Shown piece by piece: positions 1-64,000 of a DNA stretch of 64,000 nt. Position numbers and translations under genes: made by a program. Location: positions 186,001-250,000 of the forward strand of contig SVIG01000003.1 of assembly GCA_015071005.1 (NCBI GenBank). The letters are read 5' to 3'. Each line of letters begins with the position of its first letter. Within the stretch, counting starts at the first letter, position 1. The notes below the pieces were generated by a model, which worked only from the letters and a program-made list of their open reading frames with translations, ran no database searches and had not been told where the DNA came from. Source of the stretch: Clostridiales bacterium (GTDB lineage Bacteria; Bacillota; Clostridia; Christensenellales; Borkfalkiaceae).

Positions 1-1
1 T

Positions 2-1663
2 TTCTGCTCGCAAGGTCCGTTCATTAAAATTTATCCCGAAGATACCCTCTACCGTTTGGTACAGCTTGAAGACGTAGCGGAAATTTTCGAAAAGGATATC
101 TTGGGCGGCGAAGTCATTGAACGCTTGCTCTACGTTGACCCCAATACTGCGGAAAAAATAACGAAGCAAGAAGACATCAATTTCTATAAAAAGCAAGTGC
201 GCGTTGCATTGCACGGCTGCGGCAGTATCAATCCCGAAGCGATTGAAGAAGCGCTCGGTGCCGGCGCGTTCCAAGGCCTTGCAAGAGCTTTGCAAATGAG
301 CCGTCAAGACGTTATCAACGAAGTGCTTGAATCGGGGCTTCGCGGCCGTGGCGGCGGCGGTTTCCCTACGGGTAGAAAGTGGCAGTTTGCCTACGCGCAA
401 CCCGACGGGGAAAAATACGTCGTATGTAACGGCGACGAAGGCGACCCCGGTGCCTTCATGGATCGTTCAATTCTCGAAGGGAATCCCCTTGCCGTAATCG
501 AAGGGATGATGATTGCCGGCTATGCAATCGGCGCACAAAACGGTTATTTCTACGTGCGCGCGGAATATCCCATCGCCGTAAATAGACTCCGCCTTGCTAT
601 CAAACAAGCGGAAGAATTAGGTTTGCTTGGCGACAATATTTTGGGTACGGATTTCTCGTTCAGAGTACATCTTCGCTTGGGCGCGGGCGCGTTCGTATGC
701 GGTGAAGAAACGGCGCTTTTGAACTCGATCGAAGGTCAGCGCGGTATGCCGCGCACCCGTCCCCCCTTCCCTGCTGTGAAAGGGCTTTGGGACAAACCCA
801 CGATCGTAAACAACGTAGAATCCCTTGCTTGCGTTCCCTACATTTTGCGTGAAGGCAAGGACGCCTTCTCAAAACACGGTACGGAAAGATCGAAGGGCAC
901 GAAGGTATTTGCGCTCGGCGGTAAAATCAATAACGTCGGTTTGGTGGAAATCCCGATGGGTACGACCCTTCGCGAGCTTATCTACGATATCGGCGGCGGT
1001 ATCCCCGACGGAAAACAGTTCAAAGCCATTCAAACGGGCGGGCCTTCGGGCGGTTGCTTGACCGCAGAAGATCTCGATACCCCCATCGACTTCGATAACC
1101 TCGTTGCGAAAGGCTCGATGATGGGCTCGGGCGGCGCAATCGTTATGGACGAAGACAACTGTATGGTCGACGTTGCGAAATTCTATATGGAATTCATTTG
1201 CGACGAATCGTGCGGTAAGTGTACTCCTTGCCGTATCGGTACGAAGAGAATGCTTGAATTGCTTACGAAGATTACCGACGGCAAAGCGACGATGGACGAT
1301 TTGGACGAGCTTGAAAACCTTGCGGAAAACGTAAGAAGCAACTCCCTTTGTGGACTCGGTCAAACCGCACCCAACCCCGTACTTTCCACCCTCAAGCATT
1401 TCCGTGACGAGTACGTGGCGCACATCGTTGACAAGAAATGTCCCGCGCATATTTGTAAGAACTTGATGCAGTACCAAATTGAAGCAGATAAATGCTTCGG
1501 CTGCGGTGTTTGCGCAAGAGCTTGCCCCGTAAACGCGTTCGTAAAGACCGACTATATTGCGCCGGGGAAGAGATTGCCGGCGTATGCGGTCGATCAAGAT
1601 AAGTGTATCAAGTGCGGTATGTGTATCGCTTCGTGTAAGTTCAAAGCGATCGTGAAAAAGTAA
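2..1663 (+). CDS. hydB: Bifurcating [FeFe] hydrogenase subunit B (NuoF-like), 5' end missing
   Basis: Flavin- and FeS-containing subunit that exchanges electrons between NAD(H), ferredoxin and the hydrogenase catalytic subunit. The frame is open to the left edge (it reads FCSQGPFIKIYPEDTLYRLV before the first possible TTG at 56), so the true start lies outside the window. Visible motifs are the glycine-rich NADH/FMN segment GRGGGGFPTGRKW, GDEGDPGAFMDR, GAGAFVCGEETALL and the 4Fe-4S motif ESCGKCTPC. A C-terminal pair of ferredoxin CxxCxxC motifs (CFGCGVCARAC, CIKCGMCIASC) distinguishes HydB from plain NuoF. HydA follows after 13 bases with an AGGAGG ribosome site, so the two are co-transcribed. 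NADP-linked HndC is the main alternative name. Confidence 0.92.
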   Translation, partial: FCSQGPFIKIYPEDTLYRLVQLEDVAEIFEKDILGGEVIERLLYVDPNTAEKITKQEDINFYKKQVRVALHGCGSINPEAIEEALGAGAFQGLARALQMSRQDVINEVLESGLRGRGGGGFPTGRKWQFAYAQPDGEKYVVCNGDEGDPGAFMDRSILEGNPLAVIEGMMIAGYAIGAQNGYFYVRAEYPIAVNRLRLAIKQAEELGLLGDNILGTDFSFRVHLRLGAGAFVCGEETALLNSIEGQRGMPRTRPPFPAVKGLWDKPTIVNNVESLACVPYILREGKDAFSKHGTERSKGTKVFALGGKINNVGLVEIPMGTTLRELIYDIGGGIPDGKQFKAIQTGGPSGGCLTAEDLDTPIDFDNLVAKGSMMGSGGAIVMDEDNCMVDVAKFYMEFICDESCGKCTPCRIGTKRMLELLTKITDGKATMDDLDELENLAENVRSNSLCGLGQTAPNPVLSTLKHFRDEYVAHIVDKKCPAHICKNLMQYQIEADKCFGCGVCARACPVNAFVKTDYIAPGKRLPAYAVDQDKCIKCGMCIASCKFKAIVKK

Positions 1664-1676
1664 GAGGAGGCGTACC

Positions 1677-3443
1677 ATGTCCAAAGTGAATATTAAAATT
1701 GAAGGTATCCCTTTTGAAGTAGAGGCAGGTATGACCATTCTTGAAGCGGCGAAAGAATGCGGCTTTGAGATTCCTTCCCTTTGCACCTACAACCACGGCG
1801 AATGCTCGAAAGGCTCTTGCCGTGTATGTCTAGTGGAAGCGACGGGCGCGCGCGGACTTGTAGCGTCCTGCGTTTATCCCGTTGCGGAAGGTATGGAAAT
1901 CACCATTTCTTCCCCCAAAGCAACGGCGGCGAGAAGAACTTCCGTCGAATTGCTCCTTTCCAACCATAATAAGAACTGCCAACAATGCGATAAAAACGGC
2001 AAATGCGAGCTTTTGCACGTAGCGAAAGTAACGGGTGCGCGCGATAATATGTACGAAGGCGAACAAACACCTACGACGATCGACCGCCTTACCCCCTCGA
2101 TCGTTCGTGACACGTCCAAGTGCGTACTTTGCGGCAGATGCGTCGAAAGATGCAAAAACGCGCACGGTCTTGGCATTCTTGGCTTCGAAAAACGCGGCTT
2201 CAACACCATCGTTGCACCTGCGGAAAATAGAAGCTTTGCTAATTCTCCCTGTATCCTTTGCGGACAATGCGTAAGCGTTTGCCCTACCGGCGCGCTTATG
2301 GAAGTTTCCGAAATCGACAAGGTAGACGAAGCGATGAAAGCAGGCAAGTACGTCGTTGTGCAAACTGCACCTGCGGTACGCGCGGCGCTCGGCGAAGAAT
2401 TCGATATGCCTATCGGCACGCTCGTGACGGGTAAAATGGTCGCAGCGTTGAAACGCCTTGGCTTTAAGAAGGTATTCGATACCAACTTCGCAGCCGACCT
2501 TACGATTATGGAAGAAGCGACGGAGCTTTTGGACAGAATCCAAAACGGCGGCAAATTGCCGATGATCACTTCTTGCTCCCCCGGTTGGGTTAATTATGCG
2601 GAATACAACTACGGCGATCTTTTGCCCCACTTGTCTTCCTGCAAATCCCCTCACCAAATGTTCGGCGCGATTTTGAAGAGCTACTATTGCGAAAAGAACG
2701 GAATCGACCCGAAAGATATGTTCGTTGTTTCGATTATGCCTTGTACGGCGAAAAAATCGGAAAAGGAACGCCCCGAGCTTTCCGTGAACGGACTCAAAGA
2801 CGTAGACGCGGTGCTCACAACAAGAGAACTTGCAAAGCTCATCAAGCGTTCGGGCATCAACTTTGTAAAACTCCCCGACGCAGAATTTAATAACGATATC
2901 GTTGGCGATTACACGGGCGCAGGCATTATCTTCGGTACGACGGGCGGCGTTATGGAAGCGGCACTTCGTACAGCGGCATATAAGCTTACGGGCGAAGAAC
3001 TCGGCAAAGCGGAACTCAAAGAAGTACGCGGCTTTGAAGGCATTAAAACGGCAAGCTACACGCTTGGCGGCAAGGAAATCAAAGTGGCAGTTGCACACGG
3101 CATGAAGAACGCAAAGGTCTTGCTTGACGAAATCCGCGACGGCAAGAGCGAGTATCATTTCATTGAAATTATGGGTTGCCCTGGCGGTTGTATCGCAGGC
3201 GGCGGTCAGCCGTTTGTAAAACCCTGCTTCTTACCCAACGAAGGCAGCGACATTTTGGATACGTTCAAAGCAAAACGTGCGGCTGCACTTTATCAAGAAG
3301 ACGAATCCAAACCCTTGCGTGCTTCGCATAAGAATCCTCAAATTATCGCCCTCTACGAGCAATATTTGGGCAAGCCGAACTCTCATAAAGCACACGAATT
3401 ATTGCATACGACCTATACGGCAAAGGAAAAATTTAAGGACTAA
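1677..3443 (+). CDS. hydA: [FeFe] hydrogenase catalytic subunit
   Basis: Produces or oxidises H2 at an H-cluster; with HydB and an off-window HydC it would form a soluble NADH/ferredoxin-coupled enzyme. In order, the protein has an N-terminal 2Fe-2S domain (Cys at about 36-52), a His/Cys 4Fe-4S segment (NHNKNCQQCDKNGKC), two ferredoxin 4Fe-4S motifs (CVLCGRCVERC, CILCGQCVSVC) and the H-cluster domain. H-cluster blocks are TSCSPGW (298-304), MPCTAKKSE and EIMGCPGGCIAGGGQP. At 588 residues it matches NAD(P)-linked HydA/HndD proteins. Block one has Ser where the textbook motif TSCCPGW has its second Cys. The start is the ATG behind AAGAGGAGG. Confidence 0.93.
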   Translation: MSKVNIKIEGIPFEVEAGMTILEAAKECGFEIPSLCTYNHGECSKGSCRVCLVEATGARGLVASCVYPVAEGMEITISSPKATAARRTSVELLLSNHNKNCQQCDKNGKCELLHVAKVTGARDNMYEGEQTPTTIDRLTPSIVRDTSKCVLCGRCVERCKNAHGLGILGFEKRGFNTIVAPAENRSFANSPCILCGQCVSVCPTGALMEVSEIDKVDEAMKAGKYVVVQTAPAVRAALGEEFDMPIGTLVTGKMVAALKRLGFKKVFDTNFAADLTIMEEATELLDRIQNGGKLPMITSCSPGWVNYAEYNYGDLLPHLSSCKSPHQMFGAILKSYYCEKNGIDPKDMFVVSIMPCTAKKSEKERPELSVNGLKDVDAVLTTRELAKLIKRSGINFVKLPDAEFNNDIVGDYTGAGIIFGTTGGVMEAALRTAAYKLTGEELGKAELKEVRGFEGIKTASYTLGGKEIKVAVAHGMKNAKVLLDEIRDGKSEYHFIEIMGCPGGCIAGGGQPFVKPCFLPNEGSDILDTFKAKRAAALYQEDESKPLRASHKNPQIIALYEQYLGKPNSHKAHELLHTTYTAKEKFKD

Positions 3444-3450
3444 AAAAGCA

Positions 3451-3485
3451 CGCATACCTGCCCTTTTGACAAGGGCAGGTATGCG
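3451..3485. terminator. Perfect 15-bp hairpin after hydA
   Basis: A 15-bp perfect inverted repeat with a 5-base loop (CGCATACCTGCCCTT, TTGAC, AAGGGCAGGTATGCG) lies 8 bases past the hydA stop. The uridine run expected for a plus-strand terminator is absent; instead a run of A precedes the stem, so the classical T-tract is on the minus strand. It may still end or stabilise the hyd transcript. Confidence 0.5.
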
Positions 3486-3517
3486 TTGAAATAAAATTAC
3501 ATAGGAGAAGAAAACGA

Positions 3518-4321
3518 ATGAATAACTTAAAAGAAATGAAGAAGAAAGAGCTCTTTCTTGCAATCTTCGCTGGTGCTATCGCGCTTTTCAGCTTTTTAGC
3601 ATTAACCTTTCACGTATTTAGGATGACGGATGATACGGAATCAATCCTTGCGCTTGCTGGAGCATCTGGATTGGGTGCTCAAACGAATATGAACGCGTTT
3701 AACATGATTGAACATTTAGATGATTTCACCGGCGCTTATAAAACGTATGCAATGCTTGATATTGCCGCATTGATTGGGGCATTAGGCGCAATCGCTTACT
3801 TTGTATACGCACTTCTTTTCAAGAGCCCTGAAGAACGTATCGTGATTTACAAGAGAATTCTTCTTATTGCAATCGCTATCACCATTTTCATGCTCATTCA
3901 AGGTTTACACTTAACCGATAAGACGAACGATAATTTCTGGAAAGGCGTTGAAGCTGACGGATCTATGACTCGTGCTGAAATGGAATCTTACGGCGATTTC
4001 GGCTACGAAACGGAATGCTATTGGCCGATTATCATTGTTGGTTTGCTCACCATTCCTTACGCAATTATTTTGAAAAAGATGCCTGAAGATCAAGTAGTTG
4101 TTGCGCCCGTAGTGGAAAACGTTCTTCAAGAAGTTGCTGTAAGCGAAACGTCGTCCAACGAAGAAACACCCGTTATTGAAGAAGAACTTCCCGTCGTTGA
4201 AAGCGCTCCTCAAAACGAAGATTCGCAAATCGATTCCTTAAAAAAATGGAAAGCCCTTTTAGACGAAGGAGTAATAACACAAGAAGAATTTGATGCAAAA
4301 AAGCAAGATATTCTTAAATAA
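3518..4321 (+). CDS. Four-helix membrane protein with C-terminal SHOCT domain
   Basis: No specific function is recognisable. The 267-residue protein has four hydrophobic segments at about 13-33, 80-102, 114-133 and 170-187. A glutamate-rich linker follows (about 190-235), then a final 30 residues (SLKKWKALLDEGVITQEEFD) typical of the SHOCT short C-terminal domain, an oligomerisation-type module found at the ends of many unrelated bacterial proteins. A good TAGGAGAAG ribosome site precedes the ATG. It is separated from hydA by a hairpin and from the next, convergent gene by a strong bidirectional terminator, so it is probably a single-gene unit. Confidence 0.6.
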   Translation: MNNLKEMKKKELFLAIFAGAIALFSFLALTFHVFRMTDDTESILALAGASGLGAQTNMNAFNMIEHLDDFTGAYKTYAMLDIAALIGALGAIAYFVYALLFKSPEERIVIYKRILLIAIAITIFMLIQGLHLTDKTNDNFWKGVEADGSMTRAEMESYGDFGYETECYWPIIIVGLLTIPYAIILKKMPEDQVVVAPVVENVLQEVAVSETSSNEETPVIEEELPVVESAPQNEDSQIDSLKKWKALLDEGVITQEEFDAKKQDILK

Positions 4322-4333
4322 TTAATGAAGCTT

Positions 4334-4366
4334 AAAGCCGCAAGGGAAAATCCCTTGCGGCTTTTT
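4334..4366. terminator. Bidirectional terminator between convergent genes
   Basis: A 14-bp stem (AAAGCCGCAAGGGA / TCCCTTGCGGCTTT) with a 3-base loop sits 12 bases after the SHOCT gene stop and just beyond the stop of the minus-strand gene. A and T runs flank both sides, so it can serve both directions. Confidence 0.9.
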
Positions 4367-4367
4367 C

Positions 4368-5093
4368 TTATCTTTTAACGCTCTTTATAAATTGCTTAAT
4401 TTCTTTTTCCGTCGCTTTTCGCAATACCTGCTTCACTACGCTTGGATCATACGGCGCGGTTTCGTCATCGAAACGTCTTACGCTGTCTACGTACACCACT
4501 TGCTCGGTGTTATGTCTACCCATTCGCACCCATACGTAGTCGCCCTTATGCGTACTTTCACTCGGATCTAAATACCAATAATTACAGCCCTTATACCCTT
4601 GCGGACTAACGCCTACGAACAGGTATTTGCCCATACCGTGTCCGCGTTGAGCATAATATTTATCAAATTCTTCGCGCAATTTACCGCTAAAAACTTCTAT
4701 CTCTTTTTTGTGGAATAAGAAAGAATGTATCCCGCCTAAAAAGCTCTTTCCTTTCGAGCTTTTCAAAAGCATCCGCACAATCATAACGCAGTCCTTTTCG
4801 CGGCGCTCTAACCGTTCGACAGCTTTTCCATTGTCGGTATACGGATATAAATCTACTGCTATTCCCGCTTTCTCAAACGAAAGATTGCATTCTTTCCCGT
4901 AAGCTCCTGCCAACAGTCGACTCATTGCAAACAGCCATTCTTCCATTTCTTCAAAAGTCATATCTGAACAAAGGTGTTTATAAGAAAGGTATTCGTTTAT
5001 AATCTCGATTTCGACATTTATGAAATTCTTATTTCCGTTTTCAGGCAATACCCGAAGGGAAAAGTTTGTCCCTTGTAAATCAATCGACGGCAT
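4368..5093 (-). CDS. Unknown protein at the end of the deoxynucleoside operon
   Basis: I do not recognise this 241-residue soluble protein. It starts 4 bases after the pdp stop with no terminator between, so it is very likely the last gene of the deo operon. It has no signal peptide or membrane segment. The N-terminal half (to about 95) is an alternating strand pattern followed by FEEMEEWLFAMSRLLAG. The C-terminal part (about 150-241) contains YLFVGVSPQGYKGCNYWYLD, then GDYVWVRMGRHNTEQVVYVDSV, which reads like a small beta-barrel of the kind found in many Clostridial hypothetical proteins. The ribosome site is weak, consistent with translational coupling to pdp. Confidence 0.6.
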   Translation of the reverse strand: MPSIDLQGTNFSLRVLPENGNKNFINVEIEIINEYLSYKHLCSDMTFEEMEEWLFAMSRLLAGAYGKECNLSFEKAGIAVDLYPYTDNGKAVERLERREKDCVMIVRMLLKSSKGKSFLGGIHSFLFHKKEIEVFSGKLREEFDKYYAQRGHGMGKYLFVGVSPQGYKGCNYWYLDPSESTHKGDYVWVRMGRHNTEQVVYVDSVRRFDDETAPYDPSVVKQVLRKATEKEIKQFIKSVKR

Positions 5094-5097
5094 ACTA

Positions 5098-6399
5098 TTA
5101 CTCTACAATATCCAAAATCAACGGCTCAGCTTTCGGTGGATTGGTTTCAATACGCGTTGCATTAAGCAATCTCTCTTCCGCCGCGGCAAAACCGCTCTCT
5201 TTTTCCGAATATAATACGGCGATTTTATCGCCAACCTTGACGAAATCCCCCGTTTTCGCGCAAAGATATATACCTGCCGCAGGATCGATGACGTCTTCTT
5301 TCGTGTTTCTACCAGCACCAAGGAGCAAGCTTGCCACGCCGTAGCTTTCCGTATCTACACCCGTAATATAGCCTTCCTTTTTCGCCGTGACTACGTATTC
5401 GTATTTCGCTTTGGGGAATTTTTCAGGATGCAAAATCCATTCCTTATCTCCGCCCTGCGCATCAACCATATCCGCAAACGTTTTGAGCGCCGTACCGCTT
5501 GCAATCGCGTCTTTGGCGAGCTTTTCACATTCCGCATAGCTGCCCTTTTCCGCTAAATTCAAAATATGCGCCGCGAGTGCAATACACAGCTCCGTTAAAT
5601 CCTTAGGACCGTTGCCATTCAGCGTTTCAATCGCTTCGATAACTTCCAAGGAATTTCCAATCGCATAGCCCAAAGGCCTATCCATGTCCGTGATGAGTGC
5701 GCGCATACGCTTCCCTGCACGCTTACCGATTTGCACCATCCATTCCGCAAGTTCGCGGCTCTTTTCAGGCGTTTTCATGAACGAGCCGCTGCCCGTTTTT
5801 ACGTCCAAAACGATACAATCGTCGTCCGCTGCGAGTTTTTTGCCCATAATACTCGAAACAATCAAAGGCAAGCTATCCACCGTCGCCGTCACGTCGCGAA
5901 GCGCATACAAAAGCTTATCCGCAGGCGCAAGGGACGCGGTTTGTCCGACAATCGCAATCCCCACGCGATTTACAATCTTCTTGAACTCGTCTACGGGGAT
6001 ATCAGTATTAAAACCAGGGATTGCTTCCAGCTTATCGATTGTGCCGCCCGTGTGACCAAGCCCACGACCGCTCATTTTTGCAACCTTGACGCCCAAACTC
6101 GCTACGATAGGCGCAACGACTAAGCTCGTCTTGTCCCCTACGCCGCCCGTGGAATGCTTGTCCACGCGCAAACCGTTGATTTCCGAAAAATCCAAGCGCT
6201 CGCCCGAATCACGAACGGCAAAAGTAAGCGCCGTCGTTTCTTCCAAGTTCATACCGCGGAAATAAATCGCCATACAAAGCGCGGCTACTTGATAATCGGG
6301 AATGTTCCCCTGCACGTAATTTTCAATAAACCATTGAATCTCCGCTTCACTTAAAGGATTGCCGTCCCGTTTCTTTTGTATGATGTCATACATTCTCAT
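5098..6399 (-). CDS. pdp: Pyrimidine-nucleoside phosphorylase
   Basis: Cleaves thymidine, deoxyuridine or uridine with phosphate to the base and (deoxy)ribose-1-phosphate. At 433 residues it has the normal length for the thymidine/pyrimidine phosphorylase family. The family signature SGRGLGHTGGTIDKLE lies at about 109-124, preceded by the phosphate-binding KHSTGGVGDKTS at about 80-91. The C-terminal barrel-sandwich hybrid domain (about 340-430) is present. It follows cdd by 9 bases, which suits a pathway in which cytidine is first deaminated to uridine. The specificity (Pdp or DeoA) cannot be settled by eye. Confidence 0.93.
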   Translation of the reverse strand: MRMYDIIQKKRDGNPLSEAEIQWFIENYVQGNIPDYQVAALCMAIYFRGMNLEETTALTFAVRDSGERLDFSEINGLRVDKHSTGGVGDKTSLVVAPIVASLGVKVAKMSGRGLGHTGGTIDKLEAIPGFNTDIPVDEFKKIVNRVGIAIVGQTASLAPADKLLYALRDVTATVDSLPLIVSSIMGKKLAADDDCIVLDVKTGSGSFMKTPEKSRELAEWMVQIGKRAGKRMRALITDMDRPLGYAIGNSLEVIEAIETLNGNGPKDLTELCIALAAHILNLAEKGSYAECEKLAKDAIASGTALKTFADMVDAQGGDKEWILHPEKFPKAKYEYVVTAKKEGYITGVDTESYGVASLLLGAGRNTKEDVIDPAAGIYLCAKTGDFVKVGDKIAVLYSEKESGFAAAEERLLNATRIETNPPKAEPLILDIVE

Positions 6400-6408
6400 A
6401 ATGCTTGT

Positions 6409-6813
6409 TTACTCCAAATCGTTTTTCCCAAAAGACAAAGGCAAAAGCTCTTCCAAAGTAGAAACTTGTATATTGTCAAGGTTGCCCATAATAATGCGGA
6501 AATTCTTATCGCAAAACTCCGCCATTACTTGTCTACAAATGCCGCAGGGCGCGCAAAAATCCGCAATAGACTCGTACCTGCCCCCCACGATTGCGATAGA
6601 AACGAATTCGCGCTCCCCTTCGCTAACCGCTTTGAAAAACGCCGTTCTTTCCGCGCAGTTCGTAGGCGTATACGCTGCGTTTTCTACGTTGCAACCCGTA
6701 TATACTTTGCCGCTTTTACCCAAAAGCGCCGCCCCTACCTTAAAGCCCGAATAGGGCGAATAGGACATTTTTCTCGCTTCGATTGCCCGTTCCATCAACG
6801 CACGATCCGTCAT
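6409..6813 (-). CDS. cdd: Cytidine deaminase
   Basis: Converts cytidine and deoxycytidine to uridine and deoxyuridine, feeding the neighbouring pyrimidine phosphorylase. The 134-residue length is typical of the small tetrameric zinc enzyme. The motifs are TGCNVENAAY, NCAERTAFFKA (zinc Cys and catalytic Glu) and PCGICRQVMAEF (two zinc Cys). The start codon overlaps the end of deoB by 4 bases (ATGA type), indicating coupled translation. Confidence 0.95.
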   Translation of the reverse strand: MTDRALMERAIEARKMSYSPYSGFKVGAALLGKSGKVYTGCNVENAAYTPTNCAERTAFFKAVSEGEREFVSIAIVGGRYESIADFCAPCGICRQVMAEFCDKNFRIIMGNLDNIQVSTLEELLPLSFGKNDLE

Positions 6814-7973
6814 TTTACAATCTCCTTATAATAACTCTTACCGAAAATCGCGCTATCGTCCAAGCCGAACCACTCCAAGACGGTCGAACCAATGTCTGCA
6901 AAGCTTTCTCTCGTACCGAGATTTACCCCTTCTTTCACCTTCGCCCCATAAGCAATCATCGGTGTATACTCACGCGAATGGTCGGTAGACGGCGTGGAAG
7001 GATCGCAGCCGTGATCCGCCGTGATAATGAGCAAATCCTCTTCTTTAAGCAAGGGCAAAAGCTCGCCCAAGCGTTTATCAAACGCCGTCAAAGCGCGCGC
7101 ATAGCCCGCCACGTCATTTCTATGCCCATAAACCATATCAAAATCCACGAGATTGACAAAACATAAACCGTTAAAATCACGCTTGGCAATAGCCAAAGTC
7201 TTGTCCATACCATCTTCGTTGCCCGACGTGGGATAACTTTCCGTAAAGCCTTGTCCCGCAAAAATATCGTAGATTTTGCCGATGGAAATGCTGTCCAACC
7301 CTGCCTCTTTTATGATATCGGGCATCGTTTTGCTCGGCGGCACCAACGAATAATCGTGACGGCGCGGCGTCCGCTTGAAGGGATACTCCCCATTGAACGG
7401 ACGCGCAATAATGCGCCCAACGCCGTGCTTGCCTTGCAGCAATTCTCTCGCGATTTTGCAATAGCGATAAAGCTCTTCTACGGGCACAATATCTTCGTGC
7501 GCCGCGATTTGGAACACACTATCCGCCGACGTGTAGATAATCAATTTGCCCGTGCGCAAATGTTCTTCGCCGTAATCTTTGATAACCTCCGTACCCGAAT
7601 AAGGTTTGTTACAAAGCGTACCCCTACCCGTCGCCTTTTCAAACGCCGAAACGACTTCTTCGGGGAAACCGTCAGGGTAGGTAGGAAGGGGCTCGGGAGA
7701 ATAAATCCCCGCGATTTCCCAATGCCCGATCGTCGTATCCTTACCCTTGGATGTTTCCGTCATTCGGGCATAGCAGGTACGCGACGAAGCGATTTTATTC
7801 TCTATTCCGTCTATACTGAAAAGCCCCATCTTCGTGAGGTTGGGGCAATCAAATTCCGCATGATTGCGAATGGCAGCAAGCGTGTTGCTGCCTTCGTCGT
7901 GCCAATTGGCAGCGTCGGGCATTTCACCAATACCCATGCTGTCCAAAACAATCAAAAATACTCTTTTTGCCAT
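6810..7973 (-). CDS. deoB: Phosphopentomutase
   Basis: Interconverts (deoxy)ribose-1-phosphate and -5-phosphate, linking nucleoside phosphorolysis to the aldolase DeoC. It is an alkaline-phosphatase superfamily metalloenzyme: the metal site near the N-terminus reads FLIVLDSMGIGEMPDA, and the later sites are HRNDVAGY and ITADHGCDPS...TDHSREYTP. I place the start at the ATG at 7973, which has AAAGGAGAG seven bases upstream and gives about 387 residues; an in-frame start 36 bases earlier would run into deoD. The gene lies between deoD and cdd. Confidence 0.95.
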   Translation of the reverse strand: MAKRVFLIVLDSMGIGEMPDAANWHDEGSNTLAAIRNHAEFDCPNLTKMGLFSIDGIENKIASSRTCYARMTETSKGKDTTIGHWEIAGIYSPEPLPTYPDGFPEEVVSAFEKATGRGTLCNKPYSGTEVIKDYGEEHLRTGKLIIYTSADSVFQIAAHEDIVPVEELYRYCKIARELLQGKHGVGRIIARPFNGEYPFKRTPRRHDYSLVPPSKTMPDIIKEAGLDSISIGKIYDIFAGQGFTESYPTSGNEDGMDKTLAIAKRDFNGLCFVNLVDFDMVYGHRNDVAGYARALTAFDKRLGELLPLLKEEDLLIITADHGCDPSTPSTDHSREYTPMIAYGAKVKEGVNLGTRESFADIGSTVLEWFGLDDSAIFGKSYYKEIVK

Positions 7974-7989
7974 TAGGCTCTCCTTTGTT

Positions 7990-8697
7990 TTACGCAAGCC
8001 CCAAAGCAATTTCCATCATCTTCGTGAAGGAATTTTGTCTTTCTTCCGCCGTCGTATTTTCTTCGGGATAAATAAACGAGTCGCTTACCGTACAAATGCA
8101 AAGCGCTTTTTTCCCCGCTCTTGCCGCGTTGCAGTAAAGTGCCGCAGATTCCATTTCTACGCCGAGTACGCCCATCTTCGACCATTGCATACCCGAATTT
8201 GCATCGTCGTAAAACATATCCGAAGACAGTATGTTCCCAACGCGATAATTTACGCCTGCTTTTTCACATTCTTCCACCGCGCGACGAACCAAATCAAAGT
8301 CCGCAATCGGGCTGAAAGTACCGGGTAAATTATACTGCGAAGCATAGTTTCCATTCGTACATGCCCCCATCGCAACGATAATATCTCGCACATGCAAATC
8401 GGGCGAGAAAGAGCCGCAAGAGCCTACGCGAATAATTGCGTCGACGTCATAGAAATTGAAAAGCTCGTACGAGTAAATACCGATCGAGGGTTGCCCCATA
8501 CCCGAAGCCATAACGGAAACGCGTTTGCCTTTATAATAACCCGTATAACCTTGTACGCCACGCACGTCGTTGACGAGCACAGCATTTTCCAAATAATTTT
8601 CTGCAATAAATTTCGCACGTTTCGGATCACCCGGCATCAAAACCGTCTTCGCAAAATCACCGAGTTTTGCGGAAATATGCGGTGTAGGTACTCCCAT
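7990..8697 (-). CDS. deoD: Purine-nucleoside phosphorylase, DeoD type
   Basis: Phosphorolyses purine (deoxy)nucleosides to base and (deoxy)ribose-1-phosphate. The 235-residue protein has the hexameric DeoD hallmarks: N-terminal TPHISAKLGDFAKTVLMPGDPKRA, the phosphate and nucleoside site ASGMGQPSIGIYSYEL, IIRVGSCGS and VLGVEMESAALY. The acid near the end is SDSF (position of the catalytic Asp). AAAAGGAGA precedes the ATG. It follows deoC by 28 bases and precedes deoB. Confidence 0.96.
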   Translation of the reverse strand: MGVPTPHISAKLGDFAKTVLMPGDPKRAKFIAENYLENAVLVNDVRGVQGYTGYYKGKRVSVMASGMGQPSIGIYSYELFNFYDVDAIIRVGSCGSFSPDLHVRDIIVAMGACTNGNYASQYNLPGTFSPIADFDLVRRAVEECEKAGVNYRVGNILSSDMFYDDANSGMQWSKMGVLGVEMESAALYCNAARAGKKALCICTVSDSFIYPEENTTAEERQNSFTKMMEIALGLA

Positions 8698-8725
8698 AAT
8701 TTTTATCTCCTTTTTTTTCTTTTAA

Positions 8726-9394
8726 TCAATAGCCCTTGCCTTCAACGCCTTGTACGGCTTTAACGACACGACTCGTGCCAAGTCTAGAAGCTCCTGCATC
8801 CAAAAACGCTTGGGCGTCTTCCAAACCTGAAATACCGCCCGCCGCTTTGACAAGCACTTTTTCACCAACGTTTGCGCGCATTAGACGCACGTCTTCAAGC
8901 GTTGCGCCAGCTTTCGAAAAACCCGTAGAGGTCTTAATATAGTCTGCGCCGGCTTCCGTAACGAGCTTGCACATGCGCACCTTTTCCTCTTCCGTCAAAA
9001 GGCAAGTTTCAATAATAACTTTCAAGATTTTTTCGCCGCAAGCTTTTTTGATTTGAGCGATTTCATCGCACACCTGCCCGTCGCATTCCGCTTTCAAAAG
9101 CCCGATATTGATGACCATATCAATTTCGTCCGCGCCGTTTGCAATCGCGTCTTGCGTTTCAAAAACTTTAACCGCCGTCGTGTTATAACCGTTCGGAAAC
9201 CCGATAACCGTACAAATTTTCAGCTTGTCCCCTACGTACTCTTTCGCTTGCTTTACGTAGCTGGGCGGAATACATACGGACGCCGTACCGTATTGCATCC
9301 CTTCGTCGCAAATTTTGCGGATTTGTTCCCACGTCGCCGTCTGCCCAAGCAACGTATGATCACACGTGGATAAAATTTTTTTCGTATCTAACAT
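8726..9394 (-). CDS. deoC: Deoxyribose-phosphate aldolase
   Basis: Splits deoxyribose-5-phosphate into glyceraldehyde-3-phosphate and acetaldehyde. The sequence shows the class I aldolase pattern: [36 protein letters not shown] (Asp of the proton relay), [10 protein letters not shown] and the Schiff-base segment [16 protein letters not shown] start it at 9394, where GGGAG lies 8 bases upstream. The earlier in-frame ATG at 9424 overlaps the -10 element of the promoter, so it cannot be in the main transcript. It is the first gene of the deoC-deoD-deoB-cdd-pdp operon. Confidence 0.95.
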
Positions 9395-9429
9395 ATTTTT
9401 TCTCCCGTCAAAATATTTTTCCAAATTCC

Positions 9430-9458
9430 ATTATACCTCTTTTTCTCTCGACTGTCAA
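9430..9458 (-). promoter_or_regulatory. Consensus promoter of the deo operon
   Basis: On the minus strand TTGACA (9453-9458) and TATAAT (9430-9435) are separated by exactly 17 bases. A second TTGACA lies 9 bases further upstream (9462-9467), giving a tandem 9-bp repeat TTGACAGTC. Transcription should begin near 9423, leaving a leader of about 30 bases to the deoC ATG. Such a perfect promoter usually implies a repressor, but no clear operator palindrome was seen. Confidence 0.9.
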
Positions 9459-9626
9459 GACTGTCAAGGAATTTTTTTAGCAAATAGCACCAATTTTCGT
9501 TGTTTTTTAGCAAAAAAACGCACTTTTTTCGTGTTTTTTATCTCCACCGAACAACGAACAAATTTTCGCCCCCTTTATTGAAAATAAATTATCCACATTT
9601 TTTTTGGTTTTTTGTTGAAAAAAGGT

Positions 9627-9655
9627 TTGCTTTTTGTCGAAAGAAGTGTTATTAT
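9627..9655 (+). promoter_or_regulatory. Promoter of the RDD-ABC transporter operon
   Basis: TTGCTT and TATTAT with a 17-base spacer lie about 57 bases upstream of the RDD gene, and TGT precedes the -10. The spacer contains TGTCGAA (9635-9641), identical to the Spo0A box core of Bacillus; this may be chance. The 230 bases between this and the divergent deo promoter are AT-rich with long T runs, and no gene was seen in them. Confidence 0.65.
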
Positions 9656-9712
9656 AGGAGCGTGTTAGTGTAGAGAAGTATGGTCTCAAAGATTTGAAAA
9701 AGGAAATTAAGT

Positions 9713-10666
9713 ATGACAATTACGATGCAAAAAGCAAGCTTGTGGAAGAGAGTTTCCGCTTGGGTATTCGACTTGATTTTGTCGATCACGATTGCCATCG
9801 GCGTGGCTTTCGTTGTATCCTCCATTGTAAAATACGATGATTACAATGCGAAAATGCAAGCGAAATATGAGCAATATGAAGTTGCTATGCAATTAGAATA
9901 CGACCAATTGGCGGAATCTGGAAATTACGATAAAGACTATAAAATTGACATCACTATCTCGGATGAGGAATTAGAGAAGCTCCCCCAAGAAGTAAGGGCT
10001 ATCTACGAAGAAGCGGAAGAAGCTTTCTCCGAGGATCCCGAAGTGCATGATATTCAAGCACGCATCTTCGAGCTTTCCATTCTCATTCTTAGCGTAAGCG
10101 CATTCTCCGCATCCTTTATTTGGCAATTCATTATCCCCTTACTATTCAAAAACGGTCAAACGCTTGGTAAGAAATGTTTTTCCATTGCGGTTATGCGAAC
10201 AAACTCCGTCAAAGTGTCCAACTCCGTACTATTCGTGCGCTCTATCCTCGGTGGATATGCAATCGAAACGATGGTGCCGTTGTTGATGATTTTGATGCTG
10301 TACTTTGGCATACTCGGCTCTATGGCGCTGATCATTATTGGACTTATCTTGATTTTGCAAGTCGTAGTAATGATTATGTCAAAAACAAACTCCACCATTC
10401 ACGACCTTCTCTCCGATACCGTTGTGATTGATATGAGTACGCAAAAGATTTTCGAAAGCGAGGATGCGTTGCTGGCATATAAGGAAATGAGTGCGGCAAT
10501 CGAAGCGGCGCATGCCAATGGTGACGAATATCGCCCCGTTGACCTTTTCGGCAGTGCAACCTATCGCTCGGAAGAAGAAAATAACGACGCAAGTCCATTG
10601 AAAGCTCCTTCCATTCAAGAACCCACTAACGAAGAAAATAATCAAGATTCCGAAATGGAAAATTGA
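9713..10666 (+). CDS. RDD-family membrane protein
   Basis: The 317-residue protein has an RDD domain split by a long insert. The start KRVSAWVFDLILSITIAIGV carries the R-x-x-A-x-x-x-D motif in helix 1. A charged, coiled-coil-like stretch follows (about 40-110). Then come a second helix, FKNGQTLGKKCFSIAVM and two more helices, ending NSTIHDLLSDTVVID as in RDD proteins. The C-terminus (about 250-317) is acidic and cytoplasmic-looking. The biochemical role of RDD proteins is poorly known. It is the first gene of the unit containing the sugar-type ABC importer, with only 40 bases to the ATPase gene. Confidence 0.8.
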   Translation: MTITMQKASLWKRVSAWVFDLILSITIAIGVAFVVSSIVKYDDYNAKMQAKYEQYEVAMQLEYDQLAESGNYDKDYKIDITISDEELEKLPQEVRAIYEEAEEAFSEDPEVHDIQARIFELSILILSVSAFSASFIWQFIIPLLFKNGQTLGKKCFSIAVMRTNSVKVSNSVLFVRSILGGYAIETMVPLLMILMLYFGILGSMALIIIGLILILQVVVMIMSKTNSTIHDLLSDTVVIDMSTQKIFESEDALLAYKEMSAAIEAAHANGDEYRPVDLFGSATYRSEEENNDASPLKAPSIQEPTNEENNQDSEMEN

Positions 10667-10681
10667 TGAAAAATAGAGAAA

Positions 10682-10696
10682 TAATAAACGCTTTCA
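10682..10696 (+). promoter_or_regulatory. Possible catabolite-response (cre) half-match
   Basis: TAATAAACGCTTTCA, just upstream of the ATPase gene, matches the cre consensus (WTGNAANCGNWNNCW) in its right half and centre but misses the left TG. If real it would suggest CcpA control of the importer. This is weak evidence. Confidence 0.2.
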
Positions 10697-10706
10697 GGGA
10701 GGTTTT

Positions 10707-11915
10707 ATGAAAGTAGAATTAAAAAATTTAACCAAAATCTTCCCCAGTCGCAACAAAAAGTCTGGTGAAGAAGTTGTCGCGGTAAACGATTTCACGTTTA
10801 CCATCCCCGACGGTAAGCTTGTAGGCTTGCTCGGCCCTTCCGGCTGCGGTAAGAGTACCACGCTTTACATGATCAGCGGTTTGCAAAAGCCCTCCGGTGG
10901 CCGTATCTTCTTCGGTGAAGAAGACGTTACGGATCTTTCCCCCGAAAATAGAGGGATTGGTTTGGTTTTCCAAAACTATGCACTCTATCCGCACATGACC
11001 GTTCAACAAAACATTTTGTTCCCCCTGCAAAACTTGCGCGGTAAAGACAAAATGAGCAAGAGCGCGATGCTTGAGAGAGCCTTAAATGCTGCAAAACTCG
11101 TGCAAATCGACAACTTGATGGATAGAAAACCCAGCGAACTTTCCGGTGGTCAGCAGCAACGTGTTGCCATCGCGCGCGCACTCGTTAAAATGCCTCGCGT
11201 ATTACTCCTTGACGAGCCCCTTTCAAACCTCGACGCACGTTTGCGTTTGCAAACCCGTGAAGAAATTAGAAGAATTCAAAAGGAAACGGGCATCACGACC
11301 GTATTCGTAACGCACGACCAAGAAGAAGCGATGAGTATCTCCGATATTATCGTCGTTATGAAACTCGGCGTTGTACAACAAGTCGGTAAGCCTCAAGACA
11401 TTTACGATTCGCCCGTAAATCTCTTCGTTGCGAAATTCCTTGGCACACCTCCTATTAACGTATTCAAAGGTCGCGTAGAAGACGGCAAGCTTTACATAGG
11501 CGAAGACGCTGTGATGGATATCACGGACGTTGAAAATAAAGAGGTATTCGTTGCGATTCGTCCCGAAGGCTTTATCCCTTGCCCGGACGGCGCTTTGAAA
11601 TGCGCACTTTCCAACTTGGAAGTTATGGGTCGCGACGTGAGCATCGTATCCCGTCACGACGCATCGGTAAATCCTATCGTTCGTTCCATTGTTGACGCGG
11701 ATAACAAGATCGACTTGACGGCTCAAACCGTAAACTTCTCCTTGAAACCTCATAAAGTATTCCTTTTCGACGTCGAAACGGAAGAAAGAGTCTATTTCGG
11801 CGTAGAAGGTTTGAATCTTCCTACCGCTCCCGTAGTAGAAGAACCTGCAGAAGTAGAAGAAACGGTGGCAGAAGTAGCTCCCGTTGAAGAAAACGTTGAA
11901 GCAGAGGTGGAATAA
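10707..11915 (+). CDS. ABC importer ATPase, MsmK/UgpC type
   Basis: Energises the two permeases that follow. Walker A is GPSGCGKST (43-51), the Q-loop is in VFQNYALYPHMTV, the signature is LSGGQQQR (145-152), Walker B is VLLLDE (165-170) and the switch His is in FVTHDQEEA. The C-terminal regulatory TOBE region (about 235-370) is shorter and more divergent than in MalK. It is followed by an unusual 30-residue acidic tail rich in Glu and Val. GGGAGG is a strong ribosome site. MsmK-type ATPases can serve several CUT1 importers, but here the gene is linked to its own permeases. Confidence 0.9.
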   Translation: MKVELKNLTKIFPSRNKKSGEEVVAVNDFTFTIPDGKLVGLLGPSGCGKSTTLYMISGLQKPSGGRIFFGEEDVTDLSPENRGIGLVFQNYALYPHMTVQQNILFPLQNLRGKDKMSKSAMLERALNAAKLVQIDNLMDRKPSELSGGQQQRVAIARALVKMPRVLLLDEPLSNLDARLRLQTREEIRRIQKETGITTVFVTHDQEEAMSISDIIVVMKLGVVQQVGKPQDIYDSPVNLFVAKFLGTPPINVFKGRVEDGKLYIGEDAVMDITDVENKEVFVAIRPEGFIPCPDGALKCALSNLEVMGRDVSIVSRHDASVNPIVRSIVDADNKIDLTAQTVNFSLKPHKVFLFDVETEERVYFGVEGLNLPTAPVVEEPAEVEETVAEVAPVEENVEAEVE

Positions 11916-11918
11916 GTT

Positions 11919-13001
11919 ATGGCTAAATTTTCCGCTACTATGAAAAAGGTTTTTGTAGACGGAATTTGGAATACGTTTTGTGTAAAATGGATCTGGGAAA
12001 CCTTCTTCGTTGCTTGGATTCACGACGCGTTTTTCATCAATTTCGTTTGCAAGAAACTGAAATTTGATAAATGGAAAGCTTGGGTCTATCTTTCCCCTGC
12101 AATTATTTTGCTTTTGATATTCACAGCTTGGCCGATTTTGAACACCCTGCGAATGGCGTTCATTGAAGATTTCAAAGCGCAAAATTATAGAGGATTGTTC
12201 GAAATCGATTGGTCTAAGCTTGGTTTTAAAAACTTTGAAAAGGTTGTGGAATATCGCGCGTTTAAGACCGCATTAAAGAATACGATGCTGCTTTGTTTCT
12301 TGACCGTTCCCATCTCCACCTTCTTGGCTCTTTTGATTGCCGTATGTTTGAATGCAATTAAACCTTTCCAAAGACTTTTGCAAACCATTTTCTTCCTTCC
12401 CTACGTTACAAACTCCATTGCAATCGGTATGGTTTTTGCAGCAATGTTCAACGTAGTTGGTAGAGTAGAAGATCCAAACGCAATCGTCGGTATTGTAAAC
12501 AATATTCTAAAACTCTTCGGCGTTGAACCGATCGACTGGATTAACTCGAGTTCCTCTTACGGCGCAAACCTTACGGTACTTGTTATTTATATTGTATGGA
12601 ATGCTTTGCCTTTCAAAATTCTCGTTCTTTTGGGCGGTTTGCAAAGCGTTAACAAACAATATTACGAAGCGGCGAAAATCGACGGCACGCCCCGTTGGAG
12701 AGTGTTCACGAAAATCACAGTACCCCTTCTTTCCCCGATGATTGCATACGTAGTTATTACGGGCTTTATTGGTGGCTTTAAGGAATATTCGAGTATTATC
12801 GGTATTTTTGGCGACGGGATGGCGCCTCCGGGTACGTCCTTGCCTGGTAATAAGCGCTGGTATACAATGGTCGGATATATCTACGACAACATCGAAAGGA
12901 ACCAGGGGCGCGCGAGCGCGGCAGCGTTAATTCTTTTTGCTATCATCTTCGCAGTAACAATGGTCAACCTTTACGTCAGCAAAAAGAAAACGCACTATTA
13001 A
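11919..13001 (+). CDS. CUT1 ABC importer permease, MalF-like
   Basis: The 360-residue inner-membrane subunit starts 3 bases after the ATPase stop. It has a long N-terminal segment of about 55 residues before the first helix (WVYLSPAIILLLIFTAWPIL). Five further helices follow, with the EAA loop YYEAAKIDGTPRWRVFTKITVPLLSP at about 246-271 that docks on the ATPase. This is the MalF/UgpA partner of the next gene. CUT1 importers usually carry oligosaccharides or glycerophosphodiesters; the substrate here is unknown. Confidence 0.9.
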   Translation: MAKFSATMKKVFVDGIWNTFCVKWIWETFFVAWIHDAFFINFVCKKLKFDKWKAWVYLSPAIILLLIFTAWPILNTLRMAFIEDFKAQNYRGLFEIDWSKLGFKNFEKVVEYRAFKTALKNTMLLCFLTVPISTFLALLIAVCLNAIKPFQRLLQTIFFLPYVTNSIAIGMVFAAMFNVVGRVEDPNAIVGIVNNILKLFGVEPIDWINSSSSYGANLTVLVIYIVWNALPFKILVLLGGLQSVNKQYYEAAKIDGTPRWRVFTKITVPLLSPMIAYVVITGFIGGFKEYSSIIGIFGDGMAPPGTSLPGNKRWYTMVGYIYDNIERNQGRASAAALILFAIIFAVTMVNLYVSKKKTHY

Positions 13002-13014
13002 GGGGGTACTGAAA

Positions 13015-13914
13015 ATGTCTGATATAAAAAGCACCGTTATGACGGAAAAAGATATTACTAAAGTATCTTCGAAACAAAAAGTGACAAAAATCCTTGTGCA
13101 AGTGGGGCTGTACCTCTTCTTGGGGATTATGGCGTTCATCGTCCTTTTCCCCTTCTATTGGATGATTATTTCCTCCTTGAAGACGGTTACCGAATACAAC
13201 TGGCTGAAACCGAGCTTGTTCCCCCATAAATTTACAGGCAAGGGGTACGTGGAAGCATTCAAAGTGGCAAATCTTCTCGATTTGTTTGGCAATACGCTCT
13301 ACGTCGGCGTTATTTCCACCATTCTTTCCTTGATCATTACCGTACTTTCGGCATTTGCGTTTGCAAGACTCGAATTTAAGGGCAAAAACGTGCTGTTTGC
13401 AATCCTCCTTGCAACGATGATGATCCCTGGGGAACTTTTCACCGTTACCAACTTCCAAACCATTATGAAGTGGGAATGGCGTTATACCTATAAAGTTTTG
13501 ATTATACCTTTCTTGGTAAGCGTCTTCTATATATATTTATTGAAGCAAAACTTTATGCAAATCCCCAACGAGCTTTATCTTGCAGCGAAAATCGATGGTA
13601 CGACCGACCTTAAATATCTTTGGAAAGTTATGATTCCCCTTGCACTTCCTACCCTCATCTCGATTACCATTTTGAAAATGATGGGTTCATGGAATACGTA
13701 TATGTGGCCTAACTTGGTTGCTAACGACGAGGAACATATGCTTATCACCGTTGGTATCCGTCACGCACAATTCGTAGACGAAGCAACAAACCAAACGAAT
13801 TTCCCTGCACAAATGGCTGCGGTAACAATCGTTTCTATTCCCTTGTTCATGGTATTCATTTTCTTAAGGAAATATATCATGAAGGGCGTTTCGAGAAGCG
13901 GTATCAAAGGCTAA
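13015..13914 (+). CDS. CUT1 ABC importer permease, MalG-like
   Basis: Second permease, 299 residues with six predicted helices, beginning LYLFLGIMAFIVLFPFYWMI. The EAA loop reads LYLAAKIDGTTDLKYLWKVMIPLALP (about 188-213). It starts 13 bases after the MalF-like gene behind AAGGGGGTACTG. The final helix and the tail FLRKYIMKGVSRSGIKG are typical of MalG/UgpE proteins, with the xxGxxxGxxKG ending. Confidence 0.92.
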   Translation: MSDIKSTVMTEKDITKVSSKQKVTKILVQVGLYLFLGIMAFIVLFPFYWMIISSLKTVTEYNWLKPSLFPHKFTGKGYVEAFKVANLLDLFGNTLYVGVISTILSLIITVLSAFAFARLEFKGKNVLFAILLATMMIPGELFTVTNFQTIMKWEWRYTYKVLIIPFLVSVFYIYLLKQNFMQIPNELYLAAKIDGTTDLKYLWKVMIPLALPTLISITILKMMGSWNTYMWPNLVANDEEHMLITVGIRHAQFVDEATNQTNFPAQMAAVTIVSIPLFMVFIFLRKYIMKGVSRSGIKG

Positions 13915-13961
13915 TATTAAATGGTTATTCATTAAAAAAATATATTAAAGGAAAAAGACTT

Positions 13962-15434
13962 ATGAAACAAACTGGAAAATTCAAAAGATTCTTCTTACAC
14001 ACGGTTTCTGCTTTATTGGCATTTTCGACCGTCTTCTCCCTCGCAGCTTGCGGCGGCAACGGCGATTCGGGTCAAATCGGTGGCGTAACCATCACGATCC
14101 CTGAAGGCGGCTACGACGGCAGTAAGCAAACGATCAAATTCTACCACTCCATGGGTCAAAGATTGGAACCTGGTTTCAATTCTGCAGTAAAGAGATTCAA
14201 TGCGTTGTATCCCAATATCACGATCGAAGCTTCCAAGCAAGGCGGCTATGACGACGTATTGAAGATCATCTCTACCGAGCTCATGGCAAACACCCATCCT
14301 AGCTTAGCATATTGTTATCAAGACCACGTTGCTTACTACAACAACTATGGCGTGGTAGCCACCCTTGATAATTTGATTGAAAGTGATATTGAAATCACGA
14401 GAGCTGACGGCACGAAGGAAATCCTCGGTCTTACCGACGAACAAATCTCTGACTACATTCCCGGCTATTATGCCGAAGGTAGAGTATTTGGCGACGGCTT
14501 GATGTACACCCTTCCTTTGTACAAGTCTACCGAGCTTTTCTACTACAACAAAGATTTCTTCACCCAACACAACCTTACGCCTCCTACGACGTGGGATGAA
14601 TTGGAAACGCTTTGCGCAAGAATCAAAGAAATCGATCCTGCATGTATTCCCCTTGGTTATGACTCCGAAGCAAACTGGTTCATCACCATGTGCGAACAGT
14701 TAGGCTCCCCTTACACGACGGCAAACGGTGTCGATCCTGAAGATTTCTTCCTCTTCGATAACGAAACCAACCACCAATTCGTCGCAAAATTCGCTGAATG
14801 GTATGATAAGGGCTACGTGACCACGCAAGAATTGTACGGCGGCTATACGTCCGGTCTTTTCACGGCATCTTCCGGTCAAAAATCCTATATGACGATCGGT
14901 TCGTCGGCAGGTGCTACTAGCCAACGTCCTACGGCTGATTCCTCGGGTAACTATCCCTTCGAAGTAGGTATCGCTCCTATTCCTCAAGTAAACCCTGATA
15001 GACCCAAGGTTATTTCGCAAGGTCCTTCCCTTTGCATCTTCAACAACAAGAAGAATCCTCAAGAAACGATCGCAGCTTGGCTCTTTGCTAAATTCCTTTC
15101 TACGGATATTGAATATCAAGCAGATATTGCACTTAACACTGGTTACGTTCCCGTAACGACAGCGGTTATGGACGACCCTATCTACAAGGAAGATATCCAA
15201 AAAGCAGACGGCGGCGACAACATCGCGCAACTTTCTATCGACATTTGTATGAAGCAATCGAACAACTACTTCGTATCCCCTGCATTCAACGGTTCTTCGG
15301 AAGCTCGTGAACAAGTAGGTGCTCTTATGCAATACTGCTTTGCACAATGCGTAAGCGGCGGTGAAGCGAATATGAAGAAGATTAAAGCAGCTTTCGATGC
15401 AGCAATCGAAGAATGTATTTACTCGATTGAATAA
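13962..15434 (+). CDS. ABC importer substrate-binding lipoprotein
   Basis: Extracellular family 1 solute-binding protein, 490 residues. The signal peptide ends in the lipobox LAAC (27-30), so Cys30 is lipidated. The mature protein begins with a Gly/Ser linker and the typical strand KQTIKFYHSMGQ..., then NALYPNITIEASKQGGYDDVLK, and shows the conserved TPPTTWDELETLCARIK motif (about 205-221). It is the fourth gene of the importer cluster. The ligand cannot be read from the sequence; maltose-like oligosaccharides are the default for this family. The gene neighbours point instead to nucleic-acid breakdown products, which is inference only. Confidence 0.9.
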   Translation: MKQTGKFKRFFLHTVSALLAFSTVFSLAACGGNGDSGQIGGVTITIPEGGYDGSKQTIKFYHSMGQRLEPGFNSAVKRFNALYPNITIEASKQGGYDDVLKIISTELMANTHPSLAYCYQDHVAYYNNYGVVATLDNLIESDIEITRADGTKEILGLTDEQISDYIPGYYAEGRVFGDGLMYTLPLYKSTELFYYNKDFFTQHNLTPPTTWDELETLCARIKEIDPACIPLGYDSEANWFITMCEQLGSPYTTANGVDPEDFFLFDNETNHQFVAKFAEWYDKGYVTTQELYGGYTSGLFTASSGQKSYMTIGSSAGATSQRPTADSSGNYPFEVGIAPIPQVNPDRPKVISQGPSLCIFNNKKNPQETIAAWLFAKFLSTDIEYQADIALNTGYVPVTTAVMDDPIYKEDIQKADGGDNIAQLSIDICMKQSNNYFVSPAFNGSSEAREQVGALMQYCFAQCVSGGEANMKKIKAAFDAAIEECIYSIE

Positions 15435-15464
15435 TCTCTTATATTATTAAGGAATCGCAAAAAA

Positions 15465-16859
15465 ATGAAAAAGAAATTATTATCATTATTACTACTCGCT
15501 TGTATCGCATGCGGCTCCCTTGCCGCATGCGGGAAGAAGGGGTTCGACGGGAATTCTAACCCTCCTACTTCCGAAAATTCGCAAACGAGTGAAAATCAAA
15601 AGCCCGAGATTACAGAAATTGACTATGCTGGGCTTGTTGCGGAAAAATTCGACCTTTCTTCTACGGAAACTAAGAAATTGGAAGTTAGCGTTAAACTTTT
15701 CATCGACGGCGACACGACCCACTTTAACGTTCCTACGAGCGTCGTAAGCAATGGTGTCTTGAAGGCAAGATATCTTGCAGTCGATACACCCGAATCTACA
15801 GGTAAAGTGCAAGAATGGGGTAAAACGGCGGCAAACTTTACAAAGTCCAAGTTGCAATCCGCTACCTCTATCGTTCTTGAAACGGACGGTGCAGATTGGG
15901 AAGTTGACTCCACGGGCGAACGCCGCTTGGTTTGGGTATGGTACAAGCCTCAAGGCTCAAGCACCTATCGCAATTTGAATATTGAAATTTTACAAAACGG
16001 TCTTGCGCACGCATCCAACTCGGCAGGCAACCGCTATGGCGAAGAATACTGCTTGCCCGCAATCAACCAAGCAAAAGCCTTGGAATTGCACGTATATTCA
16101 GATGAAAAAGACCCTGGTTTCTATTATGGCGACGCTGTATATCTTTCCTTGCGTGAATTGAGACTCAACGTTGAAGAGTACGACGGCGTAAAGGTTGCTT
16201 ATGAAGGCGTTATTACGTACAACTCCGACAACGGCGTTTACGTAGAAAGCTACGACGACGAAACTGGAATTTGGTATGGTATGTACGCATACTATGGCTT
16301 CCAAATGCCTGGTTCGGCTCTTGCAATTTTGAAGCCTGGTAAACACGTCCGTATCGTTGGTACAGTAAGTGAATTTAGCGGTTCATGGCAAGTTTCGGGA
16401 TTGGAGTACGATAGACGTGACCCTAACAATCCTAACTCTTTGAAACTTCTCGACGAAGAATATCACGCACCTTCCAACCTTGAAACGACGCTTGACACCT
16501 TCCACAGCAATGTCACGCTTGAGCTTGACGAGCAAGAACCTGCCACTTATCCGTATGCACAGCTTGCTTTACATAGCTCCATTGAAATGAAGGATTTGGT
16601 TGTCACAAAGCTTTATACGACGAACAACGGTGGCGACAGCGACGGCGCAATCTCCATCACTTGCAAACAAGGCGATAAGACGATTGTCGTTCGTACCAAC
16701 GTTATGCACGACGCAAACGGTCAGCTGATCACGCAAGACGTTTTCCAAGGCAAAACGATTGACGTTAAAGGTATTATCAACTATTTCCAACTCAACGATT
16801 ATACGGAAGGTTCCTATCAAATCAACGTCTTTGGTATGGACTATATTACCATTCATTAA
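15465..16859 (+). CDS. Secreted lipoprotein with intact staphylococcal-nuclease-like domain and OB folds
   Basis: Likely a cell-surface Ca-dependent DNase/RNase. The lipobox is LAAC (19-22), followed by a Ser/Asn/Pro linker. The nuclease domain spans about 70-215. All key residues of the S. aureus enzyme can be aligned: Asp83 (D21, in IDGDT), Arg102 (R35), Asp107 (D40) and Glu110 (E43) in ARYLAVDTPE, and Arg153 (R87) in GERRLVWVW. Two OB-fold-like segments follow (about 225-330 and 345-464), resembling the arrangement in Bacillus YhcR. It is 30 bases downstream of the binding-protein gene with no terminator between, so it belongs to the transporter operon. Confidence 0.85.
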   Translation: MKKKLLSLLLLACIACGSLAACGKKGFDGNSNPPTSENSQTSENQKPEITEIDYAGLVAEKFDLSSTETKKLEVSVKLFIDGDTTHFNVPTSVVSNGVLKARYLAVDTPESTGKVQEWGKTAANFTKSKLQSATSIVLETDGADWEVDSTGERRLVWVWYKPQGSSTYRNLNIEILQNGLAHASNSAGNRYGEEYCLPAINQAKALELHVYSDEKDPGFYYGDAVYLSLRELRLNVEEYDGVKVAYEGVITYNSDNGVYVESYDDETGIWYGMYAYYGFQMPGSALAILKPGKHVRIVGTVSEFSGSWQVSGLEYDRRDPNNPNSLKLLDEEYHAPSNLETTLDTFHSNVTLELDEQEPATYPYAQLALHSSIEMKDLVVTKLYTTNNGGDSDGAISITCKQGDKTIVVRTNVMHDANGQLITQDVFQGKTIDVKGIINYFQLNDYTEGSYQINVFGMDYITIH

Positions 16860-16900
16860 GTTAAAAAAATAATTATATAAAATTTATAAAGGAGAAACTC

Positions 16901-19900
16901 ATGAAGAAACAATTTCTCGGCATTTTAGCTATGCTTTCTTGTTTTGCTTTCTTGGGTGGATGTCTTGAAGACACTGCTGCTGATAAAAACAGCATCCCCG
17001 GCAATAGCATTACAAGTGAAGCACCTGGCGAAGGCGCAGTAGTCAATTTTAAGGCTGTTAAAGCTATTTTGAAGGGTATGTACGATCAAGACGTATATTC
17101 CTACAACAACGTTGACTTCGAAGTTACGAACGTAATCCCCGACGTACAAGGCACCGACTACACCCTTACTTGGAGTGTCGACGTAGACAGCGTTAAATTG
17201 GAACGCAACGGCGACGTTACGAAAGTAAACGTAGACGAAGCTTCCCCTGTTGACGTAGACTACGTTCTTACGGCTACGATTACGGCACCGAACGGCGAAT
17301 CCGATACGCAAAACTTCAGATTCACCGTAAAAGCAGTAAGTCAGTACGTAACGGCTACGATTACGGGTAAACCTTTGGAAAATACGCCGTATAAGTTCCA
17401 CTTGTATCAATCCTCTTTGCAACAAGATATGTACTTTGCTGGTGCAATGGACGGCTACTATTTCAAAACGACGACCGAATCTTCTGAAGCTGTTGACATT
17501 TACGCAGAATACGTTGAAGGCAGCGAAACGAACTTCAATCTTTACTTCAAGAAAGACGTTGTTGACGCTGCATCCGGCGAAACGCAAAAAGACGTTAAGC
17601 ACTATATCGGTATGCGCGTAAGTGCTGACGGCGGCCATAACAATATTGTATTTGATACTGCAGGCCCCGTATCCGAATTCTATTGGAGCGATACGTATAA
17701 AACGATTATCACGATGCTTGACGAAGATAGAGACGGCAACAAAAACGTTGAATTCTATCTTGGTAACTACGGCACTTTGAAAACCATCAGCGGCTCCGTT
17801 GCTTCTCAACATTATGGTAAAGATGGCAACAACGTTGGTAATCTTGTTGGTCTTGTTGACAGAACGACGGTTCCCGCAGCGGATAAGGTTGCAAACACCA
17901 TCAATACTCTTGGTTTGAAGAACTCCTATCAATGCGATACGGAAGTAGACCTTCCCGAACGTGGCGCTATGTATCCCGAAGTATTGATTTCTTGGGCATG
18001 CGATAGCGAACTCGTCACCATCGAAGGCGGCAAGATGACGTTTGCGAACGTTACCGACGCTACGGAAGTTGTTCTTAAAGCAACCGTTACCTGTGGCGAC
18101 ATTTCGGAAACGAAGGACGTTACGATTACCATCGCTTCCGCACTTCCTGCAGACGGTTCTACCCTTACGATTCCTCAAGCATTGGAAATCGGTAAGAACC
18201 TTGTTACGGAAACCACGCAGAAATACTATATCAGCGGTACGATTACCGGTTTCTATACGAACGGCACGACGTACGGCAACGTTTACATTAAAGACGCTGA
18301 AGGCAACGAAATTCTCATTTACGGTCTTTACAGCGAAGACGGTTCCGTTCGTTACGACAAGATGGAAACCAAGCCCGTTGAAGGCGATTTCATTAAAGTA
18401 TACGGCGTACTTACGCAATATAACGGTACGGCACAATTCAAGAACGCTTGGCTTATAGAACACGTTGTCGGCGAAGGCGGCGGCGAAGGCGGCGGTGACG
18501 TTGTTGATCCTACCCCCGACGCAAACAGCTACGAGCTTAGCTTTGCTGACGTAGCTAACCGTACGCAAGGCGATACTACCATACAGGTTTGGGAACAAAA
18601 CGGCATAAAAGTTACGAACAATAAAGCTAGTAGCACATCGAACGTTAACTTAAACTATTACAATCCCGTTCGTTTCTATAAGAACTCCGAAGTAATCATC
18701 GAGTTCCCTGGTATGACGAAGCTCGTTGTTGTTTCTAATAAAAACTATAGCGATAATCCTTATGTTGATTACTTTACGCAAGCTCTTCCTGTTGGCACGA
18801 ACTTCACCGTTGAAGATACGACGATTACCATCGTATTCCCTGCAGCGCAAGATAGCTTCACGTTTACTTGTTCGGCTGGTCAAGTGCGCTTGATGTCCCT
18901 TACGGTATACAGCGGCGAAGTAGGTGGCGGTGAAACGCCTGATCCCGAACTTCCTCCCGTTGAACACGAACACGTTTTTGTTGACGGCAAGTGCGAATGC
19001 GGCGCGGAAGATCCTAACTACGAAGCTCCTGTTGAAGGCGAATGGACGACTGTTGTCCCCGAAGTTGGCAAAGCATACATCTTCGGTATGACGCAGGGCA
19101 ACCTTAACAACACCGTTTACTACCTCGCTGGCGGTATGGACGGCTACTACATGGCTACCACCACCGACGCTTCTGCGGCTATTCAAACCTATATCGAAGC
19201 TACCGATGGCGGCTACTATTTCTACACCTACGTTAACGACGTGAAGACCTACATCAACATGGTTGTTAGCGGTACGCACATTAACGGCGCTTACGAAGCT
19301 ACGGCTTCCACCGTTTACACCATCGATGAAACGAACAAGACCCTTATTGCTGTTGTAAACGATACCGACTATTGGTTCGGTACGAGAAACGATAAGACCT
19401 ACACCACGATGGGTCCTTGCGCTGTTTCCTATAAAGGTTTCTACGGTGAATTCTACACCAACTCTAACGAAGGCGGCGAAACGCCTGATCCCGAACTTCC
19501 TCCCGTTGAACACGAACACGTTTTTGTTGACGGTAAATGCGAATGCGGCGAAGAAGATCCCAACTACGTTCCCCCCGTTGAAGGTGAATTGACGGCAGTT
19601 GTTCCCGAAGTTGGCAAAGCATACATCTTCGGTATGACGCAGGGCAACCTTAACAACACCGTTTACTACCTCGCTGGCGGTATGGACGGCTACTACATGG
19701 CTACCACCACCGACGCTTCTGCGGCTATTCAAACCTATATCGAAGCTACCGATGGCGGCTACTATTTCTACACCTACGTTAACGACGTGAAGACCTATAT
19801 CAACATGGTTGTTAGCGGTACGCACGTTAACGGCGCTTACGAAGCTACGGCTTCCACCGTTTACACCATCGATGAAACGAACAAGACCCTTATTGCCGTT

Positions 19901-21526
19901 GTAAACGATACCGACTATTGGTTCGGTACGAGAAACGATAAGACCTACACCACGATGGGTCCTTGCGCGGTTTCCTATAAAGGTTTCTACGGTGAATTCT
20001 ACACCAACTCTAACGAAGGCGGCGAAACGCCCGATCCCGAACTTCCTCCCATTGAACACGAACACGTTTTTGTTGACGGTAAATGCGAATGCGGCGAAGA
20101 AGATCCCAACTACGTTCCTCCCCACGAACACAACTATGAAGCAGTTGTTACTGCTCCTACTTGTACGGAAGCTGGCTATACGACCTACACTTGCTCCTGC
20201 GGCGACAGCTATACGGCTGACGAAGTAGCGGCAACGGGTCACAACTACGTTGACGGCGCTTGCTCCGTTTGCGGTCTTGCAGAAGTTCACGAACACAATT
20301 ATGAAGCCGTTGTAACTGCTCCTACCTGTACGGCAGCTGGTTTCACGACCTACACCTGTGCTTGCGGCGACAGCTATACGGAAGAAGGCGAAGCGGCTAC
20401 GGGTCACAGCTACAACTCCGTTGTAACCGATCCTACCTGCGGTGTTGCTGGCTATACGACCTACACCTGCTCGCTTTGCAACGACAGCTACGTTGCTGAT
20501 GAAGTTGCTGCTACGGGCGAACACAGCGGCTACGCTGAAGATTACAAGTGCGATGCATGCTCTATGGTTGTTGAACCCGAAGCTGACACAACGCTTACTC
20601 TTGCACAGGCTATTAAATTGGCAGACGCTCTTGGCATTGGTAAATATTCCACCAATAGCTACTATTTGACCTGCGAAATCGTAAACATTTATAACACCCA
20701 ATACGGCAATGCAAACGTTACGGACGCTGACGGTACAGATTACGTACTCTATGGCTTATATAAGGATGGCGTAAGATATGACTCTCTTGAATACAAGCCT
20801 GTAAAGGGTGACACAATTACCGTTTACGGCCCTGTTGGTAGCTACAATGCGACGTCCTATCAAATGAAGAACGCAGAAATCACGGAAATCGTTGCTCATA
20901 CGCATGATTACCAAGACGTTGTGACGGAACCTACTTGTACGGCTGACGGCTACACCACCCATACCTGCTCGATTTGCGAAAATACCTACACCGATTCTGA
21001 AGTAGCGGCTACGGGTCACAATTACGTTGAAGGCACATGCTCCGTTTGTGGTGCAGTAGAAGGCGCTCAACCAGTTGTTTCTCCCCTTGCAACCTTCGAA
21101 TTTGGTGCAAATGGTACTGCAGCGCATGTTGACGGCAACGATCTCGGCACAAGCAAGTCTTACACGGAAAACGGCTATACGCTTGCTTTAACTGATATGA
21201 GCAAAGTTTATGGCGTTGCATACGACGCAACAGGCAACTCCTGTATCAAGCTTGGTACGTCTTCTAAAGCAGGTAGTTTTTCGTTCACCGTTGATGAAAA
21301 CGTAACGGAAGTAATCATTAAAGTTGCTGGCTATAAAGCTAACAATGGGCAAGTAATTATCAATGATACGTCTTATACTATTAATACGACGTCCAACAAT
21401 GGTGAATATACGGAAATCAAAATTGATACCACTGAAACGAAAGCGATTACGTTGTCCACTGGTTCGACCAAAGCTACCTATCGTGCAATGATCAACTCTA
21501 TCACGTTTGTTGGTAATGCGCAATAA
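16901..21526 (+). CDS. Giant repeat-containing surface lipoprotein with OB-fold modules
   Basis: This 1541-residue lipoprotein has lipobox LGGC (18-21). From the N-terminus it carries two bacterial Ig-like stretches (about 45-150 and 325-412). An OB-fold module (about 415-525, starting LTIPQALEIGK) and a beta-sandwich-like segment (about 540-675) follow. Next come two near-identical 182-residue units containing GKAYIFGMTQGNLNN, each beginning with a Gly-Glu-Pro-rich linker and HEHVFVDGKCECG. Then come three Cys-rich repeats (GYTTYTCSCGDSYT-like), a second OB module (about 1228-1335), a fourth Cys-rich repeat and a C-terminal beta domain. No catalytic motif is seen. It is probably an adhesin or ligand-binding scaffold working with the nuclease encoded just upstream. 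Confidence 0.8.
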   Translation: MKKQFLGILAMLSCFAFLGGCLEDTAADKNSIPGNSITSEAPGEGAVVNFKAVKAILKGMYDQDVYSYNNVDFEVTNVIPDVQGTDYTLTWSVDVDSVKLERNGDVTKVNVDEASPVDVDYVLTATITAPNGESDTQNFRFTVKAVSQYVTATITGKPLENTPYKFHLYQSSLQQDMYFAGAMDGYYFKTTTESSEAVDIYAEYVEGSETNFNLYFKKDVVDAASGETQKDVKHYIGMRVSADGGHNNIVFDTAGPVSEFYWSDTYKTIITMLDEDRDGNKNVEFYLGNYGTLKTISGSVASQHYGKDGNNVGNLVGLVDRTTVPAADKVANTINTLGLKNSYQCDTEVDLPERGAMYPEVLISWACDSELVTIEGGKMTFANVTDATEVVLKATVTCGDISETKDVTITIASALPADGSTLTIPQALEIGKNLVTETTQKYYISGTITGFYTNGTTYGNVYIKDAEGNEILIYGLYSEDGSVRYDKMETKPVEGDFIKVYGVLTQYNGTAQFKNAWLIEHVVGEGGGEGGGDVVDPTPDANSYELSFADVANRTQGDTTIQVWEQNGIKVTNNKASSTSNVNLNYYNPVRFYKNSEVIIEFPGMTKLVVVSNKNYSDNPYVDYFTQALPVGTNFTVEDTTITIVFPAAQDSFTFTCSAGQVRLMSLTVYSGEVGGGETPDPELPPVEHEHVFVDGKCECGAEDPNYEAPVEGEWTTVVPEVGKAYIFGMTQGNLNNTVYYLAGGMDGYYMATTTDASAAIQTYIEATDGGYYFYTYVNDVKTYINMVVSGTHINGAYEATASTVYTIDETNKTLIAVVNDTDYWFGTRNDKTYTTMGPCAVSYKGFYGEFYTNSNEGGETPDPELPPVEHEHVFVDGKCECGEEDPNYVPPVEGELTAVVPEVGKAYIFGMTQGNLNNTVYYLAGGMDGYYMATTTDASAAIQTYIEATDGGYYFYTYVNDVKTYINMVVSGTHVNGAYEATASTVYTIDETNKTLIAVVNDTDYWFGTRNDKTYTTMGPCAVSYKGFYGEFYTNSNEGGETPDPELPPIEHEHVFVDGKCECGEEDPNYVPPHEHNYEAVVTAPTCTEAGYTTYTCSCGDSYTADEVAATGHNYVDGACSVCGLAEVHEHNYEAVVTAPTCTAAGFTTYTCACGDSYTEEGEAATGHSYNSVVTDPTCGVAGYTTYTCSLCNDSYVADEVAATGEHSGYAEDYKCDACSMVVEPEADTTLTLAQAIKLADALGIGKYSTNSYYLTCEIVNIYNTQYGNANVTDADGTDYVLYGLYKDGVRYDSLEYKPVKGDTITVYGPVGSYNATSYQMKNAEITEIVAHTHDYQDVVTEPTCTADGYTTHTCSICENTYTDSEVAATGHNYVEGTCSVCGAVEGAQPVVSPLATFEFGANGTAAHVDGNDLGTSKSYTENGYTLALTDMSKVYGVAYDATGNSCIKLGTSSKAGSFSFTVDENVTEVIIKVAGYKANNGQVIINDTSYTINTTSNNGEYTEIKIDTTETKAITLSTGSTKATYRAMINSITFVGNAQ
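18926..20017 (+). repeat. Two tandem 546-bp coding repeats
   Basis: Unit 1 is 18926-19471 and unit 2 is 19472-20017; a third, truncated copy of the linker part continues to about 20120. The spacing is exactly 546 bases (182 codons) at every landmark I checked. The two units are nearly identical at the DNA level, including third codon positions, implying recent duplication or gene conversion. Confidence 0.95.
20122..20530 (+). repeat. Three tandem Cys-rich coding repeats
   Basis: Three consecutive modules of about 43-46 residues follow the pattern PTC-x-x-x-GYTTYTC-x-x-C-x-x-SY, then ATG(H/E). A fourth copy lies at about 20917-21050 after the second OB fold. The paired CxxC motifs suggest small metal- or disulphide-stabilised stalk modules. 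Confidence 0.85.
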
Positions 21527-21553
21527 TTTAGAATATGTATTCTAAAAAAAACG

Positions 21554-21585
21554 GAAACGCTCCTTCGGGAGCGTTTCTTGTTTTC
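21554..21585 (+). terminator. Terminator of the importer/nuclease operon
   Basis: A 10-bp GC-rich stem (GAAACGCTCC / GGAGCGTTTC) closed by a TTCG tetraloop is followed by TTGTTTTCT. It lies 28 bases after the giant lipoprotein gene and is the first terminator seen after the promoter at 9627. Confidence 0.85.
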
Positions 21586-21607
21586 TATGCCGTTTCTTTA
21601 ATTTTGA

Positions 21608-21636
21608 TTGACTATCTCCCCCCTTTGTGCTATAAT
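21608..21636 (+). promoter_or_regulatory. Promoter of the barnase-like lipoprotein gene
   Basis: TTGACT and TATAAT are separated by 17 bases, with an extended -10 (TGC directly before TATAAT). The ATG lies 35 bases downstream behind TAAGGAG. Confidence 0.9.
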
Positions 21637-21671
21637 ATTCAAGATGACCACACTTTAAGGAGTATTTACCT

Positions 21672-23126
21672 ATGAAAGCTTGGAAAAAGCTTTGCTTATT
21701 ATTGGCGGCTTTCTTTGCGTTTACCGCTGCGCCTGCGTGCAATCCTGATTCTTTTAAGGATTCCGAAAGCGTAGCTTCAACGGAAAATGAAAGCACCACG
21801 CCCGAAAATAGCGAAAATGGCGAAAGCACCGCCCCCGAAACAAGCGAAACGCCCGATTCGGAAATTCCTGAAAATTCGGAATCTTCAGAAGACGTGGAAG
21901 ACCCCGAAATGGCACTTGCCGAACAAATTATGGACGAGGCGTACGCGCTTGCCTATAACGGAGAAATGGACGGCATCTACACCCTTTGGGGTACGGTGAC
22001 GGAAATTACGACGAAATATTCCTCAAGCAAAGGCGTCACGTTGATTATGCGCGTACATGAGCCGCAAAACCGCACGATGATGTGCTATCAGCTCAAGGGC
22101 GACGGCGCGAGTCTTATTAGCGTGGGCTATAAAATTAAAGTGACGGGCTCGATTAAAAATTATAAAGGCCAAGTGGAATTTGACAAGGGCTGCTATTTGC
22201 TTTCCTACGAGTACGGTTCGATTGACGGCGGCGAGGATTTGCCCGACGTTGGAAACGATCCTTACGCGAATATGACGGAAGATGCTTTCTATCAAAACTA
22301 CGCGCCTGCAACGAGCAACGAGGACGCGTACTACCGCTCCTTGCACGGTTTTATGTCGGGCGAGCTGGAAACACCCGATCAAGAGCCTACCCTTTCGAGT
22401 CATCAACCGAGCCGCAACGGAACGCTTATCCGCAACAGCGAAATGCAGTTCTCGGAAGACGGAAAGGCTTATACCGTAGTCGACGCATACGGCGCACCTG
22501 CCTTCACCGTCTATCGCGACGGCGGCTATATCACTTTGGAAGAAGTGGCGGCGTACGTGTACGCGTTCGGTACCGTTCCCAAAAACTACGATTCGGACAA
22601 AAACGCCGATCCCGATTACAGCATTTGGGGGGAATATTTGCGCGTGAACAACACGCCTTTCTCGGGCAGTACGAGCAAGTACCCTTACGAACCCGAGCTT
22701 CCGAACATTAGCGGCTGCGGCGGTAGCTTGAATTATTACGAAATCGATATCGGTACGACAGGTACGGACTGCGATCCGAGCTACCCTATCAAAATCTACA
22801 ATAACGGCTCAAGCATTACGCGCGGCGCGGCGCGTATTGTCTACGGCAAAAACGACCTTGACCGAGACGGCGTGTACGAAGTGAACGAACACCACGTTTT
22901 CTACACCTACAATCACTACAACGATTTCCAAGAATATCTCAACTACGAAGGCGGTTGGGGGAAAATGTTCGGGAATATTACGGGCGGCGGTAGCCTTTCG
23001 AGCAAATACGACTACAATCCCACCGACTACGTACAAATTTACTTGGAAGAATTGCCTATCGCGCGCTACTGCGCGTTCGCAACCGTCCACGCGAACGACG
23101 CTTGGGAATATTTCCAAGCCGTATAA
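21672..23126 (+). CDS. Secreted lipoprotein with OB fold and C-terminal barnase-like RNase domain
   Basis: The signal peptide ends at APAC (Cys23). A Ser/Glu/Thr/Pro linker (24-80) follows, then an OB-fold-like domain (about 82-180). Residues about 285-420 align with barnase: EVAAYVYAFGTVPKNYDSDK matches the barnase segment GVADYLQTYHKLPDNYITKS. The catalytic set is present with correct local spacing: Glu357 in YEIDI (barnase E73), Arg384 and Arg388 in RGAARIVYG (R83, R87), and His415-Tyr416 in YNHYNDF (H102, Y103). The residues after 425 are extra. It should cleave RNA outside the cell. It has its own promoter, next to the SNase-type operon. A pseudo-enzyme is possible but unlikely with all residues kept. 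Confidence 0.72.
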   Translation: MKAWKKLCLLLAAFFAFTAAPACNPDSFKDSESVASTENESTTPENSENGESTAPETSETPDSEIPENSESSEDVEDPEMALAEQIMDEAYALAYNGEMDGIYTLWGTVTEITTKYSSSKGVTLIMRVHEPQNRTMMCYQLKGDGASLISVGYKIKVTGSIKNYKGQVEFDKGCYLLSYEYGSIDGGEDLPDVGNDPYANMTEDAFYQNYAPATSNEDAYYRSLHGFMSGELETPDQEPTLSSHQPSRNGTLIRNSEMQFSEDGKAYTVVDAYGAPAFTVYRDGGYITLEEVAAYVYAFGTVPKNYDSDKNADPDYSIWGEYLRVNNTPFSGSTSKYPYEPELPNISGCGGSLNYYEIDIGTTGTDCDPSYPIKIYNNGSSITRGAARIVYGKNDLDRDGVYEVNEHHVFYTYNHYNDFQEYLNYEGGWGKMFGNITGGGSLSSKYDYNPTDYVQIYLEELPIARYCAFATVHANDAWEYFQAV

Positions 23127-23152
23127 CCGCCCAAATTTAACGAAATATATTA

Positions 23153-23187
23153 AAAGCAGGTATTCCCACGGGAAATACCTGCTTTAT
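23153..23187. terminator. Bidirectional terminator
   Basis: A long hairpin (AAAGCAGGTATTCCC / GGGAAATACCTGCTTT, one bulge) lies between the convergent lipoprotein and surE genes and serves both. Confidence 0.85.
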
Positions 23188-23210
23188 TCGTTTTAAAGCC
23201 GTTTTTAGGC

Positions 23211-23939
23211 TTATTTTTCCTCTTTCATTCTATACTTCTCAAACACCTTCATATCCGTACGCGTCGTAAGCAAGGGGGTGATGGAAATATAGCCTTTGAA
23301 AATGGCCACCGTGTCGCGATCGCAATCATCGGGGCAGACGTCGGGAATGGGTTCCCCTTCCTGCACGTAGATATCCCCTTCCTTCAAGATAAATCGATCC
23401 GAGAAATAGGGCGAGCCTTGGTAGGTCATACGGATTGCCTTCGGTTCGCTCGGAATGTTTACGTTGAAAAGCAAACACTCGTCAAAAAGCTTGTTTTTCA
23501 TGATATAATCGTACACTTGGTCGAAATACGCCGAAGCCTTTTCCTGACCGTCGGGGAATGCCGAAAACGCGATGGCAGGAATCCCCATACGCGCCGCCTC
23601 GAAAATCGCGCCGCACGTACCAGAGTACACGAGATCCGCACCCAAGTTCACGCCGCAGTTGATACCCGACAGCACGAGATCGAACTTATTTTCAAGCGCG
23701 AGCGTGCCAAAACGCACGCAGTCCGCGGGCGTAGACGACATTGAATACGCCGTGATTCCGTCGATAAACGGTACTTTTTTGATTTCTACGGGCGTGATAA
23801 AGTCGATTGCGTGGCTTTTGCCGCTTTGCTCTACTTTCGGCGCGACTACCGTCACTTCGCCTAACTTTTGCGCCCATTTAGCAAGCAGGCGAATACCGAG
23901 CGTATCCACCCCATCGTCGTTCGTAATCAATATTCTCAT
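23211..23939 (-). CDS. surE: 5'-nucleotidase SurE
   Basis: Dephosphorylates nucleoside 5'- and 3'-monophosphates, and often short polyphosphates. The SurE metal-binding signature is at the N-terminus (RILITNDDGVDTLGI), with VVAPKVEQSGKSHAI, SSTPADCVRFG and VLSGINCGVNLG later. The start at 23939 is preferred: its ATG overlaps the upstream stop as ATGA, with AAGG upstream; a TTG two codons earlier is the alternative. It is the last gene of the dgt-DHH-DHH-surE unit, making nucleosides for the phosphorylases encoded at 5-9 kb. Confidence 0.95.
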   Translation of the reverse strand: MRILITNDDGVDTLGIRLLAKWAQKLGEVTVVAPKVEQSGKSHAIDFITPVEIKKVPFIDGITAYSMSSTPADCVRFGTLALENKFDLVLSGINCGVNLGADLVYSGTCGAIFEAARMGIPAIAFSAFPDGQEKASAYFDQVYDYIMKNKLFDECLLFNVNIPSEPKAIRMTYQGSPYFSDRFILKEGDIYVQEGEPIPDVCPDDCDRDTVAIFKGYISITPLLTTRTDMKVFEKYRMKEEK

Positions 23940-24919
23940 AACCAACCTTGATTCTGTTCCTTATATTCTTTCAAAAGCGCGTCCGCGTCCGCCAAAAGCG
24001 CGTTCATTTCCGCCTTGGAGTACACCGTAGCGCCGCAAGCGCAAGCATGTCCGCCGCCATGGTATTTTTCCGCCAATTCGCTCACCGTCACGAAACGGGA
24101 ACGAAGTCTTACGCGAATCGAGCCGTCGCCGTTGTCGATAAACGCAATCCAAATGAGCGAGTCCTTAATCGAATCCATACACGATACGGAAGCGCTTGCT
24201 TGCTCGTTGGACAAACTAAATTTTTTCTTCATTTTCTTCGTGACGAACAAGGACGCTACGCCGTGCTTGCTAATCTTCATTTTCTTATGCGCGTACGCTT
24301 CGAATTTGAACTCGTCGAAGTCCTTCAAATACAAGTTCGAATAGATAAACTCCACATCGATATTTTGATTGAGCATCAACCCTGCAAGGCGCATCGTTTC
24401 GCCCGATACGTCGCGGAAACGGAATCTGCCTGAATCGGTGACCATACCCGTGAAAATATAGGTCGCCGCTTCTTTCGTCAGCTTTAATTCGTCCTTAAAC
24501 GTATCGTAAAACGCCGCGATCATTTCACAGGTGGAAGAACGTTCTTCTTCTACCCATTCCGTTGCGCCGTAAGACTGCACGGGAATATGATGATCAATCT
24601 TAATAAGCTCCTTGCAAAGCTCGTACTTTTTATTGGAAATACGTTCTTGCGTAGCCGTGTCCAGCACGATCCCAAGCGCGTCTGCGTATGCTTCGTTAGG
24701 TAACGGCTCGTCCTCTTTGCCCAAAAATGCAAGGTAATTGGAAAAATCGGCGTTTTGCAAATAGATTTCCTTTTCGGGATAGGTCGCTTTCAAAATCGCC
24801 TGCAAACCCTTTGTCGAGCCAACCGCGTCACCGTCGGGACGGAAATGACGGAAAATGATAATCTTTTGATTTTCCTTGATTTTGTCTAAAACTTTTTTCA
24901 TATTGTCAATATTGCTCAT
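23936..24919 (-). CDS. DHH/DHHA1 phosphoesterase, NrnA-like (copy 2)
   Basis: Member of the nanoRNase/pAp-phosphatase group that degrades very short oligonucleotides or 3'-phosphoadenosine phosphate. About 327 residues. The metal motifs are intact: FRHFRPDGDAVGS, LDTATQERIS, the DHH motif KIDHHIP and VTDSGRFRFRD; the DHHA1 substrate loop is GGGHACACGA. The start at 24919 has AAGGAGAAG upstream and overlaps the stop of the preceding paralogue by 4 bases. It differs clearly from its neighbour, so the duplication is old. c-di-AMP-type substrates cannot be excluded. Confidence 0.88.
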   Translation of the reverse strand: MSNIDNMKKVLDKIKENQKIIIFRHFRPDGDAVGSTKGLQAILKATYPEKEIYLQNADFSNYLAFLGKEDEPLPNEAYADALGIVLDTATQERISNKKYELCKELIKIDHHIPVQSYGATEWVEEERSSTCEMIAAFYDTFKDELKLTKEAATYIFTGMVTDSGRFRFRDVSGETMRLAGLMLNQNIDVEFIYSNLYLKDFDEFKFEAYAHKKMKISKHGVASLFVTKKMKKKFSLSNEQASASVSCMDSIKDSLIWIAFIDNGDGSIRVRLRSRFVTVSELAEKYHGGGHACACGATVYSKAEMNALLADADALLKEYKEQNQGWL

Positions 24920-25860
24920 TGTGCTTCTCCTTTTATAAATGCGTTCAAGTCTTCCAAAAGCGCCATAGCTTCCGCGCGGTCCTTCACCGCCGCGCCGCAC
25001 GCTTTTGCGTGACCGCCGCCACCGTATTTTACCGCAACAGGCTGCACCGTGTACTTGCTCGAACGGATTTCAACGAGTACCTTATCTTCCGTTTCCGTGA
25101 AGTTCACCCAAATATCCACGCCGCGAAGATCGGACATTGTGCCCACCATACCGCGCGAAATCGTGAACGTATCCGTATTATAGCTTGCAAGCTCTTCTTT
25201 CGTCGTATAAATGTACGCTACGTTATACTCAGTGAATTGAATTTTCAAAACAAATTGCGCGCGCAACCGCACGAAGAAGAAATCGTCGGCGTAAAGCTGG
25301 GAATAAATGCTGTTCACATCGAACTTTTGCGCCATTAGCGCGGACGCCAAGCGAAAGGTATTCGAGGTCGTGGAGTCGTAGCGGAATCTACCCGAGTCGG
25401 TGACCATACCCGTATACAACGCCTTTGCCGATTCAGGCGAAAGCGCCAAACCGCATTCCAGCGCGAGCTCGGTGATCAGTCCGCAACAACTCTCATACGA
25501 CGTATCCACAATTTCGATATCCGCGAAGTTTTCGCAGTAAATATGATGATCGATACGAATCACCTTCGCCGCCTTTTTGTAGCGGTCATCTGAAACGAGG
25601 GAGCTGGAACCGCAGTCGAGAATAAACGCGAGCGCGCCTTCGTACTCACTATCGGCGATTTCGTCCATCGTCGAGCCGTCCATAAAGGAATACCGCTTCG
25701 CATCGTCGCCGACTACGTACACGGTTTTTGCGGGGAAATTATCCTTGATGATATGTTTCAAACCGATTTGGCTGCCCAAAGCGTCGCCGTCGGGGCTGGA
25801 ATGTCTGTGAATAATGATTTTTTCGTAATTTTTTATCTCGGTTAATACTTGTTCAAACAT
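24916..25860 (-). CDS. DHH/DHHA1 phosphoesterase, NrnA-like (copy 1)
   Basis: Paralogue of the next gene, 314 residues. Motifs: IHRHSSPDGDALGSQ, LDCGSSSL, RIDHHIYCENFADI, VTDSGRFRYDS and the DHHA1 loop GGGHAKACGA, so all metal ligands are present. It starts 5 bases after the dgt stop. Expected activity is hydrolysis of 2-5 nt oligonucleotides or pAp. Two such genes in tandem, translationally coupled, suggest division of substrates or a hetero-oligomer. Confidence 0.88.
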   Translation of the reverse strand: MFEQVLTEIKNYEKIIIHRHSSPDGDALGSQIGLKHIIKDNFPAKTVYVVGDDAKRYSFMDGSTMDEIADSEYEGALAFILDCGSSSLVSDDRYKKAAKVIRIDHHIYCENFADIEIVDTSYESCCGLITELALECGLALSPESAKALYTGMVTDSGRFRYDSTTSNTFRLASALMAQKFDVNSIYSQLYADDFFFVRLRAQFVLKIQFTEYNVAYIYTTKEELASYNTDTFTISRGMVGTMSDLRGVDIWVNFTETEDKVLVEIRSSKYTVQPVAVKYGGGGHAKACGAAVKDRAEAMALLEDLNAFIKGEAQ

Positions 25861-25865
25861 GGTCT

Positions 25866-27065
25866 TTACTCGTCAAAATATCCTTTGTAACGTAATTTAT
25901 ATGCCGAATTTGGGAATAAGCGTTCGTGCAATTCAATGAAATAATCATCCGTCATACTCGCGATATAGTCGACTACAAGCTGATTCGCTTCCGTCTTTTC
26001 GTACGGCGTTTCGCGGACGACTTTTTGCTGATTGACTTGACGGATATGATGGGTGAAAATGGGCGAGCTTTGCACGTTCCCTTTCACGTCGTCGAGAAGT
26101 TGATTATATACCTCTTCCATCATCGGTTGGATATTCCCTTTTAGCCCCGTGTGTTCTATTGAATGATTATAAATCTTTTCGTAGTTTTCTTTTTTGGCTT
26201 TACGAAGCGCGTCGAAATGCGCGCTATCCAGCTTGATATACGGCTTGCCGTAGCTGTTTTCGATAACGTTTACAATCAAATTATCGACCATTTCCGCGTT
26301 TCCGAACCCAATTTCGTGGGTAGTGAAATCCGATTCCTGCACCGCTTTGGCTAAAATCGCGTCCTGACGGTCCTTGCCCAAATACGCGATAATATCGGAA
26401 ATGCGCACCACCGCGCCTTCTAACGTGCAGGGCATAATTTTATCCGCGAACTTTTTATCAAGCGCACACTTTTCCATGATTTCATCGAATTGTGCAAAAC
26501 TCTTAATAGGCACCGGACGGTATTCGTCGAGCTCCATTTCCCCATTATGACTTGCAATCCCGTTCAAGGTTTGCAAGGTCAAATCGTAGGCGTGGATTTT
26601 ATCGAGTACGCGGACAGAATGAATGTTATGCAAAAATCTTCTACCCGTGTGTTGATAATAAAGCTCATCCAAGAGCTTTTCGCCCGTGTGTGCGAAAGCA
26701 GGGTGTCCAACATCGTGACCGAGCGCAATCGCTTCGATCAGCTCCAAGTTTAAGCCAAGCGCCCTGCCGATGGTGCGCGAAATGCGCGAAACCAACTGCA
26801 CGTGCAGGCTTCTTCTCGTCATATCGTCGTTTTTATACAAGGAAAAAACCTGCGTTTTATCCGCGTAACGACTGAAATACGGGCAATGCATAATCGTATC
26901 CACGTCGCTGATAAACGGCGAGTTCCAAGCGCGCGAACTATCCGTCGTCGCTGACCGACGAAGCGCCTTTTCATCGTTGAAACCAAAGCCGATCGCCGCG
27001 CGAAGACGGTTGTTTTTGCAAATGATTTCATTCAATTCCTTGGAAAGTGCTTTTTTATTCGACAT
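25866..27065 (-). CDS. dgt: HD-domain dGTPase-like triphosphohydrolase
   Basis: Hydrolyses dGTP or other dNTPs to deoxynucleosides and triphosphate. Key residues are the HD-superfamily metal ligands: RRSLHVQLVSRI (His), LGHDVGHPAFAHTGE (His-Asp and the second His) and a later Asp in RISDIIAYLGKDRQ. About 400 residues, close to the shorter dGTPase-like proteins of Gram-positive bacteria. I chose the ATG at 27065 because TAGGGATGG lies just upstream; an ATG 15 bases earlier is also in frame, but very close to the predicted transcription start. First gene of the nucleotide-degradation unit. Confidence 0.88.
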   Translation of the reverse strand: MSNKKALSKELNEIICKNNRLRAAIGFGFNDEKALRRSATTDSSRAWNSPFISDVDTIMHCPYFSRYADKTQVFSLYKNDDMTRRSLHVQLVSRISRTIGRALGLNLELIEAIALGHDVGHPAFAHTGEKLLDELYYQHTGRRFLHNIHSVRVLDKIHAYDLTLQTLNGIASHNGEMELDEYRPVPIKSFAQFDEIMEKCALDKKFADKIMPCTLEGAVVRISDIIAYLGKDRQDAILAKAVQESDFTTHEIGFGNAEMVDNLIVNVIENSYGKPYIKLDSAHFDALRKAKKENYEKIYNHSIEHTGLKGNIQPMMEEVYNQLLDDVKGNVQSSPIFTHHIRQVNQQKVVRETPYEKTEANQLVVDYIASMTDDYFIELHERLFPNSAYKLRYKGYFDE

Positions 27066-27094
27066 AGCCATCCCTACCATACTATTTTACTCAT

Positions 27095-27117
27095 CTCAAA
27101 GTATATCATACTTTGAG
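27095..27117. promoter_or_regulatory. Perfect palindrome over the dgt promoter
   Basis: CTCAAAGTAT, ATC, ATACTTTGAG forms a perfect 10-bp inverted repeat with a 3-base centre. It overlaps the -10 element and part of the spacer of the dgt promoter, the classical position of a repressor operator. The regulator is unknown. Confidence 0.6.
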
Positions 27118-27128
27118 CGCATTTTCAA
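27100..27128 (-). promoter_or_regulatory. Promoter of dgt-DHH-DHH-surE
   Basis: On the minus strand TTGAAA (27123-27128) and TATACT (27100-27105) are spaced by 17 bases. Transcription should start near 27093. Confidence 0.75.
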
Positions 27129-27157
27129 GTATATTTGACATTTTTTTTCTTGGCGCA

Positions 27158-27188
27158 CAAAAAAAGCCCGTTTTAACGGACTTTTTTC
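27158..27188 (-). terminator. Terminator after MATE gene 1
   Basis: An 8-bp stem with one mismatch (AGTCCGTT / AACGGGCT on the minus strand) is flanked by A and T runs. It lies 14 bases past the MATE stop and upstream of the dgt promoter. Confidence 0.75.
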
Positions 27189-27201
27189 TTTCTTGTTTCG
27201 C

Positions 27202-28701
27202 TTATTTTTCGTCCACTTGCGACGGTTCGTCGCATACCTGCCCCCCATCTTCCGCAGTTTTTGCAAGCTGCTCTTCCTTTTTTAGAGTACGGAAGAAAAG
27301 AATGGTAAACGGCAATGCGAAGAAGAACGCAAAAAGGTCTGCAACCGATTGACATAATTGCACCCCGAGCAAGGACAAAACCTCGGGCAAGATCAATACC
27401 GCAGGGATATAGAACAAGCCTTGACGAGAAATGGATAGCAAGGACGCAATCCCCTTGTTTCCCACTGATTGATAAGTCAATCCTATCATAAAGTTTAAGG
27501 GTAATAGCGGCATACAAATACATTGTAAGCGTAGCGATAACGCACCGATTTCTCTTGCTTCGGAAGACAAGCTAAATATCTTCATAACGAAAGGCGCAAA
27601 CACGCCGCAAATCAAGCCGAAGCATGCCATTACGATGGTGGAAAAGGTAAGCGTAAATATGTATGCCGATTTTACGCGATCAAACCGTTTCGCGCTATAA
27701 TTATATCCCAAAACGGGCTGATAGCCCTGCCCGATACCAAGCGCCAACGAAAAGGCGAGCATAAACACTTTATTTACAACACCAAGCGCCGCTTGCGCCG
27801 CTTTACCGCCCTCTTTCGTTCCGTACTTTGCTATACCGCAATCGTACGCCGCGTTATTCAAGAATACCGTACACAGGCTCGCGAGAATTTGTCTACAAAA
27901 GGACGGAAAACCGACCACGATAATATCTTTATACGTTGTCCATTTCGCCGAAATAGCACGAAAGCGCAAACGAACGATCGTTCTATTCGAAAGGAACATA
28001 AAGAGCAAGACCAAAAAACCAAGAATTTGACTTACGCACGTAGCAATTGCCGCGCCTGCGATACCCATGTCCGCGCCGAAAATCAAAATCGGGTCTAATA
28101 CGACGTTCACCACCGCGCCAACGGAAAGCCCAATCATAGACAAAACCGCCTTCCCTTCCGCACGCAAAACGTTATTGAGTACGTACGACATACACATAAA
28201 CGGCGCAGCTAATAAAATATAGCGAGCGTATTGTTTGGAATAATATAACGTATCCGCTTCTTTCGAGCCTAACAGCTTCATAAGCGGCGTTAGGAAAATC
28301 AAACCGCTTAGCATTATCAATACCCCCGAAAGGCAAGCGATTGTCAATGCCGAGCTACCTACTTTATCCGCGCTTTCTCTATCCCTTTTGCCAAGCAATC
28401 TGGAAATGATATTGCCGCTGCCCATACCAAACGTAAAGCCGATCGCTTGAATAATTGACATCAATGCAAGCAGGTTGCTTGCGGCAGCCGTAATCGCGTC
28501 GTCACCGATGCGGGAAACGAAATATGTATCCGCCAAATTATAAAGAGACGTGATCATCATGCTAATCGTCGTGGGAATCCCCAAGCTGATAATCAGTCTC
28601 CCCATCGGCGTTTGCGTCATTTTGACGTACTGCTTTTTCTCACGCTCAATGACCGCTTCTTCGCCGCTTAAATTTTGTTTTTTTATCTTTACTTCTTTCA
28701 T
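27202..28701 (-). CDS. MATE-family efflux transporter (copy 1)
   Basis: A 499-residue multidrug/toxin exporter of the MATE superfamily with about twelve hydrophobic helices in two pseudo-symmetric halves. Landmarks are the N-terminal IISLGIPTTISMMITSLYNLADTYFVSRIG and the half-repeat KWTTYKDIIVVGFPSFCRQILASLCTVFLNNAA. MATE proteins expel cationic compounds in exchange for Na+ or H+. It stands alone between its own terminator and the divergent PH-like gene. The cytosolic N- and C-termini are longer than usual and charged. No substrate can be inferred. Confidence 0.92.
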   Translation of the reverse strand: MKEVKIKKQNLSGEEAVIEREKKQYVKMTQTPMGRLIISLGIPTTISMMITSLYNLADTYFVSRIGDDAITAAASNLLALMSIIQAIGFTFGMGSGNIISRLLGKRDRESADKVGSSALTIACLSGVLIMLSGLIFLTPLMKLLGSKEADTLYYSKQYARYILLAAPFMCMSYVLNNVLRAEGKAVLSMIGLSVGAVVNVVLDPILIFGADMGIAGAAIATCVSQILGFLVLLFMFLSNRTIVRLRFRAISAKWTTYKDIIVVGFPSFCRQILASLCTVFLNNAAYDCGIAKYGTKEGGKAAQAALGVVNKVFMLAFSLALGIGQGYQPVLGYNYSAKRFDRVKSAYIFTLTFSTIVMACFGLICGVFAPFVMKIFSLSSEAREIGALSLRLQCICMPLLPLNFMIGLTYQSVGNKGIASLLSISRQGLFYIPAVLILPEVLSLLGVQLCQSVADLFAFFFALPFTILFFRTLKKEEQLAKTAEDGGQVCDEPSQVDEK

Positions 28702-28825
28702 TTTTCTCTACGTCCTTTCCCAAGTATTATAAACCTTTTGACTCGATTTTGCAAGTATATCAAAAGCAAGCGGGGAAAAAAACGAAAAAAATCTTTCTTC
28801 GGCATACTTCGACTGTCTTTTGCAG

Positions 28826-28854
28826 TTGCATTTTTTCTTTTTGCGTGTTATAAT
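28826..28854 (+). promoter_or_regulatory. Promoter immediately upstream of the PH-like gene
   Basis: TTGCAT and TATAAT with a 17-base spacer and an extended -10 (TGT). The -10 ends only 6 bases before the ATG at 28861, so the transcript would have almost no leader. Confidence 0.8.
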
Positions 28855-28860
28855 AGAGCC

Positions 28861-29370
28861 ATGAAAAACACAAATTTCAACGAAAAAAAAGTCTTCAAAT
28901 ATACTTTATCAACGAAAATGATTATCCTTTCCATTCTCGCGCTCCTTTTAAGCGTTGCCGGGATTGCGGTGAGCACGAATAGAATCCTGCAAGAAGGTGA
29001 AATCGACGGGTTTATTGCCGCGTTGCGCTCCCCTTTGCTCATTCTCGTTTCCGTAGCTTGTATCGTGATTGTGCTTTCGATTCTCATCAAATCACAATAC
29101 GTCATTGACGGAAAGGATTATATCATTCAGTTTGGATTTATTAAAAGCCGTTTCCCGATCAAGGATATTACTGCGCTCGTGCTGGACTCCGACACGAAAA
29201 AGCTTACCGTCTATATCGGCGAACAATACTCCGTGCTTTCCTTGAACGCGGAATGGAACGACGCGTTTATCAAAGCTTTGCGCGAGATCAATCCAAACAT
29301 TGATTTCAGCTTTACTTTGGCGGAACAAAATTCTAACAACGAAAAGCCCGATAAGAAAAAGAAAAAATAA
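28861..29370 (+). CDS. Small membrane protein with PH-like domain
   Basis: The 169-residue protein has two membrane helices (about 20-42 and 58-77). A compact beta-rich domain follows (YVIDGKDYIIQFGFIKSRFPIKDITAL) that resembles the bacterial pleckstrin-homology fold of PH_2/bPH proteins, then a charged Lys-rich tail. The function is unknown. I start at the ATG at 28861 because of its promoter. No Shine-Dalgarno sequence precedes it, and an in-frame ATG at 28918 also lacks one, so a leaderless mRNA is the simplest reading. Confidence 0.65.
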   Translation: MKNTNFNEKKVFKYTLSTKMIILSILALLLSVAGIAVSTNRILQEGEIDGFIAALRSPLLILVSVACIVIVLSILIKSQYVIDGKDYIIQFGFIKSRFPIKDITALVLDSDTKKLTVYIGEQYSVLSLNAEWNDAFIKALREINPNIDFSFTLAEQNSNNEKPDKKKKK

Positions 29371-29384
29371 CGAATATAAAAAGT

Positions 29385-29416
29385 GCCGCGCTCCGAAAAT
29401 TCGGAGCGCGGCTTTT
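29385..29416. terminator. Bidirectional terminator
   Basis: A 12-bp GC-rich stem (GCCGCGCTCCGA / TCGGAGCGCGGC) with loop AAAT has A/T runs on both flanks. It lies between the convergent PH-like and rhamnosidase genes. Confidence 0.9.
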
Positions 29417-29424
29417 GCTATGTA

Positions 29425-31065
29425 TTATTCTTTTACAATTTCCACACCCTTAGGCGCGTCAACCTTCGTTTTTACTTTGCCGTTCTTGCAAAGGGTATGC
29501 TCGACCTTCAAAATACCATAAGGCGTAGGATAAGAAATCTTGATATGTTTCAATCCGCTTAAATTAGGCTGAATTTTGATTCGTTTAGTACCTGTCCCCA
29601 CCGGTTTGATCCCTGCGACCGTTTCTGCAAGGTAGGCAACTACCCCTGCCGACCAGCCGTGACAGAAGCTGTGACGGTAGCTCGTATAGCAGTATGCGCC
29701 CGTATCGCGGTGGATATCCCTTTGCCCTTCTTTCGGCAATTCGTCGATTCTACCCACGTTGTCAAGCCAATCCAAATCGAAATCTTCCCAAAAGCTCGTT
29801 GCACCAAGCGAAAGCATACCGCCATAGTATTCCTTCATCATAGAAAGCGCTTCGTCTGCATGACCGTACGACGCTACCGCACTTAAAATGAAATAGGAAA
29901 GGAAAGTGGAAAGCCCTTTCGCCCCGTTTGCCATCAGCACACGCTCGTTGTTTTCCGATTTATCCCCTGACCAAACGCCGAGTGCCGCAATTTGCTTATA
30001 CTTTTGTACGTTGTAGGATTTCTTCGCCAAACGTGCAAGAATGTCTTCACAAAGACTCGTGTCTTCCCCGTAAACAGACAAGAAATCACGCGCTTTTTCC
30101 ATCGCAACCTTGGTCAAATATGCTGCGCCCGCATGGCTGTCTTCCTTCTTGATCATCGGTTGACCGTCCGTATAGCAGGAAGGCCAATCCAAGAAATCCC
30201 AAGGGAATGCCGTGTCGCCGTCCTCTTTTACGTGCTTGGAAACTCGCTCTACAATCTCTTTGGCAAACGGAATAAAGCGAGTGAATTGTTCTTTGTTGCC
30301 GTTTACCTTGTATTCGTCGCCAAGAATAATGAGCCACCACAAGGAATAGGTGCAAATATCGTCAATCCAACCATCGGTAGGTTGTTCTTTTTCCGCAAAC
30401 ACAAGGGAATTAACCGTTTCGGGAATATCCCCAAACAAACAATGTGCCGCACGCATTTCGGGATAGGTATCCCCGATCCAAACGAGTCTATCACGCTTGA
30501 TACCGTCCCAAAAATAGCCGTTTTGCAAGCAAAGACGCAAGGTGTGCGCCGCCGTATTCCAAATATCGTTGACAAGCGGATCGTCACAGGTAAAGCTACC
30601 CTTAAAACGACGAGTGTCCGTATCCACCGCCGCTACAACCGTCTTAATCGAGATTTTCGCATCGTCGGACAAGGTGTCGATTCTTAAAAAACGGAAGCCC
30701 GTTTGACCAAAAGTCATGTCCGAATATTTTTGCAATTCCACGGTAAAATCACGATTCGAGTGATCGTTCGTTGCACCGCCGTTGGCATTTGGTCCTAAAT
30801 TTTTGACGTTGACGTCAGAGCAGGTTTCCGAAACCGATTCTCCAAAGCGCAAGCGCACGGTCTTATTCCCTTCCACGTCCCAAGTAAGAATTCTAGCGCC
30901 GCCCGACCATTCTCTACCGAAGTCGAAAATAATACTTGCTTTGCCTTTCAATACTGTTAAATCCTTTTCACAAAGCCCTATTTGCAAAGTTCTTTCCGTC
31001 AAAAGCTTTTCAGCGCCCGTCACGTTCTCTGATAATAAAATCCGTTTAGGGAAAAGATATTTCAT
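29425..31065 (-). CDS. GH78-type alpha-L-rhamnosidase
   Basis: A likely intracellular glycoside hydrolase removing terminal L-rhamnose: no signal peptide, about 546 residues. An N-terminal beta-sandwich (to about 155) leads to the (alpha/alpha)6 barrel. The catalytic-region motif is GYFWDGIKRDRLVWIGDTYPE, corresponding to the DxxxRxxxxGD segment of GH78. A later motif is DDICTYSLWWLIILGDEY, and the C-terminal beta domain contains IKIQPNLSGLKHIKISYPTP. The start at 31065 has GGGAG upstream; the longer frame to 31125 begins inside the promoter. A rhamnose mutarotase gene lies divergently upstream, supporting rhamnose as the released sugar. Confidence 0.85.
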   Translation of the reverse strand: MKYLFPKRILLSENVTGAEKLLTERTLQIGLCEKDLTVLKGKASIIFDFGREWSGGARILTWDVEGNKTVRLRFGESVSETCSDVNVKNLGPNANGGATNDHSNRDFTVELQKYSDMTFGQTGFRFLRIDTLSDDAKISIKTVVAAVDTDTRRFKGSFTCDDPLVNDIWNTAAHTLRLCLQNGYFWDGIKRDRLVWIGDTYPEMRAAHCLFGDIPETVNSLVFAEKEQPTDGWIDDICTYSLWWLIILGDEYKVNGNKEQFTRFIPFAKEIVERVSKHVKEDGDTAFPWDFLDWPSCYTDGQPMIKKEDSHAGAAYLTKVAMEKARDFLSVYGEDTSLCEDILARLAKKSYNVQKYKQIAALGVWSGDKSENNERVLMANGAKGLSTFLSYFILSAVASYGHADEALSMMKEYYGGMLSLGATSFWEDFDLDWLDNVGRIDELPKEGQRDIHRDTGAYCYTSYRHSFCHGWSAGVVAYLAETVAGIKPVGTGTKRIKIQPNLSGLKHIKISYPTPYGILKVEHTLCKNGKVKTKVDAPKGVEIVKE

Positions 31066-31096
31066 AGCATAAACTCCCACATTGTTGTACCACATT

Positions 31097-31125
31097 ATTA
31101 TAATATAAAATATGCTTTTCGTCAA
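31097..31125 (-). promoter_or_regulatory. Promoter of the rhamnosidase gene
   Basis: Minus-strand TTGACG (31120-31125) and TATAAT (31097-31102) with a 17-base spacer. Confidence 0.8.
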
Positions 31126-31152
31126 GTCTTTTACTAAAATTAAATCTATTCA

Positions 31153-31181
31153 TTGACAAAAAAATACATTCGTGCTATACT
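31153..31181 (+). promoter_or_regulatory. Promoter of rhaM
   Basis: TTGACA and TATACT, spacer 17, extended -10 TGC. It is back to back with the rhamnosidase promoter, so both could share one regulator. Confidence 0.88.
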
Positions 31182-31205
31182 AATAAAAAAGATGAGGAGT
31201 TTTTT

Positions 31206-31523
31206 ATGGAAAAATATGCTTGGCTCGCAAAAATTAAAGACGGAATGAAGGATGAATACGTGCGTCGCCACGATGAAATTTGGCCTGAACTTGTCCAAGT
31301 ACTTAAAGACGCTGGAATTTACAACTATACCATTTGGACGGACGGCGTAAATCTTTTCGGCTATTACGAATGTGAAAAAGGAATTGATTTCGCCGCAAAA
31401 ACGCAGGCGAACAGCCCCGTTGTGGATAAATGGAACGAGTACATGAAGGACGTTATGGAAATGCCACTCGATCCCGTGACGGGCGCGCAACCGCGCCTTA
31501 TGAAAGTGTTTACCTTGGATTAA
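31206..31523 (+). CDS. rhaM: L-rhamnose mutarotase
   Basis: Interconverts the anomers of L-rhamnose. The 105-residue protein has the dimeric alpha-beta barrel family pattern: AWLAKIKDGMKDEYVRRHDE, IWPELVQVLKDAGIYNYTIW, NLFGYYECE and the end MEMPLDPVTG. The conserved His of the active site (RRHDEIWPE) is present. A GATGAGGAG ribosome site precedes the ATG. It is divergent from the GH78 gene, with which it probably forms a small rhamnoside-use unit; no rhamnose isomerase or kinase is in the window. Confidence 0.92.
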   Translation: MEKYAWLAKIKDGMKDEYVRRHDEIWPELVQVLKDAGIYNYTIWTDGVNLFGYYECEKGIDFAAKTQANSPVVDKWNEYMKDVMEMPLDPVTGAQPRLMKVFTLD

Positions 31524-31550
31524 GGGATATTCAAAATATATAAGCAAACA

Positions 31551-31579
31551 AAAAAAGACGGATTTCTCCGTCTTTTTTT
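31551..31579. terminator. Bidirectional terminator
   Basis: AAAAAAGACGGA, TTTC, TCCGTCTTTTTTT lies between convergent rhaM and the second MATE gene. Confidence 0.9.
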
Positions 31580-31607
31580 GTTTCAACGCACACCTGCCGC
31601 CATGCTT

Positions 31608-32969
31608 TTATAAATATCCATACCGTTTTTTGTTCTTAAAAATTAAGAATGTGCTCAAAGCCAAAGATATGATTTCCGCTACAACCGACGCTGCCCAAAT
31701 ACCGTTTACTCCCCAAATAATAGGCAGTAGCATCACGGCAACCGCTTGACATATAAACGTCCTAAAAAGGGAAAGAATAAAAGACAATGCACCGTTAGAA
31801 AGCGCAGTAAAAAACGAAGATGCGAAAATATTGAGTCCGCATATCAAAAAGCTTAACGCGTAAATCTTAAAACCTTTTGACGTCGTCGACCAAAGTGACG
31901 TCCCCTTTCGTACAAATATACCCGATAACGGGCCTGAAAAGAGAATCGACCCCGCCGTCATCAGTACGGCAAACGCGCAAATGAGCATCACGCTTTTCTT
32001 GAAGACGTTTTTTAGCTCACGCTTATTGTTCGCGCCGTAATGATAGCCGATAATCGGCGCACTACCAAGCGAATATCCAAGGAACACGGCGATGAATATA
32101 AAGCCCAAATACATCATAATGCCGTATGCGGACACACCGTCGATACCGAGATATTTCATCAGTTGCGCGTTATATAATATAGAAATAACGGAAAGAGAAA
32201 TATTCGAGATTAACTCTGAAAGTCCGTTTGTGCAAATCTCACCGAAGATTTTACCCCGAAAGTTCGTCTTACAAAGCCGCAACAAGCTATCGTTTTTACG
32301 GGCAAAATAGAAAAATGGAATCAATCCGCCGACGCATTGATTGATTGCCGTTGCGTACGCCGCACCCACTAACCCTAAATCAAAAACAACCACAAAAAGC
32401 GCATCAAAGAGAATGTTTCCAAGCCCTGCGCCGATCGTGACATACAACCCAAGCCGCGCTTTTTCCGCCGTAACGAAAAAGCTTTGGAATGTGTTTTGAA
32501 TCATAAACATCGGCAAGGAAATAAGGAGTATTCTACCGTACGTTACGCAATAGTCGACCAATTCTTTGCGTTCTTGTGCCGTGAGTTTTTTCTCTGCACT
32601 TGCAAACCATTCCGCAACGGGGCGCAAAATTATGAGCCCTATCACCGTCAATAAAACCCCGATAATCAAGGTCGCATAAACGAGCATAGAAAAGATGCGG
32701 TTTGCCTCCTCTTTCTGCCCTTCGCCAAGTTTTTTCGATACGACCGCCGTACCGCCCGTGCCAAGCATAAAGCCGACCGCGGCAAAAATGGAAATCAAGG
32801 GATAAATTAAGTTTAACGCGGAGAATTGAATATCCCCTACGAAATTGGAAACGAAGAAACCGTCCACAATCGAGTATATGGAAATAAACACCATCATAAC
32901 GATTGACGGCGCTACAAAACGCAATAATTTTCGATAATGAAAATGATCGGATAAATGTATTCTTTCCAT
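31608..32969 (-). CDS. MATE-family efflux transporter (copy 2)
   Basis: A 453-residue MATE exporter with twelve predicted helices, beginning HYRKLLRFVAPSIVMMVFISIYSIVDGFFVSNFVG. The helix 2 region reads AAVGFMLGTGGTAVVSKKLGEG. It is clearly different from the copy at 27.2 kb and closer to the MepA-like group. It is monocistronic between two terminators. Confidence 0.92.
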   Translation of the reverse strand: MERIHLSDHFHYRKLLRFVAPSIVMMVFISIYSIVDGFFVSNFVGDIQFSALNLIYPLISIFAAVGFMLGTGGTAVVSKKLGEGQKEEANRIFSMLVYATLIIGVLLTVIGLIILRPVAEWFASAEKKLTAQERKELVDYCVTYGRILLISLPMFMIQNTFQSFFVTAEKARLGLYVTIGAGLGNILFDALFVVVFDLGLVGAAYATAINQCVGGLIPFFYFARKNDSLLRLCKTNFRGKIFGEICTNGLSELISNISLSVISILYNAQLMKYLGIDGVSAYGIMMYLGFIFIAVFLGYSLGSAPIIGYHYGANNKRELKNVFKKSVMLICAFAVLMTAGSILFSGPLSGIFVRKGTSLWSTTSKGFKIYALSFLICGLNIFASSFFTALSNGALSFILSLFRTFICQAVAVMLLPIIWGVNGIWAASVVAEIISLALSTFLIFKNKKRYGYL

Positions 32970-32995
32970 TTCTCTTTCGTCCTTAAAGTCATTAT

Positions 32996-33028
32996 AAAAG
33001 CCCGATTACCGAAGCAATCGGGCTTTTT
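32996..33028. terminator. Terminator between MATE 2 and the mfd-linked lipoprotein
   Basis: A 12-bp stem (AAAAGCCCGATT / AATCGGGCTTTT) with an 8-base loop lies 13 bases beyond the lipoprotein stop and ends the minus-strand prs-pth-mfd run. Confidence 0.9.
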
Positions 33029-33040
33029 AGCTTTTACCTA

Positions 33041-35158
33041 TTAGTCAAGATTCAACAAATCCTTATATCTCGATTTATAGCGAGTTACGCTATCGTCATT
33101 GTTGTAGCTATTGAGAACCTTGCCTTGAATGCTATTCGTTTGATCGGCAATCGCCGTAGCTTTCAAAGATTCGTAGTACATCTTTGAGAAGGTGTTCGTT
33201 TCGCCAAGTATTTCATCATACTTGAAGCCGCCGTATACGTCGCCGTCTTGCGCGAACTTGAAGGTACAGAAGGTAATATGCCAACCGTAATCCGTTGCAC
33301 AAACTACGTACGAACCAACGCCATCTCTTACAACCTTTTGCGCTGCATATTCGAATTCGGGAACGAAGTTCGTCTTATAAGGCGATACCGCATAACCCAT
33401 ATAGGTATTGAGCGAACCAGGGTCGGTGCTGTATGCGAACAAGATTTCGTTTACCGCCGAAACTGCTTTATAGTAATCGCTCGTTTCGTCGAAGTATTCC
33501 GCATTCGTCACAGGCGTTTGGAAATTCAAACTACCCGAACGATAGATAAACTTGCTGTAATCTACCTTGCCGTTTACCTTGTAGGTCGTATCGTTATATT
33601 CCGTAGGATATACTGCCGTATTCGCCGTAACTCTACCGTCCGTGTTCGTGGAAATCAAAGCTTCCATATCGTTCACGATATCGTCGATCGTCAAATCGTC
33701 TTTCGCTTCGACCTTGAAGCTTTCCCCTTCGCCGCTTACCGTGCCTTTGAAAGCATAGTTGCCAAGGTAATGATCAAGTTCTTCATATTTATCGGAATTG
33801 CCGATATAGTCTTGGAAGAACTTGCCGCTTGCTTTATCGTAATAGTTTGCGTGTTCGTGCTCGGAAATCCACGTGCCACGAAGGTCTTTACCGCGTACGT
33901 TATCCAAAATTCTCTTACGAGCATTGAACAATGCGTCTTCGCTCAAACCAAGTCCTTTCGCTTCCGCATATTCTACTTCTTGCTCAGCAGAGAAAGGAAC
34001 AAGTATGTTATATACGAAACCGAAATCTTTCAAACCGTAAAGCACGAAGGAAGAATCGGAAACGCTACCAAGCGCCGTTTCAAAAGCAGCCGAGTCGTTT
34101 TTGTACGCACGTTCTTGATTTTCGTACGCCTTTTGATACTTGTTTTCAAGATAGGTTTTTTCATCCGAAAGTTCGTCCGCGATCTTATCTTCCATATCTT
34201 CAAAATACTTATTGATAAGCGCTTGACCAAGCATCGAGGAAAGCTCTACGTAGTAGTATTCCAACGTCGTTACGTTCGACGTATCTTCCGTGCTACCGCT
34301 CGTATTGAGCAAATTATAGCTTTGCAAGTTTGCAAGGAAGGTGTTGTACGCTTTCTTACGCGTAGTGGTCGTCGATCCGTCAAGCTTATCGTCTTGGTAT
34401 GCACCGCAGGAATCCAACGTGTTTCTACCCGTGTATACGCCGTACGTACCGCTCTTATCGTAATAATCGTTCTTCTCCGTACCAGCGCCCGTGGGAAGCG
34501 TGCGAGGTTCTTCGTGATCGTGCTCCTCTTCTTCCTCGTTAATGTATCCTTCTTCAATGGTATCCAACGAATCGTTGATGGATTTCTTCAAGTTGTAAAC
34601 GACGCGGTCGTAATCTTCCATCTTCGTCGTATCGCCGCCTTCCGAAAGGAAGTACTTATACGCAAGAATTTCAGAATATTTCTTCAAAAGTTCTTTTTCT
34701 TTCTTTTGAACTTTGGTGTCGCTGTCCGACTCTTTAAGCTCCCCTTCAACGAAGGTATCGTAATCGGTTGCCAAGTTGGTTTCAGCAAGATAGTAAGCCG
34801 CGGCGTATTGGATCATAATTTCACGGCTAACAAGAGCGTCCAAAAGCATATTGAACGTCGCTTCGTAGGAATAGCCGTAGCTTTGTACGTACTGATACCC
34901 AACGCTCATGAAATAGGAAACTAAGTCACGCTTAGAAATTTTTGCTTTACCAAGAATCGACTTTACTTCATCTGCTTTTCCAGAATACTTTTCGTCGGGG
35001 TTGGTTTTCAAGGTCGGGGTAATGTCTACCGTAGCAACCGTTTGGTTAAGGTCCGCCGCGTTGTCCTTTACGATGAAATCGCAACCTGCCGCGCCGAGCG
35101 CAAACGAAATACCGAGCAACATTGCCGCCGTCTTTTTGATAGTGTTCTTTTTGTTCAT
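33041..35158 (-). CDS. Large lipoprotein with PrsA/SurA N-terminal-like segment
   Basis: About 705 residues with lipobox GAAGC (Cys26). Residues about 75-130 (KISKRDLVSYFMSVGYQYVQ...LLDALVSREIMIQYAA) read like the helical SurA_N domain of PrsA/SurA foldases: the Ser/Leu-xxx-Phe helix and the LLDALVSREI 'lid'. No parvulin PPIase domain is visible. The middle is long and charged with many Asp, Glu, Lys and Tyr residues. In many Clostridia a SurA/PrsA-type foldase follows mfd, so position supports an envelope chaperone role. The start at 35158 has GGAGCG upstream; the frame extends 11 codons further without a better site. Confidence 0.6.
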   Translation of the reverse strand: MNKKNTIKKTAAMLLGISFALGAAGCDFIVKDNAADLNQTVATVDITPTLKTNPDEKYSGKADEVKSILGKAKISKRDLVSYFMSVGYQYVQSYGYSYEATFNMLLDALVSREIMIQYAAAYYLAETNLATDYDTFVEGELKESDSDTKVQKKEKELLKKYSEILAYKYFLSEGGDTTKMEDYDRVVYNLKKSINDSLDTIEEGYINEEEEEHDHEEPRTLPTGAGTEKNDYYDKSGTYGVYTGRNTLDSCGAYQDDKLDGSTTTTRKKAYNTFLANLQSYNLLNTSGSTEDTSNVTTLEYYYVELSSMLGQALINKYFEDMEDKIADELSDEKTYLENKYQKAYENQERAYKNDSAAFETALGSVSDSSFVLYGLKDFGFVYNILVPFSAEQEVEYAEAKGLGLSEDALFNARKRILDNVRGKDLRGTWISEHEHANYYDKASGKFFQDYIGNSDKYEELDHYLGNYAFKGTVSGEGESFKVEAKDDLTIDDIVNDMEALISTNTDGRVTANTAVYPTEYNDTTYKVNGKVDYSKFIYRSGSLNFQTPVTNAEYFDETSDYYKAVSAVNEILFAYSTDPGSLNTYMGYAVSPYKTNFVPEFEYAAQKVVRDGVGSYVVCATDYGWHITFCTFKFAQDGDVYGGFKYDEILGETNTFSKMYYESLKATAIADQTNSIQGKVLNSYNNDDSVTRYKSRYKDLLNLD

Positions 35159-35285
35159 AAAATCGCTCCGATTTTTTATCCTACATTTCACGGTACAACG
35201 CCGAATATGGGCGCGCCCACGTTACGCCATTATATCGTCAAGGTATATTATAACCTATTTTTCAAGAAAGTGCAAACGTTTTCGC

Positions 35286-38200
35286 TTATAAACTTGCGAA
35301 AGTTAGCGCAATTTTCAAAAATTTTGTCATTTCCGCCATCAAAAGCGTATTATCCTTGTACCCGAAGAACTCCAAAACGGGCGCTTCCGTCATATTCAGC
35401 CGCACGTTTCTCGCGTACTTGTCCATCGCCGCTTGCAAGCGTTTATCACCGAGCGTTTCCAAAGAAGAAAATTCTAACGAGCCAATCCTCTTTACCACGG
35501 AAATCTTTTTAACGTGGAATTTTGCCGCATAACTCTTCAAAACCGCTATTACGAGCAAGTTTTCTACGGCGCGCGGCAGTTCGCCATAAGTATCACGCAA
35601 AGACGTGTAAACGCGCTTATAATCCTCGACCGTCGCGATCTCCGCAATCTGTTTATAGCTATCCAATCTGCCTGCCGACGATTCGATATAGCCTTCGGCT
35701 ATGTAGGCGTTCACTTGGATATTCAAATCGGCCACCGTTTGCGTTTCGCCCGTAAGCTCTTCCTTCAAAAGCTTGGAATAGAGCTCATAACCGACCCTAT
35801 CCATATGACCGTGCTGCTCCGCGCCAAGTACGTTCCCTGCGCCGCGAATTTCCAAATCGCGCATCGCAAGCTTGTACCCCGAACCGAGCTCGGTGAATTC
35901 CATAATCGCGCGCAATCTTGCGTCTGCACCTTCCGTCATCACCTTTTCCGCTTTGTAGGTGAAATAGGCATAAGCGAGTCTTGCGCCGCGGCCAACCCGA
36001 CCGCGAAGCTGATAGAGCTGCGAAATGCCCAAACGGTCGCTATCGATTAAAATAATCGTGTTCGCGTTGGGTAAGTCGATGCCGTTTTCGATAATCGTCG
36101 TAGTGATGAGGATATTCGATTTTCCGCCGTAAAAATCCATCACGGCGCGCTCTAAAACACTCTTATCCATTCGGCCGTGCGCAACCGAAATCGTCGCTTC
36201 GGGCAAAATGTCTTTCACCATTGCCGCGAACGTGAAAATACTCTCTACACGGTTGTACAAAATAAAGACCTGACCGCCGCGAGAAAGCTCTCGAATACAA
36301 GCGTCGCGAATCAACGTTTCCGTTTCTTCCACAACGTACGTTTGCACGGGCAAGCGCTCGTTTGGCGGCGTGTGGATCGTGGAAATATCCCGAATCCCCG
36401 ACAAGGACATATGCAACGTTCTCGGAATAGGCGTTGCCGTCATTGTCAAGCAATCGATATCCTTGCGCATATTCTTGATTTTTTCTTTATGCTCTACGCC
36501 AAAACGTTGCTCCTCGTCCAAGACAAGCAAGCCTAAATTTTTGAACTGTACGTCCGCGGAAAGCAATCGGTGCGTACCGACGACCAAGTCGATCGTACCG
36601 TTTCTCAAGCCTTCCAAAATACGCGCTTGCTCTTTGGGCGTATTAAAGCGGTTCAAGCAAGCCACTTCCACGCCAAAATCCGCAAAACGCGCCAACGCCG
36701 TATTGAAATGCTGCGAAGAAAGCACGGTACTCGGACACATCAAAGCCGCCTGCTTCCCAGCCAAAATACAAAGGTAAATCGCGCGGAAAGCAACTTCCGT
36801 TTTTCCAAAACCGACGTCACCGCAAAGCAATCGATCCATGACCTTTTCCGAGCACATATCCATCTTGATTTCCGCAATCGAACAGGATTGATCGGGGGTC
36901 AATTCATGGGGAAAAGCGTCCTCAAATTCCTGCATAAACACTTCGTTTGCAGGGAAGGCATAGCCTCGGTTTTCCGCGCGCTCTGCGTACAGCTTTTTCA
37001 AGTCGAACGCGAGCTTTTTAAGGGAGGCTTTCACCCTTGCTTTTGCGCGCTCAAAGTCCGCGCCGCCAATCTTGCTAAGCGCGGGATTTGCTTCACCGAC
37101 GTACTTAGAAAGTACGTCCATACACTCTACGGGTACGTAAAGCGTATCCCCGTCTTTATAGGAAACGGCGACGTATTCTTTCGTCCCGTCCGTCGTTTCA
37201 ATCTTTTTCGTGCCAAGCGCTTTACCGATACCGTGCGTTTCGTGCACGACGTAATCCCCGATTTCGGGCGCGGAAAACATGTCCCCACGCTTGCGGCGAA
37301 TACGGCGGTTGTCTTGGACCTTCGTATATAAATCTCCCGTACCGATAACCGCGAGCTTGCATTCGTGCAAAACGAAGCCTTTATCCAAGGTTTCATCCAA
37401 GATACAAACCCCTTTCAACTCGGACATGGTATCGGGCAATTTCTCTGTAGAGATATATTCTTCACCAAGCTTTTCGCTCATTTTTGCCGCTCTTGCGCTG
37501 TTGCCGCAATACAAAATCACGCGGTAGCCGCCCTTGCGCCAATTGGAAATATCCGTCAAAAGCGCCGGAAAACTATTCAAGTAGCGCGCGGTGGGCGTCG
37601 ATTTCAAATTGTAAATTTTTAAGGGCTGGAAGAAAAACGGATTCCCCGTAAAAAGCTGCAAGGCTACACGGCGTCTATCTTGAATTTTATTCAAGAACAA
37701 ATCCTTTTCGATATACTGTCCCCTGCAAAAATCAAACGCCTCGCCCCCTGCTTGCAAGCGCTGAAAACGCTCCTCGTGCTCTTTATAAAGGGCGTTAAAC
37801 TTATCCCAAAGCAGCTTGCTTTCGTCAAAAATCAAAAGCACGTTTTCGGGCAAAACCGAGAAGAAATCGGTGGAATTTTCAAGCAACGGCAAGACGTACG
37901 AGCTATCCACCGTTTCACTTAAAAGCAGTTGATCGGAAATATCCCTCGCGCGGGTGTAGGCTTCCGACGTTTTGAAGGATTTTAAGCCCTTTTCGAGCGC
38001 CGCTTGTATGCGCGCCCGATCGTTCGCAGTCGCAAAAACGTCCGTTGCGGGCAGAATTTCCACTTCTTTTACCCCTGCGAGCCTATCCCCCGTTACGATA
38101 TCGTAGGGCTTGATTTTTTCAATCGAATCACCGAAGAAATCAACGCGGACGGGATTGCCGCTGATTGGATAAATATCCAAAATATCTCCTCGAAGCGCGT

Positions 38201-38693
38201 ACGTACCCCTGCTCTCCACTTCCCCGAATGCACGGGTATAACCCATACCCGAAAGGGTTTGCGTGAGCGTTGTAAAATCAAAATCTTCCCCTTCTTTGAA
38301 GGTGATCCGCGGCAGTTTTTTAGGGAATAATTGCAAGAGCGCGTCTATCTCTGCCGTCACTACGTCCGCACCGTTTTGAAGCGCGTTTATCCCTTCAATT
38401 CGACGGAAAAGCGCGTCTTTGGAAAGGGCTTTTTGATAGAGAAGAACCTCGTCCTTTGCGGCAATACTCGCGACCTTTTTTCCTGAAAGCGAACGGATAT
38501 TTTCCGCCGCCTTTTTTGAAGAAACACTGTCCGCCGTGATATACACGACGGGATAAGGCGAAAGACTCGCAAGCAGGTATTTCAAAGGCTCGGAAACGCC
38601 GAAAACCGCCGTGGGCGTGCCACGGCGGACGTCTTCCGCATAAGAGAGGTATTCTCCCCCTATTCCGTTGAAATAGAAAAATCCTGCTTTCAT
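35286..38693 (-). CDS. mfd: Transcription-repair coupling factor
   Basis: ATP-driven translocase that removes stalled RNA polymerase and recruits UvrA. 1135 residues, the normal length. In order: UvrB-like N-terminal modules, the RNA-polymerase interaction domain (VHETHGIGKALG), then RecG-like helicase motifs DRLLCGDVGFGKTEVAFRA (Walker A), LLVLDEEQRFGVEHKEKI (DEEQ box), TMTATPIPRTLHMS and QLRGRVGRG, and the C-terminal TRCF domain. It lies 19 bases downstream of pth on the minus strand. Confidence 0.97.
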   Translation of the reverse strand: MKAGFFYFNGIGGEYLSYAEDVRRGTPTAVFGVSEPLKYLLASLSPYPVVYITADSVSSKKAAENIRSLSGKKVASIAAKDEVLLYQKALSKDALFRRIEGINALQNGADVVTAEIDALLQLFPKKLPRITFKEGEDFDFTTLTQTLSGMGYTRAFGEVESRGTYALRGDILDIYPISGNPVRVDFFGDSIEKIKPYDIVTGDRLAGVKEVEILPATDVFATANDRARIQAALEKGLKSFKTSEAYTRARDISDQLLLSETVDSSYVLPLLENSTDFFSVLPENVLLIFDESKLLWDKFNALYKEHEERFQRLQAGGEAFDFCRGQYIEKDLFLNKIQDRRRVALQLFTGNPFFFQPLKIYNLKSTPTARYLNSFPALLTDISNWRKGGYRVILYCGNSARAAKMSEKLGEEYISTEKLPDTMSELKGVCILDETLDKGFVLHECKLAVIGTGDLYTKVQDNRRIRRKRGDMFSAPEIGDYVVHETHGIGKALGTKKIETTDGTKEYVAVSYKDGDTLYVPVECMDVLSKYVGEANPALSKIGGADFERAKARVKASLKKLAFDLKKLYAERAENRGYAFPANEVFMQEFEDAFPHELTPDQSCSIAEIKMDMCSEKVMDRLLCGDVGFGKTEVAFRAIYLCILAGKQAALMCPSTVLSSQHFNTALARFADFGVEVACLNRFNTPKEQARILEGLRNGTIDLVVGTHRLLSADVQFKNLGLLVLDEEQRFGVEHKEKIKNMRKDIDCLTMTATPIPRTLHMSLSGIRDISTIHTPPNERLPVQTYVVEETETLIRDACIRELSRGGQVFILYNRVESIFTFAAMVKDILPEATISVAHGRMDKSVLERAVMDFYGGKSNILITTTIIENGIDLPNANTIILIDSDRLGISQLYQLRGRVGRGARLAYAYFTYKAEKVMTEGADARLRAIMEFTELGSGYKLAMRDLEIRGAGNVLGAEQHGHMDRVGYELYSKLLKEELTGETQTVADLNIQVNAYIAEGYIESSAGRLDSYKQIAEIATVEDYKRVYTSLRDTYGELPRAVENLLVIAVLKSYAAKFHVKKISVVKRIGSLEFSSLETLGDKRLQAAMDKYARNVRLNMTEAPVLEFFGYKDNTLLMAEMTKFLKIALTFASL

Positions 38694-38712
38694 TGTCTTA
38701 CTTTTCTATGGA

Positions 38713-39273
38713 TTAGTTGTATTTGCACATTACCTTTTCAATATCGAGTCCGCGCGCAAATTCCGCCGCCGCCTGACCCGCCTTTTGGCAAGCTTCCGCA
38801 AACAAAGGATAATCGTCCTTCTTGACTTCCGCGAGTACGTAATTGATAATGGGAATATTTACTTCCTCGTCGCGGATCCCGATACGGATACGGGCAAACT
38901 CTTTCAAGCCCGTTTCCCCAATGATACTGCGCATACCGTTGTGCGTGCCCGCACTACCGCTCGCGCGGATACGGACTTTGCCTTTGGGTAAATCGTAATC
39001 GTCGTAAATAACGAGCAAGTTTTCCTCGGGAATTTTGTATTTTGCCATGAGCTGTTTGACCGCTCTACCCGAGTTGTTCATATACGTCAAAGGACGGGCG
39101 AGAATCACCTTTTCGCCGCCGACAAACACTTCCGCGACCGACGATTCACATTCCTTTTTCTTGAACTTGGCGCCAAGCGCTTCTGCGGCGTCGCCTACCG
39201 CGATATACCCCATATTATGAAAGGTCTTTTCGTATTTCTTGTCGGGATTCCCCAAGCCAACGATTAAGTACAT
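38713..39273 (-). CDS. pth: Peptidyl-tRNA hydrolase
   Basis: Releases peptides from prematurely dissociated peptidyl-tRNA. The 186-residue enzyme has the signature YLIVGLGNPDKKYEKTFHNMGY, containing the catalytic His of the TxHNxG motif. Other motifs are RPLTYMNNSGRAV, LLVIYDDYDLPKGKVRIRASGSAGTHNGMRSI and FARIRIGI. It lies between prs and mfd, the standard Bacillota order. A GC-rich inverted repeat without a T run lies in the 104-base gap to prs. Confidence 0.97.
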   Translation of the reverse strand: MYLIVGLGNPDKKYEKTFHNMGYIAVGDAAEALGAKFKKKECESSVAEVFVGGEKVILARPLTYMNNSGRAVKQLMAKYKIPEENLLVIYDDYDLPKGKVRIRASGSAGTHNGMRSIIGETGLKEFARIRIGIRDEEVNIPIINYVLAEVKKDDYPLFAEACQKAGQAAAEFARGLDIEKVMCKYN

Positions 39274-39377
39274 ACTCTTTTCGCTCCTATGGTGCGTTTA
39301 CACGAAACGCCGAGTCTTTTTCAATCAAACGACCGCCGTAAAATTAAGCGGCGGCCGATCTTCTTTCGTAAAAATAA

Positions 39378-40322
39378 TTAGTCGTACAATTTCGACATAG
39401 GTTTGTCGAGATATACGTTTTCAATTGCCGCGGCAAAAAGATCCGCAACGGAAAGCACTTCGAATTTATCAAGTCTCTTTTCTTCGGGAAGAGGAATCGT
39501 ATCCAATAAGACCAGCTTATCGATAGCCGAGCCTTGCAATCTTTCGATTGCTGGACCGCTAAGTACCGCGTGCGTACAGCCTGCGTATACTTCCGTTGCG
39601 CCTGCTTCCTTGATCGCCTTCGCGCCTTGGCAAATCGTACCAGCCGTGTCGATCATATCGTCAACCATAAGGCATCTCTTGCCTTGTACGTCGCCGATGA
39701 TGCTCATAACTTCCATAACGTTCGCTTTGGGACGACGTTTATCGATGATTGCAATGGGCACGCCGAGCTTTTCCGCTACCTTTCTCGAACGCTTTACGCT
39801 GCCCAAGTCGGGCGCGACAACAACGTCGATATTCTTTTGTTTGGAAAAATAATTATAGAGCGTAGGACCGCCGAGAAGGTTGTCCACGGGGATATCAAAG
39901 AACCCTTGGATTTGCTCTGCGTGCAAGTCCATTGTAAGGACACGGTCAGCGCCCGCCTTCGTTAAAAGGTTAGCAACAAGCTTTGCTGTGATGGGATCGC
40001 GCGAACGCGCTTTTCTATCTTGGCGAGCATACCCAAAATACGGGATAACCGCCGTAATACGACCTGCCGACGCGCGCTTTGCCGCGTCGATCATGATCAA
40101 AAGTTCCATCAAATGATCATTGACGGGCGAAGACGTCGATTGAATAATGAACACGTCGCGACCGCGTACGGTTTCCGCGATGTGGACGTTGATTTCGCCG
40201 TCGGAGAACGTGCATACTTCTACGTCGCCAAGCTCGGTATTGAGTTTCTTTGCGATCGCTTCCGCTAATACACGATTGGAGTTACCGGAAAACAATTTGA
40301 TTTCATTGCCGTGAGTTATCAT
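39378..40322 (-). CDS. prs: Ribose-phosphate pyrophosphokinase
   Basis: Makes PRPP from ribose-5-phosphate and ATP; PRPP feeds the pur operon at 54-63 kb and nucleotide salvage. About 314 residues. Motifs: [44 protein letters not shown] (ATP site), [22 protein letters not shown] and the PRPP loop [15 protein letters not shown] use the ATG at 40322 with GGAAGG upstream; the frame extends six codons further. A structured leader of about 145 bases precedes it. Confidence 0.97.
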
Positions 40323-40470
40323 AAGTAACCTTCCTTTCATTTTTCGCCGCCTTGCCTACGCTTTTCCGCGATAGGTAAGTGCGGATTATTCCCGTGTTAT
40401 TCTCATATTGGACGAGTAAAAACTTCGTCCTTTTTCTTCCCCCTGCCGACCCTACGGGTCGTGCTATATT
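40323..40470 (-). other. Structured 5' leader of prs
   Basis: Between the predicted transcription start and the prs ATG the RNA can form three hairpins. They are CGACCC-GTA-GGGTCG (40449-40463), GGACGA-9 nt-TCGTCC (about 40411-40433) and a CCTA/TAGG stem enclosing CGC/GCG (about 40353-40373). No terminator T run follows any of them. I recognise no known riboswitch class. Confidence 0.35.
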
Positions 40471-40473
40471 ATT

Positions 40474-40502
40474 ATAATACCGATTTTTTCTCTACAAGTC
40501 AA
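40474..40502 (-). promoter_or_regulatory. Promoter of prs
   Basis: Minus-strand TTGACT (40497-40502) and TATTAT (40474-40479), spacer 17, located between the tadA stop and the prs leader. Confidence 0.75.
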
Positions 40503-40520
40503 CCAAATGACGAAACTTTT

Positions 40521-41051
40521 TTAATTTTCTTCGCCGTCAATTTTTAACGCTTCCGCTTCTTCCTGTTTTTTACGCTCTTTTTCTTCCTTTTGTTTTTGGC
40601 GCATAGAAATGAAAAAACCGCTCAAAAGCGCCGCGCACTCGTCCTGCAATACGCCGCCAATCACTTCCGTTTTATGATTGAGTAAGTTCGCCTCGGCAAG
40701 CTCCGACGTCAACGACCTACCCTTTTGCTCATACGCGCCGAAATAGATTTTGTCCACCCTTGCGTTCAAGCTCGCGCCCATACACATCGGGCAAGGCTCC
40801 AACGTGACGTACAGCTCGCAGCCCTCGGGCAACCGCCAAGAGCCAAATTTTTTACATGCCTTGTCAATCGCCATCATTTCCGCGTGGGCGGAAGCAAGCT
40901 GCAATTTGGCACGGCGGTTATAGCCGCGCGCCACCACCTTATTTTCGTATACAACGACCGCGCCAATGGGGACTTCCCCTTCGGAAAGTCCTTTTTCGGC
41001 GATTTTGATCGCTTGGAGCATAAATTTTTCTTCTCTCGTTCTTCTCTTCAT
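40521..41051 (-). CDS. tadA: tRNA-specific adenosine deaminase
   Basis: Converts A34 of tRNA-Arg(ACG) to inosine. The zinc site consists of SAHAEMMAID (His and catalytic Glu) and EPCPMCMGA (two Cys); N-terminal EVPIGAVVVYENKVVARGYN is typical. About 176 residues, with a Lys/Glu-rich C-terminal tail beyond the usual end. The ATG at 41051 overlaps the stop of the upstream peptidase gene (ATGA). The frame continues 49 codons upstream inside that gene, which I treat as spurious. The family also contains guanine deaminases, but HAE/PCPMC with this N-terminus favours TadA. Confidence 0.93.
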   Translation of the reverse strand: MKRRTREEKFMLQAIKIAEKGLSEGEVPIGAVVVYENKVVARGYNRRAKLQLASAHAEMMAIDKACKKFGSWRLPEGCELYVTLEPCPMCMGASLNARVDKIYFGAYEQKGRSLTSELAEANLLNHKTEVIGGVLQDECAALLSGFFISMRQKQKEEKERKKQEEAEALKIDGEEN

Positions 41052-41863
41052 TTCTTGTATGCCTTTGACAAGACGTCTAAAACGTCTATATTTTTCTTGA
41101 TAATATCTTCTAACGCTTCCTCGCCGAGTGGATGGGTATACTCGTCCTTCCCCACTTCCATCGTAAAAGCAGGAATTTTCAGGCTTTGCACGCACCAATC
41201 CTTATAACCGCCTGCGCTGCCTTTTGCATCTTTTAGGGGATAACCCGTCACGCTCGACAACGCTTCCGCCAACTCTTTATCTCGCTTTTGACGGAGCTTC
41301 GACTGAAAAAAACGCCAATAAATTTCTTCGCCCTTGGTATGAAAGCTGACCGTATAATCAGGGCGAATTTTTTTCGTAAATACTTGAAGCGCGCGGCTTT
41401 CGGGTTCGGAGAAGGGATTTTCCCCTACGTAATTTTCCGAGCTTGGAGAAAAAACGTTCTTCGCGCCTTTCCCCCAACGCGCCGCAAAATTGACGTTCAA
41501 ATCCACGCCGCGTCCGTTGGCTTTCCATAAGGAAAAATCCGTTTTGCCGTTTATGTCAAGCAAGTATTCCCATTGCGGTTTTGCCGCGGTGGATAATCCG
41601 ATTTCGGATAAGAGTGCCCCGTCGGGATTAACTAGCGGCACTATCCACACGCTACCGCGCGTAACGCCGCGCTTAAAATGCTCGATTGCGAGCTTCGCCG
41701 TTATATATTCCCTGCCGTGCATCGCGTACTGCGCTATCCCAACGGGACGGCCTTCGCCGCATTTCAACGCGTACATGCTACGCCCAAATACGGTTTTGCC
41801 GATGATTTCTTTGTCCGTTTTCGTACGTTCGTAAAAATTCGTTATTTGTTCATAAATATTCAC
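41048..41863 (-). CDS. Cytoplasmic M14-family zinc carboxypeptidase-like protein
   Basis: The 271-residue protein has the M14 metal and catalytic residues: His49 and Glu52 in MHGREYI, His175 in SFHTKG and the general base Glu236 in TMEVG; NPDG (79-82) is also conserved. The substrate-binding GVDLNRNF motif reads GVDLNVNF here, replacing the usual Arg. No signal peptide is seen. Intracellular M14 enzymes of Bacillota commonly cut gamma-D-glutamyl-diaminopimelate bonds during muropeptide recycling, so that is the best guess. Confidence 0.8.
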   Translation of the reverse strand: MNIYEQITNFYERTKTDKEIIGKTVFGRSMYALKCGEGRPVGIAQYAMHGREYITAKLAIEHFKRGVTRGSVWIVPLVNPDGALLSEIGLSTAAKPQWEYLLDINGKTDFSLWKANGRGVDLNVNFAARWGKGAKNVFSPSSENYVGENPFSEPESRALQVFTKKIRPDYTVSFHTKGEEIYWRFFQSKLRQKRDKELAEALSSVTGYPLKDAKGSAGGYKDWCVQSLKIPAFTMEVGKDEYTHPLGEEALEDIIKKNIDVLDVLSKAYKK

Positions 41864-41887
41864 GACGTATTCTATGCAAAATAACGT

Positions 41888-42325
41888 TTATTTGTGATAA
41901 GTCGAGCCTGCGTTAATCATAAACGCGCGGTAGACCTGTTCCGCTAAAATCACGCGCATGAGTTGATGGGGAAAGGTCATATCCGAGAAAGACAGCTTAT
42001 AATCCGCCGCATTTTTCACGCGGTCGGAAAGTCCGCAAGAAGAGCCGATCACAAACGAAACGTCCTTACCCGTATCGGCAAGCGTTTGCATTTTCTTAGC
42101 GAGTTTCTCACTCGAAAGCTTCTCCCCTTCGACGGCAAGCGCAATCGTGTACCCCTTGCAAGCGCGCAAAATTTCGTCCGCTTCCGCTTCGGGGTTCGCA
42201 CCTTCGGGGAGTTCCTTTATCTCCACTTTCGCAAAACGGGAAAGACGTTTGACGTATTCCGCCACCGCCTCTCGATAAAAACTCTCTTTAATTTTTCCAA
42301 CTACGACAAAATAAATTTTTTGCAT
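41888..42325 (-). CDS. rlmH: 23S rRNA pseudouridine-1915 N3-methyltransferase
   Basis: A SPOUT methyltransferase of 145 residues modifying helix 69 of 23S rRNA. The knot region reads VSFVIGSSCGLSDRVKNAAD and LSFSDMTFPHQLMRVILAEQVYRA, and the C-terminus ends in TYHK, as RlmH proteins do. Confidence 0.96.
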   Translation of the reverse strand: MQKIYFVVVGKIKESFYREAVAEYVKRLSRFAKVEIKELPEGANPEAEADEILRACKGYTIALAVEGEKLSSEKLAKKMQTLADTGKDVSFVIGSSCGLSDRVKNAADYKLSFSDMTFPHQLMRVILAEQVYRAFMINAGSTYHK

Positions 42326-42337
42326 ACTACCGTCCCA

Positions 42338-43243
42338 TCACGCAAACAGCGCGCTAATCCAACTCAACGCAAACACCGCAATCCCCACGCTCGCGCAAAG
42401 GAAAAATCCGCCGTATTTCCCCTTTTTCTTGTCCGTTTTTTGACGATCGATAAAGAGCAAATACCCCAGCGATAGAATAAGACAAACCGCCGAAACGGAA
42501 AGAATGATCGCGTACACGGGTGTGCTAAACGACGTAATTTTATACTTATACAGCACCAAAATATAGGCGTTATTGATAAAGTGCGCTAACGCAGTAGGCA
42601 AAAAACTGCCCGACTTAATCGCCACGAGCGCAAACGCCGCGCCGCAAATAAACTGGTAGACCGTTTGCGCAGGGCTTTGATGAAAGAGCGCGAACAAACC
42701 GCCGCTTAAAAGCACCGCGCCAACCGTACCGAAAGATTTAAGGCCTTCCAGTTGAATACCGCGGAAAAAGAAATCCTCCATAATCGCAGGAAGGACGGCG
42801 ATCACGAACAATACGCCGATAAAGCCTGCCCCATCCATATTCGGCAAAACGGGTTCTACGTATTCGTAACCGAATTTTTCAAGAAATTCTAAAAATAAAG
42901 TGTTGACTTCACTCAAAGAAAGTAAGCCGATTTGTAAAAGCACCGCAAGCAAATAATATTTCGGGTGGCAATTTTGCGCTTTTGCGAACGTTTTAACAGA
43001 GGTTTTGGTATACCAAAAATACCATATCCCCATCAAAAGAAAGGCAATCGGTGCGACCAAAAAAGATAAATACGCGCGCGCCGTTCCTGCCGACTCGGGA
43101 ATACAGCCGTACACGAGCGAAAGGAATAAAATCACGATCGCCGCCACCGAGTAGGTGAGCCCTGCGTGCTTTTCGGGCGTAGGTTTGCCGATCAAGCCAC
43201 TCAAAAAGCCCTGTTGATTGTTATCGTTGCGAGAATTATTCAT
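42338..43243 (-). CDS. CPBP-family intramembrane metalloprotease
   Basis: A 301-residue polytopic protein of the CAAX-protease/bacteriocin-processing (CPBP) family with about eight helices. Motif 1 is MEDFFFRG, where the usual EExxxR has become EDxxxR; motif 2 is FALFH and motif 3 is HFINN. The conservative Glu-to-Asp change may retain activity. Such proteins mature or degrade membrane peptides; the partner is unknown. A hydrophilic, Asn/Gln-rich N-terminal segment precedes the first helix. Confidence 0.85.
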   Translation of the reverse strand: MNNSRNDNNQQGFLSGLIGKPTPEKHAGLTYSVAAIVILFLSLVYGCIPESAGTARAYLSFLVAPIAFLLMGIWYFWYTKTSVKTFAKAQNCHPKYYLLAVLLQIGLLSLSEVNTLFLEFLEKFGYEYVEPVLPNMDGAGFIGVLFVIAVLPAIMEDFFFRGIQLEGLKSFGTVGAVLLSGGLFALFHQSPAQTVYQFICGAAFALVAIKSGSFLPTALAHFINNAYILVLYKYKITSFSTPVYAIILSVSAVCLILSLGYLLFIDRQKTDKKKGKYGGFFLCASVGIAVFALSWISALFA

Positions 43244-43339
43244 AAACCTATTATAGCAAATTTTTCAATGAATGCCAAATAAAAACGGCGGTTTTATGAA
43301 ATTCTAAAGAATTTTTCACAAAACCGCGCCAAACGCTCT

Positions 43340-44065
43340 CTATCCGCTTAATTTTTCCCGAAACTCTTTGATGATTCGGCTCTCAATTCTCGATACCTGC
43401 ACTTGACTGACCCCTATCCGCTCCGCGACCTCACTTTGCGTCATATCTCGAAAATAACGTAGCACGATTATCTTTCTGTCACGTTCGGAAAGTGCGTCCA
43501 TCGCGCCGCGCAAAAGGAGTCGATCCAGCCACATTTCTTGATCGTCCGACGAGGACAGGGTCTCGATGAGTTCCCTTTCCTTGCCGTCTTTATTCTCTGT
43601 GCCGCCGTATAAGGAAAGGGGCATTTTCGACGAGCCCATAACGAATACCGTTTCCGCTTCGTCCATGTGAAATTTCTCGGCTATTTCCTTTACCGACGGC
43701 GGATAATCGTGTTGACAGGTGTATTCATCGATAAATTTATTGATTTCCTTCGCCGTTTGTTTCATCGTTCTCGACACCTTCACCGAACCGTCGTCGCGCA
43801 TAAATCGCTTGATTTCGCCTGCGATCATCGGTACGGCATAGGTGGAAAACTTTACGCCAAATTTTTCGTCAAACCCCGCAATCGCTTTCAAAAATCCCAT
43901 ACACGCGATTTGGAAAAGGTCGTCGTACTCCACCCCTTTCCCTAAATACCGTTTCACGATACATTTCACAAGGGATACGTTTTCGGAAATAAGGGTTTCT
44001 TTTGCACCCGCTTCCCCTTCCTTTGCGCGGCGAATATATTCGATTGTCAGTTTATCATCAAGCAT
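43340..44065 (-). CDS. sigF: Forespore sigma factor SigF
   Basis: RNA polymerase sigma factor of the sporulation/general-stress group, 241 residues. Region 2 includes YDDLFQIACMGFLKAIAGFDEKFGVKFSTYAVPMIAGEIKRFMRDD. Region 3 is VKEIAEKFHMDEAE, and region 4 is LSERDRKIIVLRYFRDMTQSEVAERIGVSQVQVSRIE. It overlaps spoIIAB by 8 bases and is third in the classic spoIIAA-spoIIAB-sigF order, which makes SigF a firmer call than SigB or SigG. Confidence 0.95.
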   Translation of the reverse strand: MLDDKLTIEYIRRAKEGEAGAKETLISENVSLVKCIVKRYLGKGVEYDDLFQIACMGFLKAIAGFDEKFGVKFSTYAVPMIAGEIKRFMRDDGSVKVSRTMKQTAKEINKFIDEYTCQHDYPPSVKEIAEKFHMDEAETVFVMGSSKMPLSLYGGTENKDGKERELIETLSSSDDQEMWLDRLLLRGAMDALSERDRKIIVLRYFRDMTQSEVAERIGVSQVQVSRIESRIIKEFREKLSG

Positions 44066-44558
44066 TTACCCGTTCCCTTTCCACCGTTTCGGACGGATAG
44101 GATTCTTCTTGACGTGCAACTCCGCCGCCTATCCGTTTGGTGAGCGTCACGCAAGTACCCTTCCCTTGCTCGCTCGTCACGGAAAAACCGTCGGAAAAAG
44201 TCTGCATAATTGTGAATCCCATTCCCGAGCGTTCATCGCTTGCAAGAGTCGTGAAAAAGGGCTTTAACGCCTCCTCCACGTCCGAAATCCCACAGCCGAA
44301 ATCGGTGATTTTGATATGTAAAACCCCTTCCGTGCTCGTTTGGAAGGTCTGACATTCAATCTCGATTTTGTCCTGCCCGTTCGCACCGTGATAGGCGTGC
44401 ACAATCGCGTTCGTGACCGCTTCGGAAACGGCAGTCTTGATATCCGAAAGCTCGGATAAGGACGGCGAAAGAGACAAAGCAAACGCAGCCACGGCGCTTC
44501 TTGCGAAGCTTTCATTGATGCTCTTTGCCGCAATTTCAAGTTTCATATAATTCTCCAT
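44058..44558 (-). CDS. spoIIAB: Anti-sigma-F factor and SpoIIAA kinase
   Basis: Binds and inhibits SigF and phosphorylates SpoIIAA. GHKL kinase motifs are visible: the N box SEAVTNAIVHAY, G1 DFGCGISDVEEA and G2 ERSGMGFTIMQTF. The N-terminus MENYMKLEIAAKSINESFAR matches the layout of the Bacillus protein, which supports the first ATG (GGGAG upstream) over the ATG four codons later. 166 residues; the tail after the G2 region is about 20 residues longer than in Bacillus. Confidence 0.96.
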   Translation of the reverse strand: MENYMKLEIAAKSINESFARSAVAAFALSLSPSLSELSDIKTAVSEAVTNAIVHAYHGANGQDKIEIECQTFQTSTEGVLHIKITDFGCGISDVEEALKPFFTTLASDERSGMGFTIMQTFSDGFSVTSEQGKGTCVTLTKRIGGGVARQEESYPSETVERERVNA

Positions 44559-44573
44559 AGAATTTCTCCCTGC

Positions 44574-44885
44574 TTATATTTTAGGAATGATGCTATAAAC
44601 GCCGCTAACGGTAAGAATTTTATCCGTTGCTTGCGTTGGGTTCGTCACGTACACGGGTACGCCATAGCGACTAAATTTCTTATATCGACCGATTAAAAAG
44701 CCTATCCCCGTAGAATCCATAAAGGACACGGAAGCAAGGTCGAAAACGGCGCGCGCGCTTTGGTAGGCATACCGCTCGGCAATCCGATCGGCATACGCTC
44801 GCGCTTGCGCCGCGTTGTGTTCGTCTATCTCGCCTTGTAGCTGCATGTACAGTACGTTCCCCGACATTTGTGGCACTATGTTCAT
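44574..44885 (-). CDS. spoIIAA: Anti-anti-sigma factor
   Basis: A STAS-domain protein of 103 residues that releases SigF when unphosphorylated. The phosphorylation site is Ser58 in FMDSTGIGFLIGR, the same residue number as in Bacillus subtilis. It is first in the spoIIA operon; AGAGGT precedes the ATG. I could not identify a sigma-H promoter with confidence. Confidence 0.96.
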   Translation of the reverse strand: MNIVPQMSGNVLYMQLQGEIDEHNAAQARAYADRIAERYAYQSARAVFDLASVSFMDSTGIGFLIGRYKKFSRYGVPVYVTNPTQATDKILTVSGVYSIIPKI

Positions 44886-44986
44886 CGTAAATACCTCTAT
44901 TTTCGTTCTCTTTTTTCGGTACGCAAGTATTGTAAAAAATCCATTAAAAAGAATTTTGTAAAAGGCAATCGAAAAAAAAATTGTTT

Positions 44987-44993
44987 TGTCGAA
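44987..44993 (+). promoter_or_regulatory. Possible Spo0A box upstream of spoIIAA
   Basis: TGTCGAA, the core of the 0A box, lies about 100 bases upstream of spoIIAA. In Bacillus the spoIIA operon is activated by phosphorylated Spo0A. A single 7-base match is weak, since several are expected by chance in 64 kb. Confidence 0.35.
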
Positions 44994-45022
44994 AAAAAAT
45001 TTCTCTTTTTTGGAAAAATTAC

Positions 45023-45051
45023 TTGACTTTTCCTATAAAATCGTTTATTAT
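45023..45051 (+). promoter_or_regulatory. Promoter of the tRNA pair
   Basis: TTGACT and TATTAT with a 17-base spacer, ending 19 bases before the first tRNA. Confidence 0.8.
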
Positions 45052-45070
45052 AATCAAGCGTTATGTCAAT

Positions 45071-45146
45071 GGGCCTTTAGCTCAGTGGTCAGAGCTGTCG
45101 GCTCATAACCGATTGGTCCGCGGTTCGAATCCGTGAAGGCCCACCA
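45071..45146 (+). tRNA. tRNA with CAT anticodon (Ile2 or Met)
   Basis: A 76-base cloverleaf with encoded CCA. The acceptor arms GGGCCTT / AAGGCCC pair fully, the anticodon loop is CTCATAA and the T-arm has GGTTCGAATCC. The start GGGCCTTTAGCTCAGTGG and loop resemble tRNA-Ile2, whose C34 is modified to lysidine, but elongator Met cannot be excluded without a covariance model. Confidence 0.92.
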
Positions 45147-45163
45147 AACAATTTGATAATAAT

Positions 45164-45240
45164 GGCCCAGTAGCTCAGTTGGTTAGAGCGCCAGCCTGTC
45201 ACGCTGGAGGTCGACGGTTCGAGCCCGTTCTGGGTCGCCA
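45164..45240 (+). tRNA. tRNA-Asp (GTC)
   Basis: A 77-base cloverleaf with CCA. Acceptor GGCCCAG / CTGGGTC has one G-T pair, the anticodon loop is CTGTCAC and the T-arm is GGTTCGAGCC. It lies 17 bases after the preceding tRNA, in the same transcript. Confidence 0.95.
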
Positions 45241-45248
45241 TTATTTTT

Positions 45249-45274
45249 GCTCTCGACATCGAGAGCATTTTTTT
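45249..45274 (+). terminator. Terminator of the tRNA pair
   Basis: GCTCTCG, ACAT, CGAGAGC followed by ATTTTTTT. Confidence 0.92.
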
Positions 45275-45322
45275 GCGCAAAATGAAGAATTGTTTGGAAG
45301 AACGTCAGATTAGGAGTTTGTT

Positions 45323-45988
45323 ATGAAATTAAGACTGCTTTTAGCAGCAAATCAAAAAAAGGAGCTGTACGCAAACGCCGTAGAAGCTTGCGGTGCAATC
45401 GCGGACGTGAAATATGCGCCCGATGATAACGTCGATTACGACGGACTTATCCTTTGCGGCGGCAATGATATAAATCCTTCTTATTACAACGAGGAAATTA
45501 ACGGCAGCGTTAATATTGACGATACACGCGATAAAGCGGAGTTTGTACTCTTGAACAAGTTTCTTAAAACGGGCAAACCTATCTTGGGGATTTGCCGCGG
45601 TTTTCAACTTATGAACGTGGCGTTTGGGGGCACACTAATTCAGCATTTGGAAAAGGTGCAAGCGCATAGAAAAGATACGCCGCCCGAGCTCGTTCATTTT
45701 GCGAACGCGGAAAAAGGCAGCGTTTTTGAAACCCTTTACGGCGAACGGTTTTCGGTGAATAGCTATCATCATCAAGGCTTGAATAAAATCGGCAACGGCT
45801 TACGCGTGACGATGCGCTCCGACGACGGATTGCCCGAAGCCTTCGAGCACGAAAGTGCGCCATACCTTGGCGTACAATGGCACCCTGAAAGAATGTGCTT
45901 AGACCAAGCGCGCGACGATGCCGTTGACGGGATTAAGGTATTTGAATATTTCTTGGAATTATGCAAAACATATTCAAACAAGAAATAA
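45323..45988 (+). CDS. Class I glutamine amidotransferase, gamma-glutamyl-GABA hydrolase (PuuD) type
   Basis: Peptidase C26 family, 221 residues. The nucleophile elbow is GICRGFQLMNVAFGGTLIQ (Cys in GICRG) and the catalytic His-Glu is in GVQWHPERM. The N-terminal part contains LILCGGNDINPSYY, typical of this group. Likely hydrolyses gamma-glutamyl amides. It is monocistronic, with TTAGGAG upstream and a terminator downstream. The physiological substrate is not clear. Confidence 0.88.
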   Translation: MKLRLLLAANQKKELYANAVEACGAIADVKYAPDDNVDYDGLILCGGNDINPSYYNEEINGSVNIDDTRDKAEFVLLNKFLKTGKPILGICRGFQLMNVAFGGTLIQHLEKVQAHRKDTPPELVHFANAEKGSVFETLYGERFSVNSYHHQGLNKIGNGLRVTMRSDDGLPEAFEHESAPYLGVQWHPERMCLDQARDDAVDGIKVFEYFLELCKTYSNKK

Positions 45989-46004
45989 GTGCTACTTATA
46001 GGTA

Positions 46005-46040
46005 CAGCCGTTTCGAAAACATCGAAACGGCTGCTGTTTT
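46005..46040 (+). terminator. Terminator of the amidotransferase gene
   Basis: AGCCGTTTCGA, AAACA, TCGAAACGGCT, followed after CTG by TTTTTAATT. Confidence 0.85.
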
Positions 46041-46103
46041 TAATTAGAATTTTCTTTTGAGATATTTTTTTGAGAATATTTTTAATTTTTTAGTTTGAAA
46101 CGA

Positions 46104-46132
46104 TTGATATTCGCGAAAAAATGTGCTATACT
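46104..46132 (+). promoter_or_regulatory. Promoter of the tRNA-Glu locus
   Basis: TTGATA and TATACT with a 17-base spacer and extended -10 (TGC). It ends 19 bases before the broken tRNA copy, the same distance as for the other tRNA promoter, so it was probably the original tRNA-Glu promoter. Readthrough of 157 bases would be needed to reach the intact copy. Confidence 0.82.
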
Positions 46133-46151
46133 AAACAAGCAATTAAATTTT

Positions 46152-46308
46152 GGCCTTATCGTCTAGCGGTTAGGACGAGCTACCCGTTAAGAAAAGCATT
46201 GATAATGCTTTTTAGGGGCGAGATAAGCGAACGCCGATAGGTAGGCGTGAGCGTGACCGAGAACAAAGCACTCCTTACTTTGTTCGAGAGGCGCCCTCTC
46301 ACGATAAG
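46152..46308 (+). pseudogene. Broken tRNA-Glu copy with structured insert
   Basis: Bases 46152-46176 are identical to the first 25 bases of the intact tRNA-Glu 185 bases downstream. The sequence then departs for about 112 bases, and the anticodon segment GGCGCCCTCTCAC plus a GATAAG fragment reappears at the end. The T-arm and the 3' acceptor strand with CCA are missing. The insert contains two hairpins (AAAAGCATT-GAT-AATGCTTTT and GAACAAAG-9 nt-CTTTGTTC). It is too short and wrongly placed for a group I intron. Best read as a rearrangement scar from integration or slippage. Confidence 0.6.
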
Positions 46309-46336
46309 AAAACCAAAATCCAACATGAATCAATAT

Positions 46337-46411
46337 GGCCTTATCGTCTAGCGGTTAGGACGGCGCCCTCTCACGGCGCAAACTCGGGTTCGAGTCCCGA
46401 TAAGGTCACCA
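46337..46411 (+). tRNA. tRNA-Glu (CTC)
   Basis: A 75-base cloverleaf with CCA: acceptor GGCCTTA / TAAGGTC, anticodon stem GCGCC / GGCGC around loop CTCTCAC, and T-arm GGTTCGAGTCC. Its 3' end is the apparent target of the integration events seen downstream. Confidence 0.95.
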
Positions 46412-46417
46412 GTAACA

Positions 46418-46432
46418 ACCTAAATCGAACCC
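46418..46432 (-). repeat. Inverted copy of the accessory-region boundary repeat
   Basis: AACCTAAATCGAACC is the exact reverse complement of GGTTCGATTTAGGTT at 48570-48584. The two copies bracket the DUF262 gene in opposite orientation. This copy also forms part of the left arm of the tRNA-Glu terminator. Confidence 0.85.
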
Positions 46433-46462
46433 CTCTCACTTTTGAGAGGGGTTCGATTTTTT
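46422..46462 (+). terminator. Terminator of tRNA-Glu
   Basis: A 17-bp perfect stem (AAATCGAACCCCTCTCA / TGAGAGGGGTTCGATTT) with a 4-base loop and a T run. Confidence 0.93.
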
Positions 46463-46574
46463 CTCTTTCAAGCGCCTCGCTCGTATCTGACAAGCGCACG
46501 CCGTAGTGCATTTAGTAAATTTTTATATTGGAGATGAATAATCATTTATTGAAAATTATTTATCTCTTATAGGC

Positions 46575-48500
46575 TCAATCAAATAAACATTCTTTTATCT
46601 TTTGTTTCATACGTTCCCAACGATTGCGTACAAATTCAAAATAAGCCTTAGTAAACTCCTCTGCGGATAATTCATCGGATTCAATCCATTTAAGGTCGTT
46701 ATGTGTAGTAAACGAATACTTTTCTTCAATTTCTTGAATATTTCGTCCTCTTAAATAGGCAGAATCTTCATAAATCGTTTTTTTACCTTTTGACCTATTA
46801 TCAACGTCGGGCAAATAACACATATTCCCTAACGAGCTGATAGGGAGTTTTATTCTTTCAGAATCTTTTTTGCCCTTATTTATTCTTTCAAGCTTCGCTC
46901 TCATAGTTGCTTTAGGGGCTAAATGTTCTATATCAAAATATTTTTCACCTAATTGGTCGGCTGCCTTAAATGATTGTGCATAAATAATATTCAATAGCAC
47001 TTTTTCAGGCTCTTTTGGATTTGCAACCTTTTTTTCTTCTCTGCGTTCTTCTAAAACTCCATTAAACCATAAGTCTAATGTGGATTCAAATTCTTTCCAA
47101 TTAACCTCACGATAATAATAAGCACCGTTAAAGATGATATTATTTAATTTTTTGTCGCCTGAACCGCGCCATTTTTCATTCAAACAATCCATTACATAAA
47201 TTTTTACGCAGTTTCTTGAAAAAGATTTTCTGTTTTCTTTCCAAAATGTTGAATATTCGTCAAAGCAAAGTGCTCTATTTTTTATGGTTTCAGTAAATTC
47301 ATCTTTTTCAAGAGTAACATATTTTTGCCCGAACACAAAAGCAATAATAGATACAATTTGCATTTCGGTATGATTTATAGTAATATTTTTTGAATCACGT
47401 TTATTGCCCTTAAAGGTGGTTACAATTCTTAATGTTTTATCAATTTCGCGTGTTGTTTCAATAATTTTTTCTAAAAAGAGATTGATTTTTTCACTATCAC
47501 CAATTTTTTTGATGTTAAGATGTAATTTATCTAAATCGCTTACTTTATAGCCTAAGCAAGCGTTAATCAAAGAGAAACCGACGCCCTCTACTTTTAATTT
47601 ATCTTCACTTTTTCCAAACAAATACGGAAATTCGTGGCATAATTTTTTTCCAAAACCAAAGCATAAATCAAATATATTCAAACATTTATCTTTCTTTGTT
47701 TTTGTAGAGTCGTAATCTTCAATTTCAAAATTACCCTCAACCATTTCGTCATATCGATTGCATACATAGTCAACAAGGTCAAAGAGAGACGGTCTAATAA
47801 TTTTTACCCATTCATTACTCCAAGTTGCGTTGTAAATTTGATATTTAGTAAGTTTAGCTCCCGTGGAGTTAATTCTTTCAAATATTTCGGGCATATTTTC
47901 TTCTTTGCCGAACATTTTAATTACTGGAATTTCTACTTTGGAAATAAAATCAAAGGATTCAATATAATTTTGCAACATGGGGCGCAAAATATCAATCATT
48001 TTCCTTATTTTATCGGAAGATTGTAGAGTGCCAAAGTTTTGCGAAATGAGTAATGCAATATCGTAATATTGCATTTGCTTAAAATCATTTAATGTCTTAT
48101 GTGTTTCACAAACCCATTTGATTATAATATTTTTTATTTCTTCAAATATGGTTGCTCTAACACTTTCAGAGTTTCCCACTTCCGTCAATTCGATAATTTG
48201 ATATATGCAATTTGAATCAATATCCTGCTCATCGAAAAACTTATTCGGCGAGGTAACATAATTAAAAATGGTAGTACAACGTTGCAACCCATCAATCAAC
48301 TGTTGTTTGCCGTTTTTATCTTCATAGACAAGGATTGAGCCAAAAGGAAAGCCTTTTTTAATAGTTTCAATAAGAGCTTTTTGTTTATTTTTATCCCATA
48401 CAATACCACGTTGATATTTAGGAATAGTAATTATATTACTTTCAATTTTTTCTTGCAATTCGTGAACACTATATTTTTCCAGTTTCCAGTAGTTATCCAT
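46575..48500 (-). CDS. DUF262/DUF1524 (GmrSD-like) defence protein
   Basis: A 641-residue protein related to type IV modification-dependent restriction enzymes. The N-terminal DUF262 domain has IPKYQRGIVWDKNKQKALIE, KGFPFGSILVYE and LIDGLQRCTTI (nucleotidase-type DGQQR motif with Leu at the third position). The C-terminal region (about 525-620) contains IEHLAPKA and LGNMCYLPDVDNRSKGKKT, matching the HNH-like DUF1524 domain with its His, Asn and Lys. It is a stand-alone gene, noticeably more AT-rich than the flanking chromosome, next to tRNA-Glu and bracketed by inverted repeats. Target specificity unknown. Confidence 0.82.
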   Translation of the reverse strand: MDNYWKLEKYSVHELQEKIESNIITIPKYQRGIVWDKNKQKALIETIKKGFPFGSILVYEDKNGKQQLIDGLQRCTTIFNYVTSPNKFFDEQDIDSNCIYQIIELTEVGNSESVRATIFEEIKNIIIKWVCETHKTLNDFKQMQYYDIALLISQNFGTLQSSDKIRKMIDILRPMLQNYIESFDFISKVEIPVIKMFGKEENMPEIFERINSTGAKLTKYQIYNATWSNEWVKIIRPSLFDLVDYVCNRYDEMVEGNFEIEDYDSTKTKKDKCLNIFDLCFGFGKKLCHEFPYLFGKSEDKLKVEGVGFSLINACLGYKVSDLDKLHLNIKKIGDSEKINLFLEKIIETTREIDKTLRIVTTFKGNKRDSKNITINHTEMQIVSIIAFVFGQKYVTLEKDEFTETIKNRALCFDEYSTFWKENRKSFSRNCVKIYVMDCLNEKWRGSGDKKLNNIIFNGAYYYREVNWKEFESTLDLWFNGVLEERREEKKVANPKEPEKVLLNIIYAQSFKAADQLGEKYFDIEHLAPKATMRAKLERINKGKKDSERIKLPISSLGNMCYLPDVDNRSKGKKTIYEDSAYLRGRNIQEIEEKYSFTTHNDLKWIESDELSAEEFTKAYFEFVRNRWERMKQKIKECLFD

Positions 48501-48527
48501 AATTGACCTCTTTTGTGCTTTTTAGTT

Positions 48528-48556
48528 ATTATACCATATATTGGCAATAAAATCAA
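48528..48556 (-). promoter_or_regulatory. Promoter of the DUF262 gene
   Basis: Minus-strand TTGATT (48551-48556) and TATAAT (48528-48533), spacer 17. An AGAGGTC ribosome site precedes the ATG at 48500. Confidence 0.85.
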
Positions 48557-48570
48557 GCATATTCAAACGG

Positions 48571-48598
48571 TTCGATTTAGGTTGGTTAAGGCTCACCA
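48571..48598 (+). repeat. 28-bp boundary repeat ending in a tRNA-like CCA end (copy 1)
   Basis: Starts TTCGATTTAGGTTGG and ends TTAAGGCTCACCA. It is 27/28 identical to 49890-49917. The end resembles the tRNA-Glu end TAAGGTCACCA with one inserted base. Probably an attachment-site remnant. Confidence 0.85.
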
Positions 48599-48637
48599 AA
48601 AGGAACAGGACACCAAACGGTGTCCTGTTCCTTTTTT
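48599..48637 (+). terminator. Strong hairpin terminator
   Basis: AAAGGAACAGGACACC, AAAC, GGTGTCCTGTTCCTTTTTT. It directly follows the tRNA-like CCA end of the 28-bp repeat, exactly as a terminator follows a real tRNA gene. Confidence 0.88.
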
Positions 48638-48745
48638 GGCTTGACCTTTACGAGAACCCGAAGGGTTCGGAAAAATGCGAGCGTCTATACGCGAGTGTTT
48701 TTCTTTGAGCGTAGCGAAAGCCCCCGATAAGCTCACCAAACGAGT

Positions 48746-48787
48746 TAAAGGCGAAACCGTTTCCATTAGGAGACGGTTTCGCCTTTA
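48746..48787 (+). terminator. Hairpin terminator after second tRNA-like end
   Basis: TAAAGGCGAAACCGT and ACGGTTTCGCCTTTA, 15-base arms with a 12-base loop, followed by TTGTTTATTTT. It again follows a GATAAGCTCACCA tRNA-like end. Confidence 0.75.
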
Positions 48788-49044
48788 TTGTTTATTTTAA
48801 CAGTTGAAATTAAAAAAAAAACGGGCGGTTATCCTGTGTGGATGACCACCCCTTAATCTTTGGGGTAAATTATATTTTAATGAAATTATCTAAATAGCAA
48901 ATACGCCCATCTAAACGAATAAATTTACCATTATTGTTGTTGTATATTCGTAGTTTATGATATTTTTCTTTCCATCCCAAGCGTTAGAAACGACAACAAA
49001 CATACTCGCCATGTCCCATAACTTTTTATTCTAATTGTAAATGC

Positions 49045-49073
49045 TTGCAATTTTGCCTTTTCTATGTTATAAT
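49045..49073 (+). promoter_or_regulatory. Promoter of the EEP nuclease gene
   Basis: TTGCAA and TATAAT, spacer 17, extended -10 TGT; the ATG lies 54 bases downstream behind TAGGAG. Confidence 0.82.
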
Positions 49074-49127
49074 CGAGAACAGTTTGAATGAATAATTTTT
49101 ATATTATCTTAAAAATAGGAGTTCGAT

Positions 49128-49886
49128 ATGCGTATAAAAGTAATCAGTTTTAATATTCGATGTGTAGATGATGAAAATGGTAACAGCATTCAAGAAAGAG
49201 CGCCGCGACTTTCCATGATAACGACGCCATATGACGCTGACGTAATCGGTTTTCAAGAATATACACCGTTTTGGGAGGATTCTATAAATAGATATTTTTG
49301 CGATAAATATGAATTTTTCAATAAATATCGTTCCAATACAGGTTGGATTGAGTCAGCGCCGATACTTTGGAAAAAAGAAAAATTCGATTGCTTAAAGCGC
49401 GGTTATTTTTGGCTTTCCGATACTCCTGAAATTATGTCGGGCGGTTGGGATGATGAACGACATAACCGTATTTGTTTGTACGTTATATTAAAAAATAAAA
49501 GTGACGGAAAGACTTTTGCGGTTATGAATACGCATTTAGGTTTTGGAGAGAAGAATCAGGTAAAAAGCGTGCGCTTAATCCATCAATATATGGAGAAGAT
49601 TTCCGCTTATCCCACCGTTATTATAGGGGATTTTAATATGATGCCTTCTTCGTTGCCTTATGCTGAAATGATTAAAAAAGTGGCGGATGTCAACGAACTT
49701 ACTATAAAAGACAGACGCTCGACTTATCACGGATATAGTCAGCAAAACAATTTTGAGGAACATATTGATTACTGTTTCATAAATGGAAAAATCAATCCCA
49801 TTACTTTTAAAATCATCGACGAACTTGTTGAAGATAAATTTCCATCCGATCATTATGGTATTTACGCGGACTTGGAGGTTGAATAA
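49128..49886 (+). CDS. Endonuclease/exonuclease/phosphatase-family protein
   Basis: A 252-residue protein of the DNase I-like EEP superfamily with the metal and catalytic residues in order: ISFNIRC (Asn), ADVIGFQEYT (Glu), MNTHLG (His), IIGDFNMMP (Asp/Asn), EEHIDYCFI (Asp) and PSDHYGIYADLE (Asp-His). No signal peptide, so it acts inside the cell. It lies between two copies of a 28-bp direct repeat and is AT-rich like the DUF262 gene, which suggests accessory cargo. The substrate may be nucleic acid, a phosphoinositide-like or another phosphodiester; it cannot be read from the sequence. Confidence 0.82.
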   Translation: MRIKVISFNIRCVDDENGNSIQERAPRLSMITTPYDADVIGFQEYTPFWEDSINRYFCDKYEFFNKYRSNTGWIESAPILWKKEKFDCLKRGYFWLSDTPEIMSGGWDDERHNRICLYVILKNKSDGKTFAVMNTHLGFGEKNQVKSVRLIHQYMEKISAYPTVIIGDFNMMPSSLPYAEMIKKVADVNELTIKDRRSTYHGYSQQNNFEEHIDYCFINGKINPITFKIIDELVEDKFPSDHYGIYADLEVE

Positions 49887-49889
49887 ATA

Positions 49890-49917
49890 TTCGATTTAGG
49901 TTGGTTAAGGGTCACCA
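49890..49917 (+). repeat. 28-bp boundary repeat (copy 2)
   Basis: Begins TTCGATTTAGGTTGG and ends TTAAGGGTCACCA; 27/28 identical to copy 1, 1319 bases away. It starts 3 bases after the EEP stop codon. The last 8 bases (GGTCACCA) match the tRNA-Glu end exactly. Confidence 0.85.
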
Positions 49918-49995
49918 CGAAAATGTAGAAGAATATGGCTGTAATAAAAGTTTTTTTGTTTCAGCAATCTTAACATAGTTCAATCCTCATAAGCA

Positions 49996-50025
49996 AACGC
50001 CGCCCGAATGGGCGGCGTTCTTTTA
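49996..50025. terminator. Hairpin between the EEP gene and the lipoprotein gene
   Basis: AACGCCGCCC, GAAT, GGGCGGCGTT followed by CTTTTA; probably serves both convergent genes. Confidence 0.75.
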
Positions 50026-50045
50026 TGCCGTTATTTCGTTTTTAA

Positions 50046-51248
50046 TTAGTTAATACCAGCAGGTTTCTTAACAACCGTCGTGCCGTAATTCGTACACGTC
50101 ATCTTCGTAACAACGTCCGCAGAAAGCTTCATCGATACGCCTTCTTCCGTCATCTTTGCATCCATCGTCAATTCTTGTCTCATACCCGACAATACACCGT
50201 TCGATACGTAATATTTAACAAACATATCCATATCGAAGTTTTCACCGAACATCGTGATGAGTTCTCCCATCGATTCGTCTTGTTTCAACGTCAATTCAAT
50301 GAATTTTTCCGAATTTTCGTCTGCAAGTTGGAAACCATTTTCCGTCTTCGTGAAATAGGTGAAATCCAAATATTGATCGTAGAAAGGCGTCAATTCCGTC
50401 AAGCTGGAGAAGCCAACCGTCGTCAGATCTCCTTCAGTCCAACCCGAACCAAGGTCACTGGATTTTACGTAGCAAATGATATTCCCTTCCGCCGTCTTTT
50501 CCAAATACGCAGCAATTGTCATGGATTCGTCTTTAATTTCCCCACCGGTAATGTCTTCCATACCGCCAAAGCTTGCCGTTTGCTCAATGTAAATCGCATT
50601 TTCGGAATATTGCACGAATTGGCTCATCGAAACTTCAATCGTTGCCTTTTGCGTATATCCGCTAGCCGAAGCTTTAACGCTCATATCCATGTCCATATCC
50701 ATAGCAAACGTACAATTCTTATACTTTTCATAATTAAATACGGAATCATAATAGGATTTGGAAATCGTTGCGCCCGTTTCGGGAAGCGGCGTATAATATT
50801 TCCAATTCGTTTCGTATTTGATTACGTATACTTTTACCTTTTTCGTCGAGTTCGACGCGGCCATATAACCATCCGATACCGAATATTCTACCTCGATTTC
50901 TTCTACCGATTGTGCACCATCCGTAATATCCGCAGGGATATTCAATGTCGCAATTTGTTCGCCTTCAAAGGTCGCCTTCGTTTCCGTTGCTACGATTTGC
51001 GATTCTTTTTCGCCTACAATTTCCGCTTCAACGTATGCCGTTGCTGCTGCGCTTGCGGTTTCATAAGACTCCGTAGAAACTGCACCCGTATAGGTTTCAG
51101 ACGTACCGCCGATTTCCGAAATAAAGTCTTTTTCCTTCTTTGCCTCGCTCTTGCTGCCGCCACCGCCGCAACCTACTGCCGCAAAGGTCAAACCAAACGC
51201 CATAACACATGCAAATACTTTTGCCAACGTTTTCTTAGTGCTTTTCAT
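50046..51248 (-). CDS. Lipoprotein of unknown function
   Basis: 400 residues with a clear signal peptide and lipobox AVGC (Cys27) followed by a Gly/Ser run. The mature part is acidic and Thr/Tyr/Lys-rich. Residues about 70-150 resemble a beta-sandwich repeat; about 175-390 contain MDMDMDMSVKASASGYTQKATIEVSM-like strand patterns, as in lipoproteins that carry LolA/LppX-like folds, but I do not recognise a family. It has its own consensus promoter and is divergent from the acetyltransferase gene. Confidence 0.7.
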   Translation of the reverse strand: MKSTKKTLAKVFACVMAFGLTFAAVGCGGGGSKSEAKKEKDFISEIGGTSETYTGAVSTESYETASAAATAYVEAEIVGEKESQIVATETKATFEGEQIATLNIPADITDGAQSVEEIEVEYSVSDGYMAASNSTKKVKVYVIKYETNWKYYTPLPETGATISKSYYDSVFNYEKYKNCTFAMDMDMDMSVKASASGYTQKATIEVSMSQFVQYSENAIYIEQTASFGGMEDITGGEIKDESMTIAAYLEKTAEGNIICYVKSSDLGSGWTEGDLTTVGFSSLTELTPFYDQYLDFTYFTKTENGFQLADENSEKFIELTLKQDESMGELITMFGENFDMDMFVKYYVSNGVLSGMRQELTMDAKMTEEGVSMKLSADVVTKMTCTNYGTTVVKKPAGIN

Positions 51249-51318
51249 TCTTTTATCTCCTTTTATAAAATATTTCTTCTTCAGCTATATTATGTAAATA
51301 GACTGTAATATTGCTATT

Positions 51319-51347
51319 ATTATACGACAAAAAATCAAGTTTGTCAA
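51319..51347 (-). promoter_or_regulatory. Promoter of the lipoprotein gene
   Basis: Minus-strand TTGACA (51342-51347) and TATAAT (51319-51324), spacer 17: a perfect match to the housekeeping consensus. Confidence 0.9.
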
Positions 51348-51373
51348 TACCCAAAACAATTTTCGGGAAAAAC

Positions 51374-51402
51374 TTGCATTAGAGAATAAAGTATGCTATA
51401 CT
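51374..51402 (+). promoter_or_regulatory. Promoter of the acetyltransferase gene
   Basis: TTGCAT and TATACT, spacer 17, extended -10 TGC. Confidence 0.82.
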
Positions 51403-51429
51403 AAAAACACAAAATCAAGGAGTATTATC

Positions 51430-52059
51430 ATGACGGAACGCGAAAAAATGTATGCAGGCAAAATTTACGATCCCTTTACGGAAGGTATGCCCAAGGAACG
51501 CGCGACTGCACATAAATTATGCCGACTTTATAACCAAACGGACGAATCAAGCACTAAAAAGCGGGAAAGGATTCTTAAAAAGCTTATGCCTAACCGCGGG
51601 AAAGACGTGTATTTGCAAGGTCCGATTTATTTCGATTTCGGCAGCAATATCACAATGGGCGATGGGAGCTATGCGAACTTCAATTTCACCGTACTTGACG
51701 AAGGAAAGGTGACGATCGGCAAAAACGTTTTTATCGGACCGAACGTTTCTATTCTAACCCCCATACACCCCTTACGCCACGAAGATAGAAACGCGTTCTT
51801 GAATGAGAAAACGGGCAACGTGACCAACTTGGAACGCGCTGGCAGCGTGACCATCGGCGATAACTGCTGGATTTCGGGAAGCGTCACCATTTGCGGAAAT
51901 GTGACCATTGGCGAAGGCTGCGTAATTGGCGCAGGCTCGGTTGTTGTGCGCGATATACCGCCCAACTCACTTGCCGTAGGCAATCCCTGCCGCGTGCTTC
52001 GTCAAATCACCGACGAGGATTTACTTTCCGCGCATCCCGAATGGTTTGAGAGCGACTAA
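51430..52059 (+). CDS. Maltose/galactoside O-acetyltransferase family protein
   Basis: A 209-residue left-handed beta-helix (hexapeptide repeat) acyltransferase. The N-terminal Mac domain (MTEREKMYAGKIYDPFTEGM) identifies the Maa/LacA group. Hexapeptide turns include VTIGKNVFIGPNVSI, SVTIGDNCWISGSVTI and VTIGEGCVIGAGSVV, and the catalytic His lies in LTPIHPL. It transfers acetyl from acetyl-CoA to a sugar hydroxyl, often as detoxification. Single gene with CAAGGAG upstream. Confidence 0.92.
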   Translation: MTEREKMYAGKIYDPFTEGMPKERATAHKLCRLYNQTDESSTKKRERILKKLMPNRGKDVYLQGPIYFDFGSNITMGDGSYANFNFTVLDEGKVTIGKNVFIGPNVSILTPIHPLRHEDRNAFLNEKTGNVTNLERAGSVTIGDNCWISGSVTICGNVTIGEGCVIGAGSVVVRDIPPNSLAVGNPCRVLRQITDEDLLSAHPEWFESD

Positions 52060-52119
52060 CCCTATCACACAAGTTCAATCTAAAAACAAAAAAAATTATC
52101 GCAAAACATTAAAAATGTA

Positions 52120-52148
52120 TTGACAAACATAAAATTTAGTGCTATAAT
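52120..52148 (+). promoter_or_regulatory. Promoter of the DUF2975-HTH pair
   Basis: TTGACA and TATAAT, spacer 17, extended -10 TGC: a near-perfect promoter, as expected for an autoregulated regulator unit. Confidence 0.9.
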
Positions 52149-52195
52149 AAGCTTACCAAGTGTTAAAACGTATATATTTATTGGGAGGGCTTAAA

Positions 52196-52753
52196 ATGAA
52201 AAGCATTAACAAAATCGGATTGATTGTGACAAAGATTGTGGAAGTTTTCCATTGGGTTGCAGTTGCTCTAATGACCGCTGCAACGGTGTGCGCTTTTGCC
52301 GCGCCTTCTTGGGTAGGACATTTTGTGAGTTTCGACGCAAAGGAGTGTTGCGGTGTAAATCTCTCCGTCTACGGCTTCGAACTAAACGTTGCTTACACGG
52401 ATAAAAAGTTTGATTCAAGTTCTTTTCTTTTGTTTGGTATCGGCGCGGTCATAATTCTTGCGTTGATGGCAATGATTTTTCGAAATCTTTATCTTATTAT
52501 TAAAAAATCTAACAATGCAACCCCCTTCCAAGCTTGCAACATTCGAAAGCTTCGTGAAATCGGTATTTTTGCAATTGCCGTTCCAATTGTTGGGCTTGTT
52601 ATGAGTGTTATTAGCCGTTTGGTTGTCGGCGTAGAAACAGCTGAAACATCCAACAACTTTGGGGGCTTGATTATTGGAATCGTTGTGCTTTGTATTGCTG
52701 AATTTTTCATTCACGGAATTGAGCTTGAAAAAGACGTTGACGGGCTTCTTTAA
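52196..52753 (+). CDS. DUF2975-type membrane protein
   Basis: About 185 residues with four helices (about 14-36, 77-97, 120-140, 152-172). The pattern of helix 3 (LREIGIFAIAVPIVGLVMSVISRL) and the pairing with a small HTH gene match the DUF2975 family. I use the ATG at 52196 with GGGAGGG upstream. These pairs are common in Bacillota, and the membrane protein is thought to sense a signal and control its cognate regulator; the signal is unknown. Confidence 0.8.
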   Translation: MKSINKIGLIVTKIVEVFHWVAVALMTAATVCAFAAPSWVGHFVSFDAKECCGVNLSVYGFELNVAYTDKKFDSSSFLLFGIGAVIILALMAMIFRNLYLIIKKSNNATPFQACNIRKLREIGIFAIAVPIVGLVMSVISRLVVGVETAETSNNFGGLIIGIVVLCIAEFFIHGIELEKDVDGLL

Positions 52754-52764
52754 GGAGAATAAAC

Positions 52765-52974
52765 ATGGGAAAAATCATACTTCGACTGGATAGAATGATG
52801 GTTGAACGGAAAATTTCCTTAAACGAGCTTGCCGCGCGTGTAGGGATTTCTCACGTCAATATGTCAAAAATAAAAAACAATAAAGTGACCGCAATTCGTT
52901 TCTCTACTCTTTCAGCGATTTGTGAAACGCTGAATTGCAGCGTAGGAGACATTTTAGAATACGAAAAGGATTGA
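52765..52974 (+). CDS. Small Cro/C1-type HTH regulator (YozG-like)
   Basis: A 69-residue single-domain helix-turn-helix protein: ISLNELAARVGISHVNMSKIKNNKVTAIRFSTLSAICETLNCSVGDILEY. It starts 11 bases after the DUF2975 gene behind TAAGGAG. The near-identical small HTH of DUF2975 pairs supports the joint call. It probably regulates its own promoter. Confidence 0.9.
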   Translation: MGKIILRLDRMMVERKISLNELAARVGISHVNMSKIKNNKVTAIRFSTLSAICETLNCSVGDILEYEKD

Positions 52975-53015
52975 TGCGTCCTTTATAAACACATCTACAC
53001 TTAATATATTTTAAG

Positions 53016-53049
53016 AAAAAAGCGGAAGACACATGTCTTCCGCTTTTTT
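53016..53049. terminator. Bidirectional terminator
   Basis: A 15-bp stem (AAAAAAGCGGAAGAC / GTCTTCCGCTTTTTT), loop ACAT, between the convergent HTH and DUF1858 genes. Confidence 0.93.
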
Positions 53050-53076
53050 CTTTTCAACAACTTAATTTTTTTTTCG

Positions 53077-53277
53077 TTAGTCTTCCAAGCCTTCGTTGAG
53101 TTTTGCAAGCAATGCGTCAAGGTCTTCGCCGTGTACTGCTACCGCTTCCGCAACCGTTTCACCGTGCGCCATTGCACAACCAAAACAATGCATACCTGCC
53201 GCCATCAAAATTTCAGGCGCATTGGGGTTGATTTGCAAGCATTCCGCAATCAAAGTATCAGCCGTAATTTTTGCCAT
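53077..53277 (-). CDS. DUF1858-domain protein
   Basis: A 66-residue protein with the DUF1858 pattern: DTLIAECLQINPNAPEIL, then MHCFGCAMAHGETVAEAVAVHG. The CFGC pair is likely redox-active or metal-binding; related proteins are often annotated as hybrid-cluster-associated disulphide reductases. Possible role in redox or FeS handling in anaerobes. A single small gene with AAGGAG upstream. Confidence 0.85.
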   Translation of the reverse strand: MAKITADTLIAECLQINPNAPEILMAAGMHCFGCAMAHGETVAEAVAVHGEDLDALLAKLNEGLED

Positions 53278-53347
53278 TTTATTTTTTCTCCTTTTTTATT
53301 TTTCTCTTTATTATAAACACGTTTTTTCTTTATGAAACGCATTTTTC

Positions 53348-54103
53348 TTATAAAATTTTACCAAAGAACTTTTTCAAGAGTTTCGGCGGCATGACTTGCA
53401 CTTCTTCATCCGCCAAAATCTTTTGCATATTCTCTTGAATCGTCGACCATTCTCCTTCAAATCCCGCTTTTTTGACTACTTCGTATGCTTCCGCATAATT
53501 GGGCGCGCGGCTCTCTAAATCATGCGTGTCTGTGCCGATACAATGCACCATTCCGTTTTTCAAAAGCGCGTAAGCGAGTTTTTTATCCTTCTTATCCAAA
53601 AAGGCGCTCGTGTTGACTTGAATCAAACAGCCCATTTCAATGAGTTCGGTGATATATGCAAGACGTTTTTGAACTTCGCGATAACGCTCCACGTGCGCAA
53701 TAATCGGCGTATAACCCGTTTCGCCAATAAATTCCGCGAGCCTATCCAAAAGCTCGTACGTCCACTTTTCCGTGAACGGGAACTCAATCAAAATATATTT
53801 TGTGCCATCAATAGCGAGCTTGCAAAGCTCGTCATGCTCCGCGACGTTCACACCCGTGAAATGCACTTCCGCACCAAGTCGAACCTCTAACCCCTCGGGG
53901 ATTTTATCCTTAATTCTTTCAAAGGCGCTTGCTCTACGCTCCAAAAAGCGCGCAGGCCCGTGTTTTCTGCCGTAATAATGGGAAGTAAGCACGACCGTTT
54001 TCACGCCCTCTTCCACTTCTTTTTTCAGCATAAACGCGGACATGGTGCTGTCCTTTGCGCCATCGTCAATATGCGGCAATATATGCGTGTGCATATCAAT
54101 CAT
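53348..54103 (-). CDS. CpsB/YwqE-type tyrosine phosphatase (PHP domain)
   Basis: A 251-residue metal-dependent phosphatase. PHP metal motifs: MIDMHTHILPHIDDGA, VLTSHYYGRKH, LGAEVHF, PIIAHVERYR and IGTDTHD. Enzymes of this type dephosphorylate bacterial tyrosine kinases that control capsule export. No capsule, Wzz or BY-kinase genes are in the window, so it is an orphan here. It lies 21 bases downstream of purL and may be co-transcribed at low level with the pur operon. Confidence 0.88.
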   Translation of the reverse strand: MIDMHTHILPHIDDGAKDSTMSAFMLKKEVEEGVKTVVLTSHYYGRKHGPARFLERRASAFERIKDKIPEGLEVRLGAEVHFTGVNVAEHDELCKLAIDGTKYILIEFPFTEKWTYELLDRLAEFIGETGYTPIIAHVERYREVQKRLAYITELIEMGCLIQVNTSAFLDKKDKKLAYALLKNGMVHCIGTDTHDLESRAPNYAEAYEVVKKAGFEGEWSTIQENMQKILADEEVQVMPPKLLKKFFGKIL

Positions 54104-54124
54104 GATAGATTTACTCCTAAAAGC

Positions 54125-57100
54125 TTATTTGAAATACTGAACGCCGCTTTCAAAAATCTTCATATCGAAGTTGCCTTCGACGTTCTTATAAAGGTTGTCG
54201 CCGATACGTTCGCTATGACCCATTTTACCGAATACACGACCGTCAGGCGACGTAATCCCTTCGATTGCCCACATAGAACCGTTAGGGTTAAACGGCGATT
54301 CCATCGTCACGTTGCCGCTCAAATCCGCATATTGCGTCGCAATTTGACCATTGGCACGCATTTTTTCAAGCTCTGCAAGCGGCGCAACAATTTTCCCTTC
54401 GCCGTGAGATACGGGTACTTTATACGTTTCCCCAACTTTACAAGCCGAAAGCCAAGGGGATAAGTTCGACGCGACGCGCACGTCTACCACCGTCGATACG
54501 TGACGAGAAATATTATTGAAGGTGAGCGTGGGCGAATTTTCCGTCATTTCCTTTACGTGACCGTAAGGAACAAGCCCTAACTTGATGAGCGCTTGGAAAC
54601 CGTTACAAATACCGAGCGCCAACCCATCGCGGTGATTCAAGAGTTCTTCGAGCTGTTCTGCAATATACGGATTGCGGAAAGTCGTCGCGATAAATTTACC
54701 GCTGCCGTCCGGCTCGTCACCGCCCGAGAAACCGCCGGGGAATGCAACGATATTCGCGTTTTTAATCGCTTTTACGATACGTTCGACGCTTTCTTCAATG
54801 TCCTGCGGGGTGCGGTTGCGCACGACCACCGTTTCCACTTCCGCGCCTGCAAGAAGGAATTTTCTTGCGGTGTCAAGCTCGCAGTTCGTACCGGGGAACG
54901 CAGGGATAAATACGCGCGGCTTTGCAAGCTTCGTCGCGATATTCGTATATTTCGCGCCCGATGTATAATCACAGTTTTCCGCCTTGCCGTCCGCTGCCGC
55001 CGTCGTTGCAAACACACTTTCAAGAGGCGTGATATACGCGCAAGCCGCACCGTCCATCGACACCTTTTGATTGCCGCATACGAACGCTTCGCCGCGTACC
55101 TGCCCTATGTATTTCTTCGCAACACACGAGCAAACTGTGTTTTCATCTTTCAAGGAAACAATCAAATCGCCGTAGCCTTCCGTGTAAAGCTCGTCCGCGG
55201 TCATTGCGAATTCCACGCCGACGGAATTACCAAGTGCGGACTTAATTACCGCCGCGCCTACGCCGCCGTTTTCAACAACCGTTGCAAACGTGATATTGCC
55301 GCTTTCGATATTTTTATATATTTCTTCATACGCCTTTTTGAATGCGTCGAAATCGGGTACTGAGTTTTCATCCTTGGGTACGGGAATATGATAAAGTTTT
55401 TCACCGCCCTTTAAGACGTTGGTGATGAGCTTACTTGCTTTCGCAGGTGCAAGCGCAAAGGAAATAAGCGTCGGGGGTACGTGGATATTTTCAAACGTAC
55501 CGCTCATGCTGTCCTTACCGCCGATTGCGCCGAGTCCAAGCCCCATTTGCGCATAAACCGCACCGAGAAGCGCGGACGTGGGTACACCCCATACCTTTGC
55601 TTCCTTCGTCATTCTTTGGAAGAATTCCTGCAAGGTCAAGCGAACGTCACTATATTTTGCGCCCGTCGCCGCAACCTTAGATACCGACGCAACGATAGAA
55701 TAAATCGCACCGATAAACGGGCTCGTTTCCATCAAGTAAGGCGAATAACCGTACGCCGAAACGGTGCAATCGTCCGTTTCGCCTCCACAAATTTTCGCTG
55801 CCATCGCAATCGCGGGTGTGCGCTGCGTTTTACCGCCCCAAGGCATATATACCGTTCTTGCGCCGATGGTCGAGTCGAAAGTTTCCGACAAGCCTTTCTT
55901 TGCGCAAACGTTCAAGTCAGACAAGACTTTTTTCGTTTCTTCCGCAAAATCCAAACCCGATTTTTTATCGAACCAAGCGGTGATTTTGTCTGCAATTTCT
56001 ACGTTCGTTTCCTGCTTCACGCCGTTCGTATTCAAGAAGTCACGGGAAATATCGACAATAGCTTTGCCCTTTAAGAACATACGCATTCTGCCTGTGTCGG
56101 TGACGACCGCCACGGGAGTAGCCGCCAAGTTTTCTTCCGCCGCAAGCGCGATAAACGCGTCCACGTCCTTTTTATCAATAACGACCGCCATACGTTCCTG
56201 TGATTCGGAAATCGCAAGCTCCGTACCGTTCAAGCCTTCGTATTTTTTAGGTACTTTGTCAAGCTCAATATCCAAGCCGTCCGCAAGCTCGCCGATAGCA
56301 ACGGAAACGCCGCCTGCACCAAAGTCGTTGCACTTTTTAATTTTGCGCGTCGCTTCCTTGTTCAAGAACAAGCGTTGCAATTTTCTTTCCGTCAATGCGT
56401 TGCCCTTTTGTACTTCCGCGCCGCAGGTCTCTACCGAATGCGTATCGTGCGCCTTGGACGATCCCGTCGCACCGCCGCAACCGTCGCGCCCCGTTTCTCC
56501 GCCGAGAAGGACGATAACGTCCCCTGCCTTGGGCGCTTCACGGTAAACCATTTCCTTTCTCGCACCCGCAACGACAAAGCCCGTTTCCAAACGTTTCGCT
56601 TTATAGCCTTCGTGGTAGACTTCGTCTACAATACCCGTTGCAAGACCGATTTGGTTGCCGTAGGATGAGAAACCTGCCGCCGCACGTTGGGTAATAGCAC
56701 GTTGAGGAAGTTTGCCTTTGAGCGTGTCTTCCAAGCTTTCTCTGGGGTCAGACGCACCCGTCACGCGCATCGCTTGATAGACGTACGTTCTACCGCTCAA
56801 AGGATCGCGGATTGCGCCGCCAAGACAAGTCGCCGCGCCGCCAAACGGCTCAATTTCCGTCGGGTGGTTATGCGTTTCATTCTTGAACATTACGAGATAT
56901 TGCTCTTTCTTTCCGTCAAGCTCCGCTTCGATTTGAATGGAGCACGCGTTGATTTCATCGGAAATATCGAGATTGTCGAGTATACCGTCTTTTTTGAGTT
57001 TTTTTGCGGCGATCGTCGCCAAGTCCATAAGACAAGGGTACTTATCGGGGCGCGCGCCGTTGAGCTCTTGATAAAGCTCTTCATAGAGATGATACGCCTT

Positions 57101-57826
57101 TTGAATACCCGTATTCTTGGACGTAATTTTCACGTTTTTCAGCTCGGTGGCAAACGTCGTGTGACGGCAATGGTCCGACCAATAGGTATCGATTACTTTG
57201 AGCTCCGTTTCCGTCGGGTTTCGCTTTTCGCCCTTAAAATAATCTCGAACGAACGCCAAATCAAGCGCGCTCATCGCAAAGCCAACGCTACTATGGTATG
57301 CCGTAATTTCCTCATTCGACATTTCAATAAAGCCGTCCACGTTAGCCACAGGCGCGCCTTCCGCCGCGGCTCTTACGAGCGTTTCAGGCTTTTCAAAACC
57401 TACCTCTTCACTTTCTACGGGGTTGATAATATGCTTCTTAATCGCGGTAAGCTCGTCATCCGTCACGCCCTTAATCATATAGATTTTCGCACATTTGACA
57501 AGCGGACGGGCTTTTCTTGTCAAAAGCTGTACGCATTGTGCCGCACTATCCGCTCTTTGATCGTACTGACCGGTCAAGTAGCTAACCGCAAACGCCTTGT
57601 AGCCGTTTGGAATTTCCAAGTTTTCCAAATACACGTAGTCAACGGGCGGCTCGGAAAAAACGGACGGAATCGCCGCGTTTAATTCTTCTCCCGTCAAGCC
57701 CTCGAGGTCGTAGCGCAAAACCAAACGAAAATCCTCCGTTTGGATATTGAGCAACGTTTTTACGTCCGACGCTTCTTTTCTTGCTTGTACGTTGTCTTTC
57801 TTTTCTACAAAAATTCTATAAATCAT
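54125..57826 (-). CDS. purL: Phosphoribosylformylglycinamidine synthase, single-chain form
   Basis: Fourth step of purine synthesis (FGAR to FGAM), 1233 residues. An N-terminal PurS-like region (about 1-150) precedes the linker and two AIR-synthase-like halves. WSDHCRHTTF and THNHPTEIEPFGGAATCLGG mark the active site. A C-terminal glutaminase domain has AFPGGFSGGDEPDGSG, the nucleophile in LGICNGFQALI and MGHSER near the end. It therefore replaces purS, purL and purQ. Last pur gene in the operon, 5 bases after purD. Confidence 0.95.
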   Translation of the reverse strand: MIYRIFVEKKDNVQARKEASDVKTLLNIQTEDFRLVLRYDLEGLTGEELNAAIPSVFSEPPVDYVYLENLEIPNGYKAFAVSYLTGQYDQRADSAAQCVQLLTRKARPLVKCAKIYMIKGVTDDELTAIKKHIINPVESEEVGFEKPETLVRAAAEGAPVANVDGFIEMSNEEITAYHSSVGFAMSALDLAFVRDYFKGEKRNPTETELKVIDTYWSDHCRHTTFATELKNVKITSKNTGIQKAYHLYEELYQELNGARPDKYPCLMDLATIAAKKLKKDGILDNLDISDEINACSIQIEAELDGKKEQYLVMFKNETHNHPTEIEPFGGAATCLGGAIRDPLSGRTYVYQAMRVTGASDPRESLEDTLKGKLPQRAITQRAAAGFSSYGNQIGLATGIVDEVYHEGYKAKRLETGFVVAGARKEMVYREAPKAGDVIVLLGGETGRDGCGGATGSSKAHDTHSVETCGAEVQKGNALTERKLQRLFLNKEATRKIKKCNDFGAGGVSVAIGELADGLDIELDKVPKKYEGLNGTELAISESQERMAVVIDKKDVDAFIALAAEENLAATPVAVVTDTGRMRMFLKGKAIVDISRDFLNTNGVKQETNVEIADKITAWFDKKSGLDFAEETKKVLSDLNVCAKKGLSETFDSTIGARTVYMPWGGKTQRTPAIAMAAKICGGETDDCTVSAYGYSPYLMETSPFIGAIYSIVASVSKVAATGAKYSDVRLTLQEFFQRMTKEAKVWGVPTSALLGAVYAQMGLGLGAIGGKDSMSGTFENIHVPPTLISFALAPAKASKLITNVLKGGEKLYHIPVPKDENSVPDFDAFKKAYEEIYKNIESGNITFATVVENGGVGAAVIKSALGNSVGVEFAMTADELYTEGYGDLIVSLKDENTVCSCVAKKYIGQVRGEAFVCGNQKVSMDGAACAYITPLESVFATTAAADGKAENCDYTSGAKYTNIATKLAKPRVFIPAFPGTNCELDTARKFLLAGAEVETVVVRNRTPQDIEESVERIVKAIKNANIVAFPGGFSGGDEPDGSGKFIATTFRNPYIAEQLEELLNHRDGLALGICNGFQALIKLGLVPYGHVKEMTENSPTLTFNNISRHVSTVVDVRVASNLSPWLSACKVGETYKVPVSHGEGKIVAPLAELEKMRANGQIATQYADLSGNVTMESPFNPNGSMWAIEGITSPDGRVFGKMGHSERIGDNLYKNVEGNFDMKIFESGVQYFK

Positions 57827-57831
57827 ACCGC

Positions 57832-59106
57832 TTATTCCTTTGCAATTTCTCTATACTTAATGCCGATATCTTTACGATAATACATACCGTCGAAACAAAT
57901 TTTTTCCGCATTCGCGTAAACCTTGTTTCTCGCGGCTTCAACGTCCTCGCCCTTTGCGCAAACACCGAGCACACGACCGCCGCTCGTGACGAGCCTACCG
58001 TCCTTTTCCGCCGTACCGGCGTGGCAAAGAATTACGTCTTTATCCAAATCGCCGATCACGATTTCTTTGCCCTTTTCATATTTCTCGGGATAACCGCCGC
58101 TTGCGAGCACCAAGCACACGCACGCGCCCTTTTCCCATTCGATTTCCACTTCGTTAAGCCGCTCGTCCACGATCGCTTCGAAAATTTCTAAAAGGTCCGT
58201 CTTTAACATCGGTAAAATTACCTGCGTTTCCGGATCGCCAAAACGAGCGTTGTATTCAATCACTTTATAGCCGTCTTTCGTCTTCATAAGCCCGAAATAC
58301 AGCACCCCTTTGAAGGGTCTGCCTTCCGCGTTCATCGCGGACACGGTAGGCTGCATAATCTTTTCCATTACCTCTTTTGCCGATTTTTCGCCAAAGAAAG
58401 GTGCAGGGGAAAAGGTGCCCATACCGCCCGTATTCAAGCCCTCGTCGTTATCAAGCGCGCGCTTATGATCGCAGCTCGTAATCATCGGCTTAATCGTCTT
58501 GCCGTCGGTAAAGGCAAGGCAGGAAACTTCCGGACCTTCCAAAAATTCTTCCACGACAACCTTGTTGCCAGCCGAACCGAATTTTTGATCGAGCATCATT
58601 TCGGCAAGACCTTGCAAAGCTTCTTCACGAGTTTTGCAAATCAGTACGCCCTTCCCAAGAGCAAGTCCGTCCGCCTTCAAGACAACGGGGATATTGCATT
58701 TTTTCACGTATTCCACCGCAAGTGCATAATCGTCGAACGTTTCGTAGCTTGCCGTCGGAATACCGTACTTTTTCATAAGTTCTTTGGAAAAGGCTTTACT
58801 CGCTTCAATGATTGCGGCGTTCTTTTTAGGACCGAAAGCACGGTGTCCGCGGCTTTCTAATTCGTCCACAAGCCCCAACGCCAAAGGATCGTCAGGGGTG
58901 ACGACGGTGAAATCGATATCCCCTTTTTGATCAACCCAATCGCCGACCGCTTTTACGTTGCAATAATCCACGTTGACAAGCTCCGCGTCTTTTGCGATGC
59001 CTGCGTTTCCTTTCATGGCGTAAAGTTTTGTTACCTTGGGCGATTTTTTCAACGCTTGAATTACCGCGTGTTCTCTGCCGCCGTTTCCAATCACTAAAAC
59101 GTTCAT
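57832..59106 (-). CDS. purD: Phosphoribosylamine-glycine ligase
   Basis: Joins phosphoribosylamine and glycine with ATP. 424 residues with N-terminal MNVLVIGNGGREHAVIQAL, ATP-grasp motifs VLKADGLALGKGVLIC and EEFLEGPEVSCLAFTDG, and FSPAPFFGE and VIEYNARFGDPETQVILP. Gene order purN-purD-purL with short gaps. Confidence 0.96.
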   Translation of the reverse strand: MNVLVIGNGGREHAVIQALKKSPKVTKLYAMKGNAGIAKDAELVNVDYCNVKAVGDWVDQKGDIDFTVVTPDDPLALGLVDELESRGHRAFGPKKNAAIIEASKAFSKELMKKYGIPTASYETFDDYALAVEYVKKCNIPVVLKADGLALGKGVLICKTREEALQGLAEMMLDQKFGSAGNKVVVEEFLEGPEVSCLAFTDGKTIKPMITSCDHKRALDNDEGLNTGGMGTFSPAPFFGEKSAKEVMEKIMQPTVSAMNAEGRPFKGVLYFGLMKTKDGYKVIEYNARFGDPETQVILPMLKTDLLEIFEAIVDERLNEVEIEWEKGACVCLVLASGGYPEKYEKGKEIVIGDLDKDVILCHAGTAEKDGRLVTSGGRVLGVCAKGEDVEAARNKVYANAEKICFDGMYYRKDIGIKYREIAKE

Positions 59107-59118
59107 TCTCTTCTCCGT

Positions 59119-59736
59119 TTATTTCAAAATTCTAACTATGCGTCCCTCTTTGCAAATCTTCCCTTCACAGAGAAGTTTGACGCATGCAGGGAGCATTTCA
59201 TGCTCCACCTTCAAAACTCTTTGCTGCAAAAGCTCGGGGGTATCGTCAGGTTCGACGGGAACTGCCCGTTGCATTAAAATTGCGCCGCCGTCTACTTCCG
59301 CGGATACAAAATGCACCGTCGCACCGCTTAATTTTACGCCGTGCGCAATCGCCGCTTCGTGTACGTGCAAGCCGTAATACCCCATCCCGCAAAAGGACGG
59401 AATGAGCGAAGGATGAATGTTGATAATTCTATCCTCGAATTCCTTGATAAATTCTTCGGGCACGACCAAAAGCCAGCCTGCTAAAACGATATATTCCACG
59501 CCCGATTCTTTCAAAACTTGTGCGACGTGGCGATAAAACGCGGCTTTATCCGCGTATGCGGTTTTCTCGTATACAAGCGGCTCAATCCCGTGTCTTTTTG
59601 CGCGATCAATCGCGCCGATTTTCGGTTTTGAGGCTACCAGGTACGCGATTTCGCAAAATTGTTCACGCTCATTGGCGTCGATCACCGATTGAAAATCCGT
59701 GCCGCCGCCCGAAGCAAATACTGCTATCTTTTTCAT
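59119..59736 (-). CDS. purN: Phosphoribosylglycinamide formyltransferase
   Basis: Formyl-tetrahydrofolate-dependent GAR transformylase, 205 residues. The N-terminus is IAVFASGGGTDFQSVIDA. The catalytic Asn/His/Asp pattern is INIHPSLIPSFCGMGYYGLHVHEAAIAHGVKLSGATVHFVSAEVDGGAIL. It overlaps the end of purM by 4 bases. Confidence 0.96.
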   Translation of the reverse strand: MKKIAVFASGGGTDFQSVIDANEREQFCEIAYLVASKPKIGAIDRAKRHGIEPLVYEKTAYADKAAFYRHVAQVLKESGVEYIVLAGWLLVVPEEFIKEFEDRIINIHPSLIPSFCGMGYYGLHVHEAAIAHGVKLSGATVHFVSAEVDGGAILMQRAVPVEPDDTPELLQQRVLKVEHEMLPACVKLLCEGKICKEGRIVRILK

Positions 59737-60758
59737 TTCAAAATCACGCCCTTGCCTGCGACGGTCTTACCGACAACCACCACTTCTTCTCCCGTGGCTT
59801 TAAGGGATTCCATTGCCGTTTCCACATTTTCAGGCGCAACGCATACGATCATACCGATGCCCATATTAAAGGTATTATAAATCTGTTCGTCGGTAATCCC
59901 TGCACGCTTTTGCATAACTTTGAATATAGGAGGTACTTCATAAGAATTCTTTTCGATTTCCGCCGCTACGCCTTCGGGCAAAATTCTAGGAATATTTTCA
60001 ATAAAACCGCCGCCCGTGATGTGCGCAATCCCCTTTACTTCCACCTTTTCAATCAACGAAAGAATGCTCTTTACGTAAATGCGCGTGGGTTTCAAAAGAA
60101 CTTCCGCCGCACTTGCGCCCAGTTCTTCATCGTACGCTTCCAAAGCCGCTTTGTCGCTGTCGCCAAAGAGCTTTCTAACGAGCGAATAACCGTTGGAATG
60201 TACGCCCGTGGATTTCAAACCGATCAACACGTCGCCAGGGACAATGCTCTTGCCGTTGATTACTTTTTTCTTATCGACAATACCGACCGCAAAGCCTGCC
60301 AAATCGTATTCGCCGTCGGGATAGAAACCAGGCATTTCCGCCGTTTCACCGCCAATGAGCGCACAGCCGGCTTGTCTACAACCGTCCGCGATCCCTTTCA
60401 CAACGTCCGCTTCCGCTTCCGGATAAAGTCTGCCGCAAGCGTAGTAATCCAAGAAAAACAAGGGTTTCGCGCCTTGGCAAACAATATCGTTTACGCACAT
60501 TGCAACCGCGTCAATACCAATCGTATCGTGTTTTTCAAGTAAGAAGGCGTATTTGAGTTTCGTACCTACGCCGTCCGTACCTGCTACGAGTACGGGTTCT
60601 TCCATCTTTTCGCCCGCGATCGAATAGAAACCGCCAAACGAGCCCAAATCCCCGATAACGTTGTTATCATAGGTGGATTTTACGTGTTTTTTCATGAGTT
60701 CTACGGCTTTATAGCCTCTCGTTACGTCTACGCCGCTGTCCTTATAAGAAATTGCCAT
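59733..60758 (-). CDS. purM: Phosphoribosylformylglycinamidine cyclo-ligase
   Basis: AIR synthetase, 341 residues. Start AISYKDSGVDVTRGYKAVELMK, then VLVAGTDGVGTKLKYAF, IGIDAVAMCVNDIVCQGAKPLFFLDYYA, LIGGETAEMPGFY and AHITGGGFIENIPRILP. Normal length and motifs. It follows purF by 23 bases. Confidence 0.97.
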   Translation of the reverse strand: MAISYKDSGVDVTRGYKAVELMKKHVKSTYDNNVIGDLGSFGGFYSIAGEKMEEPVLVAGTDGVGTKLKYAFLLEKHDTIGIDAVAMCVNDIVCQGAKPLFFLDYYACGRLYPEAEADVVKGIADGCRQAGCALIGGETAEMPGFYPDGEYDLAGFAVGIVDKKKVINGKSIVPGDVLIGLKSTGVHSNGYSLVRKLFGDSDKAALEAYDEELGASAAEVLLKPTRIYVKSILSLIEKVEVKGIAHITGGGFIENIPRILPEGVAAEIEKNSYEVPPIFKVMQKRAGITDEQIYNTFNMGIGMIVCVAPENVETAMESLKATGEEVVVVGKTVAGKGVILK

Positions 60759-60781
60759 TTTTTCTACTCCATTCTCTATCG

Positions 60782-62191
60782 TTAATTTTTATTTTCGGAA
60801 ATTTTATGATCATACTTGCTATCGCCGCTTTCGGTGGGAATTTCCGTGGGATAGTCACCATTGAAGCACGCCGCGCAGTACCCTTTGCACTTGCCTGAAA
60901 CACCCAGCTCAAACACGGCTTCCAAAGGTAAAAATCCTACCGAGTCAGCGCCGAAAAGTTTCGCCATTTCTTGGGGGGTGTACTTGCACGCAATCAGTTC
61001 CGCACGAGAACCGATGTCCGTCCCGTAATAGCAGGGATTCAAGAACTCGGGCGCGGACGAGCGAATGTGAATTTCCTTAGCGCCTGCGTCACGCAAGAGT
61101 TTAACTACGCGAATCATTGTCGTGCCGCGGACAATGGAATCGTCTACAAGCACTACGCGCTTACTCTCTACCGTTTCTTTAACAGGGTTAAGCTTAATTT
61201 TTACTTTGTCTTCACGAACGTTTTGACCGGGGTCTATGAACGTTCTACCTATATATTTATTTTTGATAAGCCCCAAGCCGTAAGGAATACCCGAAGCTTC
61301 CGCGTACCCTATCGCCGCATCGATCCCCGAATCGGGTGCGCCGATAACGACGTCCGCTTCGACTGGGTGCGCTTTTGCTAAGAACGCGCCTGCGCGCTTA
61401 CGTGCCAAGTGTACCGAACAATCCGCGATTACGGAATCGGGACGCGCGGTGTAGAGATATTCAAATACGCAAAGCCGTTCCGTTCCCCCACAATGCTCGG
61501 TGATAGAGCCTACGCCGTCTTTAGAAAATACGACGATTTCGCCTGGCTCTACGTCGCGCACAAACGTTGCGCCGACCGCGTTAAGCGCGCACGTTTCACT
61601 CGAAACGACGTACTCGCCGTCATCGCGTTTCCCAAAGCATAAGGGGTGCATACCGTGAATATCGCGTGCGGCAATCAATTTTTGCGGCGACATAATTAAA
61701 AGAGAGTACGCGCCTTTAAGCTTTGTCATCGCCCGACAAACCGCCTCTTCAATCGAACCCGATTGTATACGCTCTTTAATAATCACGGCGGAAATAATTT
61801 CCGCGTCGTTGCCCGTATGGAAAATCGAGCCTTGCAGCTCCATTTCGCGTTTCAAAGCAATCCCATTGACAAGCTTTCCGTCAAAGGAAATCGCCATTCT
61901 GCCCTTGCTATGATTGACCACGATTGGCTCAGCGTTAATTCTATCTTTCGTATCCGCCGTGCCGTAACGAACGTTCCCGATCGCCAACTGCCCCATGCCG
62001 AGCGATTTCAAAATCGTCGGCGTGAACACTTCGTTGACAATGCCCGAATCTTTATACGCATGGAAAACGCCGTCATCGTTGACAACGATACCGCAAGACG
62101 CTTGACCGCGGTGTTGCAAAGAATACAACCCGTAGTAAACGCTCGAGGCAACGCTCGCCGTTTCCGTGCCAAAAATACCGAATACCGCCAT
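60782..62191 (-). CDS. purF: Amidophosphoribosyltransferase with degenerate glutaminase domain
   Basis: First step of purine synthesis, 469 residues. The C-terminal phosphoribosyltransferase half is intact: PRPP loop VVLVDDSIVRGTT, GAPDSGIDAAIGYA, and the cysteines expected for the 4Fe-4S cluster (RLCVFEY, NPCYYG, YCAAC). The N-terminal Ntn-glutaminase half is not. The mature nucleophile Cys of CGVFGI is replaced by the initiator Met (MAVFGIFG), with an in-frame stop two codons upstream. The HNGN oxyanion motif reads FDGK (103-106). QHRGQ and VRYGT are kept. It should be ammonia-dependent, or need another glutaminase. It lies 3 bases after purC. Confidence 0.92.
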   Translation of the reverse strand: MAVFGIFGTETASVASSVYYGLYSLQHRGQASCGIVVNDDGVFHAYKDSGIVNEVFTPTILKSLGMGQLAIGNVRYGTADTKDRINAEPIVVNHSKGRMAISFDGKLVNGIALKREMELQGSIFHTGNDAEIISAVIIKERIQSGSIEEAVCRAMTKLKGAYSLLIMSPQKLIAARDIHGMHPLCFGKRDDGEYVVSSETCALNAVGATFVRDVEPGEIVVFSKDGVGSITEHCGGTERLCVFEYLYTARPDSVIADCSVHLARKRAGAFLAKAHPVEADVVIGAPDSGIDAAIGYAEASGIPYGLGLIKNKYIGRTFIDPGQNVREDKVKIKLNPVKETVESKRVVLVDDSIVRGTTMIRVVKLLRDAGAKEIHIRSSAPEFLNPCYYGTDIGSRAELIACKYTPQEMAKLFGADSVGFLPLEAVFELGVSGKCKGYCAACFNGDYPTEIPTESGDSKYDHKISENKN

Positions 62192-62194
62192 GGA

Positions 62195-62905
62195 TTATGC
62201 CCCCATGAGTCTTCTCATCATTTCTTGGTAAGCGCCTTCTACACCGCCAAGGTCACGGCGGAAACGGTCTTTATCCAATTTTTCGCCCGTCGTGGAATCC
62301 CAGAAACGGCAGGTATCGGGAGAAATTTCGTCCGCAAGCACAATCGTGCCGTCCGCCGTCTTACCAAATTCAATCTTGAAATCCACGAGCGTGACGTTGA
62401 GCTTTTTGAAATATTCTTTCAATACTTCGTTTACCTTGAATGCCATGGATTTCACGAGCGCGATTTCCTCTTTCGTCGCAAGCTTTAATGCAAGCGCGTG
62501 GTATTCATTCAAAAGGGGATCGCCCAAATCGTCGTTCTTATAGGAAAATTCGATCGTGGGTTCGTCGAAAACAACCCCTTCCGCTACGCCGTAATGCTTT
62601 GCAAACGAGCCTGCGGAAATATTGCGGATGATCACTTCCAAGGGAAGAATTTTCACCTTCTTTACCACCGTTTCACGGTCGGAAAGTTCTTCAACGTAAT
62701 GCGTTTTTACCCCTTCCTTTTCCAAGATTTGCATCAAGAAATTACTCATCTTGTTATTGATCACGCCCTTGCCTTCGATCGTGCCCTTTTTAAGACCGTT
62801 GAACGCCGTAGCGTCGTCTTTATAAGATACGATCACAAGGTTTTCATCTGCGGTCGCAAAGACCTTTTTTGCTTTTCCTTCGTAGAGTTGCTCTTTCTTT
62901 TCCAT
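62195..62905 (-). CDS. purC: SAICAR synthetase
   Basis: Phosphoribosylaminoimidazole-succinocarboxamide synthase, 236 residues. Start [33 protein letters not shown]-type motif (here [17 protein letters not shown]), [20 protein letters not shown] and [15 protein letters not shown] (here [15 protein letters not shown]). AGGAGAAT precedes the ATG. It is the second gene of the pur operon. Confidence 0.97.
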
Positions 62906-62939
62906 GACTATTCTCCTAAAAAAATTATTTTTGATTTGA

Positions 62940-63428
62940 TTATAACATTTCTTGCAAAGCCGCGTCGTCCGCGTTAATCTTTGCTTTCATTGCTTCCTTA
63001 TACTGCGAAAGCTTGTCCGCAATTTCAGGATACTTGATCCCGAGGATTTGCAATGCCAAAAGCCCTGCGTTTTCACCGCCGTTTACCCCCACCGTCGCAA
63101 CGGGAATACCCGAAGGCATTTGCACAATGGATAAAAGGCTATCCAAGCCGCCCATCATATCCGTTTTTACGGGCAAGCCAATAACGGGCAACGTTGTAAA
63201 CGCCGCCACAACACCACCTAAATGCGCCGCCTTCCCTGCCGCGCAAATCAAGACCTCGATTCCGCGTTCCTTCGCGCTCGCGGCATATTCATGCGCCTCA
63301 TCAGGCGTACGGTGTGCGGAAATAACGCGCACGTCCGTTTCTACGCCAAACTTTTTCAATACCGCTACCGCAGGCTTTACCACGTCAAAATCCGACTTGC
63401 TACCCATTAAAATACCGACTTTTGCCAT
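62940..63428 (-). CDS. purE: N5-carboxyaminoimidazole ribonucleotide mutase or AIR carboxylase
   Basis: 162 residues. [35 protein letters not shown] and [24 protein letters not shown] are the PurE substrate site. No purK is in the operon, so whether it is the class I mutase (with a PurK elsewhere) or the direct carboxylase is open. The start at 63428 has TAGGAGAAA upstream; the frame runs 16 codons further into the leader without a ribosome site. First gene of the operon. Confidence 0.95.
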
Positions 63429-63456
63429 TTTATTTCTCCTAAAAATTGTTCGTTTC

Positions 63457-63492
63457 AAAAAAAATGTGGAGCGCAACGCGGTTGCACTCCAC
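63457..63492 (-). terminator. Intrinsic terminator in the purE leader
   Basis: On the minus strand GTGGAGTGCAAC, CGC, GTTGCGCTCCAC (12 bp, one G-T pair) is followed by ATTTTTTTT. It lies 29 bases upstream of the purE ATG, so purE requires readthrough, attenuation control or another promoter. Confidence 0.93.
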
Positions 63493-63499
63493 CTAAATC

Positions 63500-63673
63500 A
63501 TCCTATTTTTGCGCGATAAAGACCGCCCTTCGTCTTTGCAGGCGAAGAGATCGTGAAAGTTTTGCATGCTGAAAAAACTTGTTTTTTCGCAAAATCTCTT
63601 TCCTTTCGACAGTATCTCATAAGCGACCTCACGTATTCTCACCTTGATCTGCTATCTTTCCCCTTTATCCTAC
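63500..63673 (-). ncRNA. ssrS: Structured RNA upstream of purE, probable 6S RNA
   Basis: Bounded by a promoter and the terminator above. The roughly 175-nt RNA can fold into a long irregular rod. The closing stem GATAAAG (63663-63669) pairs with CTTTATC (63515-63521). Inside it are GCAG/CTGC, GGTGA/TCGCC and CGTGA/TCACG. A large asymmetric internal region follows, then TTTTGC/GCAAAA and GAAAAAAC/GTTTTTTC closing the end loop. Length, single-rod shape with a central bubble and position before purE fit my recollection of 6S RNA genes in Clostridia. I found no purine-riboswitch, ZTP or T-box core. A novel leader element is the alternative. Confidence 0.55.
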
Positions 63674-63679
63674 TTTTTT

Positions 63680-63708
63680 ATTATATCAAAAAGATGCAAA
63701 AAACGCAA
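63680..63708 (-). promoter_or_regulatory. Promoter of the 6S-like RNA and pur operon
   Basis: Minus-strand TTGCGT (63703-63708) and TATAAT (63680-63685), spacer 17; predicted start near 63673. Confidence 0.82.
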
Positions 63709-63874
63709 CCCCCAAACGAAAATTTACCCATATTTTTTGCGATGTTATTTTTTCACAAAAAAAGTGTGAATTTTGTGAATTTTACACTTGAATAAAAAAA
63801 TATTTTTTTTCTATTGACTTTTTATTTTTTAGTGGTATAATGAGTGCAACAAATCTTAATTTTGGAGCGATTTT
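63709..63874. other. Divergent intergenic region
   Basis: AT-rich. It contains an imperfect palindrome AAGTGTGAA...TTTACACTT (63762-63789) between the two divergent promoters, a possible operator. Nothing else was seen. Confidence 0.4.
63814..63841 (+). promoter_or_regulatory. Promoter of the SGNH hydrolase gene
   Basis: TTGACT and TATAAT with a 16-base spacer; the ATG lies 33 bases downstream behind TTTGGAG. Confidence 0.8.
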
Positions 63875-64000
63875 ATGAAGAAAATTACCCTGCTTGGCGA
63901 TTCTATTCGTCTTGGCTATGGAGCGAAAGTCCCTACTCTTTTAGGGAATAAATACGAAGTTTTTCAACCAGCGGACAACTGTCGTTTTGCGAAATACACT
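63875..64000 (+). CDS. SGNH/GDSL hydrolase, 3' end outside window
   Basis: The first 42 codons read MKKITLLGDSIRLGYGAKVP and continue to the window edge. LLGDSIRLGYG is block I of the SGNH hydrolase family, with the nucleophile Ser in GDS. Without a signal peptide it is probably a cytoplasmic esterase or deacetylase. The substrate cannot be told from this fragment. Confidence 0.8.
   Translation, partial: MKKITLLGDSIRLGYGAKVPTLLGNKYEVFQPADNCRFAKYT

Follow-up and report, generated by a model that had tools for sequence, protein, structure and literature searches.

The gut is rich in dietary, host and microbial nucleic acids, and to our knowledge no ABC importer has been shown to carry oligonucleotides. 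An SNase/CUT1-type operon has been described in M. agalactiae (MAG_5030-5070), for which import of nucleic-acid precursors was proposed (PMC3585158). In M. bovis, metabolomics showed nucleoside uptake by the UgpE-type permease operon MBOVPG45_0747-0751, which helps the organism to use DNA (PMC12838404). The DNA-degradation loci of Izemoplasma bring together extracellular nucleases, phosphohydrolases and ABC transporters, and growth on DNA was shown for one isolate (PMC8289736, PMC8397711). The portions of these reports considered here (PMC3585158, PMC12838404, PMC8289736, PMC8397711) do not support a remark in the preliminary description of the present locus, namely that its author had not seen such a role of the importer described.

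We analyzed a window of 64,000 nucleotides from the genome of an uncultured gut bacterium of the Clostridiales, in which the block at 5098..27065 looks like one inherited kit that would cut DNA and RNA at the surface, import the short pieces by a transporter from the sugar-importer family and break them down internally. Profile searches found all gene types named in the preliminary description within this block, with matches above curated cut-offs for pdp, cdd, deoB, deoD, deoC, surE, PF00005, PF00528 (twice), SBP_bac_1/8, PF00565, DHH with DHHA1 (twice) and HD. The analysis covered gene content, gene order, conservation, co-occurrence and conserved catalytic residues, from which we infer ligand, transport, flux and regulation.

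The set deoC-deoD-deoB-cdd-pdp was recovered in full on the − strand, with all five genes above curated cut-offs: pdp, pyrimidine-nucleoside phosphorylase (5098..6399; TIGR02644, 583 bits, cut-off 409); cdd, cytidine deaminase (6409..6813; TIGR01354, 146 bits, cut-off 114); deoB, phosphopentomutase (6810..8009; TIGR01696, 478 bits, cut-off 341); deoD, purine-nucleoside phosphorylase (7990..8697; TIGR00107, 292 bits, cut-off 232); and deoC, deoxyribose-phosphate aldolase (8726..9424; TIGR00126, 255 bits, cut-off 117). The true start of deoB is probably internal, since the family matches start at residue 14-16. These genes are transcribed divergently from the importer operon on the + strand. The deo genes have a sigma-70-type promoter (TTGACA-17-TATAAT, 12/12 match; 9458-9430, − strand), both hexamer regions of which are kept across 15 aligned intergenic regions; the importer operon's promoter region carries a conserved motif at 9631..9652 (+ strand; one match in the window, 0 expected), kept with some variation across 15 such regions. 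The importer operon closes with a terminator-like stem (21553..21578, + strand), which together with a promoter-like site (21608..21636, + strand; 11/12 match) sets the barnase-like gene apart from it. Because the totals of promoter and terminator sites in the window did not exceed those in shuffled sequences, it is only their position and match quality that speak for these sites.

The importer operon opens with a gene for an RDD-family membrane protein (9713..10666, + strand; PF06271), which was found in 66 of 80 loci, many of the remaining loci being truncated. It continues on the + strand with an ABC ATPase of MalK/UgpC type (10707..11915; PF00005; best NCBIfam model UgpC, 339 bits, under the cut-off of 432), a MalF/UgpA-type permease (11919..13001; PF00528; PRK10999 and PRK10561 under cut-off), a MalG/UgpE-type permease (13015..13914; PF00528; GlcU and UgpE matches under cut-off) and a substrate-binding lipoprotein (13962..15434; PF13416, PF01547). 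The C-terminal domain of the ATPase is covered by the full-length model, its own Pfam match falling under cut-off. The SBP_bac_1/8 protein, the two PF00528 permeases and the MalK/UgpC-type ATPase, with PF00005 and the other Pfam matches above cut-offs, make up the full CUT1-type ABC importer reported in the preliminary description. The top NCBIfam models for the subunits are of Ugp/Mal/Glc type with every score under cut-off, so no NCBIfam family names the substrate.

The binding protein looks UgpB/dinucleotide-binding-like in sequence. Its best PDB relatives are UgpB and the 7c0-series Thermus protein, which we take to be the dinucleotide (UpG)-binding CUT1 protein of T. thermophilus; the PDB table labels the entry a sugar-binding protein, and the relationship is remote (phmmer E about 1e-14, strongest over residues 175-410). 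The window's binding protein matches SBP_bac, and a PF02608 (BMP) binding protein was not found in the window's genome. NupC-type transporters were absent from all 61 genomes, and a scan of viral contigs gave no relative of the binding protein. In the UgpB of Phaeobacter, as far as described in the part of the report used here, Tyr64, Tyr342, Ser143 and Ser266 contact phosphate (PMC12718374). The columns matched to these contacts hold Y96 in 85 of 86 sequences and S189, S314 and Y395 in all 86; these counts leave out L031 and L048, L051 and L077 (binding proteins outside 440-560 aa) and a 167-aa sister fragment of L106. The alignment, mapped via E. coli UgpB with an assumed numbering, would put the contacts at Y96, S189, S314/S315 and Y395. 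All four positions are also kept in the SNase-free sister importer clade (12 loci, excluding L138, where the binding-protein ORF was not picked), so the phosphate signature alone does not mean nucleotides. The region of the UgpB glycerol clamp (two Trp) aligns to residues 236-240, where W239 and F240 are conserved; the presumed clamp Trp positions fall on A237 and F240, and the aligned UgpB chain carries Ser there.

Behind the binding protein lies the gene for an SNase lipoprotein (15465..16859, + strand; PF00565), whose nuclease domain at about residues 67-215 aligns to the S. aureus nuclease. PF00565 above its cut-off and the presence of the catalytic residues Asp, Arg, Glu and Arg place it in the staphylococcal nuclease family, as the preliminary description had it. 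The catalytic set D81, D83, R102, T108, E110 and R153 was identical in 91 of 91 sequences, and the position that we take to match D40 in S. aureus numbering was Asn in 86 of the 91. The next gene encodes a giant repetitive lipoprotein (16901..21526, + strand) that shows only aBig_2 (PF20578); its earlier reading as an OB-fold protein draws on the lipoproteins that relatives have in the equivalent position, where PF01336 scored 39.4 bits in L020 and below cut-off in L022. No catalytic domain was found in the window protein or in six same-place lipoproteins of relatives. The assignment of a barnase-like surface protein (21672..23126, + strand) combines a Glu/Arg/His active-site pattern read by eye with a sub-threshold PF00545 match (20.4 bits, cut-off 24). 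A PF00545 match of this sub-threshold kind also occurs in two orthologues, a phmmer search against PDB gave no match at E 0.1, and the C-terminal domain was found at 60-77% identity in 10 of the 95 loci searched. The surface proteins of the block contained no nucleotidase domain.

Downstream on the − strand lie SurE, a 5′/3′-nucleotidase (23211..23945; PF01975; TIGR00087, 161 bits, cut-off 135), and two NrnA-like DHH/DHHA1 phosphodiesterases (23936..25000, with a probable start near 24919, and 24916..25860), and here the preliminary description was borne out, as surE and both DHH genes exceeded their Pfam cut-offs. NrnA (5j21) is the best PDB match of both DHH proteins (E 6e-59 and 2e-56), and their domains and motifs fit NrnA, with NCBIfam NrnA scores of 233 and 235 bits against a cut-off of 350. 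By eye, neither this pair nor SurE carries a signal peptide. Irrespective of the cassette, most genomes have a more distant DHH homologue (25-32% identity), assigned to housekeeping. The gene previously named dgt (25866..27080, − strand) encodes an HD-domain protein (PF01966), dGTPase-like but under the cut-off of every NCBIfam dGTPase model.

Close orthologues of the binding protein were found in 15 of 61 related genomes, and in each of these 15 this SNase comes immediately after the orthologue. Among the 46 genomes without the orthologue, an SNase match was absent in 43, and three had a much stronger-scoring SNase kind. In loci of named genomes, SNase directly followed the binding protein in 79 of 80 cases, the contig ending there in the 80th. 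This co-occurrence and adjacency show that the gene grouping exceeds chance and that the kit, in which the nuclease sits next to the transporter, recurs across dozens of related species. According to the preliminary description, a lack of any linkage between importer and nucleases among relatives would have counted against it, and the opposite was clearly observed. Such linkage bears against the idea that surface nucleases here clear biofilm, trap or phage DNA, with the importer as a bystander. Surface nucleases of pathogens serve these roles, and the window's genome contains pyrB and purM, so that this bacterium need not scavenge to live; yet the nuclease shares one operon with the importer and is linked to catabolic enzymes, and we regard this explanation as very improbable. 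Auxotrophy as the driver was likewise rejected for these two markers.

The 80 loci contained the ATPase in 69, DHH1 in 41, DHH2 in 40, SurE in 33, and deoD and pdp in six each, the deo link being rare outside the genus (an unrelated ABC ATPase and a 23% deoD match were left out). Where enough sequence was available, 35 of 57 loci had a NrnA-like or SurE gene no more than 7 kb downstream, versus 0 of 7 sister importers without SNase (L031 and L048, on the same contigs as G024 and G013, omitted); SNase, DHH, SurE and deo genes are absent near the sister clade. In the class search, no more than six first-look candidates were scored in each genome. Five neighbour clusters occurred in at least four loci. 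Four of them, named from one or two Pfam-scanned members each, have to do with nucleotides or phosphoesters and include no glycosidase: thymidine kinase (8 loci), a 5′-3′ exonuclease type (also 8, of which one may be DNA polymerase I), PHP (6) and NT5C-guanylate kinase (4). The fifth resembles a sensor kinase by look rather than by Pfam scan. A sugar or UgpB-like glycerophosphodiester importer, whose place beside nucleases would have a different cause (phosphate scavenging, for instance), would suit the CUT1 family, the nearest Ugp/Mal/Glc models and the presence of UgpB among the top PDB matches; given the SNase adjacency and these neighbours, we consider it improbable.

Within 34 core-genus genomes, the DHH2 type was present in 13 of 14 with the cassette versus 1 of 20 without, and pdp of this type (at least 78% identity) in 14 of 14 versus 1 of 20. 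G001, G002, G032, G045 and G047 were omitted from the core-genus and tree-aware tests, and G048 and G052 also from the Fisher tables. The tree-aware comparison of cassette and DHH2 gave three independent pairs on supported branches, with the same direction in 2.8 of 3 on average, a number of pairs that cannot reach significance. In two incomplete genomes the parts were separated: G020 has the cassette, with DHH2 and SurE not found, and G025 has DHH2, SurE and pdp, with binding protein and SNase not found. Across the order, SurE is frequent even where the cassette is missing (32 of 61 genomes). BMP importers occurred in 1 of 15 cassette genomes versus 16 of 46 others, a suggestive contrast in raw counts; of six nominal-genus BMP genomes, the PyrB+PurM tree placed three outside the core and the other three in one clade. 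The idea of a BMP importer as replacement in cassette-free species was dropped on this placement and the core-genus Fisher p of 0.25.

These results bear on the nature of the imported molecule, which very probably derives from nucleic acid. The earlier suggestion of nucleosides or nucleotides thus gains from the linkage to SNase and nucleotide-catabolism genes and shifts towards short oligonucleotides and nucleotides, which fit better than free nucleosides because of the UgpB/dinucleotide-like binding protein, the NrnA-like pair and SurE. The same locus could instead import free nucleosides, with phosphates removed outside and the DHH pair and SurE serving internal turnover. The deo, pdp and cdd enzymes act on nucleosides, the M. 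bovis UgpE-type permease mutant is reported to be impaired in nucleoside uptake (PMC12838404), and the core-genus distribution of BMP importers (0/14 versus 3/20) lends weak support. Set against this, the surface proteins lack a nucleotidase domain, the DHH pair and SurE accompany the cassette and appear cytosolic, housekeeping is already covered by the distant DHH homologue in most genomes, and the phosphate-contact positions are kept. We therefore judge nucleoside import rather unlikely and a phosphorylated (oligo)nucleotide the probable substrate.

We accordingly favor, with some confidence, a nucleic-acid utilization locus whose importer would serve short oligonucleotides or 3′-nucleotides. 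In this proposal, the surface-anchored SNase (DNA and RNA) and the barnase-like RNase would cut polymers outside the cell, and giant OB/Ig-type lipoproteins would probably keep substrate or products close to the cell surface. The CUT1 lipoprotein would bind short oligonucleotides (about 2-4 nt) or 3′-nucleotides by their phosphate, and the importer would take the pieces in. The two cytosolic NrnA-like enzymes would then yield mononucleotides, SurE would strip phosphates from the 5′ or 3′ position, after which Pdp/DeoD, Cdd, DeoB and DeoC would convert nucleosides to bases, glyceraldehyde-3-phosphate and acetaldehyde. Counted against it are the sister-clade signature, the small number of independent pairs in the tree-aware comparison, the separated parts in G020 and G025, the sugar-binding label of the 7c0 entries, the rare deo link, SurE without the cassette, the barnase domain in only 10 of 95 loci, and nucleoside uptake by the comparable M. 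bovis importer (PMC12838404).

Among known systems, the T. thermophilus CUT1 protein (7c0, its identity being our assumption) appears to have the phosphate Tyr/Ser pairs in common with the window protein but is distant in sequence, and we know of no nuclease context for it. The M. agalactiae operon, one transcript in that species, likewise has a solute-binding lipoprotein, an SNase lipoprotein, an ATPase and two permeases; it differs in gene order, and the portion of the report used here does not mention RDD, giant lipoprotein, SurE, NrnA-like pair or deo genes (PMC3585158). Mycoplasmas cannot make purines or pyrimidines, unlike the window genome with its pyrB and purM. The M. bovis operon, likened to our locus by description only, is described in the corresponding portion without SNase and with nucleosides as substrate (PMC12838404). 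The Izemoplasma loci feature phosphate transporters and a large protein that combines nuclease and lamin-tail domains, in descriptions that name no family for the importer (PMC8289736, PMC8397711). BMP/PnrA-type nucleoside importers such as P48 (PMC12892991) also import nucleic-acid precursors but do so with a binding protein of another family, PF02608, which the window's genome lacks. Whether our importer forms an ABC route devoted to short oligonucleotides, suited to the products of its own surface SNase and to a dedicated NrnA-like pair in the cytosol, is evenly balanced on sequence evidence; it would be a nucleic-acid counterpart of the polysaccharide-utilization locus, widespread in gut Clostridia and able to supply carbon, nitrogen and phosphorus to nucleotide-making bacteria. 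The locus offers a testable set of a defined importer, its own nuclease and internal enzymes, and yields a substrate prediction for a CUT1 subfamily whose members would be annotated automatically as sugar or glycerol-phosphate importers. It may likewise suggest what the Thermus dinucleotide-binding CUT1 protein does. What is new here is the combination of SNase-CUT1 operon, DNA-degradation locus, dinucleotide-binding CUT1 protein and nucleoside import, each of which is already in print.

Profile searches delineated a nucleic-acid locus at positions 5098-27080 that is arranged in three strand blocks (-, +, -). The left block (-) carries pdp, cdd, deoB, deoD, and deoC. The middle block (+) opens with genes for an RDD-family membrane protein, a MalK/UgpC-type ATPase, and two CUT1-type permeases (F, MalF/UgpA-type; G, MalG/UgpE-type), and continues with those for a substrate-binding lipoprotein (13962..15434), an SNase lipoprotein, a 1541-residue lipoprotein, and a barnase-like protein. 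The right block (-) encodes SurE, two NrnA-like DHH/DHHA1 proteins (DHH1 and DHH2), and an HD-domain dGTPase-like protein. The nucleic-acid scavenging block proposed in the preliminary description was thereby recovered with its gene set present, and its grouping is kept across relatives. The genes from RDD to the giant lipoprotein are spaced by only 3 to 47 bases and, judged from these features of the DNA, look like one operon. The barnase-like gene is set off from this operon by a terminator-like stem and a promoter-like site, and the deo genes possess a perfect sigma-70-type promoter pointing away from it. Upstream of the importer operon, the motif TTTTTGTCGAA..GTG.TAT at 9631-9652, the only copy in the window, is mostly kept in the intergenic regions of relatives and is a possible operator.

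Two further regions of the window, which belongs to a draft genome of 1.69 Mb in 12 contigs, very probably from an uncultured species of gut Clostridia, were noted outside this locus. A stretch at 46001-50000, directly after three tRNA genes, has a GC content of 0.34 versus about 0.46, contains a 641-residue ORF (46575-48500), and may be a mobile insertion. A 716-residue ORF at 33041-35191, flanked by mfd and a MATE transporter gene, has no Pfam match; its relative in genome G024 (51% identity) also adjoins mfd.

We then searched 61 genomes for the binding protein: that of the window, 36 assigned to its nominal genus, and 24 from the order. Matches were found in 28 genomes at E 0.001 and in 15 at E 1e-100 or better. 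The SNase family occurred in 18 genomes, including exactly these 15, and in all 15 the SNase gene lies just behind the binding-protein gene on the same contig. The remaining three SNases are of the canonical kind (75-86 bits versus at most 45). Mapping the genes around the orthologues gave the same arrangement up to the contig limits, namely deo block, importer, SNase, large lipoprotein, and often SurE with the two DHH genes; at two loci from other families (L020 and L021), the importer-SNase part is kept with no deo genes adjoining. At the paralogue level, there is one counter-example to the linkage: a second binding protein in genome G006 (L015:3925-5601, G006:C71) is an orphan, with neither importer genes nor SNase. 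By eye, its neighbors are phosphatase-like, tilS-like, and hpt-like. In genome G039, of another family, a canonical SNase gene lies divergently beside a different CUT1 importer (L027:7342-11238, G039:C126), possibly an independent SNase-CUT1 pairing.

The same neighborhood was evident in a scan of GTDB genomes. Among the best 80 of at least 588 confirmed relatives (two of the 80 repeat genomes G013 and G024), SNase immediately followed the binding-protein gene at 79 loci, and at the sole exception (L032) the contig stops there. Many of these loci are cut by contig ends; they included permease G (77), permease F (73), the ATPase (69), RDD (66), DHH1 (41), DHH2 (40), SurE (33), the dGTPase-like gene (16), deoC (8), deoB (6), pdp (6), deoD (6), and cdd (5). 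Where 7 kb downstream was visible, DHH1, DHH2, or SurE started within that distance at 35 of 57 loci, and in some loci (L078, L095, and L113) the deo genes are on the DHH side. Pfam scans of one or two representatives per cluster put names to the recurring neighbors: a 5'-3' exonuclease type at eight loci (one, an 856-residue protein, is perhaps DNA polymerase I), thymidine kinase at eight, a PHP protein at six, and an NT5C-guanylate kinase fusion at four. Outside these scans, a further group at four loci looks like sensor kinases. The fusion joins an NT5C 5'(3')-deoxynucleotidase to a guanylate-kinase domain, as found near the cassette at L020:4044-5156 and L082:15753-16898. The best 80 loci are mostly labelled as Clostridia-type gut MAGs and several, by label only, as Spirochaetales or Sphaerochaetaceae.

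As a control, we searched 245 genomes of the class with the binding-protein profile at E 1e-60. Matches were obtained in 15: the window's genome, one from another genus of its family, in which importer, SNase, and large lipoprotein are all present (L127), and 13 (L128-L140) from several other families of the class, which scored 230-264 bits and represent a sister importer. Identity of the sister importer to that of the window is 67-71% for the ATPase, 45-51% for the permeases, and 28-33% for the binding protein. Within the visible stretch, none of the 12 sister loci with a readable binding protein had SNase, DHH, SurE, or deo genes, and none of the seven showing 7 kb downstream had DHH, SurE, or SNase, indicating that the nuclease linkage marks one subfamily. 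A small protein similar to OB-type lipoproteins follows the sister importer in 9 of 12 loci, and the alignment rows inspected show a C-terminal hydrophobic helix in the sister binding proteins. At locus L106, a sister-type system is located beside the SNase cassette.

Co-inheritance was tabulated for 34 core-genus genomes, counting G019, whose contig begins inside permease G (L109), as cassette-bearing. DHH2 was found in 13 of the 14 cassette-bearing genomes and in 1 of the 20 that lack the cassette (Fisher p 2e-7, kinship ignored), and pdp with at least 78% identity in 14/14 and 1/20, respectively; three cassette-free genomes have pdp at 54-58% identity. SurE occurs in the same genomes as DHH2 within the genus, and it is common without the cassette in the wider order (32/61 genomes in all). 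Two incomplete drafts depart from the pattern: DHH2 and SurE were not found in G020, which has the cassette, and the binding protein and SNase were not found in G025, which has DHH2, SurE, and pdp. A PyrB+PurM tree implies at least seven cassette changes and offers three independent pairs on supported branches, too few for co-inheritance to be significant on the tree. Some of this co-occurrence is due to physical linkage; G024 and G054 carry their DHH genes on a separate contig from the cassette, away from the contig end. On this tree, G001, G002, and G032, labelled as the same genus, were placed among other families and are probably mislabelled, contaminated, or carrying transferred genes.

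The closest solved relatives of the binding protein by profile were a 7c0-series chain (E 3e-22), which we take to be a Thermus dinucleotide-binding protein (the PDB table lists a sugar-binding protein), and UgpB (E 1e-15); in a single-sequence search both were near E 1e-14. Under the assumed residue correspondence between UgpBs, the phosphate-contacting Tyr and Ser of UgpB align to Y96, S189, S314 or S315, and Y395, which are conserved in 85, 86, 86 (S314), 85 (S315), and 86 of 86 cassette proteins, respectively. These five columns read F, T, S, C, and L in paralogue L026 and Y, S, S, T, and Y in the L027 protein, which also keeps the UgpB-type positions. In the alignments, K188 and Q353-G354 are common to the window protein and the 7c0 chains, where UgpB has S and G-G; R449 is invariant and lies outside the alignment to solved relatives. 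This conservation favors, without proving, a phosphorylated ligand, since the sister clade shares all four phosphate positions; the sister protein has most pocket-like residues in common but carries R, K, and M in place of K188, D234, and W239, respectively.

The products of SNase are 3'-phosphorylated mono- and dinucleotides; cleavage by barnase-type enzymes also leaves 3'-phosphates. The SurE family comprises 5'/3'-nucleotidases, and the nearest solved structure to the DHH pair is NrnA. Uptake of short oligonucleotides or 3'-nucleotides by the CUT1 importer would fit all parts of the locus. As no NupC was found in the 61 genomes and no BMP in the window's genome, the importer is the remaining candidate among the transporter kinds searched. 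The earlier suggestion that it carries nucleosides or nucleotides is strengthened by these comparisons, which now favor short (oligo)nucleotides over nucleosides as the substrate. Because pyrB and purM are both found in the genome, nutrition and salvage are likelier than auxotroph rescue.

In searches of open-licence papers, we recognized no description of this cassette in gut Clostridia. Related import, which the preliminary description had not seen described, is already in print for Mycoplasma: an SNase/CUT1-type ABC operon with proposed uptake of nucleic-acid precursors in M. agalactiae (MAG_5030-5070; PMC3585158) and nucleoside import involving a UgpE-type permease in M. bovis (MBOVPG45_0748; PMC12838404). 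DNA-degradation loci are described for Izemoplasma (PMC8289736, PMC8397711). Nucleoside use is reported for a holothurian gut relative (PMC7761423), P48 is a BMP-type nucleoside binder (PMC12892991), and the ligand of M. tuberculosis UgpB is glycerophosphocholine (PMC7034087).
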